Source: Ideonella dechloratans (GTDB lineage: Bacteria > Pseudomonadota > Gammaproteobacteria > Burkholderiales > Burkholderiaceae_C). Taken from it: a DNA stretch of 64,000 nt. Of this stretch, positions 1 through 64,000 are shown one piece after another; position 1 is the stretch's first letter; every line of letters starts with the position of its first letter. The notes beneath the pieces were generated by a model that was not told the origin of the DNA, ran no database searches, and saw only the letters and a program-made list of their open reading frames with translations. The stretch lies in NCBI RefSeq assembly GCF_021049305.1, contig NZ_CP088081.1, positions 496,001 through 560,000 on the forward strand. The letters are read 5' to 3'. A program made the position numbers and the translations under genes.

Positions 1-2
1 TG

Positions 3-974
3 GCCGAGAAGACCACGCTCACCGTCTACACCGCGCTGGAAACCGACCAGCTCAAAGCCTACCAGGCGGCTTTCAACGAAGCCAATCCCGACATCGAGAT
101 CAAGTGGGTGCGCGACTCCACCGGCGTGATCACCGCCAAGCTGCTGGCCGAGAAGGCCAACCCCCAGGCCGACGTGGTCTGGGGCGTGGCCGCCTCCAGC
201 CTGGCGCTGCTGGACATCAACGGCATGCTGGAGCCCTACGCCCCGCTCAACCTCGACGCCATCATGTCGCAGTACCGTGACAAGAAGACGCCGCCGGCCT
301 GGTTCGGCATGGATGTCTTCGGCGCCACCATCTGCTTCAACACCGTCGAGGCCAAGAAGCGCGGCATCCCGGCGCCCACCAGCTGGAAGGACCTGACCAA
401 GCCCATCTACAAAGGCCAGATCGTCATGCCCAACCCGGCCTCCTCGGGCACCGGCTACTTCGACGTCAACGCCTGGCTCAAGCTCTGGGGCGACGACAAC
501 GGCAAGGGCGGCGGCTGGAAGTACATGGACGCGCTGCACGAGAACATCGCCCAGTACACCCACTCCGGCTCCAAGCCCTGCAACATGGCCGCCTCGGGCG
601 AGTACGTGGCCGGCATCTCCTTCGAGTACCGCGGCTACAGCAACAAGGCCAAGGGCGCCCCCATCGAGCTGATCTTCCCGAAGGAAGGCCTGGGCTGGGA
701 CCTGGAGGCCTTCGCCATCCACAAGGGCACCAAGCACCTGGCCGCGGCCAAGAAGCTGGCCGACTGGGCCTCGAGCAAGGATGCGATGTTCCTATATGGC
801 AAGAACTTCGCCATCACCGCGCAGCCGGGCGTGGCGCCCAAGCTCAAGGGCATCCCCGACGACTATGAGCAGCGCCTGGTGAAGCTGGACTTCAACGAGT
901 CCGCCGCCAACCGCGCCCGCGTGCTGGCCGAGTGGACCCAGCGCTACGACGGCAAGAGCGAAAAGAAGAAGTGA
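3..974 (+). CDS. 2-aminoethylphosphonate ABC transporter substrate-binding protein (5' partial)
   Basis: Periplasmic solute-binding protein of the family 1/iron-type fold that captures AEP for an ABC importer. The start and signal peptide lie before the window: the frame is open from base 3 and begins AEKTTLTVYTALETDQ, which looks like a mature N-terminus. About 323 codons are visible, close to a full mature protein. VVWGVAASS and the late LGWDLEAFAIHKGT stretch fit the PhnS2-like family. The assignment rests mainly on context: an ATPase, a fused permease, PhnW and PhnX follow on the same strand with short gaps or overlaps. A general iron- or polyamine-type binding protein is the alternative without that context. 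Confidence 0.85.
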   Translation, partial: AEKTTLTVYTALETDQLKAYQAAFNEANPDIEIKWVRDSTGVITAKLLAEKANPQADVVWGVAASSLALLDINGMLEPYAPLNLDAIMSQYRDKKTPPAWFGMDVFGATICFNTVEAKKRGIPAPTSWKDLTKPIYKGQIVMPNPASSGTGYFDVNAWLKLWGDDNGKGGGWKYMDALHENIAQYTHSGSKPCNMAASGEYVAGISFEYRGYSNKAKGAPIELIFPKEGLGWDLEAFAIHKGTKHLAAAKKLADWASSKDAMFLYGKNFAITAQPGVAPKLKGIPDDYEQRLVKLDFNESAANRARVLAEWTQRYDGKSEKKK

Positions 975-999
975 TCCCGCGGCCAGCCAGGTGAGTTCC

Positions 1000-2088
1000 A
1001 TGACGCCCTCTTCGGCCTACCTGACCCTTCAGGGAATCGGCAAGCAATTCGGCGGTTTCACCGCGCTGGAGGACATCGACCTGTCCATCCAGCGGGGCGA
1101 GTTCGTCTGCTTTCTGGGGCCGTCGGGTTGCGGCAAGACCACCTTGCTGCGCATCGTGGCGGGGCTGGAGCCCCACAGCCGGGGCACGCTGGTGCAGGAC
1201 GGGCGGGACATCTCCCGCCTGCCGCCGGCCCAGCGCGACTACGGCATCGTCTTCCAGTCCTACGCCCTGTTCCCCAACCTGAGCGTGGCCGACAACGTGG
1301 CCTACGGTCTGGTCAACCGGCGCCAGCCGCGCGAGCGCATCGACGCCCGCGTGGCGGAGCTGCTGGCGCTGGTGGGCCTGCCCGGCAGCGGGTCCAAGTA
1401 CCCGGCCCAGATGTCCGGCGGCCAGCAGCAGCGGGTGGCGCTGGCCCGTGCCCTGGCCACCTCGCCGGGCCTGCTGCTTCTGGACGAGCCACTGTCCGCG
1501 CTGGATGCCATCGTGCGGGTGCGCCTGCGCGAGGAGCTGCGCGCGCTGCAGCGCCGCCTGGGCGTGACCACCATCATGGTCACGCACGACCAGGAGGAGG
1601 CCCTGTCGGTGGCCGACCGCATCGTGGTGATGAACCAGGGCCGCATCGAGCAGGTCGGCACGCCGATGCAGATCTACCGCGAGCCGGCCTCGGCCTTCGT
1701 GGCCGACTTCGTCGGCAAGGTCAACCGCCTGCCGGCCATCGCCGAAGGCGAGCGCTGGTTCCGCAGCGGCGATTTCCGCTGGCAGTGTCCGCCGGGGCAG
1801 GGCGCCGACTTCCGCAGCGGCGCCTCGGTCTGGCTCTACCTGCGGCCCGAGGACCGGGTGCTCGACGGCCTGGTGGCCGACCACCCCGAGGCCTGCGAAG
1901 GCCGGGTGCGCCAGGTGGAGTTCCTGGGCGGCAACTGCCTGGCCGAGGTGGACCTGCCCGGCCTGCCCACGCCGCTGCAGCTGCAGTTCTCGCTCAACCA
2001 GATGGACGAGTACCAGGTGCGCGAAGGCGGCACGCTGCGCTTTGCCCTGCGCAGCGACCGCCTGCGCGTGTTCCCGGCGACCGCATGA
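1000..2088 (+). CDS. phnT: AEP ABC transporter ATP-binding protein (PhnT-like)
   Basis: Cytoplasmic ATPase that powers the AEP importer. Walker A GPSGCGKTT is near residue 40, the Q-loop is in VFQSYALFPN, the signature is SGGQQQRVALARA, Walker B is LLLLDEPLSALD and the switch region is TIMVTHDQEEA. A TOBE-like C-terminal domain follows, making 362 aa. ATG at 1000 is preferred over GTG at 991 because AGGTGA lies about 7 nt before it. The stop overlaps the permease start in an ATGA. Alone it could be any spermidine/iron-type ATPase; its position between the binding protein and the permease-phnW-phnX genes gives the substrate. Confidence 0.88.
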   Translation: MTPSSAYLTLQGIGKQFGGFTALEDIDLSIQRGEFVCFLGPSGCGKTTLLRIVAGLEPHSRGTLVQDGRDISRLPPAQRDYGIVFQSYALFPNLSVADNVAYGLVNRRQPRERIDARVAELLALVGLPGSGSKYPAQMSGGQQQRVALARALATSPGLLLLDEPLSALDAIVRVRLREELRALQRRLGVTTIMVTHDQEEALSVADRIVVMNQGRIEQVGTPMQIYREPASAFVADFVGKVNRLPAIAEGERWFRSGDFRWQCPPGQGADFRSGASVWLYLRPEDRVLDGLVADHPEACEGRVRQVEFLGGNCLAEVDLPGLPTPLQLQFSLNQMDEYQVREGGTLRFALRSDRLRVFPATA

Positions 2089-3830
2089 GCGCACGTTCCC
2101 TGTCTGCCGAGGCCGGCGCCGTGGTGCTGCCCGCCGCCCCCACCCTGCGCCTGCACTGGACGGACTGGCTGGCCCGTGGCGGCCTGCTGGCCCTGGCCGC
2201 CCTGCTCGGCGTGGGCCTGGTGGGGCCGCTGCTGGCACTGCTGGGCCAGGCCTTCGCACCCGGCGTGGTGGACGGTCAGCGTCAGAGCGCCTGGCAGCAC
2301 TTCGTGGCCTACCTGGGCTCGCCGGCCCTGCTGGACAGCCTGTGGCACAGCCTCTGGGTGTCGGTGCTGATCACGCTGATCGTGCTGCCCCTGGCCTTCA
2401 CCTTCGCCTATGCGCTCACCCGCAGTGCCATGCCGGCCAAGGGCCTGTTCCGCACGCTCAGTCTGGTGCCGTTGCTGGCGCCCTCGCTGCTGTCGGCCAT
2501 TTCGCTGATCTACTGGTTCGGCAACCAGGGCCTGGCCAAGGACGTCTGGCTCGCCCTGGGCTTCGACGGCATCTACGGCGCGCCGGGCATCGTGCTGGCC
2601 GAGTGTTTCGCCGTCTTCCCGCACACGCTGATGATCCTGGTGACCGCGCTGGCCCTGGCCGACGCGCGCCTGTACGAGGCCGCCGCTGCCCTGGGCACCT
2701 CGCGCTGGCGGGTCTTCTTCACCATCACACTGCCGGGGGCCAAGTACGGCCTCATCTCGGCCGCGCTGGTCACCTTCACCCTGGTCGTCACCGACTTCGG
2801 CGTGCCCAAGGTGGTGGGGGGCGATTTCAACGTGCTGGCCACCGACGTGTTCAAGCTGGTCATCGGCCAGCAGGACTTCCAGCGCGGCGCGGTGGTGGCC
2901 CTGCTGCTGCTGGCCCCGGCCCTGCTCACCTTCGGCGTGGACCACTGGGTGCAGCGCCGCCAGACCGCCCAGGTCGGCGCCCGCGCGGTGCCGCTGGTGC
3001 CCCGCCGCTCGGCCGGCTTCGACCTGCTGATGACCGCCTACTGCAGCCTCATCGCCCTCTTGATGCTGGCCATGGCCGGCATGGCGGTCTTCGCCTCCTT
3101 CGTGGCCTTCTGGCCCTACAACCTCACGCTCAGCCTGGACCACTACACCATGGGCCTGGTGGACGCCGAGCTGGGCGACGCGCTGCTCAACAGCCTGAAG
3201 CTGGCCGCCGCCACCGCGCTGATCGGGCCGGTGGTGGTGTTCCTGGGCGCCTACCTGCTGGAGAAGACCCGGGGCTGGGCGGCGCTGCGCCCCCTGCTGC
3301 GCCTGATGGCCATGCTGCCCATGGCCGTGCCCGGGCTGGTGCTGGGTCTGGGCTCCATCTTCTTCTTCAATGCGCCGGCCAACCCGCTGCACGGCCTCTA
3401 CCAGACCGGGGCCCTGCTGGTGCTGTGCACCGTGGTGCACTTCTACACCACCGGCCACCTGACGCTGGTGACCGCGCTGAAGGCGCTGGATCCGGAGTTC
3501 GAGGCCGTGTCGGCCTCGCTCAAGGTGCCCTTCACCACCACGCTGCGGCGGGTCACGCTGCCCATCTGCCTGCCGGCGCTGATCGATGTCTCGCGCTACT
3601 TCTTCGTCAACGCGATGACGACGATCTCGGCCGTGGTCTTCCTCTACACGCCGGACACCAAGCTGGCCTCGGTGGCCATCCTGAACCTGGACGAGGCCGG
3701 CGACATCGGCCCGGCCGCCGCGATGGCGGTGCTGATCATGGCCACCTCTCTCACCGTCAACGGGCTCTACCTGGCGCTGGGCGCCTGGGCCCAGCGCCGC
3801 ACCCAGGCCTGGCGCCAGCCGGCGCGCTGA
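2085..3830 (+). CDS. AEP ABC transporter permease, two permease domains fused
   Basis: Inner-membrane channel of the AEP importer. At 581 aa it is about twice the usual permease length, with two sets of about six hydrophobic segments, each followed by an EAA-type loop: [15 protein letters not shown] in the first half and [19 protein letters not shown] in the second. It is therefore a head-to-tail fusion of two permease subunits, as in the PhnU2-type family, and can act without a partner gene. It starts in the ATGA overlap with the ATPase gene and ends about 40 nt before phnW, so the genes are probably one transcript. Confidence 0.87.
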
Positions 3831-3870
3831 CGCCGCGCTCCCCTTGTCTCTTCCGCATCCGCCGCTCACC

Positions 3871-4980
3871 ATGGACCGCGACAACATCCTGCTCACCCCC
3901 GGCCCGCTGACCACCAGCCTGCGCACCAAGCTGGCCATGCTCAAGGACTGGGGCTCCTGGGACGCCGACTTCAACGCCCTGACCGCCCGGGTGCGCCGCG
4001 GCCTGCTGGACATCCTGCACGCCGGTGACAGCCATGTCGTCGTGCCCCTGCAGGGCAGTGGCACCTTCAGCGTGGAGGCCGCGGTGGCCACCGTGGTGCC
4101 ACGTGACGGCCACCTGCTGGTGCTGGACAACGGCGCCTACTGCAAGCGCATGGCCAAGCTGGCCACCCTCATGGGCCGGCGCACCACGGTGCTGTCCTTT
4201 GCCGAGGACGGGCCGGTGGATCCGGCCCTGCTGGCCCAGCGCCTGGCCGAGGACCCCAGCATCACCCATGTCGGCCTGATCCACTGCGAGACCGGCACCG
4301 GCGTGGTCAACCCGCTGGCCGAGGTGGCCGCCATCTGCGAGGCCGCCGGCCGCGGGCTGATTGTCGATGCGATGAGCTCCTTCGCCGCCTTGCCCATCGA
4401 TGCCCGCACGGTGCGCTTCGACGCCCTGGTGGCTGCCAGCGGCAAGTGCCTGGAAGGCGTGCCCGGCATGGGCTTCGTGTTCCTGCGCCGGTCCATCCTG
4501 GACGGCTGCGCCGGCCGCAGCCACTCGCTGGCCATGGACCTGCACGACCAGCACCACTACATGGAACGCACCGGCCAGTGGCGCTTCACCCCGCCCACCC
4601 ATGTGGTGGCCGCGCTGGCCTGCGCGCTGGACCAGTACGAGGAAGAGGGCGGCCAGCCGGCCCGTCTGGCCCGCTACACCGCCAACTTCGACACCCTGGT
4701 GGCCGGCATGGCGGCCCTGGGCTTCGGCACCTTCCTGGCGCCCGAGTACCTCTCGCCCATCATCGTCACCTTCCTGGCGCCGGCCGATGCGCGCTACGAC
4801 TTCAAGGCCTTCTACGCCGGGGCCAAGGCCCATGGCTTCATGCTCTACCCAGGCAAGCTGACCGAGGTCGAGACCTTCCGCGTCGGCTGCATCGGGGCCA
4901 TCGGCCCCAAGGAGATGCAGCAGGCTGTGGACGCGGTGGCCCACACCCTGGCCGGCATGGGCCTGTCGCGGGCGGACTGA
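3871..4980 (+). CDS. phnW: 2-aminoethylphosphonate:pyruvate transaminase
   Basis: PLP-dependent class V aminotransferase that converts AEP and pyruvate to phosphonoacetaldehyde and alanine, the first step of AEP breakdown. The N-terminal [10 protein letters not shown] motif and [10 protein letters not shown], which carries the PLP lysine, are typical of PhnW. The length of 369 aa is normal for the family. ATG at 3871 ([12 protein letters not shown]) is the natural start; the longer frame from TTG at 3844 adds unrelated residues. Its product feeds PhnX, encoded one gene downstream. Confidence 0.93.
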
Positions 4981-4984
4981 CAGC

Positions 4985-5674
4985 ATGGGCGACACCCTGG
5001 CCCTGTTCGACCTGGACCACACCCTGCTGACGGGCGACAGCGACACGCTGTGGTGCGACTTCCTGGTGGCCCGCGGCCTGCTGGGGCCGGACTTCGCCGA
5101 GCGCAACGCTGCGCTGGCCGCCGGCTACCGGGCCGGCACCGTGGGGGTGGAGGCCTTCTGCCGCTTCTACGCTGGCACGCTGGCCGGCCGTGCGCCGGCC
5201 GACTGGGCGCCGCTGCTGCAGGACTTCCTGGCCGAGGTGCTGCGCCCGCGCATCCCGGCGGCGGCCCAGGCCCTGGTGCAGCAGCACCGGGCGCAGGGTC
5301 ACCGCCTGCTGCTGACCAGCGCCACCAACCGGGTGCTGGCTGCGCCCAGCGCGGCCGAGCTGGGCTTTGCCGAGCTGCTGGCCACCGAGCTGGCGGTGGA
5401 CGAGGCGGGCCGCTTCACCGGCGAGTTGCGTGGCATGCCCAACATGCGCGAGGGCAAGGTCGCCCGGCTGCAGGCCTGGCTGGCCGGACAGGGGCTGGCC
5501 GCGGAGGTGGCCCTGGCCCGGGCCTGGTTCTACAGCGATTCGATCAACGACCTGCCGCTGCTGCTGGCCGTGGGCCACCCGGTGGCGGTGGACCCGGACC
5601 CGCGTCTGGCCCACGAGGCACGTCAGCGCGGCTGGCCGGTGCTGACCCTGGCGCGGGATGCCCACGCCCCTTGA
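4985..5674 (+). CDS. HAD-IB (SerB-like) hydrolase
   Basis: Predicted phosphohydrolase of the HAD superfamily, 229 aa. Motif I is FDLDHTLLTGDSD with the nucleophilic aspartate; LLTSATNRV fits motif II, a lysine lies in MREGKVARLQ, and SDSINDLPLL fits motif IV. An alpha-helical cap between motifs I and II is typical of the SerB/histidinol-phosphatase-like IB class. It starts 4 nt after the phnW stop and ends just before phnX, so it is an embedded operon member. The substrate is unknown. It is clearly different from PhnX, which has the DWAGT motif, so it is not a duplicate. Confidence 0.8.
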   Translation: MGDTLALFDLDHTLLTGDSDTLWCDFLVARGLLGPDFAERNAALAAGYRAGTVGVEAFCRFYAGTLAGRAPADWAPLLQDFLAEVLRPRIPAAAQALVQQHRAQGHRLLLTSATNRVLAAPSAAELGFAELLATELAVDEAGRFTGELRGMPNMREGKVARLQAWLAGQGLAAEVALARAWFYSDSINDLPLLLAVGHPVAVDPDPRLAHEARQRGWPVLTLARDAHAP

Positions 5675-5693
5675 AGAACACCAGGAACACACC

Positions 5694-6509
5694 ATGCACA
5701 CCCCTGCCAACACCCTGAGCGCCGTGGTCTTCGACTGGGCCGGCACCATCCTCGATTTCGGCTCCCGTGCCCCCATGGGCGCCTTCGTGCGCCTGTTCGC
5801 GCAGTTCGGCATCACGCTGACCATTGCCGAGGCCCGCGGCCCCATGGGCATGGCCAAGTGGGACCACATCCGCACCCTGGGCGACCTGCCCTCGGTGGCC
5901 GCCCAGTGGCAGGCCCGCTACGGCCGGCCGCTGAGCGATGCCGATGTGGACCGGCTCTACGAGGTTTTCACGCCGATGAATGCGGCCGTCATCCCGGACT
6001 TCGCCGACTTCATCCCCGGCGCCCTGGAGACGGTGGCCGCCCTGCGGGCCCGGGGCCTGAAGATCGGCTCCACCACCGGCTACAACCGGCCCATCATGGA
6101 GGTGGTGACCCGCCTGGCCAGCGCCGCCGGCTACACGCCGGACAACCTGGTCTGTGCCGGCGACCTGGCCGCCGGCCGGCCCACGCCGCTGATGATGTAC
6201 CGCTGCTTCGCCGACCTGGGTGTCTGGCCGCCGCACGCGGTGGTCAAGGTGGACGACACCGGGGTGGGCCTGGCCGAGGGCCTGAACGCCGGCTGCTGGG
6301 CAGTGGGTGTGGCCGTCAGCGGCAATGCGGTGGGCCTGTCGCGCGCGGAATGGGCGGCCCTGCCCGCGCCGGAGCAGCAGGCGCTGCGCGAGCAAGCCAC
6401 GGCGCAGCTCAAGGGCGAGGGCGCCCATTACGTGGTCGACAGCGTGGCCGATCTGCTGCCGGTGCTGGACGAGATCGAGGCCCGACTCGCACGCGGCGAG
6501 CGGCCCTGA
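5694..6509 (+). CDS. phnX: phosphonoacetaldehyde hydrolase (phosphonatase)
   Basis: Cleaves the C-P bond of phosphonoacetaldehyde to acetaldehyde and phosphate, completing AEP mineralisation. FDWAGTILDFG carries the nucleophilic aspartate and the alanine typical of phosphonatases; GSTTGYNRPIM and VKVDDTGVGLAEGLNAG are the other HAD motifs. The 271-aa length is normal. ATG at 5694 is chosen because AGGAA lies about 6 nt upstream; the in-frame ATG at 5658 would overlap the preceding gene. The presumed Schiff-base lysine of the cap is expected around MGMAKWDHI. Confidence 0.93.
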   Translation: MHTPANTLSAVVFDWAGTILDFGSRAPMGAFVRLFAQFGITLTIAEARGPMGMAKWDHIRTLGDLPSVAAQWQARYGRPLSDADVDRLYEVFTPMNAAVIPDFADFIPGALETVAALRARGLKIGSTTGYNRPIMEVVTRLASAAGYTPDNLVCAGDLAAGRPTPLMMYRCFADLGVWPPHAVVKVDDTGVGLAEGLNAGCWAVGVAVSGNAVGLSRAEWAALPAPEQQALREQATAQLKGEGAHYVVDSVADLLPVLDEIEARLARGERP

Positions 6510-6556
6510 GCCTAAGTACGGTCTCGGCGTCTGCGGCTTCGACTAAGCTGGCGGCC

Positions 6557-7591
6557 ATGGACTTCGATCGTTTGCTGCAGCAGCTGCGCATCCTGGACCC
6601 CTCGGTGCTGGACATGCCGCCCAGTCCGCGGCAGGAGCAGTTGGTGCGGGCGGTGCTCCAGGCGGTGCGCAATGCCGCCGAGCAGACCGCACCCGGCAAG
6701 CCGCAGCACCTGCCCGGGCTCGGGGTCTTCCGCCACCGTCCACCGCCGCCGGAGGGCGAGGCCGGCGGCAGGCCCAGGCGGCGCATGATGTTCGTGCCCG
6801 ACGAGACGCCCGCGCTGCAGGAGGACACGGCGCGGCGCTGGCGCGACGCCCTGTGCCAGGCCGAGCCGCCGCTGCCGGACCCGCAGGGCCGCTTCGTGGT
6901 GCTGTTCTCGCCCAAGTCGGCCAGTTCCAGCGTGTTGATCTGGTTCTTCCATGTGCTGGGTCTGTATGACGAGGCCCGGTCCTACGACGAGTGGCCCCAT
7001 CAGTACCGGCTGCGCCGCTTCTACCAGCGGGAGGACTACCTGGCCGCCCGTGCCACGGTGGGGCCGGCGCAGGTGCAGGTGCTCAAGGTCGTGCGCGACC
7101 CGCTGCGCCGGGCCGTGTCGAGCTTTCGCCACGCGGTGGGGCTGGGCTATGCCAACGAGGCCATCCGCCGGGCCATCGGGGTCGATGTCGACACCCAGGG
7201 CCTGTCCTTCCGCCAGTTCATCGACTTCCTGGAGACCGAGGACCTGGCCCATTGCGATGTGCACCACCGCGAGCAGTGGCATCCGCTGGAGGCGGTGAAG
7301 GCACCGGACATGGTGATCAACATCGACCGCGGGGATCTCTTCTCCGGGCTCAACGCCTTCGAGGCCCGGCTGGGCCTGCCGATCACCGACCTCCGCCAGC
7401 TGTCCTGGCTGCACGAGCTGCAGGCCACCCGGGTGCCCGAGGTCATGACCGGCGATCTCGACACGCTCTACCAGCGGCCCCTGACGGTGTCGCAGGCCCG
7501 GCACGGCCCCTGGCCCGCGCATCTGCTGTCGGCCGATGCGCGCCAGCGTCTGCAGCGCCTGTACGGCCGGGACGTGATGCTCTACGCCTGA
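6557..7591 (+). CDS. sulfotransferase-like protein
   Basis: A 344-aa protein with two PAPS-binding-like elements: a phosphate loop in VVLFSPKSASSSVLIWFF (about residues 114-131) and KVVRDPLRRAVSSFRH about 60 residues later, resembling the 3'-phosphate site. These point to a sulfotransferase fold (Sulfotransfer_2/3-like). The acceptor is unknown. It follows phnX by 47 nt on the same strand and may be transcribed with the AEP operon, though no functional link is evident. It converges with the chemoreceptor gene on the other strand. Confidence 0.6.
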   Translation: MDFDRLLQQLRILDPSVLDMPPSPRQEQLVRAVLQAVRNAAEQTAPGKPQHLPGLGVFRHRPPPPEGEAGGRPRRRMMFVPDETPALQEDTARRWRDALCQAEPPLPDPQGRFVVLFSPKSASSSVLIWFFHVLGLYDEARSYDEWPHQYRLRRFYQREDYLAARATVGPAQVQVLKVVRDPLRRAVSSFRHAVGLGYANEAIRRAIGVDVDTQGLSFRQFIDFLETEDLAHCDVHHREQWHPLEAVKAPDMVINIDRGDLFSGLNAFEARLGLPITDLRQLSWLHELQATRVPEVMTGDLDTLYQRPLTVSQARHGPWPAHLLSADARQRLQRLYGRDVMLYA

Positions 7592-7596
7592 GCGGC

Positions 7597-7620
7597 GTGC
7601 GGGCCCCGGGCGGGGCCCCC
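7597..7620. terminator. GC-rich hairpin between convergent genes
   Basis: A GGGCCCC/GGGGCCC inverted repeat fills the 33-nt gap between the stops of the sulfotransferase-like gene and the chemoreceptor pseudogene. It lacks a clear U-tract, so a bidirectional terminator role is only suggested by position. Confidence 0.35.
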
Positions 7621-7624
7621 GCGC

Positions 7625-9568
7625 TCAGTGGCCCAGCCGGAAGACCGAGACCGCCCGCTGCAGCTGTTCGGCCTGGCTTTGCAGGCTGTCGGCCGCGGCG
7701 GCCGTCTGTTCCACCAGGGCCGCGTTCTGCTGCGTGGCCTGGTCCATCTCGCGCATGGCCTGGCCGGCGTCGCTCACGCCCACGCTCTGCTGCTGACTGG
7801 CCTCGCTGATCTCGCCGACGATGTCGTTGACCCGGCGGATGGAGTCGACCACGCCCTGCATGGTCTGACCGGCCTGGCCGGCCAGGGCATTGCCCTGCTC
7901 GACCCGCTGCACGCTGGCGTCGATCAGGCTCTTGATCTCGCGGGCGGCCTCGGCGCTGCGGCCGGCCAGGCTGCGCACTTCGCCCGCGACCACGGCGAAG
8001 CCGCGGCCCTGTTCCCCGGCGCGGGCGGCTTCCACCGCCGCGTTCAGGGCCAGGATGTTGGTCTGGAAGGCGATGCCGTCGATCACGCCGATGATGTCGG
8101 CCATCTTCTGGCTGGCCTGGTGGATGTCGCGCATGGTGGCCACCACGTTCTCCACCACGCCGCCGCCCTGCTGGGCCACGGTGCTGGCGGCCCGGGCCAG
8201 CTGGCTGGCCTGGGCGGCGTTGGCGGCGCTGTGCCGCACAGTCTCGGTGATCTGCTCCATCGTCGAGGCGGTGCGCTGCAGGTGGGCGGCGGTCGTCTAG
8301 GTGCGGTGCGACAGGTCGCCGTTGCCGCTGGCGATCTCGCGGCTGGCGGTGGCGATGGCATCGCTGGCCTGGCGCACATCGTGCAGGCGCGCGGCCACAC
8401 GGGTGCGCACCGTCTCCAGGCTCTGGGCCAGCTGACCCACCTCGTCCTGGCGGCCCGCGCTCACTCCTTGGCTGAAATCGCCCTCGGCCAGCCGGCCCAG
8501 ATCGGCCTGCAGCGCGGCCAGCGGCCGGCTGATGAAGTTGCGTGCCGCCCAGCCCATGGCCAGGGCGGCCAGCACCATGCCGCCACCCAGCACGCTCCAC
8601 AGGGCGATCAGGTCGCTGCGGGTGCCGGCCATCATGGCAGTCTCAGGCACTTCGGACACCACGGCCCACTGCCACTTGGGCTGCCAGGCCCAGGCCAGGT
8701 GGTGGCGTTCCCCAGAGGGGCCCAGGCCGGTGGCCTCGGTCCAGTGTGGCAGATCGCCGGAGGTCTGTCCCGCGGCCACCGCATCGCGCAGGGCCTTCAC
8801 CAGCGCGGTGTCGCCCCCCAGGCGTCCGCCGGCCTGGGGCAGGCCGAAGAGCGTGCCCAGCGTCGGGCCGTCGCGCAGGTCCAGGGCATAGGTCCGGCTT
8901 TCGCCGCGCCCCGCCCGCTGGAAGGCCTCTCCCAGCATCTTCAGCTGCACGCCCATTTCCGAGCCGATGAACAGCGAGCCGATCACCTGGCCGCCGCGCA
9001 TCACCGGCTCGTAGCGGGTCATGTAGGTGCGACCGAACAGCACCGCGCGGCCGGTGTAGGCCTGGCCGGCATTGAGCAGGGCCCAGGCCGGGTGCTTGCG
9101 GTCCAGCAGAGTGCCCACCGCGCGGCTGCCATCCTCCTTCTTCAGACTGGTCACCAGACGGCGGTAGTCCTCGCCTTCGCGCACGAACACCGTGGCCACA
9201 CCGCCGGTGGCCTGGGCAAAGGCGTCCACCCCGCTGAAGTCGTCGTCCATCGGCAGCCCCCCCATCATCAGCGTGGGCTTGCCGTCGGCCTCTCCCGGGG
9301 TCAGCACCTCGGGCGGGATCTTCTCCTTGAGCAGCGAGAAGCCCTTCTTGACCGCATCGCTGCCGCTGGCATCGACTTCGTCGATGGTGTGGGCCAGGGC
9401 CTCGGCCTCGTGGTGCAGGGCGGCCACCTGGTCGCCGTGCTCGCGCGACCACATGCGGGCCGAGAACGCCGCCAGCAGGGCCAGCAGCACCAGGCAGGCC
9501 AGGCCGGCGCTCATCAGGATCTTGGTGCTGACGCGCCACTGGGCGTGGGCGAACGTGGGCATCTTCAT
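7625..9568 (-). pseudogene. methyl-accepting chemotaxis protein interrupted by an in-frame stop
   Basis: Reading from 9568 downwards: a cytoplasmic N-terminus, a first membrane segment (about residues 17-37), a long periplasmic Cache-type sensor domain, a second membrane segment near residue 320, a HAMP-like region and the start of the signalling helix up to GNGDLSHRT. A TAG at 8299-8297 follows. The same frame continues without shift to 7625 and encodes the complete signalling tip ([20 protein letters not shown] split by no frameshift). In related receptors a Glu follows SHRT or SSRT, so a GAG-to-TAG change would explain the stop. GGGAGA lies 6 nt before the ATG. It is either a recent pseudogene, a sequencing error or a read-through case; unbroken it would be 647 codons. 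Confidence 0.85.
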
Positions 9569-9710
9569 CGAACGTCTCCCTCGGATACAGGCGCCCCTCG
9601 GCGCCGTTGCCGGGGGAAGACCGTGTTATCGGTGGGAACTCCGAGTGATGAAGTCGGGAAAAGAACGGTGAATGGCGCCGAGTTGATCCGGCGTGACGTT
9701 CTGCCGGGCT

Positions 9711-10784
<1,074 letters not shown>

Positions 10785-10864
10785 ACAGTCATTATCACCG
10801 TCGCTCCCCGGACTGACCAAGCGCAATGTGCCCCGGGGGGCGGCATGACTAGAATCAAGCCACG

Positions 10865-11254
10865 ATGCTGAGCCTCTTGCGTCATCGCTGCCGCCGCCTG
10901 TCCTGGGTCGCCTTCCTGGCGATCTTCGGGCTGGTGTTCGCGCCGACGATCTCGCATGCCGTGGCCCTGGCCGCCTCCGGTGGGGCCTGGACGGACATCT
11001 GCTCGACCCAGGCCGAGGCCCCCCGGGGTGACCTGAGCGCCCCTGCAGACCGGCGTCTGCCCGTGGCGGGGGATCACTTCCAGCACTGTCCGCTGTGCGG
11101 CCTGGGGGCCAGCCCTGTGCTGCCCCCCGATGCCGCCACGCCGATGACGCCCTCGGGCCTGCGCGAGGGCCTGCCCACGCTGGCGGGGTCTTCGCCCCAG
11201 CCCCTGTTCGCCTGGGCGTCGGCCCAGCCGCGCGCACCACCGGCTTTCCTCTGA
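10865..11254 (+). CDS. DUF2946-type small protein
   Basis: A 129-aa protein with an N-terminal signal peptide or membrane segment (about residues 12-35, [15 protein letters not shown]) and a HFQHCPLCG motif near residue 78 that resembles the conserved His/Cys motif of DUF2946 proteins. Such genes often lie beside PCu(A)C copper chaperones and copper-responsive genes. Here a PCu(A)C gene follows after one regulator gene. A role in periplasmic copper handling is inference from this neighbourhood. Confidence 0.65.
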
Positions 11255-11332
11255 CCGGGTCCGGGCTCCGCCCCGGCCACCGCGGCGCTCCGCCTGCCGG
11301 CGCGCCTGTCATCCGTCAGATGAAAGTCGATC

Positions 11333-12028
11333 ATGGAATCCATCCTGTTCATTGCGCCCGGCGCTGCGTCGCCCGGGCCTGCCCCTGACGCGGCCGAGGG
11401 GCTCTGCCTGCCCGCCGGCAGCGCGCTGGCGCCCTGCGCGGACGCCCCGCGCCTGTGGCGCCTGACCGAGGGCGCGCTGCGCCTGGACCGTCCGGAGGCG
11501 GCCGACGCCACGGGTGGCAGCTTCACCCAGTTGCTGCTGCCCGGCGACCTGGTGGGCCTGGAGGGCCTGACCGGTGCGGCCGGCTACCAGGTGCGCGCCC
11601 TGGTGGCGAGCCACCTCCAGCCCCTGCCGCTGCCCACCCTGCCTGCAGGCTGGCCCGTGCTGGCCGAGGGCCTGGGCCAGCAGCAGCGCCGCGGCGAGGA
11701 CCTGCTGCGCCTGCGAAGCGGCACCGCGCAGGCGCGCTTCAAGCACCTGCTGCTGCTGCTGGTGCCCGAAGCCTCGCGCCGGGAGGGCGATGTCTCGGCC
11801 TGGCCCTTGCCCACGCTCAAGGACATGGCCGCCATCATCGACACCGCGCCCGAGACGGTCTCCCGCATCCTGGGGAACCTGCGGCGCCAGCACCTGCTGG
11901 ACGACCGCCAGCGCCAGGTGGCCAGCTTCAGCCCCACCCGGCTGCGCGAGGTCGAATGGCCCGCCGGCATGACCCGCACCGACCGCAACCCGCGACGCCG
12001 CCGCGCCGCCGAAGCCTGGGCGGCCTGA
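11333..12028 (+). CDS. Crp/Fnr-family transcriptional regulator
   Basis: A 231-aa protein with an N-terminal cupin-like half (about residues 1-140; LLLPGDLVGLEGL resembles the phosphate-binding-cassette region but lacks clear cyclic-nucleotide contacts) and a C-terminal helix-turn-helix TLKDMAAIIDTAPETVSRIL. No Fnr-type N-terminal cysteine cluster is visible, so the ligand is unknown. It lies between the DUF2946 gene and the copper chaperone on the same strand and may regulate them. Confidence 0.78.
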   Translation: MESILFIAPGAASPGPAPDAAEGLCLPAGSALAPCADAPRLWRLTEGALRLDRPEAADATGGSFTQLLLPGDLVGLEGLTGAAGYQVRALVASHLQPLPLPTLPAGWPVLAEGLGQQQRRGEDLLRLRSGTAQARFKHLLLLLVPEASRREGDVSAWPLPTLKDMAAIIDTAPETVSRILGNLRRQHLLDDRQRQVASFSPTRLREVEWPAGMTRTDRNPRRRRAAEAWAA

Positions 12029-12088
12029 CCCGCCTGTCCCCCTTCTCCCTTCCCGACCCCTTCCCCTTTTTCACCCGAGGACCTGACC

Positions 12089-12616
12089 ATGACCCCTGTT
12101 CGCACCGCTCGCTGGATGAAGACCGCCGCCGCAGCCGCCCTGAGCCTGGGCTTTGCCACCCTGGCCCTGGCGCAGACCACCGTCGCCGAGCCCTGGGTGC
12201 GCGGCACCGTGGCCACCCAGAAGAGCACCGGCGCCTTCATGCGCATCACCTCCGCCCAGGGCGGCAGCCTGGTGGGCGTGAGCTCGCCGGTGGCCGGCGT
12301 GGTGCAGGTGCACGAGATGAAGATGGACGGCGGCGTGATGAAGATGGGCGCGGTCGACGCGCTGGCACTGCCGGCCGGCCAGGCCGTGGAGCTCAAGCCG
12401 GGCGGCTACCACGTCATGCTGATGGACCTGAAGCAGCCGCTGAAGGCCGGCGACACCGTGCCGCTGACCCTGACCGTCAAGGGCAAGGACGGCAAGACCG
12501 AGACCGTGGAGGTCAAGGCCCCGGTGCGGGCGCTGGGCGCACCCGCGGCCATGCCGATGGGCGGCGCCTCGGGCGCCATGCCCATGCACGACCACATGCA
12601 CATGCAGGGCCAGTGA
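12089..12616 (+). CDS. periplasmic copper chaperone PCu(A)C
   Basis: Secreted Cu(I)-binding chaperone that delivers copper, in known cases to cytochrome oxidase. It has a signal peptide (about residues 1-28, cut after LALA), then the conserved metal site: HEMKMDGGVMKM near residue 75 and HVMLM near residue 110, fitting the H-M-x10-M-x21-H-x-M pattern. The 20-residue C-terminal tail is rich in Met and His (MPMHDHMHM), an extra copper-binding extension. Length is 175 aa. It converges with ruvA, leaving 3 nt between the stops. Confidence 0.9.
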   Translation: MTPVRTARWMKTAAAAALSLGFATLALAQTTVAEPWVRGTVATQKSTGAFMRITSAQGGSLVGVSSPVAGVVQVHEMKMDGGVMKMGAVDALALPAGQAVELKPGGYHVMLMDLKQPLKAGDTVPLTLTVKGKDGKTETVEVKAPVRALGAPAAMPMGGASGAMPMHDHMHMQGQ

Positions 12617-12619
12617 GCG

Positions 12620-13195
12620 TCAACCCAGGGCCTTGAGCGCGAGCTTGATGCCTTCGGACACGCCGACGTCGGCCGGCAGCTTCTTGAGCGCCAGGCCGGC
12701 GTCCTTCTCGCTGTAGCCCAGGGCCACCAGGGCCTGGACGATGTCGGCCTGGGCGTCGCTGGCCACGCTGGCGCCCGCGGGGGCGCCCAGGTCCGGGCCC
12801 AGCTTGCCCTTCAACTCCAGCAGCAGGCGCTCGGCCGTCTTCTTGCCGATGCCCGGCACCTTCTGCAGCCGCGCGCCTTCCTGGCGCGAGACGGCGCCGG
12901 CCAGGTCGGCCACCGACATGCCCGAGAGCACCGACAGCGCGGTGCGCGGCCCGATGCCGCTGATCTTGACCAGCTCGCGGAAGGTCTGGCGCTCCTCGGC
13001 GCTGAGGAAGCCGTAGAGCAGCTGGGCGTCCTCGCGCACCACGAAGTGGGTCAGCAGCGTGACCTTCTCGCCCAGCCCGGGCAGGTTGAAAAACGTGCTC
13101 ATCGGGACGTCGACCTCGTAGCCCACGCCGCCGACGTCGATGAGCACCTGGGGCGGGGCCTTTTCCGCCACGATGCCTGTGAGGCGTCCGATCAT
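12620..13195 (-). CDS. ruvA: Holliday junction DNA-binding protein RuvA
   Basis: Tetrameric junction-binding partner of RuvB. The N-terminal OB fold ([23 protein letters not shown]), two helix-hairpin-helix motifs ([30 protein letters not shown]) and the C-terminal RuvB-contact domain ([14 protein letters not shown]) are present in order. Length of 191 aa is normal. It is transcribed divergently from phoH across a 53-nt gap. Confidence 0.97.
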
Positions 13196-13248
13196 GGCGC
13201 CGGATTATCGTTTGCCGGACAATTCCGGCCCGACTCCCCTTTGCGCCC

Positions 13249-14232
13249 ATGCTGCTGCGACACACCTTTTCCCCGCTGGACAACACCCGCCTGTCGCACC
13301 TGTGCGGCCCGCTGGACGAGCATCTGCGCCTCCTGGAGGCGGTGCTGCCGGTGACCATCACCCGGCGCCAGGGCGCCTTCCGCATCGAGGGCAGCAAGCG
13401 CGACGGCGAGAAGGCCCTGGGCCTGCTGACCGCGCTCTACGAACGGGCCAAGAAGCCCATCAGCGCCGAGACCTTCCAGCTGGCGCTGGACGATGTGCGC
13501 CGCGGTGACGCCCCGGCGCGCGCGCCCTCGGCCGACGAGGGCGACATCGTGCTGCACACCCGGCGCGCCGACCTGACCGGTCGCACGCCCAACCAGATCG
13601 AATACCTGCGCCACATCCTGTCGCACGACATCAGCTTCGGCATCGGTCCGGCCGGCACGGGCAAGACCTTTCTGGCGGTGGCCTGCGCGGTGGACGCGCT
13701 GGAGCGCAGCACGGTGCAGCGCATCATCCTGACCCGCCCGGCGGTGGAGGCGGGCGAGCGCCTGGGCTTTCTGCCGGGCGACCTGACGCAGAAGGTGGAC
13801 CCGTATCTGCGCCCGCTCTACGACGCGCTGTACGACCTGATGGGCTTCGACCGCGTGACCAAGGCCTTCGAGCGCGGCACGCTGGAGATCGCCCCGCTGG
13901 CCTTCATGCGCGGGCGCACGCTCAACCATGCCTTCGTCATCCTGGACGAGGCGCAGAACACCACGCCCGAGCAGATGAAGATGTTCCTCACCCGCATCGG
14001 CTTCGGCGCCAAGGCGGTGATCACCGGCGACGTCAGCCAGATCGACCTGCCGCGCGGCATGCCCAGCGGCCTGGTGGACGCGGCCCAGGTGCTCAAGAAC
14101 GTCAAGGGCATCGCGATGACCCGCTTCACCGCGGCCGACGTGGTGCGCCACCCGCTGGTGGCCCGCATCGTCGAGGCCTACGACGCCCAGCAGGCCCAGC
14201 GCGAACAGCTGAGCAAGGCCGAGCGCCGCTGA
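13249..14232 (+). CDS. PhoH-like ATPase
   Basis: Cytoplasmic P-loop ATPase of the PhoH family. An N-terminal KH-like region precedes Walker A GPAGTGKTFLAV near residue 133 and Walker B HAFVILDEAQN near residue 227; GEAGERLGFLPGDL-like and TGDVSQIDLP motifs follow the family pattern. Length is 327 aa. It is followed after 27 nt by ybeY, the usual partner in proteobacteria, which links it to RNA metabolism. Confidence 0.92.
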   Translation: MLLRHTFSPLDNTRLSHLCGPLDEHLRLLEAVLPVTITRRQGAFRIEGSKRDGEKALGLLTALYERAKKPISAETFQLALDDVRRGDAPARAPSADEGDIVLHTRRADLTGRTPNQIEYLRHILSHDISFGIGPAGTGKTFLAVACAVDALERSTVQRIILTRPAVEAGERLGFLPGDLTQKVDPYLRPLYDALYDLMGFDRVTKAFERGTLEIAPLAFMRGRTLNHAFVILDEAQNTTPEQMKMFLTRIGFGAKAVITGDVSQIDLPRGMPSGLVDAAQVLKNVKGIAMTRFTAADVVRHPLVARIVEAYDAQQAQREQLSKAERR

Positions 14233-14259
14233 TCTCTCTTTTTCCGACCTGAGCCTGTC

Positions 14260-14724
14260 ATGCCTGCTGCCCTGCCCACGCTGAGCCTGTCCCTGCAATT
14301 CGCCGATGCGCGCCACCGCGACCAGCTGCCGCGCCACACCGTCATCCGCTGCATCCGCCACGCGCTGGCGGCGCCGGCCGAGATGACGGTGCGCATCGTC
14401 GATGCCGAGGAGGGCCAGGCCCTGAACCGCGAATACCGCGGCAAGGACTACGCCACCAATGTGCTGACCTTCGACTACGCGCAGGAACCGGTGGTGATGG
14501 CCGACCTGGTGCTGTGCGCGCCGGTGGTGGCGAAAGAGGCGCGCGAGCTGCGCATCCCGGTGGCCGAGCACTACGCCCACCTGCTGGTGCACGGCACCCT
14601 GCACGCCCAGGGCTGGGACCACGAGACCAGCGAGGAAGACGCCGAGGCCATGGAGGCCCACGAGACCGAGATCATGCTGGGCCTGGGCCTGAAGGACCCC
14701 TACCGCAAGCGCCGCGGCGCCTGA
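14260..14724 (+). CDS. ybeY: endoribonuclease YbeY
   Basis: Metal-dependent RNase involved in 16S rRNA 3' processing and ribosome quality control. The zinc-binding motif [11 protein letters not shown] is complete near residue 113, and NVLTFDY in the middle is conserved in the family. At 154 aa it is full length. It lies in the phoH-ybeY pair; the next gene is convergent. Confidence 0.95.
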
Positions 14725-14751
14725 GCCTCGCTCGCGGAGGCCGCCGCGGCC

Positions 14752-15873
14752 TCAGTCCGGCGACTGCCGCGTGCCCAGGTAGCGCTTGCGCCAGAACAGG
14801 CCGCCCAGCCCCAGGCCGGTGGCGGCCATCACCCCCACCGCGATCCAGAAGCCGTCCTGCTTGTGGATCAGCGGCAGCCCCTCGAAGTTCATGCCGAAGA
14901 TGCCGGTGATCAGGTTCAGCGGCAGGAAGATGGCGGTCAGCACGGTCAGCGTGCGCATGATGTCGTTGGTGCGCTGGCCCACGGCCGAGAAGTGCATCTG
15001 CACCGCGGCCTCGGAGGCCTGCTCCAGCCGCCGCACATGGGTCAGCACCCGCTCGATGTGCTCCAGCACGTCCTTGGAACGCACCCGCAGCAGCTCGCGC
15101 TCGCGCTGCCCCGCCGCGTTCTCGGCGGCCGGCCACTCGTCCAGCGCGTCGATCCATTCCTGGATGGCGCTGCGCTGGTCTTCGCTGGTGTCTTCCAGCC
15201 GGTGCAGGGCCTCGCGCGACTGCAGGATGATGTGCCAGCCCGCGAAGCGGCTGCGCGGGCGCAGCAGCTCGGCCTGCAGGGCGGCGAAATGGCGGGTCAG
15301 CACCCGGCGCAGTTCCAGGTAGCTGTCCACCATGTGGTTGACCATGCGCAGCATCTGCTCGGCCGGGCTGGTGGGCAGGCGGCCGCTGCCGCGCAGGTCC
15401 GTCTCGCGCGACTGCTGCGACAGGCGCTGGGCGAAGTACTCGCGCACCAGGCAGTCCTCCGGGTGCACCGTCACCAGCACCCGGTCGAAGACCGCGAAGC
15501 CCACCGGGCTGGTGTCGATGGCCGAGGCCGGCAGCGGGCCCAGCACCGGGGGTGCGGCCTCGTCCTCGGCCTTGGCCGGACGGTTGCCGTTCTGCCCGTT
15601 GGCGCTGCCGGCGGCGAGCCGGCGGAACACCAGCAGGTCGTACCAGGAGGTGTCCTCGTAGTGCGAGGGCAGCTGGGGGTTGAGCAGGTCGCTCAGGTGC
15701 AGGTCCACCAGGCCGGTGCCGGCCCAGCGTTGCAGCTGGCGCTGCAGCATCGGAATGGCGTCCTCGAAGGCCCGGCGGCTGAAGCTCAGCCACAGGTAGC
15801 CCGTCGGCGGCAGGGTCTCCGGCGGCTCGGACAGGGCGTCCGAGCGCTCCGGCGTGATGTGGAAGACCCGCAT
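14752..15873 (-). CDS. CorA-family divalent metal transporter
   Basis: Inner-membrane Mg2+/Co2+-type channel. A long cytoplasmic alpha/beta and helical N-terminal region is followed by two C-terminal membrane segments; the first ends in the signature FGMNF (GMN motif) and the second is WIAVGVMAATGLGLGGLFW. The 373-aa length is somewhat longer than classical CorA. ATG at 15873 (MRVFHITPE) starts 10 nt after the hemB stop, so hemB and this gene are probably co-transcribed. ZntB-type zinc transporters share this architecture and cannot be excluded. Confidence 0.85.
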   Translation of the reverse strand: MRVFHITPERSDALSEPPETLPPTGYLWLSFSRRAFEDAIPMLQRQLQRWAGTGLVDLHLSDLLNPQLPSHYEDTSWYDLLVFRRLAAGSANGQNGNRPAKAEDEAAPPVLGPLPASAIDTSPVGFAVFDRVLVTVHPEDCLVREYFAQRLSQQSRETDLRGSGRLPTSPAEQMLRMVNHMVDSYLELRRVLTRHFAALQAELLRPRSRFAGWHIILQSREALHRLEDTSEDQRSAIQEWIDALDEWPAAENAAGQRERELLRVRSKDVLEHIERVLTHVRRLEQASEAAVQMHFSAVGQRTNDIMRTLTVLTAIFLPLNLITGIFGMNFEGLPLIHKQDGFWIAVGVMAATGLGLGGLFWRKRYLGTRQSPD

Positions 15874-15883
15874 CGGCGGCAGG

Positions 15884-17162
<1,279 letters not shown>

Positions 17163-17597
17163 ATGAGCAACCTCTACCTCTGGGTCAAGGCCTTCCACAT
17201 CATCTTCGTGGCGAGCTGGTTTGCCGGCCTGTTCTACCTGCCCCGCATCCTGGTCAACCTGGCCATGGTGCCGCAGGAGAGCCATGCCGAGCGCGAGCGC
17301 CTGCTGCTGATGGGCCACAAGCTCTACCGCTTCGCCACCCTGCTGGCGGTGCCGGCGGTGCTGCTGGGCCTGTGGCTGTGGCTGGGTTTCGGCATCGGCA
17401 AGGGCCAGGGCTGGATCCACGCCAAGCTGCTGCTGGTGCTGGGCGTGATCGGCTACCACGTGCATTGCCGCAAGTTCCTGCGCCAGTTCGAGCAGTTCGC
17501 CAACCGGCATGACCACCGCTGGTTCCGCTGGTTCAACGAAGCCTCGGTGCTGCTGTTCGCCGCCATCGTCATCCTGGTGGTGGTCAAGCCCTTCTGA
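17163..17597 (+). CDS. hemJ: protoporphyrinogen oxidase HemJ-like membrane protein
   Basis: A 144-aa, four-segment membrane protein. WVKAFHIIFVASWFAGLFYLPR at the N-terminus, with the conserved histidine, and LGVIGYHVHCRKFLRQF in the middle are typical of HemJ (UPF0093), which oxidises protoporphyrinogen IX to protoporphyrin IX. CopD-like proteins share the fold, but length and motifs favour HemJ, as does hemB next door. ATG at 17163 is used. Confidence 0.85.
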   Translation: MSNLYLWVKAFHIIFVASWFAGLFYLPRILVNLAMVPQESHAERERLLLMGHKLYRFATLLAVPAVLLGLWLWLGFGIGKGQGWIHAKLLLVLGVIGYHVHCRKFLRQFEQFANRHDHRWFRWFNEASVLLFAAIVILVVVKPF

Positions 17598-17608
17598 GGA
17601 TCCGGTCC

Positions 17609-18784
17609 GTGGCGCGTCCCGAGGCGGCACCGCAGACCCTGCCGCAGCGTGGCAGCGGCCAGCTGAGCACGGCGATCCCGCTGGCACTGCTGTTCGCCGG
17701 GCTGATCGTCTACGCCAGCCTGTTCCCCTTCAGCGACTGGAGCTGGCCCAGCCACCTGGGCTGGCAGGAAATCCTGCGGCTGCCCATGCCGCCCTGGCGC
17801 GACCACTTCGACATGGTGGCCAACGGGCTGGGCTATGCGCCGCTGGGCGTGCTGATCTACCTGGCCGGGGTGCGCAGCCACCTGCGCTGGCCGCTGGCCT
17901 GGATCCTGGCGGTCGGCAGTGCCTCGGCACTGTCCTACGTGATGGAGGTGACCCAGCAGTTCCTGCCCGGGCGCTTTCCGTCCCTGCTGGACTGGCAGCT
18001 CAACACGGCCGGTGCGGTGGCGGGGGCCTCCCTGGGCGGCGCCTTGCAGGCGTTGCGCCTGATCGACCGCTGGCAGGCCACGCGCGAGCGCTGGTTCTGG
18101 CGCCGCAGCCGGGGCGCCCTGGTGCTGCTGCCGCTGTGGCCGGTGGGTCTGCTGTTCCCGGTGCCCTTGCCGCTGGGCCTGGGCCCGAGCTGGTCGCGCA
18201 TGCAGGATCAGCTGGTGGACTGGCTGCTCGATGTCCCCTGGGCGCAGGGCCTGCTGGAGTGGGTGAGCGACATCCCGGTGCCGCAGGACCGGTTGCCCGA
18301 GCCGGTGGAGGCGCTGGGCACGGCCCTGGGCCTGCTGGTGCCCTGTCTGCTGGCCTATTCCATCACCCGGCCGGGCTGGCGCCGGGTGGTGGCCGGGCTG
18401 TGCCTGGCGGGCCTGGGCCTGGCCACCACCACGCTGTCGGCCGCGCTCAACTTCGGTCCCGTCCACGCCCTGTCCTGGGTGACGCCCGGCGTGGTGCCGG
18501 CCCTGCAACTGGGGGGCGCGCTGGCGCTGCTGGCGCTGCCCGCGCCGCAGCGCCTGGCCGCGGCCCTGGGCATGGTGGCGCTGGCCCTGCAACTGGTGAT
18601 TGTGGTGCAGGCGCCGTCCGATCCCTATTTCGCGATGAGCCTGCAGGCCTGGGAGCAGGGCCGCTTCATCCGCTTCCATGGCCTGGCCAAGTGGGTGGGC
18701 TGGCTCTGGCCGCTGGCCACCCTGGTCTGGCTGGGGCTGCGCGTGGCGTCCTCGGAGCGCATGCCGCCCCTGGCCCGGCGCTGA
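17609..18784 (+). CDS. VanZ-like membrane protein
   Basis: A 391-aa polytopic membrane protein. The N-terminal third has the VanZ-family pattern (SLFPFSDWSW, DMVANGLGYAPLGVL, SYVMEVTQQFLPGRFPSLLDWQLN). The C-terminal half adds about five further membrane segments. The start is a GTG at 17609, 11 nt after the hemJ stop, so the two may be co-transcribed. The function of such long VanZ-like proteins is unknown. Confidence 0.75.
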   Translation: MARPEAAPQTLPQRGSGQLSTAIPLALLFAGLIVYASLFPFSDWSWPSHLGWQEILRLPMPPWRDHFDMVANGLGYAPLGVLIYLAGVRSHLRWPLAWILAVGSASALSYVMEVTQQFLPGRFPSLLDWQLNTAGAVAGASLGGALQALRLIDRWQATRERWFWRRSRGALVLLPLWPVGLLFPVPLPLGLGPSWSRMQDQLVDWLLDVPWAQGLLEWVSDIPVPQDRLPEPVEALGTALGLLVPCLLAYSITRPGWRRVVAGLCLAGLGLATTTLSAALNFGPVHALSWVTPGVVPALQLGGALALLALPAPQRLAAALGMVALALQLVIVVQAPSDPYFAMSLQAWEQGRFIRFHGLAKWVGWLWPLATLVWLGLRVASSERMPPLARR

Positions 18785-18828
18785 CCCTTGCTCACCGTCC
18801 GGTCGGAGCGGCTGCCTACAATCGCGGG

Positions 18829-19158
18829 ATGAGCAGCTACTACCAGCGCCACATCTTCTTCTGCCTCAACCAGCGTCCCAACGGCGAGGACTGCTGCGCC
18901 CTGCACGGCGCCCAGGCCGGCTTCGACCGCTGCAAACAGCAGGTCAAGGCCGCCGGCCTGGCCGGTCCGGGCGGGGTGCGGGTCAACAAGGCCGGCTGTC
19001 TGGACCGCTGCGCCGGCGGCCCGGTGGCCGTGGTCTACCCGGAGGCCGTCTGGTACACCTTTGTAGACGAGGCCGACATCGACGAGATCGTCCGGTCGCA
19101 CCTGCGCGATGGCCAGCCGGTCGAGCGCCTGATGCTGCCGCCCTCGGTGGGGCGCTGA
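18829..19158 (+). CDS. thioredoxin-like (2Fe-2S) ferredoxin
   Basis: A 109-aa small cytoplasmic protein. The cysteine pattern CLNQRPNGEDCC ... CLDRCAGGPVAVVYPE fits the thioredoxin-fold 2Fe-2S ferredoxin family. It ends 3 nt before the alpha/beta hydrolase gene, so the two form a tight pair. The electron-transfer partner is unknown. Confidence 0.8.
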   Translation: MSSYYQRHIFFCLNQRPNGEDCCALHGAQAGFDRCKQQVKAAGLAGPGGVRVNKAGCLDRCAGGPVAVVYPEAVWYTFVDEADIDEIVRSHLRDGQPVERLMLPPSVGR

Positions 19159-19161
19159 GGG

Positions 19162-19788
19162 ATGGCGGGCCTCAATCCGCAGTCGCAGCTCCTGACCATC
19201 GCGGGGCCGGCCGGCCCGCTGGAGCTGGCGATCGATGCCCCGCCGGACATGGCCCCGCGCGGCGTCGTGGTGGTCTGCCACCCCCATCCGCTGCACGGCG
19301 GCACCATGGACAACAAAGTGGTCCAGACCCTGGCGCGCGCCTTCCTGCAGCTGGGCTACCGGGTGGCGCGCTTCAACTTCCGCGGCGTGGGGGCTTCGGC
19401 CGGCCAGTACGACGAGGGCCGCGGCGAGGTGGACGATGCGCTGGCCGTGATCGCCGCCGTGCGCGACCCGGCGCTGTCGCTGGCCTTGGCGGGCTTTTCC
19501 TTCGGCGCCTATGTGGCCGCCGCGGCGGCGGTCCGTCTGCCGGCCGACCAGGCCGCCGAGCGCCTGGCCCTGGTCGGGCCCGCCACCTCGCGCTTTCCGG
19601 TGCCGCCGGTGCCGGCCGACACCCTTGTCATCCACGGCGAGACCGACGACGTTGTGCCGCTGCAGGCCACGCTGGACTGGGCGCGGCCCCAGGTCCTGCC
19701 GGTGGTCGTCGTGCCCGGTGTGGGGCACTTTTTCCACGGACAGCTGTCTGTCCTGAAGTCCCTGGTGACCGGGGCCTGGCACCGCTGA
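19162..19788 (+). CDS. alpha/beta hydrolase
   Basis: A 208-aa cytoplasmic hydrolase. CHPHPLHGGTMDNKVV and FNFRGVGASAG are typical of the small dienelactone-hydrolase/YfbB-like group, GFSFGAYVA carries the nucleophilic serine, GETDDVVP the acid residue and GVGHFFHG the histidine. The substrate is unknown. It starts immediately after the ferredoxin gene. Confidence 0.82.
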   Translation: MAGLNPQSQLLTIAGPAGPLELAIDAPPDMAPRGVVVVCHPHPLHGGTMDNKVVQTLARAFLQLGYRVARFNFRGVGASAGQYDEGRGEVDDALAVIAAVRDPALSLALAGFSFGAYVAAAAAVRLPADQAAERLALVGPATSRFPVPPVPADTLVIHGETDDVVPLQATLDWARPQVLPVVVVPGVGHFFHGQLSVLKSLVTGAWHR

Positions 19789-19841
19789 GTGCCCAGGGCC
19801 CGGCTGTCGGGCGCTTTTCCTTCTCTGTGACCGGAAATTCC

Positions 19842-21005
19842 ATGACCTCTCTTCGCTCCCCCCTGTTCGGTGCCGTGCTGGCGCTGGGCACCGTGCTGCC
19901 GGCCGCCGCGCAGCTGCCGCAACCCCCGGAAATCGCCGCCCACGGCTACCTGCTGCTGGACATGACGACCAACCAGGTGCTGGCCGAGCGCGACGCCGAC
20001 TCCCGCTTCGAGCCTGCCTCGCTGACCAAGCTGATGACCGCCTACGAGGTCTTCCAGGCCCTGCGCGACAAGAAGGTCTCGCTGGACCAGCGCTTGCCCG
20101 TGTCCATGCGGGCCTGGGCCGAGCGCAAGGGCGGCGGCTCGCTGATGTTCATCGACACCACCATGCAGCCCACGGTGGACGAGCTGCTCAAGGGCATGAT
20201 CGTGCAGTCGGGCAACGACGCCTCCGTGGCCCTGGCCGAGGGCACGGCCGGCAGCCTGGACGGCTTCGTCGGCCTGATGAACCGCCAGGCCCAGGCCTGG
20301 GGCCTGAAGAACACCGCGTTCAAGAACGTCACCGGCCTGACCGAAGCGGGCCACTATTCCAGCGCCCGCGACATCTCGGTGATCGCCTCGCACATCATCC
20401 GCGACTTCCCCGAGCGCTACCCCTACTACTCCATCAAGGAGTACACCTACAACAAGATCCGCCAGGACAACCGCAACCTGCTGCTGCGCCGGGATCCTTC
20501 GGTGGACGGCATGAAGACCGGCTACACCGATGGCGCCGGCTACTGCCTGGTGGCCTCGGCCCAGCGCGACTTCCCCAACGGCAAGCGCCGTCTGCTGTCG
20601 GTGGTGCTGGGCGCCGCTTCCAAGGAGGGCCGGGCCGACGAGAGCCAGAAGCTGCTGAACTGGGGCTTCACCCAGTTCGATGCGATCCGTCTCTTCGACG
20701 CCAGCAAGCCGGTGGCCACGGTCAAGGTGTGGAAGGGCGCCAAGCCCGAGGTCGCACTGGTCGGTCCGCAGGGCGCGGTCTATGTCTCGGTGCCCAAGGG
20801 CGAAGGCGACAAGCTCAAGACCAGCATCGAGCGCACCGACCCGCTGGTGGCGCCGCTGACCAAGGGCCAGCGCGTGGGCACGCTCAAGGTGACCGATGCG
20901 GCCGGTGCCGCCGTGGCCACCGTGCCCCTGGTGGTGGCCGAGGACGTGCCGCTGGCCGGCATCTTCGGCCGTGCCTGGGATGCCATCCGCCTCTGGATCA
21001 AGTAA
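19842..21005 (+). CDS. dacC: D-alanyl-D-alanine carboxypeptidase (PBP5/6 type)
   Basis: Periplasmic penicillin-binding protein that trims the terminal D-Ala of peptidoglycan stem peptides. A signal peptide (about residues 1-24, ending PAAAQ) is followed by SLTK (SxxK nucleophile), SGNDAS (SxN) and KTGYTDGAG (KTG). The all-beta C-terminal domain and a short amphipathic end (WDAIRLWIK) for membrane attachment are present. Length is 387 aa. The dacC-dat-ybeD-lipB-lipA order is common in beta- and gammaproteobacteria. Confidence 0.93.
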   Translation: MTSLRSPLFGAVLALGTVLPAAAQLPQPPEIAAHGYLLLDMTTNQVLAERDADSRFEPASLTKLMTAYEVFQALRDKKVSLDQRLPVSMRAWAERKGGGSLMFIDTTMQPTVDELLKGMIVQSGNDASVALAEGTAGSLDGFVGLMNRQAQAWGLKNTAFKNVTGLTEAGHYSSARDISVIASHIIRDFPERYPYYSIKEYTYNKIRQDNRNLLLRRDPSVDGMKTGYTDGAGYCLVASAQRDFPNGKRRLLSVVLGAASKEGRADESQKLLNWGFTQFDAIRLFDASKPVATVKVWKGAKPEVALVGPQGAVYVSVPKGEGDKLKTSIERTDPLVAPLTKGQRVGTLKVTDAAGAAVATVPLVVAEDVPLAGIFGRAWDAIRLWIK

Positions 21006-21032
21006 TCTGTGGCCCTCTGGATGGAGGGCATC

Positions 21033-21926
21033 ATGAGCGCACCGCTGCCGGACTACGTCTGCGACCTGGACGGCGAACTGCTGCCCCTGTCCCAGGCCCG
21101 CGTGTCGGTCCTGGACCGGGGCTTTTTGCTGGGCGACGGCGTCTACGAGGCCCTGCCGGTCTATGGCCGGCGCCTGTTCCGCTTCGACGATCACATGGCC
21201 CGGCTGGCCCGCAACCTGGACCGGCTGCGCATTCCGGCCTCGCACGATGCGGCCGGCTGGGAGGTCCGGGTGCGGCGCCTGGTGGCGGCCCAGCCCTTCG
21301 ACGACCAGTTGATCTACCTGCAGGTCACCCGCGGGGTGGCCCTGCGCGAGCACGCCATGCTGCCGGGCCTGACCCCCACCGTCTTCCTGATGAGCACGCC
21401 GCTCAAGCCGGTGCCGGCCGAGTGGCGCCACCATGGCGCGGCCTGTGTCACGGCGCCGGATCTGCGCTGGTCGCATGGCGACATCAAGAGCATCTCGCTG
21501 CTGGGCAATGTGATGGCGCGCCAGGTGTCGGTGGATGCTGGCGCTGCCGAAACCATCCTGCTGCGCGAGGGCGAGCCCGGCGGCCCCTGGCTGACCGAGG
21601 GGGCCAGCAGCAATGTGTGGATCGTGCAGGAGGGCGCGTTGCTGGGGCCGCCGCCCGGGCCGCACGTGCTGCCCGGCATCCGGGTGGGCCTGCTGCGCGA
21701 GCTCTGCGAGGAGGCCGGCCTCGCCTTCAACCTGCGGCCGATTTGCGAGGCCGACCTGCGGGCGGCTGACGAGGTGCTGCTCAGCTCCACCGGCAAGGAG
21801 GTGCTGGCCGTGACCCGGCTGGACGGCGAACCGGTGGGCCATGGCGCACTGCGCGGCAAGCCCGGCCCGGTCTACGGCCGGCTGTACGAGGCCTACCAGC
21901 GGGCCAAGGCGGAACAGGCGGCCTGA
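21033..21926 (+). CDS. dat: class IV aminotransferase (D-amino-acid transaminase type)
   Basis: PLP-dependent fold-IV transaminase, probably supplying or using D-alanine/D-glutamate. DRGFLLGDGVYEALPVYGRRLFR at the N-terminus (split here by position, residues about 28-50), the lysine in DIKSISLLGN and the phosphate-binding TEGASSNVW are family motifs. ATG at 21033 is chosen for the GGAGG 6 nt upstream; the 297-aa length fits. A branched-chain aminotransferase is the alternative. Confidence 0.82.
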   Translation: MSAPLPDYVCDLDGELLPLSQARVSVLDRGFLLGDGVYEALPVYGRRLFRFDDHMARLARNLDRLRIPASHDAAGWEVRVRRLVAAQPFDDQLIYLQVTRGVALREHAMLPGLTPTVFLMSTPLKPVPAEWRHHGAACVTAPDLRWSHGDIKSISLLGNVMARQVSVDAGAAETILLREGEPGGPWLTEGASSNVWIVQEGALLGPPPGPHVLPGIRVGLLRELCEEAGLAFNLRPICEADLRAADEVLLSSTGKEVLAVTRLDGEPVGHGALRGKPGPVYGRLYEAYQRAKAEQAA

Positions 21927-21969
21927 GTCGTCTCTTGATATTCCGCCCGGCACCCCCAACTCAGGCCGC

Positions 21970-22251
21970 ATGATGAACCGCCCCATTCCGCCCGAAGAGT
22001 CGCTGATCGAGTACCCGAGTGCCTTTCCCATCAAGGTGATGGGCGCGCATGTCGAGGGTTTCGAGGCCGCCATCGTCGCGGTGGCGCTGCAGTTCGACCC
22101 CGAATTCGACCCGGACAGCGTGGAGCGCCGGCCCAGCGCCGGGGGCAACTACCTGGGCCTGACCATCACGGTCACCGCCACCAGCCGCGACCAACTCGAC
22201 GCGCTCTACCGCACCCTGACCTCGCACCCGATGGTCAAGGTGGTGCTCTGA
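21970..22251 (+). CDS. ybeD: DUF493 (YbeD-like) protein
   Basis: A 93-aa ferredoxin-like-fold protein with the family features: LIEYPSAFPIKVMG at the N-terminus, RPSAGGNYLGLTITV in the middle and LTSHPMVKVVL at the end. It sits between dat and lipB as in many proteobacteria. A possible regulatory role near lipoate synthesis is known only by context. Confidence 0.9.
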   Translation: MMNRPIPPEESLIEYPSAFPIKVMGAHVEGFEAAIVAVALQFDPEFDPDSVERRPSAGGNYLGLTITVTATSRDQLDALYRTLTSHPMVKVVL

Positions 22252-22279
22252 GCCCTCGTGCCCAGCCCCGCCCGGCCCC

Positions 22280-22969
22280 TCAGGGGCTGGGTGCTTCCGC
22301 GTCGGTCAGTTCCTTGACCTTGTAGGGCGCGGCCTCGTCGCCCGCATCGGCGGCGGCCGCGTACCAGTAGCGCGCCAGCCGGCGGTTGGCGTCCACCCCT
22401 TCGCCCTTCTCGTACATCGAGGCCAGGATGTACATGGCCCCCAGGTCGCCGGCCAGCGCGGCCTGGCGGTACCACCGGGCGGCCTGGGCCAGATCCTGCG
22501 GCGTGCCCCGGCCCAGGAAGCAGGCCGTGCCCATCTCCAACTGCGCCTGCGGGCTGCCGGCCTCGGCCGCACGGTGGTACCAGGCCACCGCCTGCGGCAG
22601 GTCCTTCCAGCCCAGGCGGCCGCTTTCGTACAACTCCCCCAGGGCCTGCTGCGAGGTGACGAAGCCCGCGTCGGCCGCCTGCAGCAGCCAGTGCAGGGCG
22701 GTGGCCACGCTGGCGTGGGGCACCTCGCCGCGCAGGTGCATGGCGGCCAGATCGTGCTGGGCCACCGGCTGCCCTTGGCGGGCCAGGGCCTCGAAGGACC
22801 GGGCAGCCTCGGCCCAGCGTCCCTGGGCGTAGGCGTCCAGTGCCTGCTGCAGCGCCGGGTCGACCTGGGGCGGCGCCTCGGCCAGATCCTGCGCCGCGGC
22901 GGCGCCGCAGAGCGCCAGGCACAGCAGCGGCACGGCCCAGGGCCATCGCGGGGCGGAGCGAAGGAACAT
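22280..22969 (-). CDS. SEL1-repeat (TPR-like) secreted protein
   Basis: A 229-aa protein with a signal peptide (about residues 1-27, ending AAAAQ) and at least four SEL1-type repeats of about 36 residues with the AxxxGxxxAQxxLGxxYxxG pattern (for example [20 protein letters not shown], then [13 protein letters not shown]). Such repeats mediate protein contacts in the envelope. It interrupts the dat-ybeD-lipB-lipA series on the opposite strand and is divergent from lipB. Confidence 0.82.
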
Positions 22970-23048
22970 GACCTCTCCTGAAGCAAGCTCAGGCCCGACG
23001 ATAAGCCTGCCGCGGCAAGCCCTCTGCCGCTCGGGGACAATCGGGGGC

Positions 23049-23768
23049 ATGAACCACCGCACCGTGCCCGTGGCCTCCGCGCTGTCCGGCGGGGCCCTTG
23101 TGCGCGCCTGGGGCCTGGTGCCCTATGACGAGACCTTCGCCGCGATGCAGGCCTTCACGGCCGCGCGCGGGCCTGACACCCCCGACGAGTTCTGGTGGGT
23201 GGCGCACCCGCCCGTCTTCACCCAGGGCGTGGCCGGCAAGGCCGAGCATGTGCTGGGCGCGGGCGACATCCCGGTGGTGCAGAGCAACCGCGGCGGGCAG
23301 GTGACCTACCACGGCCCCGGCCAGGTGGTGGTCTACCCGCTGGTGGACCTGCGCCGCCTGGGCATCTACGTCAAGGAATACGTCTTCCGCCTGGAGGCTG
23401 CGGTCATCCAGACGCTGGAGCGCTTCGGCGTGATCGGCTTCCGGGTGGAAAGTGCCCCGGGCATCTACGTGAACCTGGCCGACCCGCTGAACGCCGGCCT
23501 GCCCGCCGGGCCAAGGCAGGATCCTTTCGCCGGCCTGGGCAAGATCTCCGCGCTGGGCATCAAGGTGAGCAACCACTGCACGTACCACGGCGTGTCGCTC
23601 AATGTGGCGATGGACCTCGAGCCCTTCCACCGCATCAACCCCTGTGGCTATGCCGGGCTGGCCACGGTGGACCTCGCTACACTGGGCGTCCACGTCACGC
23701 CCGAGGCCGTGGCGGCCGTGCTGATCGAGCGCCTGGCCGCCCACCTGAGCCCGCCCGCGACCGCCTAG
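23049..23768 (+). CDS. lipB: octanoyl-ACP:protein transferase
   Basis: Transfers octanoyl groups from acyl carrier protein to lipoyl domains. [19 protein letters not shown], and the catalytic pair in [18 protein letters not shown] (Lys and Cys), are intact. ATG at 23049 (MNHRTVP) gives 239 aa; upstream in-frame codons are poorly conserved. LipA, which acts next, is encoded 65 nt downstream. Confidence 0.95.
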
Positions 23769-23833
23769 CGGCATCTTCTCCGCTTCTTCCCGCTCCTCAC
23801 GCAACGCCGCCACCGCGGCAAGGCACTGACGAC

Positions 23834-24832
23834 ATGGCCACCGAGAACACCACGCACGAACACAAGACCGGCGCCGCCTACGACGCCTCGGCCAAGCAGA
23901 AGGCCGAGGCCAAGACCGCCCGCATCCCGATCAAGATCGTGCCGGCCGAGACGCTGAAGAAGCCCGACTGGATCCGCGTGAAGGCCGGCAGCCCCACGAC
24001 CCGCTTCTACGAGATCAAGCAGATCCTGCGCGAGCACAAGCTGCACACCGTCTGCGAGGAAGCCTCCTGCCCCAACATCGGCGAGTGCTTCGGCCACGGC
24101 ACGGCCACCTTCATGATCATGGGCGACAAGTGCACCCGGCGCTGCCCCTTCTGCGACGTGGGCCACGGCCGCCCGGACCCGCTGGACACCGAGGAGCCGG
24201 CCAACCTGGCCAAGACCATCGCCGCGCTCAAGCTCAAGTACGTGGTCATCACCAGCGTGGACCGCGACGACCTGCGCGACGGCGGCGCGGGCCATTACGT
24301 CGAGTGCATCCGCCAGGTGCGCGAACAGTCGCCCCAGACCCAGATCGAGGTGCTGGTGCCCGACTTCCGCGGCCGCCTGGACAAGGCGCTGGACATCCTC
24401 AAGACCAGCCCGCCGGACGTGATGAACCACAACCTGGAGACGGTGCCGCGCCTGTACAAGGAGGCCCGTCCCGGCGCCGACTACCAGTTCAGCCTGACCC
24501 TGCTGCAGCGCTTCAAGCAGGAAGTGCCGGGCGTGCCGACCAAGAGCGGCCTGATGGTGGGCCTGGGCGAGACCGACGAGGAGATCCTCGAGGTCATGCG
24601 CGACATGCGGGCCCACGGCATCGACATGCTGACCATCGGCCAGTACCTGGCGCCCTCGGGCCACCACCTGCCGGTGCGCCGCTACGTGCACCCGGACACC
24701 TTCAAGATGTTCGAGACCGAGGCCTACAAGATGGGCTTCACCCACGCGGCGGTGGGTGCGATGGTCCGTTCGTCGTACCACGCGGACCAACAGGCCGCCC
24801 AGGCTGGCGTGCTTGTCAATGACTCGAAGTAA
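23834..24832 (+). CDS. lipA: lipoyl synthase
   Basis: Radical-SAM enzyme that inserts two sulfurs into octanoyl-lipoyl domains. The auxiliary cluster cysteines are in [12 protein letters not shown], the radical-SAM cluster in CTRRCPFC, and the C-terminal RSSYHA serine is present. Length is 332 aa. It is the last core gene before accessory DNA; the 70 nt downstream contain two copies of AGAAAATAGCG and then a terminator. Confidence 0.97.
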
Positions 24833-24903
24833 ATGAGAAAATAGCGAAGTAAGTAAGAAAATAGCGCACTGTAACAAGGGCAAAAGCGCGGTTTTTACCT
24901 ATG

Positions 24904-24936
24904 AAATTGGCCTCTAGAGTGAGGCCAATTTTTTGG
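24904..24936 (+). terminator. rho-independent terminator after lipA
   Basis: Stem AATTGGCCTC/GAGGCCAATT around TAGAGT, followed by a T6 run. It ends the lipB-lipA transcript and marks the border to accessory DNA. Confidence 0.85.
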
Positions 24937-25011
24937 TGCCCTCAGGGAGTGCGGCCACGCCGATGGCCGCTGATGTCGAACGCTGGCAAGCCCCGCAGAG
25001 GGCGTGAGCAC

Positions 25012-26763
25012 ATGACAATTGAACGGTTGGCGGGCCGCGCGGAGGAATTGCGCGTGACCGCCTTTCCGCACGGGCAGCGCCTTTGGCGCGTGGCTTGGTT
25101 CGGTCCCATCCGATTCGCCGATCGGGCGCTGAAGATGAAGCAACCCTCGGTCTTGGTTCATCTGGCAGAGGTGACCGACCCCGCGGTGCGCATCAACCCG
25201 GACGCCCCGATCCCGCCCAGCGCAGCGGCGGCTCGGCAGATCAAGCGATGGGTGTCGGTGGGCACCACGGTGCTGCTGAGGATTGGCGACCTCTGGGAGG
25301 GGCAGTGGTTTTTCCACCGGCCGGCCTTGGAAGAAGAGTGCTTTGAGGGCATTGAGGTGGATGAGCCGGCGGCCGTGATCGTCAAAGCCGGTTCCAGCTT
25401 GGCAGAGGGTGGGTTCCTGATTCCGTTCGCCGAGCACCCCTGGCATTCGGAGAACACCCACTCCTATTGCTTGCGTATCACTTTGCGGGATGGCCGCTAT
25501 TTGGTCATCCCGGCCATGGAACTGATCCGCTTCTACTACGGGTCGTCAGCCGATCTCCTGGCCAGTCTGTTCACGCCTCCGCTGCGGAAGAATGCTCTGT
25601 ACGAGCGAGCGAGTGTGTCGCAGGTGACCCGCGTCATGACTCTGGACCTCGCGGCCGATATGCCGCGTGCCAGTGCTGAGGACATTGCACGGCTTGCGGG
25701 TGACCCCCAGGCTTGGAGCGCAGCACAGCAGGTTGGTGCTTCCTGCCTGAAGGCATCCGGCCAGCGGAAGGACATCTACCCGATCGCGCGCTTTCCGTTT
25801 ACCGGGCAGACTGATCTGAAAGTGCATGGGCAGTGGCTGTCCCGCGGGCATGAGGGGAAGGCGACCTTTGTGGTTCACCGCATTGCCTCGTGCTCCCATG
25901 CCTTCCCATTCCAGAAACTGACCTTCAAGTTGAAGGGGCAGAAAACCCGTCGACGCAGGGCGCCGGACCAACCGTTGTCTGCGGTGAGTTCTGAACCCAG
26001 ACACAAGGCTGCTCGGTCCGCAACACCTCAGCAGCCCAGGCTTGAGGAGCGTGACGCGTCCACCGGGCTGAAGCCTCATACCTACGGATTTCGGGGAGAC
26101 AGAGTGTTCCCCGATCTGGCGCGAAAGCTGATCCGTGGCGTGAAGGCGGTGGAGTCCGGCGAACCCGTTCAGGCAGGATCCGTGGCAGCACCGGTTGAGG
26201 ACTTGGCCATCGGGGCGACAGGGACATCTGCCCGGCGACGGGAGGCGCTTCTGGCGCAAATAGCTCAAGATCAGCGCAGTGCTGTTCCGGAGTTCCTCAA
26301 GCAGGTCATCGATGCCTTGTCTCAGTTGAATGGATTTGAGATCCACCTGCTGACCATTGGCCCGGAGGACGGGTGCACAGTTCCCATGACCTTGCTGCTC
26401 GACGAGGACGGCGTCATTGAGGATGCCCTCCTGATTGAAGAAGCAGGGCATAGCCGGCCGCGCCGAATGGCTGCCTTCTTGGTCTCCCGAGGCGAAGACC
26501 GACTCACCCTTATCTTCCCCGAATCAGATCCGGTGCACCCGTTGGCTTACACATGCGAACGTGGTGACGAGGATGAGGTTCACCTGACCATGTACTGGGG
26601 GGCTAAAGACTTCCTGAGGGATGTGCAAGAACAGCGTGGATCAGATATCACTATGTTGCGGGGGAAGGGCTCGGCAACAGATGAACTCTTGTTGTGGATT
26701 CGCGCGAGACTTATAAGCTGCGTGATATTTCCTTCATCCCTCACAGACCGAAAAGATGACTAG
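25012..26763 (+). CDS. large hypothetical protein, possibly TnsE-like
   Basis: I do not recognise this 583-aa protein with confidence. No signal peptide or membrane segment is visible. The N-terminal 250 residues look beta-rich with a conserved-looking RYLVIPAMELIRFYYGSS (about residues 165-182); the centre has DLKVHGQWLSRG; a basic, low-complexity linker (about residues 310-370) is followed by an alpha/beta C-terminal domain (LTIGPEDG, MTLLLDEDG). By eye the order of these blocks weakly resembles Tn7 TnsE, but this is from memory and not an alignment. GC is lower than in the core genes. ATG at 25012 is preferred; longer starts at 24901 and 24973 exist. Confidence 0.6.
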   Translation: MTIERLAGRAEELRVTAFPHGQRLWRVAWFGPIRFADRALKMKQPSVLVHLAEVTDPAVRINPDAPIPPSAAAARQIKRWVSVGTTVLLRIGDLWEGQWFFHRPALEEECFEGIEVDEPAAVIVKAGSSLAEGGFLIPFAEHPWHSENTHSYCLRITLRDGRYLVIPAMELIRFYYGSSADLLASLFTPPLRKNALYERASVSQVTRVMTLDLAADMPRASAEDIARLAGDPQAWSAAQQVGASCLKASGQRKDIYPIARFPFTGQTDLKVHGQWLSRGHEGKATFVVHRIASCSHAFPFQKLTFKLKGQKTRRRRAPDQPLSAVSSEPRHKAARSATPQQPRLEERDASTGLKPHTYGFRGDRVFPDLARKLIRGVKAVESGEPVQAGSVAAPVEDLAIGATGTSARRREALLAQIAQDQRSAVPEFLKQVIDALSQLNGFEIHLLTIGPEDGCTVPMTLLLDEDGVIEDALLIEEAGHSRPRRMAAFLVSRGEDRLTLIFPESDPVHPLAYTCERGDEDEVHLTMYWGAKDFLRDVQEQRGSDITMLRGKGSATDELLLWIRARLISCVIFPSSLTDRKDD

Positions 26764-26814
26764 CCAGCAGGTGTTGGCACCGACGCCGGAATGAGCCGGG
26801 TGGGCGGGCTGCTG

Positions 26815-27410
26815 CCGGTTCCGTGGACACCCATAAGCTCTCCCACCAAGTAGACAGCTGAAACCAGAGAATGCGGCCCAACCCCTGAAGGAAGAGGCCG
26901 ATGAGGAAGAGCAAGTTCACGGAGAGCCAGATCGTGGCGATCCTCAAGGAGGGCGAAGCTGGCGTGCCGGTGGCGGAGGTCTGCCGCAAGCACGGGATCA
27001 GTTCGCCGACGTACTACGCCTGGAAGAGCAAGTACGCAGGTGCGATGGTGTCCGACCTGGCGCGCATGCGCGAGCTGGAGGCCGAGAACGCCCGACTCAA
27101 GCGCATGTAAGCCGACCTGGCGCTGGAGAACGCAGCGATCAAGGATCGTGCTGACAAAAAAATTCTGACGCCGTCCGCGAAGCGGCAGGTGGTGGCGGTC
27201 ATGGTGACCGAGCACCGCCTGTCGATTCAGCGAGCCTGCAGAGCCACAGGCTTGTCGCGGGCGGCGTACTACAAGGTGCCGCCGTTGCCGCAGGAGAAGG
27301 ATGCCGAGGTCATCGACGCGCTCAACGGCGTCGTCGAGCGCAATGGCCGCAGGGGGTTCTGGAAGTGCTTCGACCGACTGCGCCTGGATGGCCGACCCTG
27401 GCACCGACCC
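26815..27410 (+). mobile_element. IS3-family remnant
   Basis: Decayed, 3'-truncated IS3-type element. It contains the orfA start and a stretch encoding the start of orfB (HRLSIQRACRATGLSRAAYY, then VVERNGRRGFWKCFDRLR), after which homology stops before the DDE domain. A stop codon replaces the expected tyrosine at the end of orfA (RLKRM-stop-ADLALENAAIKD). The left boundary is approximate; no right end is seen. Confidence 0.75.
26901..27110 (+). pseudogene. IS3-type transposase OrfA fragment
   Basis: 69 codons with the HTH_Tnp_1 fold: MRKSKFTESQIVAILKEGE, then VPVAEVCRKHGISSPTYYAWK and a leucine-zipper start. The TAA at 27108 cuts the zipper; the downstream frame continues the IS3 sequence, so it is inactive. 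Confidence 0.8.
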
Positions 27411-27423
27411 GGGAGTACCTGCA

Positions 27424-27450
27424 TAAGAAAAGCCCGCCATTGGCGGGCTT
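27424..27450 (-). terminator. terminator of the small two-gene operon
   Basis: Stem AAGCCCGCC/GGCGGGCTT with a 3-nt loop. On the minus strand it is followed by TTTTCTTATG, a U-rich tail, 24 nt after the stop of the 55-aa ORF. Confidence 0.7.
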
Positions 27451-27473
27451 CCGGGCGTGTGGAGTCCTAGATT

Positions 27474-27641
27474 TCAGGAAGCGCACTGTGCCTTGGGCTG
27501 GGGGGCGTCCAAGCTTAGAGCTTGGATTTGCTCATACACAAAGTCCAACTCCGCCAGCACTTCTTGGAGCACCAAGATGCGGTCTTCCACAGTCTTGGGG
27601 GCGGACATCGCAAAAAGATCAAAGCCCTTGAGGTGGTTCAT
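27474..27641 (-). CDS. small hypothetical protein (55 aa)
   Basis: Small gene with an ATG at 27641 and GGAGG about 6 nt upstream. The product begins MNHLKGFDLFAMSAPK and is predicted helical (VEDRILVLQEVLAELDFVYE), acidic and soluble. It starts 29 nt after the stop of the upstream 120-aa ORF on the same strand and is followed by a terminator, so the two form an operon. I know no family for it. Confidence 0.65.
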   Translation of the reverse strand: MNHLKGFDLFAMSAPKTVEDRILVLQEVLAELDFVYEQIQALSLDAPQPKAQCAS

Positions 27642-27670
27642 AGAAGCCTCCAGTGGTGGGTGGGATGAAA

Positions 27671-28033
27671 TCAGTGTTGTGCTTGGCGACGCAGGCTCTC
27701 GATCGCATGATGGTAGTCTTCTGGACTTTCTGACTTGATAGCAAGCGCGGCCATCTCAACGTGATAAATCTGCTGCTTTGCGTTGATGACTTGGCGTGCA
27801 AGCGACATGTCATCAATCTTGGGGGTCAGCCCTTCCAGAAGTTGGTTGATGAGTCTCAGGGCGAAGGCGATCTCTTCCAAGCTCGGATTCATCTTGGTCG
27901 AGATTAGCTCGAAGCCAAGCTCATCGTGCTTGTCGACAACGGCCTTAGCGACCTTCATCACGTTGTCCCAAACACGTTCGATCAGGTCCTCTACATCAGC
28001 TTCCAAGCCGCTGGCTGTGATGATTCCGCTCAT
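27671..28033 (-). CDS. hypothetical helical protein (120 aa)
   Basis: First gene of a two-gene operon. The protein is helical and acidic with no membrane segment (VEDLIERVWDNVMKVAKAV, then SLEEIAFALRLINQLLEGL). ATG at 28033 is chosen because AGGGGG lies about 6 nt before it; ATG at 28054 would add 7 residues and is also downstream of the promoter. No family recognised. An intact promoter, two good ribosome sites and a terminator argue that it is expressed. Confidence 0.65.
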   Translation of the reverse strand: MSGIITASGLEADVEDLIERVWDNVMKVAKAVVDKHDELGFELISTKMNPSLEEIAFALRLINQLLEGLTPKIDDMSLARQVINAKQQIYHVEMAALAIKSESPEDYHHAIESLRRQAQH

Positions 28034-28075
28034 TCTGGCCCCCTGCTCACTCATCTTTTTTGGGAAAAGGGGACG

Positions 28076-28104
28076 ATTATAGAACCTACTTTGGCGGGTG
28101 TCAT
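28076..28104 (-). promoter_or_regulatory. sigma-70 promoter of the small operon
   Basis: On the minus strand a perfect TATAAT (28081-28076) is preceded by ATGACA (28104-28099) with a 17-nt spacer. The predicted start near 28069 gives a leader of about 35 nt to the ATG at 28033. Confidence 0.7.
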
Positions 28105-28493
28105 CAACCCAACGGAACTGCATGGTTTCCCTTCGGGTGGCGCGCTCACGCATAGGGACCCGGTGCACCTTCATCCAAGATGCCCCTCGCGTCAACCGCT
28201 ACACCGCGTGTCGAGAGCTTTATACCTGCACATCAATGCCTACGCTACGTCCAGAGTGTTTCCGATTCCCTTGAACGTGGGGGCTTGGCTGACTTTTTCA
28301 ACACTCGGAGGCCGGTTGCCGTGGGCGAGTCGACAAAGGGGACCTCAGGTCGAGGTGTCCGAAGGCGGCAGGCAGCACATGCACGCTTCACCCTACTGTG
28401 CACGATGGGGCCGCTGCTTTTGTCACCATGACCAACTAGCTCGGAAGGCAGTGAGGAGGGCTTCCAACCGCGGAGATGATCCTGTGTCGGGTG

Positions 28494-29199
28494 CTACCCG
28501 AGACCCTGAAGCACATTCTGCTGACTGATCCTGGGTTCGAGGACGTTCCCTTCGTCGCGTTGCAGGACGTAAGGTGCCGTGGGCACCATGGCATACGCCG
28601 GAGCCACCAAATAGGGCTGTCCGTCCCTCCTAGGTCGGGAAGGAACGGGTGCCCCTGTGCATGTCTGTGTTGCCGATCAGCGTCCCGAAGACCCACAGAA
28701 GGTCGACTGCTGGAATGACTTCCTGTTGGACGATCCCAGCTGCCACCAGTGCTCGTGTCATCTGAGGCCAGGATCCTCCAGACCCCACGAACTCGGTGTC
28801 GAGTGTCCCGATGGAGACCAGGCATCTGCGGCCCCTGGCCCCCTCTCGATCAAAGCGTCGCACCTCCAAGAAGCGCTGGCCACCGTGGTTGATGATGGTC
28901 GAGTGGGCCGCTGGCAGCCCATGCTCTCGGAGCAACCCTAGCGCCAAATGCTCGGCAAGCAGTAAGTCTTGCCAGCGTTGACTCGCCTCGCTGTCAGTCG
29001 GGGCAGTGAACTTGCCGAGGACAAGGGTTGGCCCTTCTGGGCATTCAACATACGCCGTGAACTTCGGCTGCTCGCCGCCCAGGAGGGGGTCCTGGTGTTC
29101 GCCGCGTGCTGCGGCCGCTGCGAGTGCAACGTAGGCCTGTCCGCTGCCTTGCTGCGATGTTGTTCTACAGCAGGGTGCTTTGGCTAAGATCCGCCCCAA
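28494..29199 (-). pseudogene. HipA-family kinase remnant
   Basis: Broken serine/threonine kinase of the HipA family. The first frame holds GGEQPKFTAYV (ATP-binding loop region), FLEVRRFDREG and LLWVFGTLIGNTDMH (catalytic loop), then stops at 28630. The expected continuation, beginning APAYAMVPTAPYVLQRDEGN (compare the usual APxYDMLPM), is found in another frame up to a stop at 28494. The N-terminal third is missing and no hipB is nearby. The lysine of the P-loop-like PKF and the catalytic aspartate region remain, but the gene cannot give a full protein. Confidence 0.8.
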
Positions 29200-29280
29200 G
29201 CCGTTCTGGGGAGAGTGGCCCGACAGCCCTTCGTGTGATGCGTGCCATCCCGAGACCTGTCCTCTGACCCAGGTGGCTCC

Positions 29281-29583
29281 TCATCGCCAGACGCCCCTCG
29301 CTCGGTTCGGCACCCGGCGACGCGCCCCACGGGCTCTGGGCCCGAAGGCCGCCAGAGTCCGGATGCTCCGGCGAATCCGAGAAGACAGCAGACGCCCGGC
29401 GGTCACCCGTTGAGGCTTGGCCTGGATGACGATCCCACGCGCATCGGCATGGAAGTACACCCGCTGGCCCAGGCGGAAGGTCTCGATCTCGGGGGGAAGC
29501 GTCACCACATGCCCCTTCTTCAGGATGCTTCGGTACGATGGTGAGGTCTGGTGGGCTCGGGATCTCAAGGCAGTGGCCTTCAT
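29281..29583 (-). CDS. AbrB/MazE-like small DNA-binding protein
   Basis: A 100-aa protein from ATG at 29583, with GGAG about 8 nt upstream. Residues about 17-55 (SILKKGHVVTLPPEIETFRL, then GQRVYFH) match the swapped-hairpin AbrB pattern in which a KKGxVxLP element is followed by a beta strand. The C-terminal 40 residues are very basic (Arg-rich). It starts 29 nt after the AAA+ ATPase stop on the same strand, so it is probably co-transcribed and may autoregulate the pair. Confidence 0.6.
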   Translation of the reverse strand: MKATALRSRAHQTSPSYRSILKKGHVVTLPPEIETFRLGQRVYFHADARGIVIQAKPQRVTAGRLLSSRIRRSIRTLAAFGPRARGARRRVPNRARGVWR

Positions 29584-29612
29584 GGAAGTCTCCGTGGAGG
29601 TGTCCCTGGGGA

Positions 29613-31400
29613 TCAGTGCTTCTGCAGGTGCTCGGTCCAGTGCATCACCGCCTGCTCGGTCACGGAACGCACATCGCGGGCGCTGTTGAGGCTGGCCCAG
29701 GGGATGTCCAGCTCCTCCACCTGCGGCAGGGCCCAGCGCTCGACGCCCCACTGCTTGGCGAGGTCGCCCAGTGCGCCCTCGCAGATGGCGGGGAAGTGCT
29801 CCGGCCTCGGTTGCTCTACCAGGTAGACCTGGAGGCGGCTCAGCAAGGGGGCCTCGATGGCCGAGAGACGGTTGGCTGTGGCCAGCCAGGACACCTCGGA
29901 GTAGTCGCATTCCACCTTGAGGAAGCAGTCCAGGTGCGCCCGGGCAGTCTGGGGCTCCAGCAGTCCCAGCAGATAGGACTGCGCATCCGAGTCGTTGCGG
30001 CTGCCCGCTCTGGCCTTGTCCAGCTCGTCCAGGATGACCAGGGCCGAAGCCGAGCGGCGCGTGGCCAGGAAGGTGGCCAGGGTGGAGGGACGGCCACCGC
30101 CCCAGCCGCGGGAGGTGCCATTGAGGATCTTCGCGTCATGGGCGCCGGCCAGTGACAGGTTCAGTACCGGAACCTCCATCAACTCGGCAAAGCGCAGCGC
30201 CAGGCGCGACTTGCCGCTCCCAGGGGCACCCACCAGCAGCGTCGGAGGCAGCCGCAAACTCAGGGCGCCGAGCCGGGCCCGCCCCAGCAGGGACGAGAAC
30301 ATCTGCCCGATGGCCCTCTCGGCCCAGGGGAACTCCTGGATCAGAGCCTGCTGCCGCTCTCGCAACACCTGGGCCGCTGGCAGCTGAGCCAACGGCAAAG
30401 CGGTTTCCAGCACCTTGTGACGTTCCACCTCTTCCTTGTCCGCGCGCTCCGAGGCGGGCCAGATCGGGTTCCGGCAGATCACCAGGCGATCTGTCCCTTC
30501 GCTCGACTGGGCTGCTTCGGCGTCCAGCGATGACCAGGGCGGCAACTGGCCGCTTTGCAGTGTCGCCTTCATCCGTCCCAACAGCCGAAGTTGCTGGTGC
30601 CGCCAAGTCTGCCCAGATTTGGGGGCGGCGCGGTTGAAATCTGGGAATCGTCGGGCGCAGGCCTTGATCAGGGTGCGCCACAGGGGCTCCCCGATCTGGG
30701 CAAAGTCCCGCGGCAGGTCATGCGCGCCCTTGCGCGCGGCAGCCAATCCACTGCCTTCCTGGCTGTAGACCAGCCGCAGCGCGAATACGGTGGCATCGAA
30801 GTCTGCAGTCAGCCAACGCCCGAAGCCTCTGTCGCCGCCGGCGATTTCGGCCAGGGCTTCCTCACACACATGGCGGGCATGTTCCAGCGCACTCTCGAGC
30901 AGCACCTTCGTGCCGTCCGGGGCGAACTTGCGCGAGGGAAAGCGGGACGGCAGTGGGTCGGCTTGAGTACCTCCTTCCGCACCAGCGAGGTACAAGGCGT
31001 GCTGGATGATGCGCAGCCGGTCCACGGGGGTGTCCGAGAAGCGCAAGACATCTTCGTACAGCATCAGGGCGATGTACTGCCCGGCTTTGCGCTCCGGGTC
31101 GGTCAGCATCTCGCTGGCGGCCTCGAGCAGGCGCTTGGCGCGCTGGGCCTGGGGGAGCTTGCCGGCATAGGCCTGGCGAAGGCACCTCGCGACGTTCTCG
31201 TAGTGGCGGGGAACCTTGGGCGCGAGCAACAGCATCAGGGTCAGGTGCCGCATGGCGTCCAGCCCCGGAACATCGACGTCGTAGCGGTTCAGGGCGGCGG
31301 TCAGAAGACTGGGGGCCTTGGACTGCGCGGTGATCCGCGGCGGCAGCCCGGGCTTGGCTGGACCTCTAGCGGTCTTGGTCTTGGGAAGTGGTGCAGACAT
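29613..31400 (-). CDS. AAA+ ATPase of unknown function
   Basis: A 595-aa protein. The first 350 residues are helical with no recognised domain. The AAA+ module follows: Walker A LLVGAPGSGKSRLAL near residue 395, Walker B ALVILDELDKA near residue 455, sensor-like SWLATANRLSAIEAPLLSRL with an arginine that can act as finger, and a short lid. The core resembles Lon- or MoxR-like AAA+ but no protease domain is present. ATG at 31400 is preferred because GGAG lies 6 nt upstream. It sits beside an AbrB-like gene and a decayed hipA; a defence-related role is only a guess from context. Confidence 0.7.
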   Translation of the reverse strand: MSAPLPKTKTARGPAKPGLPPRITAQSKAPSLLTAALNRYDVDVPGLDAMRHLTLMLLLAPKVPRHYENVARCLRQAYAGKLPQAQRAKRLLEAASEMLTDPERKAGQYIALMLYEDVLRFSDTPVDRLRIIQHALYLAGAEGGTQADPLPSRFPSRKFAPDGTKVLLESALEHARHVCEEALAEIAGGDRGFGRWLTADFDATVFALRLVYSQEGSGLAAARKGAHDLPRDFAQIGEPLWRTLIKACARRFPDFNRAAPKSGQTWRHQQLRLLGRMKATLQSGQLPPWSSLDAEAAQSSEGTDRLVICRNPIWPASERADKEEVERHKVLETALPLAQLPAAQVLRERQQALIQEFPWAERAIGQMFSSLLGRARLGALSLRLPPTLLVGAPGSGKSRLALRFAELMEVPVLNLSLAGAHDAKILNGTSRGWGGGRPSTLATFLATRRSASALVILDELDKARAGSRNDSDAQSYLLGLLEPQTARAHLDCFLKVECDYSEVSWLATANRLSAIEAPLLSRLQVYLVEQPRPEHFPAICEGALGDLAKQWGVERWALPQVEELDIPWASLNSARDVRSVTEQAVMHWTEHLQKH

Positions 31401-31736
31401 GAGCGTCTCCGACGGTGAGGTCATGTTGCGGTTCAGGCCCCGATGGGGAGGGGCTTTCGGAGAGCAACGGGAGGGGGCTGTTCCAAGCCGTGGACCAACA
31501 CCCGACGGCGCTCAGACTAAGAGTCGCCATCCCGCTGGACAAGCAAGAAATCTATGTCCCATTTGGTCTATAAGGCTCATTTGGTGAGCCTCTTCGTCGA
31601 CACAATGGGGCCCAATCGAGAAGTGCGCGCGATAGGGTTGTTGCGCACCAGAAGGTGAAGCTTCTGGGCTTCTCAAGAACGATCAGAACACCATCGGCCA
31701 GCACGGCCGCTCCTTCAACTCAGGGATCAGACACAA
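31401..31736. other. divergent intergenic region
   Basis: About 335 bp between the divergent AAA+ ATPase and membrane-protein genes. No gene is seen. It contains two CATTTGGT copies (about 31560 and 31578) and the inverted repeat listed separately. Confidence 0.6.
31573..31591. promoter_or_regulatory. possible operator (inverted repeat)
   Basis: Perfect AGGCTCA/TGAGCCT inverted repeat separated by TTTGG in the divergent gap between the ATPase and membrane-protein genes. It has no U-tract. It could be a repressor site, for example for the AbrB-like protein; this is inference. Confidence 0.35.
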
Positions 31737-32504
31737 ATGAACGAAGCAGACGCAGCACTGACACCCACCAAACCGACAGAAACTCTGGCCAGGCAGTCGA
31801 CGCGGGCGACGAGGTCAATCTCTTGGTCGGCGCTGGCCAAGGCGGGCGCCGCCGCTCTTGGTGCGACGGCCACGGCCTTCAATTTCATTGGTCAAGAGGC
31901 CTATGCACGCTATCTCGGCCACTGGGGATTCGACGATGGCATGCTGCCGTTGGACACCAGCAACCGTGTGCATTACGGCTACCTTGCCGTCCTCGAGAGC
32001 ATTCACTCTCTGCTGAACGGTCCGGTGGGTGCAATGATCCTGTTGACCATCTTTATCATGCTTGGCATCCAGATCTGGATTACCTCCTCCATGGAGAAGA
32101 ATCCACCTAGCGACACCAAGGTCGGCAAATGGTTGAGGCGCAACGCTGATCGCCTGCCCCGATCGCTCAAGGGCCTTTTCGCATCCTTCGGCATTTCCGG
32201 GGTGATTGCGATCCTCCTGTACTACGTGGTGTTGGCCGCCTTCATCGGGCTCGCCGTGGCTCCCTTCATCGGTGAACACGCCGCCGCCAAATGGGCTGAG
32301 AAGAAGGAAAGCGATATCCAAATGGGTTGCGAGCGTGGTGACCAGCACGGCGTCTGCACGGAACTCACACGCGGCGGCGAGGTGATCGGGGCCGGGCTCA
32401 TCATCGCGAGCTCGACGACGCGCGTTGCCTACTTTGATATCACCGCTAAACATGGTCGGCTGATCAAGTTCGAGGATGGCGAACTGATTGGGTGGATGCC
32501 GTGA
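31737..32504 (+). CDS. hypothetical membrane protein (255 aa)
   Basis: No family recognised. Three to four hydrophobic segments are visible: about residues 95-115 (AMILLTIFIMLGIQIWI), 145-175 (ISGVIAILLYYVVLAAFIGLA split into two) and a weak one near 36-55. A soluble C-terminal part (CERGDQHGVCTELTRG, about residues 195-255) follows, with two cysteines. The start is ATG at 31737. The gene ends 61 bp before the proposed left end of the Tn7-like element, so it would lie just outside it. Confidence 0.55.
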   Translation: MNEADAALTPTKPTETLARQSTRATRSISWSALAKAGAAALGATATAFNFIGQEAYARYLGHWGFDDGMLPLDTSNRVHYGYLAVLESIHSLLNGPVGAMILLTIFIMLGIQIWITSSMEKNPPSDTKVGKWLRRNADRLPRSLKGLFASFGISGVIAILLYYVVLAAFIGLAVAPFIGEHAAAKWAEKKESDIQMGCERGDQHGVCTELTRGGEVIGAGLIIASSTTRVAYFDITAKHGRLIKFEDGELIGWMP

Positions 32505-32565
32505 AAATAGTGAATTGCCCTGGCTTTGGGCGGCCCCTAGACGTTTTCTCCTGAAGTCCGCTAGC

Positions 32566-32603
32566 TGTCAGCTCCCGGGTGATCAATTGCCCGGGAGCTG
32601 ACA
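32566..32603. repeat. proposed left end of the Tn7-like element (38-bp near-palindrome)
   Basis: Arms TGTCAGCTCCCGGG and CCCGGGAGCTGACA flank a 10-bp centre. Read inward it shares TGTCAG, CCGGGTGAT and a CCCG block in register with the motif at the right edge (55109 inward). TGT...ACA termini are usual for Tn7-like elements. Position supports an end: it lies between the flanking membrane gene and the leader-distal end of the array. The alternative is a factor-independent hairpin ending the array transcript, although no U-tract follows. Confidence 0.55.
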
Positions 32604-32703
32604 CTTACGCTGGTTCAGTGGCCGCGTCAGAGATATGCGGTTGAGGTTGTCGACATACTGTTCACTGTATGTGGTGCCGTCACCGTCAGGTGACTTGGTG
32701 GAC

Positions 32704-35700
32704 GAGTCCATCCCCGCGCGAGCGGGGCAGCCGGTTCTGGAACGGCCACGTACTCACACTCGCCGGGTCCATCCCCGCGAGAGCGGGGCAGCCAGGAGCG
32801 AGCTGGGCGCGAGGTAGGACAGCGCGGGTCCATCCCCGCGCGAGCGGGGCAGCCCGGCATTGAACGTGGAGGCGGCGCCTGCAATAGGGTCCATCCCCGC
32901 GCGAGCGGGGCAGCCCGGCCACTGCGCCGAACACCAGGTCGGCATCGGGGTCCATCCCCGCGCGAGCGGGGCAGCCGCTGCGCCGCGAGGTCATCACCAA
33001 GATCCGCAAGGTCCATCCCCGCGCGAGCGGGGCAGCCTGGTGCAAATGGAGAGATTGGTGGCCTAGCTTGGGTCCATCCCCGCGCGAGCGGGGCAGCCGG
33101 GTTCGTGTCGCGGAAGAATACCGATCCGCCGGGTCCATCCCCGCGCGAGCGGGGGAGCCGAGGCGCTTGGCGCCGATGCCTTCGCTACGTGGGGTCCATC
33201 CCCGCGCGAGCGGGGCAGCCCGTGCCACGCCGTCGTGCCAGACGGTCAGCAGGGGTCCATCCCCGCGCGAGCGGGGCAGCCCTGGCCTGGCCGCTGCCGT
33301 AGAGGCCGGTGCCGGGTCCATCCCCGCGCGAGCGGGGCAGCCATGGACATCGCCCTTCCGCCGGACCCTGAGCTGGGTCCATCCCCGCGCGAGCGGGGCA
33401 GCCATGCGGTCCAGCGCCTGCTGCCTCAGGATGGCGGGTCCATCCCCGCGCGAGCGGGGCAGCCGCTTCCTGAGCCGGCGCCTCCCAGCGGCTCTGGGGT
33501 CCATCCCCGCGCGAGCGGGGCAGCCTGATTCGCGCCATCCAGACCGCGGACGTCGGCGGGTCCATCCCCGCGCGAGCGGGGCAGCCGTGGGCCTGGGCCA
33601 GATCACCCGAACCTCGCGGGGTCCATCCCCGCGCGAGCGGGGCAGCCACGTCCTGGATGTCCTCCAGCAGGTGCTGCAGGGGTCCATCCCCGCGCGAGCG
33701 GGGCAGCCTACAGCTGGCTGCCCAGGCCGGTGCCGTAGGGGGGTCCATCCCCGCGCGAGCGGGGCAGCCGGGCTTGGGTCTGCATCGATGATCTCCATAT
33801 CGGGTCCATCCCCGCGCGAGCGGGGCAGCCGCAGTAATGGGTGACATGATGATCCTTGGCTGGGGTCCATCCCCGCGCGAGCGGGGCAGCCTGAGCCGCA
33901 CGGACGGCCTGCCGATGCCACTGGGGTCCATCCCCGCGCGAGCGGGGCAGCCACGGGGTTGGGTGTCACCTCGGCGCTGAGCGAGGGTCCATCCCCGCGC
34001 GAGCGGGGCAGCCCCGGCCGTGTAGGCCGTCCCAACACCAAGCAGGGGTCCATCCCCGCGCGAGCGGGGCAGCCACGATGCTCTACGCCAGCGCTTTCCT
34101 CTTGTCGGGTCCATCCCCGCGCGAGCGGGGCAGCCGTGTTGGGTGGTGCCACGGTGCCGGAGCACTGGGGTCCATCCCCGCGCGAGCGGGGCAGCCGCCA
34201 CGTTGGAGATGCTGATGCAGAGCCACTACGGTCCATCCCCGCGCGAGCGGGGCAGCCCGCGTGCACCAGGTCATTGATGCCGTCGGTCAGGGTCCATCCC
34301 CGCGCGAGCGGGGCAGCCGCATGGCCGGCCTGCAGCAGCTCGGTGGTGACGGGTCCATCCCCGCGCGAGCGGGGCAGCCTTGACAGCAAAGGACCCGAGG
34401 TCAGTCCGCAGGGGTCCATCCCCGCGCGAGCGGGGCAGCCAGCGCCACCGGCAAGCCGGACACCTGCGAGAAGGGTCCATCCCCGCGCGAGCGGGGCAGC
34501 CGCACGCTACCGCACCCACGGCCCGAACCGCTGGGGTCCATCCCCGCGCGAGCGGGGCAGCCCTGGAAGGTTTCGATCTGGTCGATGGTCCAGGAGGTCC
34601 ATCCCCGCGCGAGCGGGGCAGCCTGGATGTCACTCACCGTTGCGTCCGGGGCTCAGGGTCCATCCCCGCGCGAGCGGGGCAGCCGGCAGTAGACCCTAGA
34701 TTTGTTGATGTGACGACGGTCCATCCCCGCGCGAGCGGGGCAGCCTCATCGAAGACCACATGAAGCCGAACATGCAGGGGTCCATCCCCGCGCGAGCGGG
34801 GCAGCCCTGCCCAGCTTGCCGGGCCTCTTGATCAACGAGGGTCCATCCCCGCGCGAGCGGGGCAGCCGCGATGGCTGGAGACAACGGCGACGGCGTGCTG
34901 GGTCCATCCCCGCGCGAGCGGGGCAGCCGTCAACGAGCAATGGCGGCAGCGGCTGGAGCAGGGTCCATCCCCGCGCGAGCGGGGCAGCCTTCGGCGTCCA
35001 GTGCTCGGCCAATGGGCACCAGGGTCCATCCCCGCGCGAGCGGGGCAGCCGGACTGGACGGAAAGCATTTGCACGCCAATGGGGGTCCATCCCCGCGCGA
35101 GCGGGGCAGCCTAGTCAAAGGCGAGGGAGAGATTGGCGACGGTGGGTCCATCCCCGCGCGAGCGGGGCAGCCCTCGAAGCGGCGCACAACGCCCGCATGG
35201 GCCAGGGTCCATCCCCGCGCGAGCGGGGCAGCCCTGAAAGCAATGCGGCTCAACCGTGACCGCGAGGGTCCATCCCCGCGCGAGCGGGGCAGCCAAGACG
35301 CGCACGGCGGCCTACATCGTCAGCCGGGGTCCATCCCCGCGCGAGCGGGGCAGCCCAAATCATGAGCAAGCAAGCCACCGTCGCCCTGGGTCCATCCCCG
35401 CGCGAGCGGGGCAGCCGTGCCGTAGTAGGCCCAGGCGATGGCGTCCAGGGGTCCATCCCCGCGCGAGCGGGGCAGCCCAGCAGCGCATCCGCGACGCCAA
35501 GCTGGCCGAGGGTCCATCCCCGCGCGAGCGGGGCAGCCCTGGGTGATGTGTTTGGCCCGGCCAGCACCACGGGTCCATCCCCGCGCGAGCGGGGCAGCCC
35601 CCTGGTTGTTGCGGCTGCACTGCAGGCGCCGGGGTCCATCCCCGCGCGAGCGGGGCAGCCGGTCCTCAGGCGATGCGCCAGATGCGGGCCTGGGGTCCAT

Positions 35701-38100
35701 CCCCGCGCGAGCGGGGCAGCCCAGGGCGTGCCCGACTTCGAGGCATACCCTCAGGGTCCATCCCCGCGCGAGCGGGGCAGCCGTCGCGCAGGCGGCGCAG
35801 CACCACGGCGGGCGGGGTCCATCCCCGCGCGAGCGGGGCAGCCTACTCGAGGAAGGCCGTGCTGTCGTCGGCCGGGGGTCCATCCCCGCGCGAGCGGGGC
35901 AGCCGGTGCGGCAAAGGACTATGCGGGGATCATGCAGGGTCCATCCCCGCGCGAGCGGGGCAGCCCAGACCTTCGCGACCTCCTGAGCCTGGCGGTACGG
36001 TCCATCCCCGCGCGAGCGGGGCAGCCGCCATGTGGTTCTCCACGGGCGAGATCATCCGGGGTCCATCCCCGCGCGAGCGGGGCAGCCTCGTCGGGCTACC
36101 GGGAGGCGGTCATCCCGATGGGTCCATCCCCGCGCGAGCGGGGCAGCCTACATCGGCTACAACAAGGACATGGCCATCGAGGGTCCATCCCCGCGCGAGC
36201 GGGGCAGCCGACTGCATCCCATCGCAGTCCGGTGGCGCCTACGGTCCATCCCCGCGCGAGCGGGGCAGCCGGTGTCTCCGACCTCACGCCGCTCTACCGG
36301 GTGGGTCCATCCCCGCGCGAGCGGGGCAGCCACCAATGTGCAGACAGCCTACATGGCCGGCCGGGGTCCATCCCCGCGCGAGCGGGGCAGCCGCGTGGTG
36401 GAGCGCTATGGCAGCGGCTGGGAGGGGTCCATCCCCGCGCGAGCGGGGCAGCCCACACCGGGCCCGACGTGAAGCCCAATCAGCAGGGTCCATCCCCGCG
36501 CGAGCGGGGCAGCCAGGTGGATGGTGCTGGTGAGCAGCGCGGCCACGGGTCCATCCCCGCGCGAGCGGGGCAGCCCCCAGCGGCTGGCCCAGGAGCTGAA
36601 AAACGCCGGGTCCATCCCCGCGCGAGCGGGGCAGCCCTGGTGGTCTCGGGCTTGAAGAGGATGACCGAGGGTCCATCCCCGCGCGAGCGGGGCAGCCCAG
36701 GGGTACAAGGCCATCGGCCAGAGCGCAGAGGGTCCATCCCCGCGCGAGCGGGGCAGCCCAGGTGTGCGTCGGCCATCAGGGCGCGGTGCACGGTCCATCC
36801 CCGCGCGAGCGGGGCAGCCTTCTTGCTAGGGTTGCCCCGCAGCATGTGCACGGGTCCATCCCCGCGCGAGCGGGGCAGCCTTGATCTGGCGAGTGCACCA
36901 GCGAAGGGTGTTGGGTCCATCCCCGCGCGAGCGGGGCAGCCGGCTCCATTGCACCCGAAGTGTCCAATTTGCCGGGTCCATCCCCGCGCGAGCGGGGCAG
37001 CCGGCGGCATCTTCACGGTGGCCGGCGCGGTGCAGGGTCCATCCCCGCGCGAGCGGGGCAGCCAGGATGGTCACGTCGATGTCGGTCTGTGCCTGGGGTC
37101 CATCCCCGCGCGAGCGGGGCAGCCCAGCTCCGACCCCCCACTTGCCAATCAGCGGAGGGTCCATCCCCGCGCGAGCGGGGCAGCCGGCGCCTCGCTGGGC
37201 GTCGAGGACGGCAAGGAGGGTCCATCCCCGCGCGAGCGGGGCAGCCCTGCTGAGCTACGGCTTCGTGGTGGCCCTGGCGGGTCCATCCCCGCGCGAGCGG
37301 GGCAGCCCTGTTCGCCTCTGAAACCGTCAACGCGCTCTGGGGTCCATCCCCGCGCGAGCGGGGCAGCCTTCCCATGCTCGGCGCTGCAGCGCCGAGTCCT
37401 GGGTCCATCCCCGCGCGAGCGGGGCAGCCGTCGGCCACCGCGGTGTTGGCTATACCCTTGGCGGTCCATCCCCGCGCGAGCGGGGCAGCCGCGACTGCAT
37501 GAGCATTTCCAGCGTGGCGCGCGGGTCCATCCCCGCGCGAGCGGGGCAGCCTTGCCACCGGCCTGGCGGCGGGCGTCCTGGAAGGGTCCATCCCCGCGCG
37601 AGCGGGGCAGCCCTGCGGTGTTCCCCACCCCAGGTCGCGCATCAGGGTCCATCCCCGCGCGAGCGGGGCAGCCCCCGGCACGCTGGCAGACCGTGTGTGC
37701 GCCTGGGGTCCATCCCCGCGCGAGCGGGGCAGCCGCAGGCAGCCGCGGTCGCTCCTCAGTCGGATGGGGTCCATCCCCGCGCGAGCGGGGCAGCCCGGTC
37801 TTGGTAGCCATTTCGCTTCCTTGTGGGGGGTCCATCCCCGCGCGAGCGGGGCAGCCCTGAATGCCGTCCAGGCCGGCGACGGCGATTCGGGTCCATCCCC
37901 GCGCGAGCGGGGCAGCCTGGCGCACCTTTGTAGTTGCCGCCGGCTCGTTGGGTCCATCCCCGCGCGAGCGGGGCAGCCGCGGTGGCCAGCAAAGGCGTGA
38001 CGCTGGACTTGGGTCCATCCCCGCGCGAGCGGGGCAGCCGTCAGTGGTACGCTGCCCTCGGTGAACAGCCAGGGTCCATCCCCGCGCGAGCGGGGCAGCC
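32704..38100 (-). CRISPR. type I-E CRISPR array, 89 repeats and 88 spacers
   Basis: Strict 61-bp period: 29-bp repeats and 32-bp spacers; (38100-32732)/61 is exactly 88. In the transcribed (minus) sense the repeat is GGCTG, then stem CCCCGC-TCGC-GCGGGG, then the 8-nt handle ATGGACCC, matching the E. coli-type layout with handle ATAAACCG. The leader side is at 38.1 kb next to cas2. Variant repeats cluster at the far end (changes at 32705, 32780 and 33155), as expected for the oldest repeats. The last repeat base varies in about eight repeats. Long open frames on both strands here are artefacts of the repeat. Confidence 0.98.
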
Positions 38101-38155
38101 TCTAAAAGGCAAACTATTGTGCCAAAACAGATTTTTAAGGAGCCAGCCGGGGGAG
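38101..38155 (-). promoter_or_regulatory. CRISPR leader
   Basis: The 55 bp between the first repeat and the cas2 stop are strikingly AT-rich against the surroundings (runs such as AAAAATCTGTTTT on the minus strand). The position and composition fit the leader holding the array promoter and integration signals. I cannot place a definite promoter or IHF site. Confidence 0.75.
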
Positions 38156-38455
38156 TTAAGGGTTAACCCTCTTGGTTAACAAGGTGCCGTCCAATCGAAC
38201 AATCTCGCGCGTGGGAGTACCCACTGACTGCACGATCAATCCACCGTCAGCTTTGCGATCGGGGTACACCAATGTGATGGAGCCATTGCCCAGTTGGGCA
38301 TGCCAGTCACTCACAACCGACCAGATCTGTTCTCGGGCGCGCGTGCTCAGATGCGGGCTGGCGTACACACCCGGGGCCAACTCCAACATGGCCGACGACA
38401 GGAAGCCGCGATAGCGATCTTCCACGTCACGAGTGATCAGCATGGTCAGTGCCAT
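38156..38455 (-). CDS. cas2: CRISPR-associated endonuclease Cas2, I-E type
   Basis: A 99-aa Cas2e that bridges two Cas1 dimers in the spacer-integration complex. MLITRDVEDRYRGFLSS, LAPGVYASPHLSTRAREQIW and a C-terminal VRLDGTLL match the I-E family (E. coli has RAGVYVG ... TREMIW in the same place). ATG at 38455 overlaps the end of cas1 by 29 bp. It is the last cas gene before the leader. Confidence 0.95.
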   Translation of the reverse strand: MALTMLITRDVEDRYRGFLSSAMLELAPGVYASPHLSTRAREQIWSVVSDWHAQLGNGSITLVYPDRKADGGLIVQSVGTPTREIVRLDGTLLTKRVNP

Positions 38456-39317
38456 CGTCTTTCACGCCGAACAGGCTCTTGATGTCGTCAATCATTTTGG
38501 GCACCAAGCCGATGCGGCGGAACTCGCGGGCGGCACTTTGCCGCACCAGGCGATCGACGGTGTCGTCAGCACCTTGTTCCATGCGCTTGGCGGCGGCAAA
38601 GGCCAGGCGCAGGGTGACGGATTCGCGGTACAGGTCGGCGATATCCAGCACAAAGGACTGGTCAGAGTCTTCGTGGATGAAACCCAACTGCGGCAGGGCC
38701 GATAGCGCGGCTACGGCAACGCCCGCAGCGGAGCGCACGGCGGTCGCGGCATGGTTGATGGCCTGGTTGGCCAAGTCGGCGGCGTCGGGATTGCTTCGAC
38801 TGTAGTCGCGGCGCTTCCAGCTCAAGCCGAACGATTGGGCCAGCAGCTTGTAGCTCTCCTTGACCCGAGCGCCTTCGATGCCTCGCAATACCTCGATGGC
38901 GGTGTGGGGAAGTACCTCGCCCAGGCGGCGTGCGTACATCTTGCGGGCGATGGCGATGCGTTGCTTGTCGTCAGCCCACGCGCGTGCCTGGGCTCGCGCA
39001 AGGTCAGAGCGATCCGGGCCGAGTGCAGGCGCTGTATACAGGCGCGTGGCATCGGTGCCGACTGCGACCAGAGACGTCCCATGCCGAGCCAGGATGCGCA
39101 GCACGTCGTGGCTCAGACTGGTGCCGGGTCCGATGAGTAGTGCCGACAAAGTCTGGTGGGGCAACTGGTAGTCGCCGGCCGGCAGTGCGCCACCACCGCT
39201 GTTGAAGTGCAGACACCCATCCACCACGGTCAACACACCACGGTCCAGGTACATCAGCCCGTGGCGATCGGCGTGGGCGATCTGAACGCGCTCCAGCCCG
39301 AGGCGGCCTTTCAGCAT
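38427..39317 (-). CDS. cas1: CRISPR-associated integrase Cas1, I-E type
   Basis: Metal-dependent integrase for new spacers. The likely metal ligands are the glutamate in GIEGARVKESYK, the histidine in LGFIHEDSDQ and the aspartate in FVLDIADLYR, all present. ATG at 39317 (MLKGRLGLERVQ) gives 296 aa, the usual length; the longer frame upstream overlaps cas6e. Together with cas2 this indicates that the system can still acquire spacers. Confidence 0.96.
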   Translation of the reverse strand: MLKGRLGLERVQIAHADRHGLMYLDRGVLTVVDGCLHFNSGGGALPAGDYQLPHQTLSALLIGPGTSLSHDVLRILARHGTSLVAVGTDATRLYTAPALGPDRSDLARAQARAWADDKQRIAIARKMYARRLGEVLPHTAIEVLRGIEGARVKESYKLLAQSFGLSWKRRDYSRSNPDAADLANQAINHAATAVRSAAGVAVAALSALPQLGFIHEDSDQSFVLDIADLYRESVTLRLAFAAAKRMEQGADDTVDRLVRQSAAREFRRIGLVPKMIDDIKSLFGVKDDGTDHADHS

Positions 39318-39330
39318 GGTGAACCTGCCT

Positions 39331-40125
39331 TCAGGTCCAGGCGCCGGGTGGGGCCAGTAGCAGGCAGCCGTAGCCGAAGCTGCGGTGGCGGCCCAGACCC
39401 CTGGCAAGCAAGGCTGTGAAGGCCCGCGGGTCCTGAACCTCCAATTGGCCGCGCACAGTCAGATCTGGCAGCAAGCCGCCATGGGTTCTCCGTCGCTCCC
39501 GCTGTGGATCGGCAGCGAAGGTGCGGCGAGCAATAGACGACAGTGAGAAAGTCACCGCGTGGTGGCTCAAAAGCTGCGCTGCGCCTTCACGTGCCAGTTC
39601 ACGGGCCAACCATCGACCATGGGCCAACTCACGGTTGCCAAGCGCATCGCCAGCAAAGGCCGAATTGAATGCCGCGTCGATTTCAGGGTAGCCGCCGCCC
39701 TGAGCGGAGCGGCTGCGCACCACGGGCGCGACACGGGTCTCGAAGCTCAGCCGCTGTCCTGGAGTCCAAGTCGTGGGCATGGGCTTGACGACCACCTGCG
39801 CGGTGTCATCCGCGCCCAATGCCTGGGCCGCCAGCGGATCGGTGAGAGAGGCTGAGGCCAGCGTCTCGCGCAGCGTCGACTCATCGGCCTGGCAGTACCC
39901 GATCAGTTGCTGGCTGCCTGGACGCTCCAACAGGGCAAAGGGTTTGGGCGCGTGTTCGCCGAGGGTGGCGCGCAGGGCTGCGTGCAAGGCGTAGCCGGGG
40001 TCCTCACGCAGTGCGCGCTGCCCAGTTGCTGTGGCCCACCGCGTCAGCGCGGCCAAGTCGGGAAGCAGCCGTAGCAACAGCAGTGGCGGTTGGGTTTCGG
40101 GCGATTGGCAGGCACGCGTGGTCAT
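39331..40125 (-). CDS. cas6e: crRNA endonuclease Cas6e (Cse3)
   Basis: Cuts pre-crRNA at the base of the repeat stem and stays in Cascade. GYALHAALRATLGE near the N-terminus includes the likely catalytic histidine region, and the glycine-rich C-terminal GLGRHRSFGYGCLLLAPP is the family signature. At 264 aa it is somewhat longer than the E. coli protein. It starts in an ATGA overlap with cas5e. Confidence 0.94.
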   Translation of the reverse strand: MTTRACQSPETQPPLLLLRLLPDLAALTRWATATGQRALREDPGYALHAALRATLGEHAPKPFALLERPGSQQLIGYCQADESTLRETLASASLTDPLAAQALGADDTAQVVVKPMPTTWTPGQRLSFETRVAPVVRSRSAQGGGYPEIDAAFNSAFAGDALGNRELAHGRWLARELAREGAAQLLSHHAVTFSLSSIARRTFAADPQRERRRTHGGLLPDLTVRGQLEVQDPRAFTALLARGLGRHRSFGYGCLLLAPPGAWT

Positions 40126-40838
40126 GGCGTTACCTTTCGTACGCGCTCGAACACCTGTTGGCGTCCGGCGTGCACGTCCAAGCTGAAGCGGCGCTCATCA
40201 CTGGTCTGATGCACACGGTGTTGGGGCATGACCTCGGCAGCGCCGACGTTGAAGTACACCGCTGCGGCCGATGGCACCTCGCCGTCAGGGATGGCGGGGG
40301 CTTGGTCCAGTGCTTCGACGGCGTCAGCAGCCTCCAAGATGCCCCGACTGATTCGGGTGGCGGGCAAGCAGCCCTTGCGACCCAGGAACAGCGGGCGCTT
40401 GGGGGTGTCCAGCGCTGCCGCCAGGTCGGCCAGAGTGGGCGGCTCTGTCTCTGGCTCAAGCCTCAGTGCAACCAGCACCGAGGCATCGGCCCGGTAGTCG
40501 CGGTAGCGAAGGTGCGGTGAGTTATAGGCGGCATCGCCGCCGCCGCGGGTCTCGACCACACCGCGGGTCGTCCATCCGCGATCGTCCTTGCCCAGTTGCG
40601 CGGTCTGGAAGTCGTTGAGCAAAGTGCCAGGTCGGTCAATGCGTGCGGCCCAGCGAATGCGAGCCTGCAACCGGTCCAGCGCCACGTTGTCACTGCGCTC
40701 CCAGCCCAGGGCATTGGCCAGCAGGCCAGTCAGCATCGATACCGCAGGCCAAGCTTGCACCGGTCGGCGATGGTCCACTGCCGTGGTCCCGAAGGACATC
40801 AGCGGCGCCTCCAGGCGCAGCAGCAGGTGGGCCGGCAT
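40122..40838 (-). CDS. cas5e: Cascade subunit Cas5e (CasD)
   Basis: RAMP-fold protein that holds the crRNA 5' handle. LLLRLEAPLMSFGTTAVDHRRP near the N-terminus (family motif region, residues about 5-26), GWERSDN and GRKGCLPA are typical. ATG at 40838 (MPAHLLLRLEAPL) follows the cas7e stop by 2 nt and gives 238 aa. Confidence 0.94.
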   Translation of the reverse strand: MPAHLLLRLEAPLMSFGTTAVDHRRPVQAWPAVSMLTGLLANALGWERSDNVALDRLQARIRWAARIDRPGTLLNDFQTAQLGKDDRGWTTRGVVETRGGGDAAYNSPHLRYRDYRADASVLVALRLEPETEPPTLADLAAALDTPKRPLFLGRKGCLPATRISRGILEAADAVEALDQAPAIPDGEVPSAAAVYFNVGAAEVMPQHRVHQTSDERRFSLDVHAGRQQVFERVRKVTP

Positions 40839-40840
40839 GT

Positions 40841-42058
40841 TCAGGCCGCCTCGATCTGCTGGCGCAGGCTGCCGCACAGGGCCGCCAAGCCCACACTCTC
40901 CACACCATCCAATGCCGGTGGTGTGACGCTGAGTTGCCGGCGCTGGGTGTGCACGCCATAGGCACGATCCAGATTGGCCAAGTGGTCCTGCAAAGCCAGT
41001 ACCGATCGGCCGAACACATCGCCCTTGGGCTGAACGGCATTTCGGAAGGCGTTGGCCAGAGTGCGGGGCTGGTCGTCGCCCACTTCCACCAACATGAACT
41101 CGGCATGCGCGTAGGGCGCGGTGCTCCCCTTCTTGGCACCGGGCGAGGTGCGGGCGATCAGTTGCACGAGGCGTTCAACCACCTGACCTGCCAGCACCGC
41201 GTCGTTCCCCAGATTGCTCACCAGCAGGGCCACATCGATCGCTACGTAGCTGTAGAACAAGCCGCTGGTCAACTCGATGTCGAAGATGCCTGCCGAGCCG
41301 GCCTCGCCTTCTTCGCTCTGCTGCCGAAGATCGTCTACGGCGGTGACGTAGTCCAACTCCTGCTCCAGTGCATGCACGGTGAACGCATGGGCCACATGCA
41401 CCGGTGCGTCCACATTGGCGCGAGGATCGGATGTCACCATGCGCCCGAACAGGGCTGATTCCAGGCCGGCCGAGCCGCTGGTGTTGGCAGATAGAGCGCG
41501 CAGGTTGTCCTTCAGCGGGTCAAGCCGCTCCTTGAGGTTGTCTTCCACTGTCTTCAAGGCCTTCTTGTCGGGCGCCTTGTCGACCGAGGCCAGCAGTGCT
41601 GCATCAGCCGCCAGCATTTCGGCCAGGTCACGGGCCACGCCTTGCAGGTATGCGGTTTCAGGGTGGCCAAAGAACAGTGCCTGGCGAGCCTTGGGGTCCG
41701 CGCCATTCTTTCCGTACAGGGCTACGTTGAGCATCTCGGTCAACTTGGTCAGCACTGTCTCGTGCAGCACCGGCAGTCCCTCCAGGGCTGTTGGCAGCAG
41801 TGCGTGCTTGACCAGGTCTTTGCTGCGATCGCCCATGGGAATGTTCAGGCCCTGCAGGGCATGGGGCACCTTGGCGGCGGATGCGTGGTCTGCCATGCCG
41901 GCGAAGCGCCAGCGACGCTTCAGGGCTTGCGATGAGACGCGGGTGCGCACCGTGCCGCCAAAGGGCAGACGTTTGGCCAATCCAGCGTCGTCGCGGTTGA
42001 GCAAGGTGCCCGGATAACTGGCAAGACTGTGGATTTGAATGAAACGCGGATGTGGCAT
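40841..42058 (-). CDS. cas7e: Cascade backbone subunit Cas7e (CasC)
   Basis: Forms the six-subunit crRNA-binding backbone. FIQIHSLASYPGTLLNRDDAG, then AKRLPFGG and RVSSQALKRRWR at the N-terminus are hallmark motifs. ATG at 42058 has GGAGGAGAGA directly upstream; it gives 405 aa, slightly longer than the E. coli subunit. Confidence 0.95.
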   Translation of the reverse strand: MPHPRFIQIHSLASYPGTLLNRDDAGLAKRLPFGGTVRTRVSSQALKRRWRFAGMADHASAAKVPHALQGLNIPMGDRSKDLVKHALLPTALEGLPVLHETVLTKLTEMLNVALYGKNGADPKARQALFFGHPETAYLQGVARDLAEMLAADAALLASVDKAPDKKALKTVEDNLKERLDPLKDNLRALSANTSGSAGLESALFGRMVTSDPRANVDAPVHVAHAFTVHALEQELDYVTAVDDLRQQSEEGEAGSAGIFDIELTSGLFYSYVAIDVALLVSNLGNDAVLAGQVVERLVQLIARTSPGAKKGSTAPYAHAEFMLVEVGDDQPRTLANAFRNAVQPKGDVFGRSVLALQDHLANLDRAYGVHTQRRQLSVTPPALDGVESVGLAALCGSLRQQIEAA

Positions 42059-42118
42059 GTTCTCTCCTCCCCCTGGGAATATGTAGTCTGTTGGCGAGTC
42101 GTATGGCAGGGCCAAAGG

Positions 42119-42685
42119 TCAGGCTTCTTGCGCAACGCCGCGCAGGGCGTCCGCCTCGGCCAAGCCTTGTGCCCCGATGAAGTGCCGTACCAAGCGCTGA
42201 CGGGCTTCGTCTGCCCTGGCTTCGCGTTGTGGGTCGTCGCAACTCGTGCCCAGCAACAGATCGACAAGCGGCCTCCAGTTGACTGTCGCACCTGCTGCAG
42301 CCAAGCGTCGGGCGATGCGGGGCATGAGGCTGAACAGCAGTGGCTTGTCCGCTTCGATCAGTTGCTCCAGCCGTGCTTCGCTGAAATGAAGGCCATGCAG
42401 CACCTTGCCCGGTTCGGCATCGGTGCGCGGATCGTGCCGGCCCTGTACCAGTGCCAGACAGTGCAGGACAAGGGCCCAGCGTTCGCGATCGGCCCCTAGG
42501 GCCGTGATGCCGGCGGACTGGAGCATGCGCTCGCGCTCGAACAGGGCGGCGCGTGGGTAGGTCAACGGGTCCAGGCGCCGCAGCCGGGCCAGGGTGCCGG
42601 GGCTGGCGTGGCGCACTTGGCCGGCCAGAGATGCCACAGGATCCTTCGATGCAACGGATTCGTCGTGGGTGGTCAGGTCAGCCAT
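42119..42685 (-). CDS. cse2: Cascade small subunit Cse2 (CasB)
   Basis: An all-helical 188-aa protein present as a dimer in Cascade that stabilises the R-loop. LARLRRLDPLTYPRAALFERE and LFSLMPRIARRLAAAGATVNWRPLVDLLL fit the family pattern of conserved basic helices (positions about 32-52 and 118-145). It overlaps the cse1 end by 8 bp and lies 60 bp before cas7e. Confidence 0.92.
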   Translation of the reverse strand: MADLTTHDESVASKDPVASLAGQVRHASPGTLARLRRLDPLTYPRAALFERERMLQSAGITALGADRERWALVLHCLALVQGRHDPRTDAEPGKVLHGLHFSEARLEQLIEADKPLLFSLMPRIARRLAAAGATVNWRPLVDLLLGTSCDDPQREARADEARQRLVRHFIGAQGLAEADALRGVAQEA

Positions 42686-44306
42686 GGGCGGGCTCCTCGT
42701 TCTGATTGGTCACGGGGGGAATGCCATCGAACGGCGTGGTTCCGGTTGGCGCCAGGAAGGTGCCGAACTGCTTGCGCAGGCTCAGCTCCATCAGGCGTTG
42801 CGCTCGGGCAAGCGCGAAATGGCGCGAACCCTGTCGGGTGGGCAAGGCCTCGCTGGCCAATGTCAGATGTTCCCAGCAGGCCTTGGCAAGCCAGCTCACC
42901 CATTGACGTTGAGCGTCAATGTCGCCTTGACGAGCCTCGATGGTGGCGAACAGTTGTTCGAAGAACACCTCGTCGACCGCGGCCTCGAAGCGACTTAGCC
43001 AGGGCTCGACCGCGCGGGTGAAGTCGCGGTTCTTCCAGTCCACCTTGTCACCGCCGTCCATGAACTGCAACAAGGCGCTGCGCAGCACCTTGCCCGCAGC
43101 AAGGCCAGCCAAGCTCACAAACAACTGGGAGCGCTGTGCCAGCACGGCTGGCGCCGAATGCCACTGCGAAAGCACGGGGGCCGGCATGGGCAACTCACGC
43201 GATAGCCAGCCGTCGGTGCCACCATCGCCGCTGACCAACACTTGGGCGATGAAAACCCCCGGCTGGCTAGCGTTGTATTCGCGGTCGGATGGCTTGGCCA
43301 GCACAGGCAATTCCACCTTGCTGCGATCGAATACCAGCTCTTGAAGCTTGCGGTAACTCAGGCTGTGGGCTTGTGCAGTCAGGGCCTTGGGCTCGTCGCC
43401 GGTCAACACAGGTACCCAAGGATCAAGCACCACGCCGCGTTGCTCCTTGGCCGCTACGCGCATGGCATTGCTGCTGGCCCGACGCAGCAGGAGCAGGCCT
43501 TGGTGGCGCACGAGGCGCACACGGCGGCAGACTTCCAACGCATAAGGGTGGACCGAGCCAAGAGGCAGCGAGCCTTCGTCCCAAAGGGGCAACCAGAGTA
43601 GACGATGTTCTGCAGCTGCGCCGTCGCGGTGGGCTTCTCGAAATTGCTCGGACAGCCCCTCGCGATCGTCAAGCAGTGCTGCCAGATCGCGCAAAAACTC
43701 GGCTCCGCTGCCGCGCAGGTAGGCCAGCCGGAACTGTGGACGGGAGCTGAAGCCGCCGTTCATTCTCATGGACCCGTAATTCCCGGCGCCCAGGAACGAT
43801 GACCAGCCTTGCAATGCAATCAGGGCGTAGACCAGCGTGTCCAGTTCGCGCTCGTCCAATGGCAGCTTGCCGGTCTTCTCGTCATGGTGGCGGGCCGTGA
43901 CCAATAGGTCGATGTCCTGCGCTGCATCGGCACTGCGCTTGAAGTCCACCTCTCGCCCTGGACTGCACGGTGGCTGAAGAAATGCCGGCTTCTGCCAGTC
44001 TGTGTTGACCAGGTGCCAAGGGCCATCATCAGGGTGATCGGGCGTCAGATTGCGCAGCAGATCCACCCAGGCTTCAGGCGTGGTCGGGGGCCTTGGGTCG
44101 TCCTGTAGCTCCAGGGTCAGGTAGGCCAGCTGCACCAGAAACGCATGCCATGGTGCCTGCTGGTGGGGGCGCAGTGCGGGGAAGGTCAGCGCATCCGCTG
44201 CAGAGAGTCGTGCCAGCACCTGCGGCAAAGACAAACGTATCGCCGCTGGGCTGGAATCCAGGGTGACGCGGAACAGCGGCGCGCTGAGTAGCGAGTGTTC
44301 AAGCAT
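42678..44306 (-). CDS. cas8e: Cascade large subunit Cse1 (Cas8e, CasA)
   Basis: Recognises the PAM and recruits Cas3. FNxxxxPWxP-like start is altered here, but FLQPPCSPG, QGWSSFLGAGNYGSMRMNGGF (about residues 165-185), LLWLPLWDEGSLPL and the C-terminal four-helix region are recognisable. Length is 542 aa from ATG at 44306. That ATG is preferred to 44312 because GGAGGAGG lies 5-8 nt upstream of it and would be too close to the first. A repeat-like hairpin lies in the leader. Confidence 0.93.
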   Translation of the reverse strand: MLEHSLLSAPLFRVTLDSSPAAIRLSLPQVLARLSAADALTFPALRPHQQAPWHAFLVQLAYLTLELQDDPRPPTTPEAWVDLLRNLTPDHPDDGPWHLVNTDWQKPAFLQPPCSPGREVDFKRSADAAQDIDLLVTARHHDEKTGKLPLDERELDTLVYALIALQGWSSFLGAGNYGSMRMNGGFSSRPQFRLAYLRGSGAEFLRDLAALLDDREGLSEQFREAHRDGAAAEHRLLWLPLWDEGSLPLGSVHPYALEVCRRVRLVRHQGLLLLRRASSNAMRVAAKEQRGVVLDPWVPVLTGDEPKALTAQAHSLSYRKLQELVFDRSKVELPVLAKPSDREYNASQPGVFIAQVLVSGDGGTDGWLSRELPMPAPVLSQWHSAPAVLAQRSQLFVSLAGLAAGKVLRSALLQFMDGGDKVDWKNRDFTRAVEPWLSRFEAAVDEVFFEQLFATIEARQGDIDAQRQWVSWLAKACWEHLTLASEALPTRQGSRHFALARAQRLMELSLRKQFGTFLAPTGTTPFDGIPPVTNQNEEPAHG

Positions 44307-44325
44307 GGCCATCCTCCTCCCTTGT

Positions 44326-44341
44326 CCCCGCTTGCGCGGGG
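44326..44341 (-). repeat. solitary CRISPR-repeat-like hairpin upstream of cse1
   Basis: CCCCGC-TTGC-GCGGGG on the + strand differs by one base from the array stem CCCCGC-TCGC-GCGGGG. In the direction of cse1 transcription it reads CCCCGCGCAAGCGGGG followed by ACAAGGGA. It lies about 15 nt before the cse1 ribosome site and 5.2 kb from the array. No second repeat copy is found near it, so it is not a mini-array. It could be a Cas6e binding or cutting site in the cse1 mRNA, or a chance terminator-like hairpin. Confidence 0.7.
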
Positions 44342-44563
44342 CTTGGTATTGACCGGTAACGCCTAGCTGGGGCCATCTCCATCTACTGTGCGGAGCTAAT
44401 AGTTAAGCGTTTCACATACCGGCTGGATCAAATATGAGAGTGGTGCTCGGGGGCGTCAAGCCAGCGCTGAGCGAATCTCCTCAAACGGAATGACTGACAT
44501 GGTTCAGCACCGCTGCCTGTCGAAGGGAGATCCCGCGTTCGCACATCACGCACCACGCCATGC
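44342..44563 (-). promoter_or_regulatory. cas3-cse1 intergenic region
   Basis: About 220 bp without a gene. On the minus strand TTGATC and TTAACT (19-nt spacing) around 44430-44400 could be a weak promoter for the Cascade operon. The gap suggests that cascade genes have their own promoter, as in E. coli. Confidence 0.35.
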
Positions 44564-47314
44564 TCACAGGGAGTGCAGATGCGAAGGCCGCTCCATCGGC
44601 GCCAGGCCCCAGCGTGTGTATGCGAAGTCCTGTCCGCGCACGCTGAAGCGCAGGCCTTGGGTGTCTTGGACCATCTCTTCCACAACGGGTGGTCCCATGT
44701 CTTCCCGATCTGGCAATGTAGGCAGCATCCAAGCGGGGATGTTGAGCCGCTCAAGAACGTGGCCGAAAGGTGAGCGCGTGCCGGAGGGCAACTCCACTTC
44801 GATGCTGTCCAGGCCCAAACGGGTTTTGGCCTCGGTGGTGAGTTCGCTGGCGACGGCTTCGCGCCATGGCTGCGCCCAATCAATGCACTGGTACAGTGCA
44901 GCAGAGCCCTGCGCACTGGCCTGCCCTTGCAAGTCCTGGAGGTGCGCAGGCCAGGCACCTCCCAGGTCGGCCGCCAACTGCAGCAAAGATGGGCGGCCAC
45001 AGCATCGCTCCACCAAGTCGCGGTTGTCGGAGGGAATGTCCAGCACCGGGAAGCGCTGGTGGTCGTTCAGTGCATTCAAGGTGGCTTGCAGGGTGAGCAG
45101 ATCGGGGTAGGCGCTGCGTTTGCCGATGCCCAGGCCGCCCGCGCCGCCGGACAACAGGCCGCTCAGGTCTTGATCAGGTGGCGTCAGCACCACAACGCGT
45201 GGTGCTTCATAGCCCAGGGGCCGGAAGCCTCGCCGGTCGGCATGTCGGTGCAGTCGCCCCAGGCGCTGCAGAAGGACGTCCATGGGCGCCAAGTCGGTAA
45301 TCAGAAAGTCGGCATCGCAATCCACCGAGATTTCCACCGTCTGTGTGGCGCACAGCAGCACCGCCTGGCGTGCCTTTGCTGCGTCCTTCCCGAACAGCTC
45401 ACTCACTCGGGCATCCAATGCCCTCCGGTCTGGCAGGGCATAGCGGCCATGGTGCAGACCCACCACTGCGTTGCAACGAAACAGCGCGGGGTTATCTACC
45501 CCCAAGAGTTCTTCGATGGCCTGCTGGGTGGCCACCGCCTGGCGCACCGTGTTGCGCAGCACCAGCACGCGAGCCCCTGCCTGCAACGCCTCCACCGCGC
45601 AACGTGCCACGGCCTGCGGATCACGCATCCAGGGCTGCATGCTGTGCTGGATGGGCTTGTGTTGAAGGATCGGGCCAAAGGTACGGCTGACACCCGGAGC
45701 GCTGATCAGCGGGTAGTCGTGTGCCGGCGTAGTGGGGTTGGGCGTCTGGCGCCGTGCGCCAAGTCCCTTGGCGTTCATCTTGGGAGTCGGTGCTGTACGC
45801 AGCAGTTCATCGCGCAGATCGGTGGTCAGCGTGGCCGACAGCAACAAGGCATGCCCTCCAGCCGCTTGGTGGCGACGCAATGCCTTGACCAGCAAGGCCC
45901 GCATATAGGGGTCCGAGGCATGCACCTCATCCACCACCACCAACGAACGCAGCAGCACGCTGCCGCGCAGATGGGCGTGTTTGGTCTGCAGCGTTGACAG
46001 CAGAAACTGATCGATGGTGGCCGCCGCGACGGCGGCGGCGAAATAGCGCTTGCTGTTCTCGGCCGCCCAAAACAGTGGATCGCCAACGTCCCTGTCAGGC
46101 CATTGGACCGTGAAGGGTGCCAGCCATTCACCCTCCACTGCATTGGCGCGCAGGTAGCCCGGTACGGCCAACACGGTGTTGGGTCGTCGACCCTCGTCGG
46201 GAAACAGTTTGCGCACGAAGTCGTCCAGACGCTTCGAGATGCTCGTGGCTGCCACCCGTGTGGGCAGCAGGAAGCACAGCGCATCCACCTCACCGGCTTC
46301 GAACAAGGTTTTGAAACGCCACAGCGCAGCTTCTGTCTTACCGCTGCCGGTCTCTGCCTCCAGCACGACGGGGCTGGTTACAGGGGCTTCCGCCGTGGCC
46401 TCCTGCACGGCAGTCGGCTCAAAACCGAAGACATCCTTGAAGGTCGGCGAACGTTGGTGCAGATCAGTCCGAATGTCTTCGATATCGATGCGCATGGCTC
46501 GCAGAGCGCTGCAGGCGGCCTTCACGGAATCTGGCCACCGATCGACATCCTGCGGGCCAAGGTCGAAAGGGAAGTGCCGGGTGTCGGAGCCAATCCAGTC
46601 AGCGAGAGACACCAAGCCTGCAAAGGCATGGATGAGAGGCTGTGATGGACGCAAGGGCGGAGCATCCGGATCAAACGCGCGAGGCCAAAGGGTCTCAGCG
46701 GTTTGCCTCAGCTCTTGCAGCGCCTGCAAGGGGCTGTACGAACCGACTTTGGAAGTCCAGGTTGGATGCGGCGCCGATGCCAGCGTCCGCATGTCCTCAT
46801 CAAATGCAATGGGCTCGCCATGGTGAGAGATTGCCGCCAACCACAGTTCAACAACTGAATGCTGGTCCGCATCATGTGGCCCACCCCACCGCCGGATGTC
46901 GTCGACGCCCAAAGCATCACGAAGCACTTCGTATTCGGGGGCGATGCCGAGCAACGGCGCCACGATCCTGGTGTGCCCCTGTTGGTCCCTGCCGCACCAA
47001 TGCGCATGCCGCCAGGCCGCTTGATCCGACTCATCCCAAGCTTTGGCCTGGAAGCCAACACCGGCCTTGCCCACGTCGTGGAGGAAGGCCAGCACCACGC
47101 ACCGCTCAACATCTATTTCACAGAGCTGTTGGCCGGCTAATCGCTCCAATCGCCTCCGCCAAGTTGGCAAATGCAGCATGCACTGCACCACCGCGGCGAC
47201 ATCCAGGCAATGTCCTGTCAAGGACAAGCTCGCTGGAGTGACTCCGGGCGGTCCTCTTCGGTCCAGTTTGCCCCAGGCCCGTGAGGGGGATGCAGTCGTC
47301 GGCATGAGTTCCAT
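44564..47314 (-). CDS. cas3: CRISPR-associated nuclease-helicase Cas3
   Basis: Degrades Cascade-bound targets. The N-terminal HD nuclease retains SLTGHCLDVAAVV, LAFLHDVGKAG and the ISHHGEP histidines. The SF2 helicase has AETGSGKTEAAL (Walker A), VVDEVHASD (DExH), LLSATLTTD (motif III) and LLQRLGRLHRHA (motif VI). No frameshift is seen over 916 aa from ATG at 47314. Its integrity argues for a working immune system rather than a Cas3-less guided transposon. Confidence 0.95.
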   Translation of the reverse strand: MELMPTTASPSRAWGKLDRRGPPGVTPASLSLTGHCLDVAAVVQCMLHLPTWRRRLERLAGQQLCEIDVERCVVLAFLHDVGKAGVGFQAKAWDESDQAAWRHAHWCGRDQQGHTRIVAPLLGIAPEYEVLRDALGVDDIRRWGGPHDADQHSVVELWLAAISHHGEPIAFDEDMRTLASAPHPTWTSKVGSYSPLQALQELRQTAETLWPRAFDPDAPPLRPSQPLIHAFAGLVSLADWIGSDTRHFPFDLGPQDVDRWPDSVKAACSALRAMRIDIEDIRTDLHQRSPTFKDVFGFEPTAVQEATAEAPVTSPVVLEAETGSGKTEAALWRFKTLFEAGEVDALCFLLPTRVAATSISKRLDDFVRKLFPDEGRRPNTVLAVPGYLRANAVEGEWLAPFTVQWPDRDVGDPLFWAAENSKRYFAAAVAAATIDQFLLSTLQTKHAHLRGSVLLRSLVVVDEVHASDPYMRALLVKALRRHQAAGGHALLLSATLTTDLRDELLRTAPTPKMNAKGLGARRQTPNPTTPAHDYPLISAPGVSRTFGPILQHKPIQHSMQPWMRDPQAVARCAVEALQAGARVLVLRNTVRQAVATQQAIEELLGVDNPALFRCNAVVGLHHGRYALPDRRALDARVSELFGKDAAKARQAVLLCATQTVEISVDCDADFLITDLAPMDVLLQRLGRLHRHADRRGFRPLGYEAPRVVVLTPPDQDLSGLLSGGAGGLGIGKRSAYPDLLTLQATLNALNDHQRFPVLDIPSDNRDLVERCCGRPSLLQLAADLGGAWPAHLQDLQGQASAQGSAALYQCIDWAQPWREAVASELTTEAKTRLGLDSIEVELPSGTRSPFGHVLERLNIPAWMLPTLPDREDMGPPVVEEMVQDTQGLRFSVRGQDFAYTRWGLAPMERPSHLHSL

Positions 47315-47649
47315 TGTGTGAGCTTTCCACGGCACTACCACTGACTGTCATACCCAGATTGGTCATTGCCACCAAGTCCGAGAGTCAGGCTGGGCTTCAA
47401 CTTGACGGGAGAGGATTAGCTACGCCGCCGCACATCGCGTACCGAGAGATCGGCATGGGGAGCCGTGCACTTTGCTCAAGAGCGCAGAGACAGTGCGGCT
47501 CGCCGGCGATGCCTGGGCAACTCTGTGAAGTACGTCGAAAGTCAGACACGACCTGCGACCGTACCTGCTCGCCGTTAGCCCCTCTCCATCATCGATCGAC
47601 GAACTGGTCATGGCCGAAGTTGTCGCTCTAGCCGCCGAATGCAAATGAC
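47315..47649. other. tniQ-cas3 intergenic region
   Basis: 335 bp between the tniQ stop and the cas3 start, both on the minus strand. No gene is seen; open frames here on the + strand lack support. It contains the proposed cas3 promoter. Confidence 0.55.
47347..47375 (-). promoter_or_regulatory. possible cas3 promoter
   Basis: On the minus strand TTGGTG (47375-47370), 17-nt spacer, TATGAC (47352-47347). The expected start near 47340 precedes the cas3 ATG at 47314 by about 26 nt. Confidence 0.4.
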
Positions 47650-48729
47650 TCAGGTCAGTCTGTCGTGGTCCTGGTGTTCCTCGCGGCCATGTTCCGCACC
47701 AAAGCCTTCTCCCGCGGGGGCTTTTCCTCCTTGCAAAGAAAGCGCAATCCTCCGGTAGCCCTCAGGCACCTCATCAAAGTCCCTCAGCAGGTGGTTGAAG
47801 CGAATCGCATGGGCCCGCCGGGCTTCTCCAAGACGCCCCGGCAGATCCACCATCAACCAAGCAGCCATCTGCAGCAGTTGATGTCGCTCATCGACGGATC
47901 GGGTCTCCAGCGGGGTCCAAGACTGCAGGGTGAGCGGATGCTCCACCCCCAGCCTGTCGCCTAGGTACTCCGCGAGATGCAGGGCCCGATTGCGGCGGGT
48001 CAGCAGCGAACAGATCATGTGGAAGACGGTGAGCTGTTCGATCAGGTCCGGCACGAAGTCACCTGCCTCGAACTCGGTCCAGAGTTGGTTGAGCCAAGCT
48101 GCGGCCTCTTCATCCAGACAGCCAGGGGGAGGCGCCACCGCCTGGCGCAGATCGAATCCGCAGGCGTGGCACACGTTCTGCCCCATGAAGTCTTCCTGTC
48201 CGGGCTGACCCAGATCCGTGCGCGTGAAACCCACACCGGCCTGGCATACCGGGCAACAGTCCAGCAGCATGCAGCGGTGCCGCGAGCACACCGTGTTCAA
48301 GGCCAGGCGCCAGCGTCGGCGGAAGTAGGGTTCCTTGTCTTCGGCCAGGCAACCCGGGCAGAACATCAGTCCGTGCCCCAGCCAGGTGCGGTGGTACATC
48401 TTCAGCCGCAGCACCCAGGGCAGCACGCCGTTGGACTTGAAGCGCCGATAGAGGATGCCGTCGTAGGCCCGCAGAGAGGTCCTGTGTGCCACCTCCAGTG
48501 GGGTGCCCGTGCGCTGGCTCAGCCGCTCGATCAGCCAGGAGGGCCCGAACCGGTCGATATCCCTGTTCCAGACCTGTCGCTGGTTGCCGAATTCCAGGTT
48601 GCAGAACGTCTGCACCTTGAGGCCCATGCCATGGGACAGGCGAATGAGCCAGGACGATAGAAGCTCGTCGGCCAGTGGCTTGTAGCGCACCGGCCAAAGC
48701 GGCAGCCAGGGAGTGGCTGCCTTGCTCAT
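47650..48729 (-). CDS. tniQ: TniQ-family target-selection protein
   Basis: A 359-aa TniQ/TnsD-type protein that links the TnsC regulator to a target. N-terminal WPVRYKPLADELLSSWLIRL is the TniQ signature; zinc-binding clusters follow: FCPGCLAEDKEPYFRRRW, CSRHRC, CCPVC and CHACGF. It is short compared with Tn7 TnsD, lacking a long C-terminal DNA-binding part, like TniQ of Tn5053-type and CRISPR-associated elements. It starts in an ATGA overlap with tnsC at 48729, so it belongs to the tns operon, not the cas operon. What it recognises is unknown. Confidence 0.9.
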   Translation of the reverse strand: MSKAATPWLPLWPVRYKPLADELLSSWLIRLSHGMGLKVQTFCNLEFGNQRQVWNRDIDRFGPSWLIERLSQRTGTPLEVAHRTSLRAYDGILYRRFKSNGVLPWVLRLKMYHRTWLGHGLMFCPGCLAEDKEPYFRRRWRLALNTVCSRHRCMLLDCCPVCQAGVGFTRTDLGQPGQEDFMGQNVCHACGFDLRQAVAPPPGCLDEEAAAWLNQLWTEFEAGDFVPDLIEQLTVFHMICSLLTRRNRALHLAEYLGDRLGVEHPLTLQSWTPLETRSVDERHQLLQMAAWLMVDLPGRLGEARRAHAIRFNHLLRDFDEVPEGYRRIALSLQGGKAPAGEGFGAEHGREEHQDHDRLT

Positions 48730-49631
48730 GGCGCGCGTCGGTACATCTTTCTCTTGGAGGGCGGAACCCAGTCGAGCCGGCTCAGGCCTTGCTCGCTGAT
48801 TTGCTCGGTGCCATTGCGGATGGCTTCGATGGCCGCGGCCTTGATCAGGTCGCAAATGTCGCCCAGCGTGCCCTCGCTGCGGGCCAGGATGGCCATCATG
48901 AGGCCCGGCATGTGCAGGCCGGAGGGCTTTCTCAGGGGCATGCGCCGCTCCAGCGTCATCAGCACCTCGCCCAGGTCCCCGTTGGCCGACCAGCGCGGCA
49001 TCTCGATGGGCACGAAGCGGCTGGACATCTGCGAGTCCGCCGCGAAGGCGTTGTAGGCCTCCTCGATGCCCGAGGCGACGATGGAGACCTTGGTCATGTT
49101 GCTCAGGCTCTTGAGCGCGTTGCGGAACTCCCGCTGGCGATTCAGGCTGCCGGCGATCAGGTGATGGATCTCGTCGATGATCAGGATCTTGACGCCCAGT
49201 TCACGAAACAGCCGTTTGACCTGAGAAAGCTTCTCGTGCTTCGGCGAGGTGGGCTTGTATGGGGCCATCAGGGCATCGAGGATGCCTGCGTAGAACTCCG
49301 ACAGGTCCGGCTGGGGCGGGGCGTCCACCATGACCACCGGGCACTGCGTGGTCTCCTGGTCCGGGCTCAGGTCAGGAGGATGCAGGTCCAGGAAGCGCTC
49401 CAGGATGGAGGTCTTGCCGCTGTAGGAAGGCCCCACCAGCAGATAGCACGGCATGCGGGTGACCTTGGGGTGAGTCAGAAGCTCCTCGAACTTGGTCAGC
49501 GCGGTCTTGGCATGGCGCAGGGGCAACCAGGCGCCTGCCGCGATGATGTGGATGCGCTCGGCGTCGGACAGCAAGAGCTGCTCGCGCGTGGCGGCCGACA
49601 GGTGCGCGAGATCCGGGGCAGCCTTACTCAT
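48726..49631 (-). CDS. tnsC: Tn7-like AAA+ regulator TnsC (TniB-like)
   Basis: ATP-dependent regulator that joins target selector and transposase. YLLVGPSYSGKTSILERF holds Walker A, ILIIDEIHHLIAG Walker B, and VSIVASGIEEAY sensor 1. The 301-aa length is shorter than Tn7 TnsC and near TniB. ATG at 49631 overlaps the tnsB stop by 8 bp. Confidence 0.92.
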   Translation of the reverse strand: MSKAAPDLAHLSAATREQLLLSDAERIHIIAAGAWLPLRHAKTALTKFEELLTHPKVTRMPCYLLVGPSYSGKTSILERFLDLHPPDLSPDQETTQCPVVMVDAPPQPDLSEFYAGILDALMAPYKPTSPKHEKLSQVKRLFRELGVKILIIDEIHHLIAGSLNRQREFRNALKSLSNMTKVSIVASGIEEAYNAFAADSQMSSRFVPIEMPRWSANGDLGEVLMTLERRMPLRKPSGLHMPGLMMAILARSEGTLGDICDLIKAAAIEAIRNGTEQISEQGLSRLDWVPPSKRKMYRRAP

Positions 49632-50446
49632 CGTCGTCCAGCGGCCGGATCTTGGCCGGGTCATAGCCGTTCAGCACGGGCGGTGCCTGCGTGGGGACCA
49701 CGCCTGAAACGGTGGGCAGGTCGGTCTTGGTGGCCTTGCGCGCCTTGGCGTGTTGGACGCGTTTTTGCCGGGCCGTGCGGGCCGCCTTGGTCTTGACTGC
49801 CGAGTCCTCCTCGATGGCGCGCTGGCGGTTGATCAACTCGAACAGCGCGCGCTCGTCGTAGTGGGTCATGCCCAGGTCTGCCGCCTGCTTCCTGGCCGCC
49901 CGGAATTCCCACATGCTCACTGGCGGCAGTGAGGTGTCCCGGTAGGGAATGGCGAAATACCGCCCCGCGTTCGGATCAAAGAAGTACAGCACGCTGATGT
50001 CCCGCGGGTCGTAGCGGAACCTGAACTTGCGCTTGAGCTTGGGCTCCTCGGGATCCTGGGTGTTCATCCAGGGGCGCAGCACATCGTGGAAGTAGTGCAG
50101 GCCATCGAGCACGACCCCGTAATCCTGCACGGTCCGCTCCTCGAAAGGCATGAAGTCGATGCGCAGCTTCTCCGTGTCGGACCGGCGCGCGGGCAGGCCG
50201 CGACCGGGTTGGGCTTTCGTGCCCAGGATGCCCTCTCGCCACTTGGCCAGCGGCGTGGTGCCGATGCCGGTGTGGATGTCCCGGTGGTAGCGGGAGAAGA
50301 AGAGGACCAGCCACTGCTCCAGCTCGTCGATCGTGAGACAGGCATTGCCTTCGGCGTCGTAGATGCCCTTTTGTTTGGGATCGGAGAAGGTGGCGCCCGC
50401 CATGGTCTTCAAGCCCTCGGAGACCGTGCCCATCAGCCGCTCGATG
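49624..50446 (-). pseudogene. tnsB: tnsB, 3' part (separated by IS21 insertion)
   Basis: C-terminal part of the DDE transposase. It begins at AYIERLMGTVSEGLK, whose glutamate is the third DDE residue, followed by the Mu-type beta-barrel domain (KFRFRYDPRDISVLYFFDP) and a basic C-terminal tail that in Tn7 contacts TnsC. With the 5' part and one target copy it makes exactly 1920 bp, 640 codons including stop, in a single frame, so the gene was intact before insertion. Confidence 0.92.
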
Positions 50447-50453
50447 TAGGCGC
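50447..50453. repeat. left target-site duplication of IS21 element
   Basis: TAGGCGC directly beside the IS end TGCGTATTCCAC; repeated at 53110-53116. Confidence 0.95.
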
Positions 50454-50637
50454 TGCGTATTCCACGCGATGGCGGACACGATTCCACGCTGATGGCGGAC
50501 AGTGTTCCACCATGATGGCGGACAGTGTTCCACGCTGAAGGCGGACAGCATTCCAAACTGATGGCGGACACCTGCGGGGTGTTCTGAGTGACCCGAACGC
50601 GGCATACGCTGCCCGGTTTTTTTGACCGGAGCCAGCG

Positions 50638-52182
50638 ATGCCCACACCCAGGGTCACCATGAGCAAACTACGACACACACTGCAACTGCTGCACCGCGGG
50701 GCCTTGAGCACCCGTCAAATCGGTGCCGCCCTCGGCATCTCCAAATCCACTGTCAGCGAGATAGCCAGCTACGCGCGCGTGGCCGGCGTGGACTGGGCTA
50801 CGGCCCAGAGCCTGAACGACGACGAACTCCAGGCCCGGCTTTACAAGCCACCCGTGGCGCGCGAGTCCCGGCACCTCGAACCCGACCACGCCCACATCCA
50901 CCGCGAACTGCGCCGACCTGGCGTGACGCTGCAGCTGCTGTGGGAGGAATACCAGCAACAGCACAGCGGTCAGGCGTACAAGTACAGCGCCTTCTGCGAG
51001 AAGTACAAGGCTTGGGCCCGGCGCCTGCAGCGCTCCATGCGCCAGACCCACTCGGGCGGTGACAAGCTCTTCGTGGACTACGCCGGCCAGACCGTGCCCG
51101 TCGTGGACGCCAGCACCGGCGAGATACGCCCGGCCCAGGTCTTCGTGGCAGTGCTGGGCGCATCGAACTACACCTACGCCTGCGCCACTGCCAGCCAGAA
51201 GGCCGCTGACTGGGTGGCCAGCATCATTGCCACGCTGGAGTTCATCGGCGGCGTGCCCCGCCTGCTGGTGCCCGACCAGCCGCGCGCCCTCATGGCCCGC
51301 CCCGACCGCTACGAGCCCACCGCGCACCGCCTGCTCGAAGAACTCTGTGCGCACTACAGCCTGGCCGTGATGCCCGCGCGCCCGGCCAAGCCACGCGACA
51401 AACCCAAGGTGGAGGTCGCCGTGCAGGTGGTCGAGCGCTGGATTCTGGCCCGGCTGCGCCACCAGACCTTCTTCAGCCTGGCCGAGCTCAACCGGGCGAT
51501 TGCCGCCTTGCTGGTGGACTTGAACCAGCGCGCGTTCAAGAAGCTGCCGGGCAACCGCGCCAGTGCCTTCGCCGAGCTTGACCGGCCGGCCCTGCGCCCC
51601 CTGCCGGCGGTGCGCATGCCCATCGCGCGCTTCAAACCCGCCCGCGTCAACATCGATTACCACGTCGAGCTCGATGGCCACTACTACTCGGTGCCCCACG
51701 CCCTGGTGGGCGAGCCGGTGGAGTTGCGCATCACGGCCGGCACGGTCGAAGTCCTGCATGGCGGCAAACGGGTGGCCGCCCACGCCCTCAATCCCCGCCG
51801 GGGTGCACACACCACCACACCTGAGCACATGCCGGCCTCGCACCGGGCGCACCTGCAGTGGACGCCGGCCAAGCTCATCGCCTGGGGCGAGCGCGTGGGT
51901 GCGGCCACCGCCGCCGTGGTGCGCTGGCAGATGGAGCACCGCCAGCATCCCGAGCAGGGTTACCGCTCCTGTCTGGGCCTCATGCGCCTGGGCCGTGAGT
52001 ACGGGGCTGACCGGCTGGAGGCCGCCTGTGCGCGGGCGCAGTCGATTCGCTCACCGTCCTACAAGAGCATCGCCTCCATCCTGGGCTGCGGCCTGGACCA
52101 GCGGCCGCTGGATGCGCCGATGGCCGCACAGGCGAGCCTGCCGCTGCACGAGAACGTGCGCGGGCCGGACTACTACCACTGA
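50638..52182 (+). CDS. istA: IS21-family transposase IstA
   Basis: A 514-aa DDE transposase. An N-terminal HTH (STRQIGAALGISKSTVSEI) precedes the catalytic core with aspartates in KLFVDYAGQT and LLVPDQPRA and the glutamate in KPKVEVAVQVVERW. A C-terminal beta-rich domain follows. It appears intact. ATG at 50638 is used; ATG at 50659 is possible. Confidence 0.95.
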   Translation: MPTPRVTMSKLRHTLQLLHRGALSTRQIGAALGISKSTVSEIASYARVAGVDWATAQSLNDDELQARLYKPPVARESRHLEPDHAHIHRELRRPGVTLQLLWEEYQQQHSGQAYKYSAFCEKYKAWARRLQRSMRQTHSGGDKLFVDYAGQTVPVVDASTGEIRPAQVFVAVLGASNYTYACATASQKAADWVASIIATLEFIGGVPRLLVPDQPRALMARPDRYEPTAHRLLEELCAHYSLAVMPARPAKPRDKPKVEVAVQVVERWILARLRHQTFFSLAELNRAIAALLVDLNQRAFKKLPGNRASAFAELDRPALRPLPAVRMPIARFKPARVNIDYHVELDGHYYSVPHALVGEPVELRITAGTVEVLHGGKRVAAHALNPRRGAHTTTPEHMPASHRAHLQWTPAKLIAWGERVGAATAAVVRWQMEHRQHPEQGYRSCLGLMRLGREYGADRLEAACARAQSIRSPSYKSIASILGCGLDQRPLDAPMAAQASLPLHENVRGPDYYH

Positions 52183-52218
52183 GCTCCAACGCGCAAGCAA
52201 ACCCAACAAGGAAGAACC

Positions 52219-52956
52219 ATGCTCAACGAACAGACCTTGAACCAACTGCGCGCCCTGCGCCTGGACGGCATGGTGGCCGCCCTCAGCGACGCGGCCACCC
52301 ACATCACAGCCAGCGAACTGCCCTTTGAACAACGTCTGGCGCTGCTGGTGCAGCGCGAGGTGGACTGGCGTGACAGCAAACGCCTGGAGCGCCTGCTCAA
52401 GGCGGCCCGCCTGAAGGTCTCCAGTGCCTGCCTGGAGGACATCGACTGGCGCGCCAGCCGGGGCCTGGGCCGGGAGGTCATCACCAGCCTGGCCGGCGGC
52501 GACTGGCTGCGCCATGGCCACAACGTGCTGCTGACCGGCGCCACCGGGTGCGGCAAGACGTGGCTTGCCTGCGCACTGGGGCAGCAGGCCGCGCGTCTGG
52601 GCTTCTCGGTGCTCTACACCCGCGCGCCACGGCTGCTGCAGGAGTTGCACGTGGCCCACGGCGATGGCAGCCTGGGCAAACGGCTGGCGCAACTGGCGCG
52701 GCTGGACCTGCTCATCCTGGACGACTTCGGCATCGCGCCGATTGCCGCGCACGAGCGAAACGACCTGCTGGAGTTGCTCGACGACCGGGTGGGTGCGCGC
52801 TCGACGCTCATCACCAGCCAGTTGCCGGTGACGGCCTGGCACGCCTGGCTGGACGAGCCCACGCTGGCCGACGCCATCCTGGACCGCATCGTGCACGGCT
52901 CGCACAAGATAGCCCTCAAGGGCGAGTCGATGAGAAAGCTGGCAAAGGCCGTCTGA
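52219..52956 (+). CDS. istB: IS21-family helper ATPase IstB
   Basis: A 245-aa AAA+ ATPase required for IS21 transposition. LLTGATGCGKTWLACALG is Walker A and DLLILDDFGIAPI Walker B. It starts 36 nt after istA with AAGGAAG just upstream. Intact, so the element could still be active. Confidence 0.95.
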   Translation: MLNEQTLNQLRALRLDGMVAALSDAATHITASELPFEQRLALLVQREVDWRDSKRLERLLKAARLKVSSACLEDIDWRASRGLGREVITSLAGGDWLRHGHNVLLTGATGCGKTWLACALGQQAARLGFSVLYTRAPRLLQELHVAHGDGSLGKRLAQLARLDLLILDDFGIAPIAAHERNDLLELLDDRVGARSTLITSQLPVTAWHAWLDEPTLADAILDRIVHGSHKIALKGESMRKLAKAV

Positions 52957-53109
52957 GCCGGCCGCGCCGACCGCCATTCCACGCTGATGGCGGACACTTC
53001 GGCTACGATTTGAGCGTCACTCAGGACACCCGCGCAACGTGTCCGCCATCGCCTGGAACGCTGTCCGCGATGGGAATGGAATCACTGTCCGCCATCAGTG
53101 GAATGCGCA

Positions 53110-53116
53110 TAGGCGC
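53110..53116. repeat. right target-site duplication of IS21 element
   Basis: TAGGCGC following the IS end at 53109, identical to 50447-50453. Confidence 0.95.
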
Positions 53117-54206
53117 CATAGTGCGGAACCTTGACGGGCCGCAGGTGCAGGTCGATGTGGTACTCCTTGGCGGCCACGCGCAGCATGTTGCCCCGGAACT
53201 CCCGGGCGTTGTCCATCTGCAGGATGTCCATCACGCCATAGAACGGCCACTCGATGTCGCCGCACCCCAGGCGTGACATCCAGCTCTCCTTGGGCATGAT
53301 GGCGTGGGAGACGCACATGCCGGCCGACATGGCCGAGGGGCTGTCCAGCGACAGGTACAGGCCCAGGCACACGCGGCTGAAGGAGTCGATGGCCAGCGTG
53401 ATCCAGGACCGGGCGATGGGCAGGCGGTGCTCGTCGTCGACGATCATGACGGGCAGCAGTGTGTGGTCCATCTGCACGTGGGCCAGGGGCCACTCTGCGT
53501 TTGGCACGGGGTTCTTGTGAACAGCGTACTTCTCGCGTGCAACCTTGACGCCTTCGCGGCGCTTGAGCTTGACCTGCTCGGAGATCCAGTCCAGATGGCG
53601 ATAGATGGTCGTGGCCGCAGGCAGTGGTTCGATCTTGGCGTTCGAACACAGGCGCCGGATCTCGCGGGCGGCAGCGGCAGGCGTGGGCTTTTGCAGCGTG
53701 AGGAACTTGTCCTTGATGTACTCCTGGAGGATCAGCAGGACTTCGGGGCTCAGGCGGCTCTTGCCGCGGCCGCCTGAGCGCCGGATGGGCAGCAGCACGG
53801 ACAGCGCCTCGGTGGCTCGGTAGTCGGCCACCCAGCGGTAGATGGTGGCCACGCTGACGCCGGCCTCTTCCCCCACCCGCCGGTAGTCCTCGCGAGACCG
53901 GTCGCGTCTCGGACTGAGCAGTGGCTCCAGCAGGGTCAACCGGTTCTCGGCGATCTCCCATTCTTCCTGGGACACGGCTTCCAGGTCGCGCTCGGTGTCG
54001 GTGGCCCTGGTCGGGGTCAGGCGCGCCGGTGCTTCAAGGGTGCCGATCTGGAGCAGGACCTTTTCGTTCGACGAGGGCTCGCGGGCCAGGACCTGGTTGA
54101 GGTCGACCACGCGAAGGACCTGGTACTCGCGGCCCATGTGGGTGACCGTCGCGCCCTTGGCCACATAGAGCACCGGTGCTTGGGTCTTGGGCTGAGACGG
54201 GCTCAT
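53117..54206 (-). pseudogene. tnsB: tnsB, 5' part (separated by IS21 insertion)
   Basis: N-terminal part of the Tn7-like DDE transposase that cuts and joins the 3' ends. HTH-type DNA-binding region GEEAGVSVATIYRWV near residue 105; the RNase-H core starts with the first aspartate in HVQMDHTLLP and the second in ILQMDNAREF. The reading stops at VPHYGAY, where the IS21 element sits 5 residues before the catalytic glutamate. ATG at 54206 overlaps the tnsA stop in an ATGA. Confidence 0.92.
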
Positions 54207-54862
54207 GGGGCCTCTGCGGGGCGCCACAGCGCCACATCCGCGCCAAACGGGCTGTCCCAGTGGGTGTCCAACTGCCCGGTGGCCAGCAGATGCCAGATCA
54301 CGGGCAACAGTTCTGCGCGCTCCTGGTCCGTGGCACAGGCTGCGGCCAGGGTCTGGCTGGAACTGCGGCGGCCCCTGGAAGCGCCGAGCGCCAGAAATAC
54401 CTGCTCGACCAGGTGGGGCAGCGGTGAGTGGTGCAGAAAGCTGCGCAGGAACTTGATGTTCTGCAGGCGGGCTGTGCGGATGTCCTTGTCGGACTTGCGC
54501 ACAAACCGCCAGCCGCGCTCGTTGGCGAATTGCTCTGCAGCGGCGAACTTGGGGGCGTAGAGCGCCTCGTTCGCCCGGTAATCCTCTGCGGTCTTGATCT
54601 CTGTGAGTTCGCTGGGGGCAACGTGCCCCGAAGCGTCCGGGCAGAAGTGGACCAAGACATCGGGCACATAGCCGCGAGGGACACCGGAAACCGGCACCCG
54701 GACCGGCTGGACCTCGTACCGCTCAACCCGGGGATCGAAATCCAGCAGGATCAGGTATTCCCATTCCAGGGGCGACTCGAAGTCGGCATGTCCCTGCGCC
54801 TTGGCCGAGGCATGGCGCCCAGTAACGTGGATGTGGTTCTTGGGGATGCGCCGGACGGGCAT
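54203..54862 (-). CDS. tnsA: Tn7-like endonuclease TnsA
   Basis: Restriction-enzyme-like subunit that cuts the 5' ends, allowing cut-and-paste movement. The catalytic set is visible: glutamate in FESPLEWEYL, aspartate in YVPDVLVHF and the ELTEIKTAED segment with the lysine. N-terminal RRIPKNHIHVTG is typical of the family. ATG at 54862 gives 219 aa; ATG at 54898 is possible. It is the first gene of tnsABC-tniQ, read inward from the right end. Confidence 0.92.
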   Translation of the reverse strand: MPVRRIPKNHIHVTGRHASAKAQGHADFESPLEWEYLILLDFDPRVERYEVQPVRVPVSGVPRGYVPDVLVHFCPDASGHVAPSELTEIKTAEDYRANEALYAPKFAAAEQFANERGWRFVRKSDKDIRTARLQNIKFLRSFLHHSPLPHLVEQVFLALGASRGRRSSSQTLAAACATDQERAELLPVIWHLLATGQLDTHWDSPFGADVALWRPAEAP

Positions 54863-55080
54863 GTGCCTTGGTCTGTGATGGGCTGGTGAGGAATCCATCC
54901 AGTCTCATCTTCTTCGCTCCGAGGGGGCATCCTCAAATTCGAGGGTGACTGATATGCATTGGGTTGTGTCAGGGGCGCTGGTCACTACAACGAACACCTG
55001 GCCCAGCGCGCGCTGGACTTGAGTACACCTGTTCAGGCGCCCAGAAAATGGCAGACCACGCATCAAGATCTATTCGCCAG

Positions 55081-55109
55081 GCGGGTGATCAATCACCCGG
55101 TACCTGACA
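55081..55109. repeat. proposed right end of the Tn7-like element
   Basis: Read inward from 55109: TGTCAGGTACCGGGTGAT, then TGATCACCCG. It matches the left-end motif at 32566 in TGTCAG, CCGGGTGAT and CCCG with the same spacing, in inverted orientation. It contains its own palindrome CGGGTGAT/ATCACCCG. It lies between the start of tnsA and the end of the neighbouring 97-aa gene, for which it might instead be a terminator. Confidence 0.55.
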
Positions 55110-55121
55110 GATACATCCTTC

Positions 55122-55415
55122 TCATGCCCCGCGGTTCCTCGGCTCGGCCCGTGTTAGATCGTGCCCGCAGGCACTGCATCGCGAACCAGCAAACCCAGCG
55201 TATATACCCACCCCGCCAACGCGCCCCTTAAATACAACTCGCGCTCCGCAGTTCGGGCACTTTATAGATGCCAGCCAGATGCTTCCTATAAGCAACCACC
55301 CATAAAATAAATATTCAACCACTTGACTCTGTGATTCAAGTAGCGCCACTATCAAGCCAATGGCAACGATGAGAAAAGAAATGAGAATAACATTAAATCT
55401 TGATCTAACTGACAT
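55122..55415 (-). CDS. small membrane protein with zinc ribbon (97 aa)
   Basis: Two hydrophobic segments (about residues 8-25, NVILISFLIVAIGLIVALL, and 34-50) are followed by two CxxC pairs, CPNCGARV and CSACGHDL, separated by about 25 residues, fitting a zinc ribbon facing the cytoplasm. AT-rich. It lies 55 nt downstream of the RHS gene on the same strand, the usual place of an immunity gene, but no family is recognised. The start is ATG at 55415. Confidence 0.55.
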   Translation of the reverse strand: MSVRSRFNVILISFLIVAIGLIVALLESQSQVVEYLFYGWLLIGSIWLASIKCPNCGARVVFKGRVGGVGIYAGFAGSRCSACGHDLTRAEPRNRGA

Positions 55416-55470
55416 TGATAAACCCCCGGCCTTAATTTTGCAACTTTCTACCAATCACTCTTAGAGTCAA

Positions 55471-58400
55471 TTAATTTCCATTTTCACTCTTGGGCTTCTT
55501 CGGCTCTTCTGGTTTCTTGTTGTTGTCGCCATTAGTTGGCTTAAATATTATTTCAAATATTTTTCCCAACAGACCCCGGAGGCCGGCCGTTCCGGTCGTA
55601 GAGTTTGTTTGAGAAGCGCCCAGCTTGGCCGCAGGCCCGGCGGTGCCCCCTACTACTTTCCCAGTCTTCGGGTCCCTCATTACCGTACCGCTCAAGAAAG
55701 CAGTCGATACATTTGTGTTTTTTGTGTCGCCGCTGATATTGGATGTCGGTCCTGGCACGAGCCCGATCTGCTCTGATAGACCAACACTAATGCCGTACCC
55801 GTACCCGCCTGACGCAAAAACGCCAATATCAGGTTCCGGGAATCCAGTTACGTACACACCCAAGCTGCCTTCGACACCCACCCCAAATACAGCACTGCCG
55901 CCAACTTGCACGATAATGCTGTCCTTGCCGTCTGGGTCAACGAACTTGTAAGGACTATTATTGGCGTAGTTGTAGCGCCCGAATGATTTCCCCGTATTCG
56001 CATCGCTCATCAACGGATCAACACTGAGGAACCTGCCTGCGATGGGGTCATAGTAGCGCTGCTGCATCTGCACCAGGCCGGTGTTGCTGTCGAAGACGTG
56101 GCCGGTGAAGCCGATGTTGTCGGGCTTGGTCGGTACAAAGCCCGAAGCCACATTGCCGTAGGGCTCGTAGCGGGTCTTGCTGATGAGCGCGGCGGAGTCG
56201 TTGGTGCGGGCCACCGGGCTGCCCAGCGCGTCCTCGTGGGTGTAGGTCCCAGCGGAGTTGACCTCCGTCACAAGCCGGTTGCCCAGGTACAGGTACTTGG
56301 TGTCCTTCTTGGTGCCACTGGCCCAGTTGCGCTGGAATCTCAGCACCCCGGTGTGGTCGTAGACGTACTGCTGCGTGGTGCTGTCCGCGTTGTTCCAGGC
56401 CGAGACGCGGCGACCGTTGCCATCGTAGGTGTAGCTGGCGACGCCGGTGGTCTGCTTGAGCCGATTGCCCAGGTCGAACACCAGGGCCTGAGGCGTGCCG
56501 TTGCTGCTGCGGCTGCTGATGTTGCCGTTGGCGTCATAGTCGTAGGCCAGGCTGGCCCCGGTGCCGGCGACGGTGGTGAGCCGGTTGGTGGCGGCATCGT
56601 AGCTGTGGGTGAGCACCCGCGAGCCCACCGTGCTGCTGCGGATGTTGTCCTGCACGTCATAGGTGTAGCTGCCACTGCCCCAGATGCCATTGGCGGTCTT
56701 CAGGCGGTTCAGCCCGTCGTACTGCATGGTGCGCGTGGACGAGCCGTCGATCAGATCGGTGATGCCCAGCACGTTGCCGTTGGCGTCGTAGCTGTACTGG
56801 TCGCTGAGCACGCTGCCGTCGGTGATCTGGCTGGGCAGGCCGCGCACGTTCTGGCTCACGGTGTGGGTGATGCCATTGCCCAGGGTGTAGCTCTTGACTG
56901 CGCCGTTGGGCCAGTAAGTGGCGCCAGAGACGCGGGCATTGGCCGCGGTGGGCTCGCCCAGCGCATTGGGGCTGAAGTTGACCAGCGCCCCATCGGGGTA
57001 GGTCAGGGCCGAGACATTGCCGTTGGCGTCATAGCCCCAGGTCAGAGGAAACGCCGAGGTGCCGATGTTGAGGGTTTCCTTGGTCAGCAGGCGGCGGTTG
57101 TTGTACTCGTAAGTCCAGTTGTTGTAGTTGGTGCCACCTGCCGTGGTCGGGTCGGTGTAGAGGGTGGCGATCAGCCCGTCGTCGGTGTAGGTGCGGGTGA
57201 TGGCGGGGCTGCCGTCACCGAAGGTGGTGCTGGTCAGGCGGTTGCGGGCGTCGTAGCCGTAGCTGATCTTCCGGGCCGCGGCCACGCTGGCGGTGTCGCA
57301 GCTGCCGGTGCTGGTGAGCGAGACCCCTCCGCTGCGCCAGGCCAGGTTGCCTGCGGCGTCCCAGTCCTGCACCGTCGCGCCCAGCTCCGGCTCCACCGTC
57401 TTGCACAGCTGGTGGTAGCTGTCGTAGACGTAGCTGCGGGTGACGCTGGTGGTGGCACCACCGCTGGTGCCGCTCTTGACCATCGACGTGGTGGCGCCGA
57501 AGGCATCGCGGTAAATCTTCAGGTTCAGGCCCTCAGGGCCGCTCAGGCCGGCCAGCACCGCCTTGTCCGGGTTGTCGTAGGCCTGAAAGCTCGAGGTTGA
57601 GACGTTGCCGTTGAAGTCCTTGGTCTGGGTGGTGAAGCCGCTCTGGTAGACATTGGTGGCCGTGCGCTGCGCCGGCGACAGCTCGGTGTCGATGGTGCGG
57701 CTGGTCTCGCGGCCCAGCGGGTCATAGACCGTGGTCGTGCCCTTGGGCGTGTCGGTGATCGAAGGCACCGTGGCCTGCGGGTAGCCCTGGAAGGTCACCC
57801 GACCGTCCGAGTCGTATTGGGTCAGCGCAGCCCGCAGGGTGCTGGCCACCGCCGTGTCCTGGCTGAGCGTGACGCGCTTGCGCCAGAGCGCGTCGAAGTA
57901 GTTCTTGGTCACCCCGTTGCCGGTGGTGACCGTCTGGCGCCAGTGGCCTGCAGGCAGGCCGTACTCGGCCGTGGTGACCGGCTCGAACACCAGGGTGGTG
58001 TTGTTGTAGGTGACCGCATCGCCCGTGGGGTAGGTGATGCTCTTGAGCCGACCGGCCGCGTCGTAGTCGTAGCTGGTGGTGGTCAGCGCCTCGTTGGTCA
58101 GGCTGGTGATCAGGCCCAGGTCGTTGACCACCGCCTGCTGGTACTTGTTGTCGGCGTAGGTGATCTTCTGCGGCAGGCCGCGCTTGTAGTTGCTGAAGGT
58201 GGTGACGTTGTCGCGTCCGTCCTTCACCGTCTTGAGCGTGCCGTCCGTGTTGTAGGTGTACGTGGCCTTCAACTTGCCAAAGGCGTATTCCTGATAGGGC
58301 AGGCCCAGCGTGGTGTACGTGGTCTCCTTGGGCTTGAGACCGGTCGTGGACTCGGTGAGGCTGCTCACCAGGTTGATCACCCAGGGGCCCTTGAGATCCT

Positions 58401-60129
58401 GGTAGGCCGTGGTCTCGGTGACGGTGTTGGGCGTGGCCGTGAGCGTGCTCGAGCGCGTGACCTTGGTCGGGCGACCCACCGCATCAAAGTCCGCCGTCGA
58501 AGCTTCAAAAGTAAAAACCTTGTCCTGCTGCGTGATCACACGCTTCTGTAGTGCGCGGATGGTCCAGCCCAGGAAGTGCCCATTCCACTGTCCGCTATCG
58601 CCTGTGGCGACGTTCGGACTGTAGTAGGTGTTGACCGTTGTCCTGAGGGCGGTTGAACCGCTCACCCCTTCTTCAAGTTTGACGAGTTCGCCATCCTTTT
58701 CGAAGATGTTGTTGAAGGTGTAGCGAGTTGCGTTGCCTTCGGGGTCGGTAACGGTCACGGTTTTGGTGCCGGTGCAACCGGCTCCGCAGTACCAGGTTCC
58801 CTCGGGCACGCTCCAGCTGTAGTTCCAGCTCGCCCCACTGCCCATGCCTGGGCCAGTGATTGTCTTGGTCTTGAGCGACCATGCACCGTATATCGGCGTG
58901 GGCGATGGCAATGTGGCATTCCGCAACGGACAAGGGTTGTACGAGGCGGAAGAGGCCAGACCTGAGGTCCCATGGGCCACCCAGTCCATGGTGAAAGACA
59001 CCGTGGCGCCGGACGGGGTCGTGACCGTGCTGGTCTTGGGCCCGGGGGACAGCGTTCCATTGGTCCACACGTCGTTGGACCCACAGCCGGCTGCAGGATA
59101 GAAGTATGGTTTTCCGTTAGCCGCGGCCTGCAAGTTGTATTGCCACTGGGTCTGGTCTGGCAGTGTCACTGTCATCCCGTCGGCGCTGTAACTCCAGGTA
59201 CGTTGGAGTGCGGTGGTCGTTGAATAGGCCGTGACGGTGTAGGACCCATCGGTCTGGTAGATAAACCGCAACTCCCGCCCGTCGCTGGCCAGGATGTTGG
59301 TGACCTTCCAGGGATCGGTGCCGTCGTAGGTGTAGGTCACCGTGTTGCCAAAGCGATCGGTCACCTTGCTCGGTAGGATCCAGATTTCCTGGCGAGGCGT
59401 CGTTCCCTCCAGACCTTGAATGGCGTCATATCCCCGACTTACCAAGTGGTCAAACCGATACTGAGTACCGGAAGGCGATAGCGCAATGAATCCTTCACTT
59501 TCAGACCCTGGTGCCAAGGTGATGCAACTCAGTTGCCAATGGGACTTGGTAACGACGGGATAGCTGCCGGTTGTAGGCTGAAATGTGTTCTGCGTGCCGC
59601 GCCCTAGAAGCAACTCATCAACTTGACCGGGCACATAGAGGTGATGTCCGCTCCAGTACTCGTCGGGATCGACTGAGCCCTGGGTTTGTCTCTGCATTAC
59701 GACCGGAGGGCCGCTGAATTTGGAGCAGCGCGCCGTGCTGCTTCCGTCGATACCGACCCAACCTGTAGGGGACACTACTGTCTTACCTGAGGCATAGGTT
59801 CCCCAAATGCGGGGAATCTCTGGATCCCAATGGTGCAGGCGCGGTCCCAGCGCAAAGCGCATACCCCAAGACACTGGCAACGTGTTGTTGCCCGGAATGT
59901 CGATGTCGGTACGCGTCAGGGTGACGGCACCGGTGTAGAGATCGATCTTGTCGCCTGCCAGATCCGGCCCCAAGACCGTGATGCTGCGGCTACCGCGCTT
60001 GAGTTCCCCCTGCTCTTCAAACGTCGACAGCGAGGACTGTGCCAAAGCCATGTCGACCTTTAGCAAGCCCAGCAAACCCAGCAGAAGACAAACACCCCAA
60101 CCGCGCCACCGGCGCAGAGCCACCTTCAT
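55471..60129 (-). CDS. RHS/YD-repeat protein with variable C-terminal tip
   Basis: A 1552-aa exported protein. A signal peptide (about residues 1-32, ending DMALAQ) is followed by a 450-residue N-terminal region, many YD repeats (TYTYDG, YGYDARNRLTSTTFGDG, YSYDANGNV, YDGLNRLKT) and the RHS-core border RFLSVDPLMSD ... NSPYKFVDPDGKDS near residue 1390. The last 160 residues are a glycine-rich, lower-GC tip ending in a Lys/Pro-rich tail. No PAAR or VgrG adaptor domain is seen. AGGGAGA lies about 6 nt before the ATG at 60129. It may be a polymorphic toxin or a cell-surface protein; the tip's activity is unknown. Confidence 0.88.
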   Translation of the reverse strand: MKVALRRWRGWGVCLLLGLLGLLKVDMALAQSSLSTFEEQGELKRGSRSITVLGPDLAGDKIDLYTGAVTLTRTDIDIPGNNTLPVSWGMRFALGPRLHHWDPEIPRIWGTYASGKTVVSPTGWVGIDGSSTARCSKFSGPPVVMQRQTQGSVDPDEYWSGHHLYVPGQVDELLLGRGTQNTFQPTTGSYPVVTKSHWQLSCITLAPGSESEGFIALSPSGTQYRFDHLVSRGYDAIQGLEGTTPRQEIWILPSKVTDRFGNTVTYTYDGTDPWKVTNILASDGRELRFIYQTDGSYTVTAYSTTTALQRTWSYSADGMTVTLPDQTQWQYNLQAAANGKPYFYPAAGCGSNDVWTNGTLSPGPKTSTVTTPSGATVSFTMDWVAHGTSGLASSASYNPCPLRNATLPSPTPIYGAWSLKTKTITGPGMGSGASWNYSWSVPEGTWYCGAGCTGTKTVTVTDPEGNATRYTFNNIFEKDGELVKLEEGVSGSTALRTTVNTYYSPNVATGDSGQWNGHFLGWTIRALQKRVITQQDKVFTFEASTADFDAVGRPTKVTRSSTLTATPNTVTETTAYQDLKGPWVINLVSSLTESTTGLKPKETTYTTLGLPYQEYAFGKLKATYTYNTDGTLKTVKDGRDNVTTFSNYKRGLPQKITYADNKYQQAVVNDLGLITSLTNEALTTTSYDYDAAGRLKSITYPTGDAVTYNNTTLVFEPVTTAEYGLPAGHWRQTVTTGNGVTKNYFDALWRKRVTLSQDTAVASTLRAALTQYDSDGRVTFQGYPQATVPSITDTPKGTTTVYDPLGRETSRTIDTELSPAQRTATNVYQSGFTTQTKDFNGNVSTSSFQAYDNPDKAVLAGLSGPEGLNLKIYRDAFGATTSMVKSGTSGGATTSVTRSYVYDSYHQLCKTVEPELGATVQDWDAAGNLAWRSGGVSLTSTGSCDTASVAAARKISYGYDARNRLTSTTFGDGSPAITRTYTDDGLIATLYTDPTTAGGTNYNNWTYEYNNRRLLTKETLNIGTSAFPLTWGYDANGNVSALTYPDGALVNFSPNALGEPTAANARVSGATYWPNGAVKSYTLGNGITHTVSQNVRGLPSQITDGSVLSDQYSYDANGNVLGITDLIDGSSTRTMQYDGLNRLKTANGIWGSGSYTYDVQDNIRSSTVGSRVLTHSYDAATNRLTTVAGTGASLAYDYDANGNISSRSSNGTPQALVFDLGNRLKQTTGVASYTYDGNGRRVSAWNNADSTTQQYVYDHTGVLRFQRNWASGTKKDTKYLYLGNRLVTEVNSAGTYTHEDALGSPVARTNDSAALISKTRYEPYGNVASGFVPTKPDNIGFTGHVFDSNTGLVQMQQRYYDPIAGRFLSVDPLMSDANTGKSFGRYNYANNSPYKFVDPDGKDSIIVQVGGSAVFGVGVEGSLGVYVTGFPEPDIGVFASGGYGYGISVGLSEQIGLVPGPTSNISGDTKNTNVSTAFLSGTVMRDPKTGKVVGGTAGPAAKLGASQTNSTTGTAGLRGLLGKIFEIIFKPTNGDNNKKPEEPKKPKSENGN

Positions 60130-60267
60130 TGGAATCTCCCTGTCGATTCTTTGGCCAGTGCACAGCAGCGCTGGCATTTCAAGCTGCTCAGGCCGCGTCC
60201 CTCTTGCAGGGGACAAAGGCTGATCGCCTCACGATAGCTTTGCATCCACAAACGCATAGGTAAAGAT

Positions 60268-60750
60268 TCACGTTTGGCCTCGCGACTGCAACTTCCTGGA
60301 TGAGGCGTCGGCGTGCCGCACCTCGCCTGGCACCGCATCAACGTTGGAACCGGATCGGCTCTTGACGGCCTCAATGCCACCATCGGTGCCCATCACCGCA
60401 ATCCAATCCGTCTTCCCGGTCAAGGGATCTGCGGGAATGCGCCTCAAATGCCTAAGAAGGCGACCGCCCCGGGTGTCTGCCAGCAGGTCCTCCAGGCGAT
60501 TGGGGCCCATCACCGGCTGTCCCACCGGGGTGTTGAAGCGATAGCTTTCCAACGCCTGCTTGAAGTCCTCTTCGATGGCGCGGGTCTCGCGCTGTGCATC
60601 TTGGCGAGACATGGCAGCGCCCAATGTCACAGAGGCTGCCGATGCGATGCCGACGATGGCCAGCATGATCAGCAGCAGCAGGTAGGTGAAGCCCGCCTGC
60701 CGCGCCTTGCACCCCAAGAACCTGACTTGTGGGCGCTCACCACTTGGCAT
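60268..60750 (-). CDS. type IV prepilin-like protein
   Basis: A 160-aa pseudopilin-like protein. A basic leader before AGFTYLLLLIMLAIVGIASA gives the prepilin peptidase site (G-F) and the hydrophobic helix, although the usual glutamate at +5 is replaced by leucine, suggesting a minor-type pseudopilin. It overlaps the upstream prepilin gene by 14 bp. The start is ATG at 60750. Confidence 0.8.
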   Translation of the reverse strand: MPSGERPQVRFLGCKARQAGFTYLLLLIMLAIVGIASAASVTLGAAMSRQDAQRETRAIEEDFKQALESYRFNTPVGQPVMGPNRLEDLLADTRGGRLLRHLRRIPADPLTGKTDWIAVMGTDGGIEAVKSRSGSNVDAVPGEVRHADASSRKLQSRGQT

Positions 60751-61144
60751 AGGGCTGTCCGTTCTTGCCGACCCCGGCTGCGATGCTGCGGATGTCATAG
60801 ACCTTGCCTGCGTAGCCGGCGGGTGGGGGAACCACGACCCAGCTCGCAGTGGAGTCCGTCAAGGGGTCCACCGGCAGACTGCGCAGATAGCGGCGATCAA
60901 CCAGTTCCTGCAGGCTTTCTGGATAGCGCCCGGTGTCGCCGTAGAACCTGTCCAGCACCTCGCGCAGGGTGCGCAGGTTCTCGCGCAGCGCCGTCTCCTT
61001 GGCTGCCTCCACCTGGCCGTAGTAGCGCGGCAGCGCCAAGGTGCCCAGCAGCGCAACGATGGCCAGCACCACCAGCAACTCGATCAGCGTGAATCCGCGA
61101 CCTGGTCCACGAACACGCGAGAAGTTCCGACAGCGGGGCGTCAT
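60737..61144 (-). CDS. type II/IV prepilin-like protein
   Basis: A 135-aa prepilin. RGFTLIELLVVLAIVALLG contains the cleavage site and the conserved glutamate at +5, followed by a GspG-like region (LREVLDRFYGDTGRYPESLQEL, DPLTDSTASW). ATG at 61144 is used. Middle gene of three overlapping or closely spaced prepilin genes. Confidence 0.87.
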   Translation of the reverse strand: MTPRCRNFSRVRGPGRGFTLIELLVVLAIVALLGTLALPRYYGQVEAAKETALRENLRTLREVLDRFYGDTGRYPESLQELVDRRYLRSLPVDPLTDSTASWVVVPPPAGYAGKVYDIRSIAAGVGKNGQPYAKW

Positions 61145-61196
61145 GACTTCACACCATGGGGTTGCCGCTGCATCACCACTGTCCTCACCACTGTCC

Positions 61197-61736
61197 TCAC
61201 CACTGCGCATAGGGCACACCATTCAGGCCTGTGAGCTTGGAGCGGCTGTAGACGTCATACACATCGTCCCCGGCCCGCGGGTCGGTGGCCTCGCTCTCGT
61301 AGCTGCGCAGCCCCCATTGCTGATCCGGTGGCGTGCGCTCGTCTCCGGGATAGAAGGGGTCGCGAGGAATGCGCCGCAGGAAGTAGATCTTGCGGTGATG
61401 CGCGTCCTGCCAATCTTCGGCGCCGTCGACCAGCGCATTCAGCGTGGTGGGGTAGCCGTTGGACCCCATGCGCACCACGATGCGTCCATCCTGGACCGCC
61501 AGGCGGTAGGCGTCAATGGCCTGGCGGATTTCTCGCAGGCTGAGGCGAAGTTCGGCCTCTCGCTGGCGCGTCACCGCCACCTGGGCCAGCGGCACGACGC
61601 TGCTCGCCAGCGCGGCCAGCAGCGCCAGGGTCACCAGCATTTCGATCAAGGTGAAGCCCCTTGGGCGAGCAGCGGGTAGGCCGCAACTCAGGGCCTCTGC
61701 GAACACGATCTGACCCTGGCTCTTTGGGGTGCTCAT
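61197..61736 (-). CDS. type II/IV prepilin-like protein
   Basis: A 179-aa prepilin with [20 protein letters not shown] (cleavage site and +5 glutamate) after a 27-residue leader, and a GspG-like body ([27 protein letters not shown]). It starts in an ATGA overlap with the secretin gene. Confidence 0.88.
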
Positions 61737-64000
61737 TGGACCTGCAGCGACAAAGGCGCCGGACGGGCCACCGACAGCGCTTGACCCTGGGAATCCACCG
61801 GTGCCGCCTTGACCACCACCAGCTGAGAGCCCATCACAGCCGAAGCCTGTCGGGCCCGCAGAGACAGCACCGCCAGAGGGCCCGCCTGGGCCGAGCCCTC
61901 CTTGGGCCACTTGACCTGAAGAGACACCTGCCCACTGCCGTCGATGCGCGAGGTCAGCTCCGCACCGCTGCCCAGGGCCTTGAATTCATCGGCAGCGCTC
62001 ACCAGGTAGGGCTGCAGCACCGAGGGATCGAACTCCAGCACCAGGGGCATCTCGGCCGGCACATGCTCGCCCTCCAGGCTCAGCTGCACCTTGAAGTCTT
62101 CTCCGGCCTTGACCTTGGCCGGTCCGCTCCAGACCAGCCTGAGCTTGGGTGGTTCGGGAGGGACGGCCTCGATGGGCTTGTCGAGGGCTGCGCCCGCGCC
62201 CGGTGGCAGGCCCCCAGCGCCTGCCTGCGTCGAAATGCCTGAGGATGTGCCTGCGGATGTGCCTGTGGATGGGCCCGCAGGTGTGTTCGCGGCCGCGGCG
62301 TTCGATGCCCCGGCGTTGCTGGGCCAGGGACGCAGGCGGTTCTCGGTGCCCGAATCGAACTCCTGCTCCTGTGCCCCAGGGCGCCGGATGTTGCGCAGGA
62401 TGTGCGGTGTGATCGAGAGCACGATCTCGGTCTTGGTGTGGTCTTTGGACTGTTCGCCGAAGAGACGGCCGACGAGGGGCAGATCCCCCATCCCGGGGAG
62501 CTTCTTCGCCGTCTTGCGGTCCTCGTCGTTGATCAGGCCCGCCAGGATCTGGTTCTCGCCATCCTTGAGGCGCAGCGTGGTCTGTGCGGTGCGGGCCCCG
62601 ATCTGGTAGATGAGCGCGCCCGACTGTGTCTGCTGCTGCTTGGTGATGCTGCTGACTTCCAGGCCGATGTTGATCGCCACCTCGTTGTCCACGTAGATGG
62701 TGGGCTCCACGTCGAGCTTCAGGCCGACGTCCAGGTAGTTGATCGACTCGGTCGAGACCCCGGTGGAAGTGACGTTGGTGGTGATGGTGGGCACGCGGTC
62801 ACCGATCAGGATCTTGGCCTTTTCCCGGTTGCGCACGCGGATGCGCGGGTTGGCCAGCAGGTTCGTGTCGGAGTCCTGGGCCGTGGCGGAGACCGAGGCC
62901 GAGGCCCCGGTCACGCCGATGGTGGAGCGGTTGAGGTTGCGCAGGTCGTTGAGCGTGATGGCGCCGCTGCTGCTGGACGAGGAGGACAGCGGCGCGAAGC
63001 CGAGCTGCTCGGGCCAGGCAACCCCCAAGTCCAGCAAACGTCCACGCTTGACCTCCAGGATCTCCACATCGAGCATCACCTCGGGGGCCGGCACGTCATG
63101 CAGGGCCACCAGCTTCTCGGCCAGGCGCACCGCCTCCGGGCTGTCTCGCAGGATCACCATGTTCAGGCTCTCGTCGACCACGACGTTGCGGCTCTTGAGC
63201 AGGGTGCGCAGCGTCTCGCCCACCCGCTTGGCATCGGCATTGGCCAGGTAGAAGCTCTTGACCACCATGGGCTGGTATTCCTGCTGCTTGGTGGAGATGG
63301 CCGGGTAGATCAGCATGGTGTTGGCGTCGAGCTCCCGGCCTTCCAGCTGGTTGGTCAGCAGCAGCCAATTGACGGCCGCCTCCACCGTGCTGTTGCGCAG
63401 GTAGATCGAAGCGCGCTGATCCACCCGGACCTCCTTGTCAAACAGGAAGTTGAGCCCGGCCGTGCGGGAGATCACCTCGAAGATCGTCTGCAGCGGCGCA
63501 TCCCGGAACTCCAGGTTGATCGGCTGGCGGTAGGCGGCCGCCAATCGGCCCGCGCTACGGCTCTTGCGTTCCTGTTCTGCCGTGCGCTGATCGATCTGCT
63601 GGGCCAGAAGCGCCAACTCGGTGTCATGGGGGGATTCCTGACGCAGCTGCACCAGATCGGCCCGTGCGGCCACCCAATCGGCTTGATCGATCTCGTTCTG
63701 CACGCGGGCCAGCTGCGCATCGCGTCCCCGCAGCCGTTCAACCTGGCGCAGCCCTTCCAGCGCGCGGTCCTGGGCCTGTGACTGGGTCAGCAGCGCACGG
63801 TAGGCACCGTCGGCCTCGTCCCACTTCTTGGCCTTGAGCGCCTGGTCGGCCCGGTTCAGGGCCTGCTGGATCAGCTGCTCGCGGGCGCGCAGCAGCCCGG
63901 CACGGTACTCGGCCGAGCCGGGCTCCAGGCGATTGGCCTCTTCCAGCTTGCCGAGTGCTGCCACAGGCTGGCCTGAGGCCATCAGGGCCTGGCCTTCGCT
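61733..64000 (-). CDS. secretin (GspD/PilQ-like) with C-terminal cohesin-like domain, 5' partial
   Basis: Outer-membrane secretin; the frame is open to the window edge, so the start is missing (at least 755 aa). Order: TPR-like helical repeats (about the first 150 residues), an STN-type domain ([20 protein letters not shown]), N-domains with [16 protein letters not shown], the secretin core ([24 protein letters not shown], then [27 protein letters not shown]), a Ser/Gly/Ala-rich linker and a cohesin-like beta domain ([20 protein letters not shown]). It is upstream of three prepilins and the RHS gene, an export cluster. Confidence 0.88.

What the first reader, a model, noticed from the sequence alone, without database searches (positions are those of the whole stretch)
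32566..55109. Complete type I-E CRISPR-Cas system inside a proposed Tn7-like transposon
Seen: tnsA-tnsB-tnsC-tniQ, all eight I-E cas genes and an 88-spacer array lie in one co-oriented block, and related inverted motifs (TGTCAG...CCGGGTGAT...CCCG) occur at both edges of exactly this block. Known: characterised CRISPR-associated transposons such as I-F3, I-B, I-D and V-K generally lack Cas3 or the adaptation genes. Inference: this is a Tn7-like element that has captured a full immune system as cargo, or a stage before or beside guided transposition, using I-E, which is not among the well-known classes.
Basis: partly seen in the sequence, partly recalled or inferred. Interest (0 to 1): 0.92.

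Follow-up and report, generated by a model that had tools for sequence, protein, structure and literature searches.

The report
Complete CRISPR system as transposon cargo
A jumping element that settles at the tail end of the lipA gene carries a whole, apparently intact CRISPR immune system as baggage; nothing found suggests that CRISPR steers the jumping, and the element's own transposase gene is now split.

Summary
The genes are real: tnsA-tnsB-tnsC-tniQ, eight I-E cas genes and an 88-spacer array lie co-oriented. Two things were missed. An IS21-family insertion with a 7-bp target duplication splits tnsB. And the TGTCAG palindromes, found only here among 299 genomes, are not the transposon ends. 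The real ends (TGT-N7-TCGAAGT) lie at window 24814, in the last lipA codon, and 18.6 kb beyond the window (C1:578636), flanked by GTGCT; the element is 57.8 kb. In six genus genomes lipA stands directly beside the far-side gene. TniQ relatives sit at the lipA 3' end in 31 of 80 loci plus G099; no I-E gene was traced to them. A probable congener carries a type III system in the same slot. No spacer or guide-like match to the insertion site exceeds controls. Cas3 and Cas1 keep their conserved motifs; one spacer resembles a prophage tail gene. Best reading: a lipA-homing Tn7-like transposon with a complete I-E system as immune cargo, not an RNA-guided transposon; probably unable to move on its own now.

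The parts
23195..24832 (+). lipA (lipoyl synthase) open frame; true start lies further in; its last codon is the insertion site and the frame runs 5 residues (VNDSK) into the transposon end
   Evidence: NCBIfam TIGR00510 lipA; similarity to genus relatives stops at 24799-24811
24809..24813 (.). target-site duplication GTGCT (second copy directly after the right end, C1:578637-578641, outside the window)
24814..24866 (+). left transposon end: TGT-N7-TCGAAGT with two TnsB-site-like repeats at 24825 and 24845
   Evidence: like the ends of betaproteobacterial relatives
24901..26763 (+). left-end gene shared by this transposon family, unknown function
   Evidence: homologues in 27 of 80 related loci and 50% identical in L205; no Pfam, PADLOC, NCBIfam or PHROGs hit
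28630..29199 (-). HipA-like gene (cargo, possibly truncated)
   Evidence: PF07804; matches only part of the NCBIfam YjjJ model, below cut-off
29613..31424 (-). AAA+ ATPase (cargo)
   Evidence: PF00004; Lon-like core below cut-off; weak IetA hit
31737..32504 (+). hypothetical protein, 255 aa (cargo)
   Evidence: open frame; no family hit
32704..38100 (-). CRISPR array: 89 repeats, 88 spacers of 32 nt (I-E type)
38156..38455 (-). cas2e
   Evidence: TIGR01873
38427..39407 (-). cas1e (open frame; true start probably further in)
   Evidence: TIGR03638; PDB Cas1 hits
39331..40125 (-). cas6e
   Evidence: PF08798; TIGR01907 below cut-off
40122..40877 (-). cas5e
   Evidence: PF09704; TIGR01868
40841..42115 (-). 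cas7e
   Evidence: PF09344
42119..42685 (-). cse2 (cas11e)
   Evidence: PF09485
42678..44312 (-). cas8e
   Evidence: PADLOC Cas8e 2.7e-114
44564..47341 (-). cas3, full length, HD and helicase domains
   Evidence: Pfam, Cas3e 1.4e-150, PDB Cas3 alignment
47650..48729 (-). tniQ, 359 aa (start chosen by me)
   Evidence: PF06527; tree
48726..49664 (-). tnsC (TniB-type ATPase)
   Evidence: PF05621 1.9e-63
49624..50453 (-). tnsB, 3' piece
   Evidence: PF09299; 47-69% identical in the loci L078-L099 that have a hit
50454..53109 (+). IS21-family insertion splitting tnsB, flanked by TAGGCGC; identical copy at C1:569193-571850
53117..54227 (-). tnsB, 5' piece
   Evidence: helix-turn-helix hits; tblastn to relatives
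54203..54898 (-). tnsA
   Evidence: PF08722, PF08721
54899..54916 (-). TnsB-site-like repeat before tnsA (by eye), separated from the right end by about 27.7 kb of other DNA
   Evidence: comparison
55471..64000 (-). RHS gene and secretin/pseudopilin-like genes, part of a stretch running to about C1:578.5 kb between tnsA and the right end

Best explanation
This is a 57.8-kb Tn7-like transposon inserted in the last codon of lipA. TnsA and TnsB would cut and join the TGT...ACA ends, TnsC would link them to the target, and TniQ would direct insertion to the lipA 3' end (inferred from relatives). Between tniQ and the left-end gene it carries a complete type I-E CRISPR-Cas system with 88 spacers, which works as ordinary adaptive immunity: Cas1-Cas2 add spacers, Cas6e cuts the transcript, Cascade finds matching DNA, Cas3 destroys it (inferred from gene content). 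The system is cargo that sits in the transposon and benefits the host; it does not choose the landing site. In this strain an IS21-family element has split tnsB, and searches found no second TnsB and no second strong TnsC in the genome, so the element is probably stuck while its CRISPR system remains. Shown: ends, duplication, lipA site, gene content, split tnsB, relatives at lipA in which no I-E gene was found. Inferred: protein-guided homing, active immunity, loss of mobility.
For: Ends and GTGCT duplication at 24814 and C1:578636. In G302, G303, G299, G259, G309 and G076, 6 of the 11 genus genomes compared, the gene found beyond the right end follows lipA within about 60 bp. Matching 5-bp duplications in 8 of 14 elements examined (window included), against 1 chance hit in 26 shifted controls of 13 loci each. 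All 33 such rows of the TniQ tree fall in one 57-row clade, support 100/99. I-E genes within the locus in 1 of 80 loci, and there metH stands between cas3 and tnsA. Cas7e in 4 of 30 genomes of lipA-site relatives: one on another contig than the element, three where the tniQ-lipA stretch shows no I-E gene. The same slot holds IetAS in L078 and L086 and, in L088/L205, a type III system with Cas1 and Cas2 followed by the same left-end gene. Spacers against the flanks: 9 mismatches at best, 20 shuffled sets 9-11. One TnsB and one strong TnsC hit in the genome (a second, E 3.8e-4, lies in an 878-aa frame elsewhere).
Against: tnsA is 27.7 kb from the right end, while seven relatives have it 101-137 bp away, so the right part was rearranged and the 57.8-kb unit may never have moved as a whole. 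The I-E locus may have entered after landing. G301, G181 and G305 of the 11 genus genomes showed no far-side match in the stretch fetched, and G304 and G310 have other DNA in between. No convincing protospacers in phages (80 records, best E 3e-3), in the plasmid rows seen (40 and 60 of 133 records; best short match 28 nt, E 0.4), or in IMG/VR for the four spacers tested, so immune use rests on one 3-mismatch prophage match. 34 of the 50 loci handed to one search were not placed at lipA, in several cases because the contig ends first. Some relatives have other genes at the right end, for example a ptsI-like flank in G190 and G169 (my reading).
Confidence: 0.88

Rival explanations
1. An I-E CRISPR-associated transposon at an early stage: Cascade and TniQ together guide insertion, while Cas3 and adaptation are still kept, like the active I-D element CyCAST.
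For: tniQ and cas3 are neighbours in the same direction, 308 bp apart; a complete I-D CAST is a precedent (PMC10293859, passages); a 2024 review lists I-E among captured subtypes (PMC11656645, section 7).
Against: TniQ relatives home to lipA and no I-E gene was traced to them; TniQ end branch 0.35, near the tree median 0.36; no spacer or stray guide-like match to the site above controls; long array, Cas3 and Cas1-Cas2 kept, the opposite of typical CASTs.
Confidence: 0.05
2. The reader's block 32566-55109 is a transposon of its own with TGTCAG ends, nested in a larger island.
For: Motif pair unique in the genome and not found in 298 others, inverted, flanking exactly this block.
Against: No target duplication; relatives of these tns genes use other ends, which here lie at 24814 and C1:578636 with a duplication; both motifs sit just after stops of open frames and fold as hairpins.
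Confidence: 0.04
3. The transposon landed at lipA first and the I-E locus (and the RHS/secretin stretch) was added later by recombination or other insertions, so the CRISPR system has not travelled with it.
For: tnsA lies far from the right end; several insertion sequences in the right part; the nearest TniQ relative L078 has IetAS after tniQ, no I-E cas found.
Against: The cas genes fill the cargo slot between tniQ and the left gene, as a type III system does in L205. Insertion scars around the I-E locus were not searched for systematically.
Confidence: 0.3

Closest known systems
Tn7-like transposons with complete CRISPR-Cas systems as cargo (Benler et al. 2021, PMC8649781, passages; type I-C in a Vibrio navarrensis Tn7-like element, PMC6360697, passages)
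   Same: Complete immune system between Tn7-like ends, described there as infrequent
   Different: Type I-E with an 88-spacer array, lipA attachment site; tnsB split here
Type I-D CAST CyCAST (Faure et al. 2023, PMC10293859, passages)
   Same: Tn7-like element with complete, apparently active CRISPR-Cas including adaptation genes
   Different: CyCAST has TniQ plus TnsD and showed RNA-guided insertion; here one TniQ was found, no guide to the site, and relatives home to lipA without I-E genes found
I-F3, I-B, V-K CASTs (PMC11406308, passages; PMC11656645, section 7)
   Same: TnsC and TniQ of the same broad families (solved CAST TnsC and TniQ are the nearest PDB hits)
   Different: They almost universally lack nuclease and adaptation genes and have short arrays; here these are kept
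Canonical Tn7 (glmS homing by TnsD; recalled)
   Same: Cut-and-paste machinery genes, 5-bp duplication, homing to the 3' end of a conserved gene
   Different: lipA instead of glmS; the left end abuts the gene; TniQ of about 359 aa

Membership tests
Tn7-like transposon | TnsB and TnsC with TnsA and/or TniQ (definition seen in PMC11406308) | tested here: met
   tnsB present in two pieces, split by an IS21-family element
Tn7-like transposon | TGT...ACA ends with repeated TnsB sites and 5-bp target duplication (recalled definition) | tested here: met
Tn7-like transposon | Transposition activity | not testable with these tools
   sequence only; own tnsB is split and no second copy found
Type I-E CRISPR-Cas | cas3-cas8e-cse2-cas7-cas5-cas6-cas1-cas2 in canonical order | tested here: met
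   order as quoted in PMC6360697
Type I-E CRISPR-Cas | 29-nt repeat and 32-nt spacers (recalled) | tested here: met
   (61-nt unit, 88 of 88 spacers)
CRISPR-associated transposon (CAST) | CRISPR effector genes inside a Tn7-like element | tested here: met
CRISPR-associated transposon (CAST) | Loss of target-cutting nuclease (most, not all, CASTs) | tested here: not met
   Cas3 full length with HD and helicase motifs aligned to solved Cas3
CRISPR-associated transposon (CAST) | Loss of adaptation genes, short array (most CASTs) | tested here: not met
CRISPR-associated transposon (CAST) | Guide matching DNA beside the insertion site (array spacer or delocalised guide; not required of protein-homing CASTs) | tested here: not met
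   spacers; element against flanks: lipA side 7 mismatches (23 of 60 controls as good) and 14 exact (30 of 60 as long); right flank 7 mismatches (14 of 60) and 16 exact (3 of 60)
CRISPR-associated transposon (CAST) | RNA-guided insertion | not testable with these tools
   needs an assay

The most novel reading that the evidence does not exclude
The lipA-homing Tn7-like family loads complete CRISPR-Cas systems of different types directly behind tniQ (I-E here; type III with reverse transcriptase, Cas1 and Cas2 in an Ideonella MAG), and in some members Cascade-TniQ contact already gives a second, RNA-guided route into mobile elements while immunity is kept: a proteobacterial counterpart of the active I-D CAST, caught at its start.
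Probability: 0.06. Interest if true: 0.9.

Novelty: new variant of a known kind. Interest (0 to 1): 0.55.

Why it matters
It shows a complete I-E immune system, with its spacer record, packed between Tn7-like ends, and a transposon family that uses the lipA 3' end as landing site in many Proteobacteria and, in this sample, one Acidobacteria genome (L119). Searches for 'Tn7-like' with 'lipA' and 'attachment site' (3 papers, unrelated by title), 'Tn7-like' with 'lipoyl synthase' (0), and 'TniQ' with 'lipA' and 'TnsB' (0) gave no report of such a family in the held library; supplements and most subscription papers were not searched. If complete CRISPR systems enter such elements as plain cargo, this family is a place to look for the steps between cargo and guide, a middle step so far described for I-D elements of cyanobacteria (PMC11406308, passages).

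Tried and rejected
Rejected: Xylophilus (L134, the contig of G232) as a second I-E transposon, because metH lies between cas3 and tnsA; an earlier attempt with a wrong frame gave no hit. Led nowhere: TniQ in viral contigs (48 pattern matches, none confirmed); TniQ in plasmids (291 records, all under 60% identity); protospacers in phages and plasmids (the wide plasmid matches look like other CRISPR arrays, not followed up; 40 of 80 phage rows were not listed); four spacer ends in IMG/VR (0 matches each; the other 84 spacers were not scanned there). Right-end flanks of 29 relatives gave no common gene (only one pair of flanks was alike). The lipA label did not cluster within the tree as then known (14 changes; 95 of 500 shuffles as low), because many rows had no left flank in view; 16 rows were added later and the shuffle test was not repeated. 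The tree kept 78 of 84 TniQ rows; 6 short ones were dropped, and stops in rows were set to X. One outgroup row (L140) has a lipA in compatible orientation on a contig that I did not check. 15 of the 65 loci without lipA in view were not handed, and L094 and G099 were not handed to (G099 has no Cas7 match; L094's contig shows no I-E gene). An early control of seven blocks made the right flank look slightly special; sixty blocks did not for mismatches, and 3 of 60 reached its longest exact match.
Full report
What is there. The window is C1:496001-560000 of a 4.54-Mb genome in two contigs. On the minus strand lie tnsA, tnsB, tnsC (TniB type), tniQ, then cas3, cas8e, cse2, cas7, cas5, cas6, cas1, cas2 and a CRISPR array. 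The array has 89 repeats (87 identical in the 27-nt core) and 88 spacers, all 32 nt, none repeated. It missed that tnsB is in two pieces: an IS21-family element of 2,656 bp sits inside, with TAGGCGC on both sides; an identical copy interrupts an RHS gene 20 kb away, with GCCTGAG on both sides. The own genome has one TnsB and one strong TnsC-type hit (a second, weak hit lies elsewhere in an 878-aa frame).

The proposed ends are not the ends. The TGTCAG...CCGGGTGAT pair is real and rare: two places in the genome, one of them matching on both strands, and none, with up to one mismatch, in the 298 other family genomes searched. But the flanking five bases differ (CTAGC, GATAC). Several related tnsABC-tniQ loci carry other repeats before tnsA, of the form CGAAGTAAATGAGAAAA or CAGAAGTTAATGCGACAA. 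In this genome that repeat stands at 24825 and 24845, and at C1:578.6 kb on the other strand. There the ends read TGTCAATGACTCGAAGT and TGTCAGATGATCGAAGT, and GTGCT flanks both.

Empty site. All 16 genus genomes, own included, have the lipA region. In all 11 others whose downstream DNA I compared, similarity to the window (pieces over 120 bp) stops at 24799-24811, at the lipA end. In G302, G303, G299, G259, G309 and G076 the next match follows within about 60 bp, at 83.5 kb of the extended window; in G310 it follows after 3.3 kb; in G304 another match, at 82.7 kb, follows after 1.7 kb; G301, G181 and G305 gave no far-side match in the stretch fetched. So the DNA between is absent from those sites. 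G305 keeps a 48-bp, 83% identical remnant of a similar left end after lipA.

A lipA-homing family. A scan of one genome for each of 84,980 species with a TniQ alignment kept the best 80 of 160 loci. LipA lies at the left-end side inside 15 of them and in G099. In 8 of 14 elements with both regions in view, the window's included, a 5-bp duplication matched; shifted controls gave 1 hit in 26 trials of 13 loci. In these eight the insertion falls between -1 and +5 nt of the same codon end of lipA, at +2 in the window, G099, L101 and L121. The betaproteobacterial relatives mostly share the CGAAGT/CAGAAGT type of repeat; the gammaproteobacterial ones have TGT ends with another repeat. In the TniQ tree all 33 lipA rows (17 labelled, 16 added) fall in a 57-row clade (100/99), and the window's nearest row is a Roseateles MAG (58% identity), itself at lipA.

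CRISPR is cargo. Of the 80 loci, one has I-E genes nearby (L134), and there metH stands between cas3 and tnsA, so those genes lie on the far side of the tnsA end. Many loci are cut by contig ends, so this is a view of what was held. Of 30 genomes with lipA-site elements, 4 have a Cas7e gene; one is on another contig than the element, and in the other three (L100, L101, L103) the tniQ-lipA stretch shows no I-E gene. In a sample of 299 family genomes, 16 have such a TniQ and 27 a Cas7e-like gene; two, G000 and G232, have both. The slot behind tniQ varies: IetAS in L078 and L086, and in the Ideonella MAG (L088, L205) Cas6, CorA, Cas10, RAMP proteins, a reverse transcriptase, Cas1 and Cas2, ending at a left gene 50% identical to the window's and at lipA. 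That genome appears to be the same as G306 of the window's genus, because lipA has nearly the same coordinates (inference).

Guide test. Against the lipA flank and the right flank, the best of 88 spacers has 9 mismatches; 20 shuffled sets gave 9 to 11. The element against the last 300 nt of lipA: best 32-mer 7 mismatches, longest exact match 14; 23 of 60 host blocks did as well on the first and 30 of 60 on the second. Against the 200-nt right flank: 7 and 16; 14 of 60 and 3 of 60 did as well; the 16-nt match lies inside tniQ. Of the loci fetched by then, one spacer (32916-32947) stands out: 3 mismatches to a phage-tail-family gene on C2; the next best spacer has 7, and so has the best shuffled one.

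Mechanism. Established families give the roles: TnsA/TnsB cut and join, TnsC links, TniQ brings the target. Homing to lipA by TniQ without Cas proteins is inferred from the relatives. Immunity is inferred from complete genes: Cas3 and Cas1 align with solved structures over their conserved motifs (motif names recalled). With tnsB split, movement by its own enzymes is unlikely.

Literature. Complete CRISPR-Cas in Tn7-like elements is described as infrequent (PMC8649781, passages); a complete I-C system in a Vibrio element is reported (PMC6360697, passages); a complete, apparently functional I-D CAST exists (PMC10293859, passages). A 2024 review names I-E among subtypes captured by Tn7-like transposons without details (PMC11656645, section 7); the passages seen of the 2025 CRISPR classification name I-F, I-B, I-D, I-C and IV-A for Tn7-like CASTs, not I-E (PMC12669027). 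PMC11406308 (passages) calls I-F3 the only known CAST group outside cyanobacteria. A metagenomic CAST survey that these papers cite was not held. Searches for a lipA-homing family found none.

Limits. The right 27.7 kb between tnsA and the right end holds RHS, secretin-like genes and insertion sequences, so the present element is a reworked one; whether I-E was aboard when it landed is open.

Noticed in passing
L205 (G344:C2:489001-509000) and L088, Ideonella sp. MAG2: lipA-site Tn7-like element carrying Cas6, CorA, Cas10, RAMP proteins, a reverse transcriptase, Cas1 and Cas2 between tniQ and the left gene.
   Followed up: partly
L050 (G000:C2:311001-331000), array at C2:326-330 kb: Second I-E-like cas locus and a 70-repeat array with another repeat sequence on the second contig of the same genome.
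   Followed up: partly
window 32916-32947; L052 around 10239-10270: One spacer of the array matches a phage-tail-family gene on C2 with 3 mismatches, perhaps an escaped prophage.
   Followed up: partly
L095 and L116 (Polynucleobacter sp. JS-Safj-400b-B2): Two tnsABC-tniQ sets in tandem on one contig beside lipA, as if two elements used the same site.
   Followed up: no
L067 4187-4245 (G305): A 48-bp left-end-like remnant directly after lipA without the rest of the window's element in the stretch held: an old or replaced insertion at the same site.
   Followed up: partly
window 24901-26763: Gene of unknown function next to the left end, with homologues in 27 of 80 related loci; no family model hits it.
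   Followed up: partly
window 32566-32603 and 55082-55109: Two related palindromes not found in 298 other genomes; hairpins after stops of open frames; function unexplained.
   Followed up: partly
window 17011-17098: Rfam match to the Burkholderia anti-hemB small RNA.
   Followed up: no
L079 12201-17453: 1750-aa ATP-binding, SMC-like protein behind tniQ (my reading of the sequence; no PADLOC hit).
   Followed up: no
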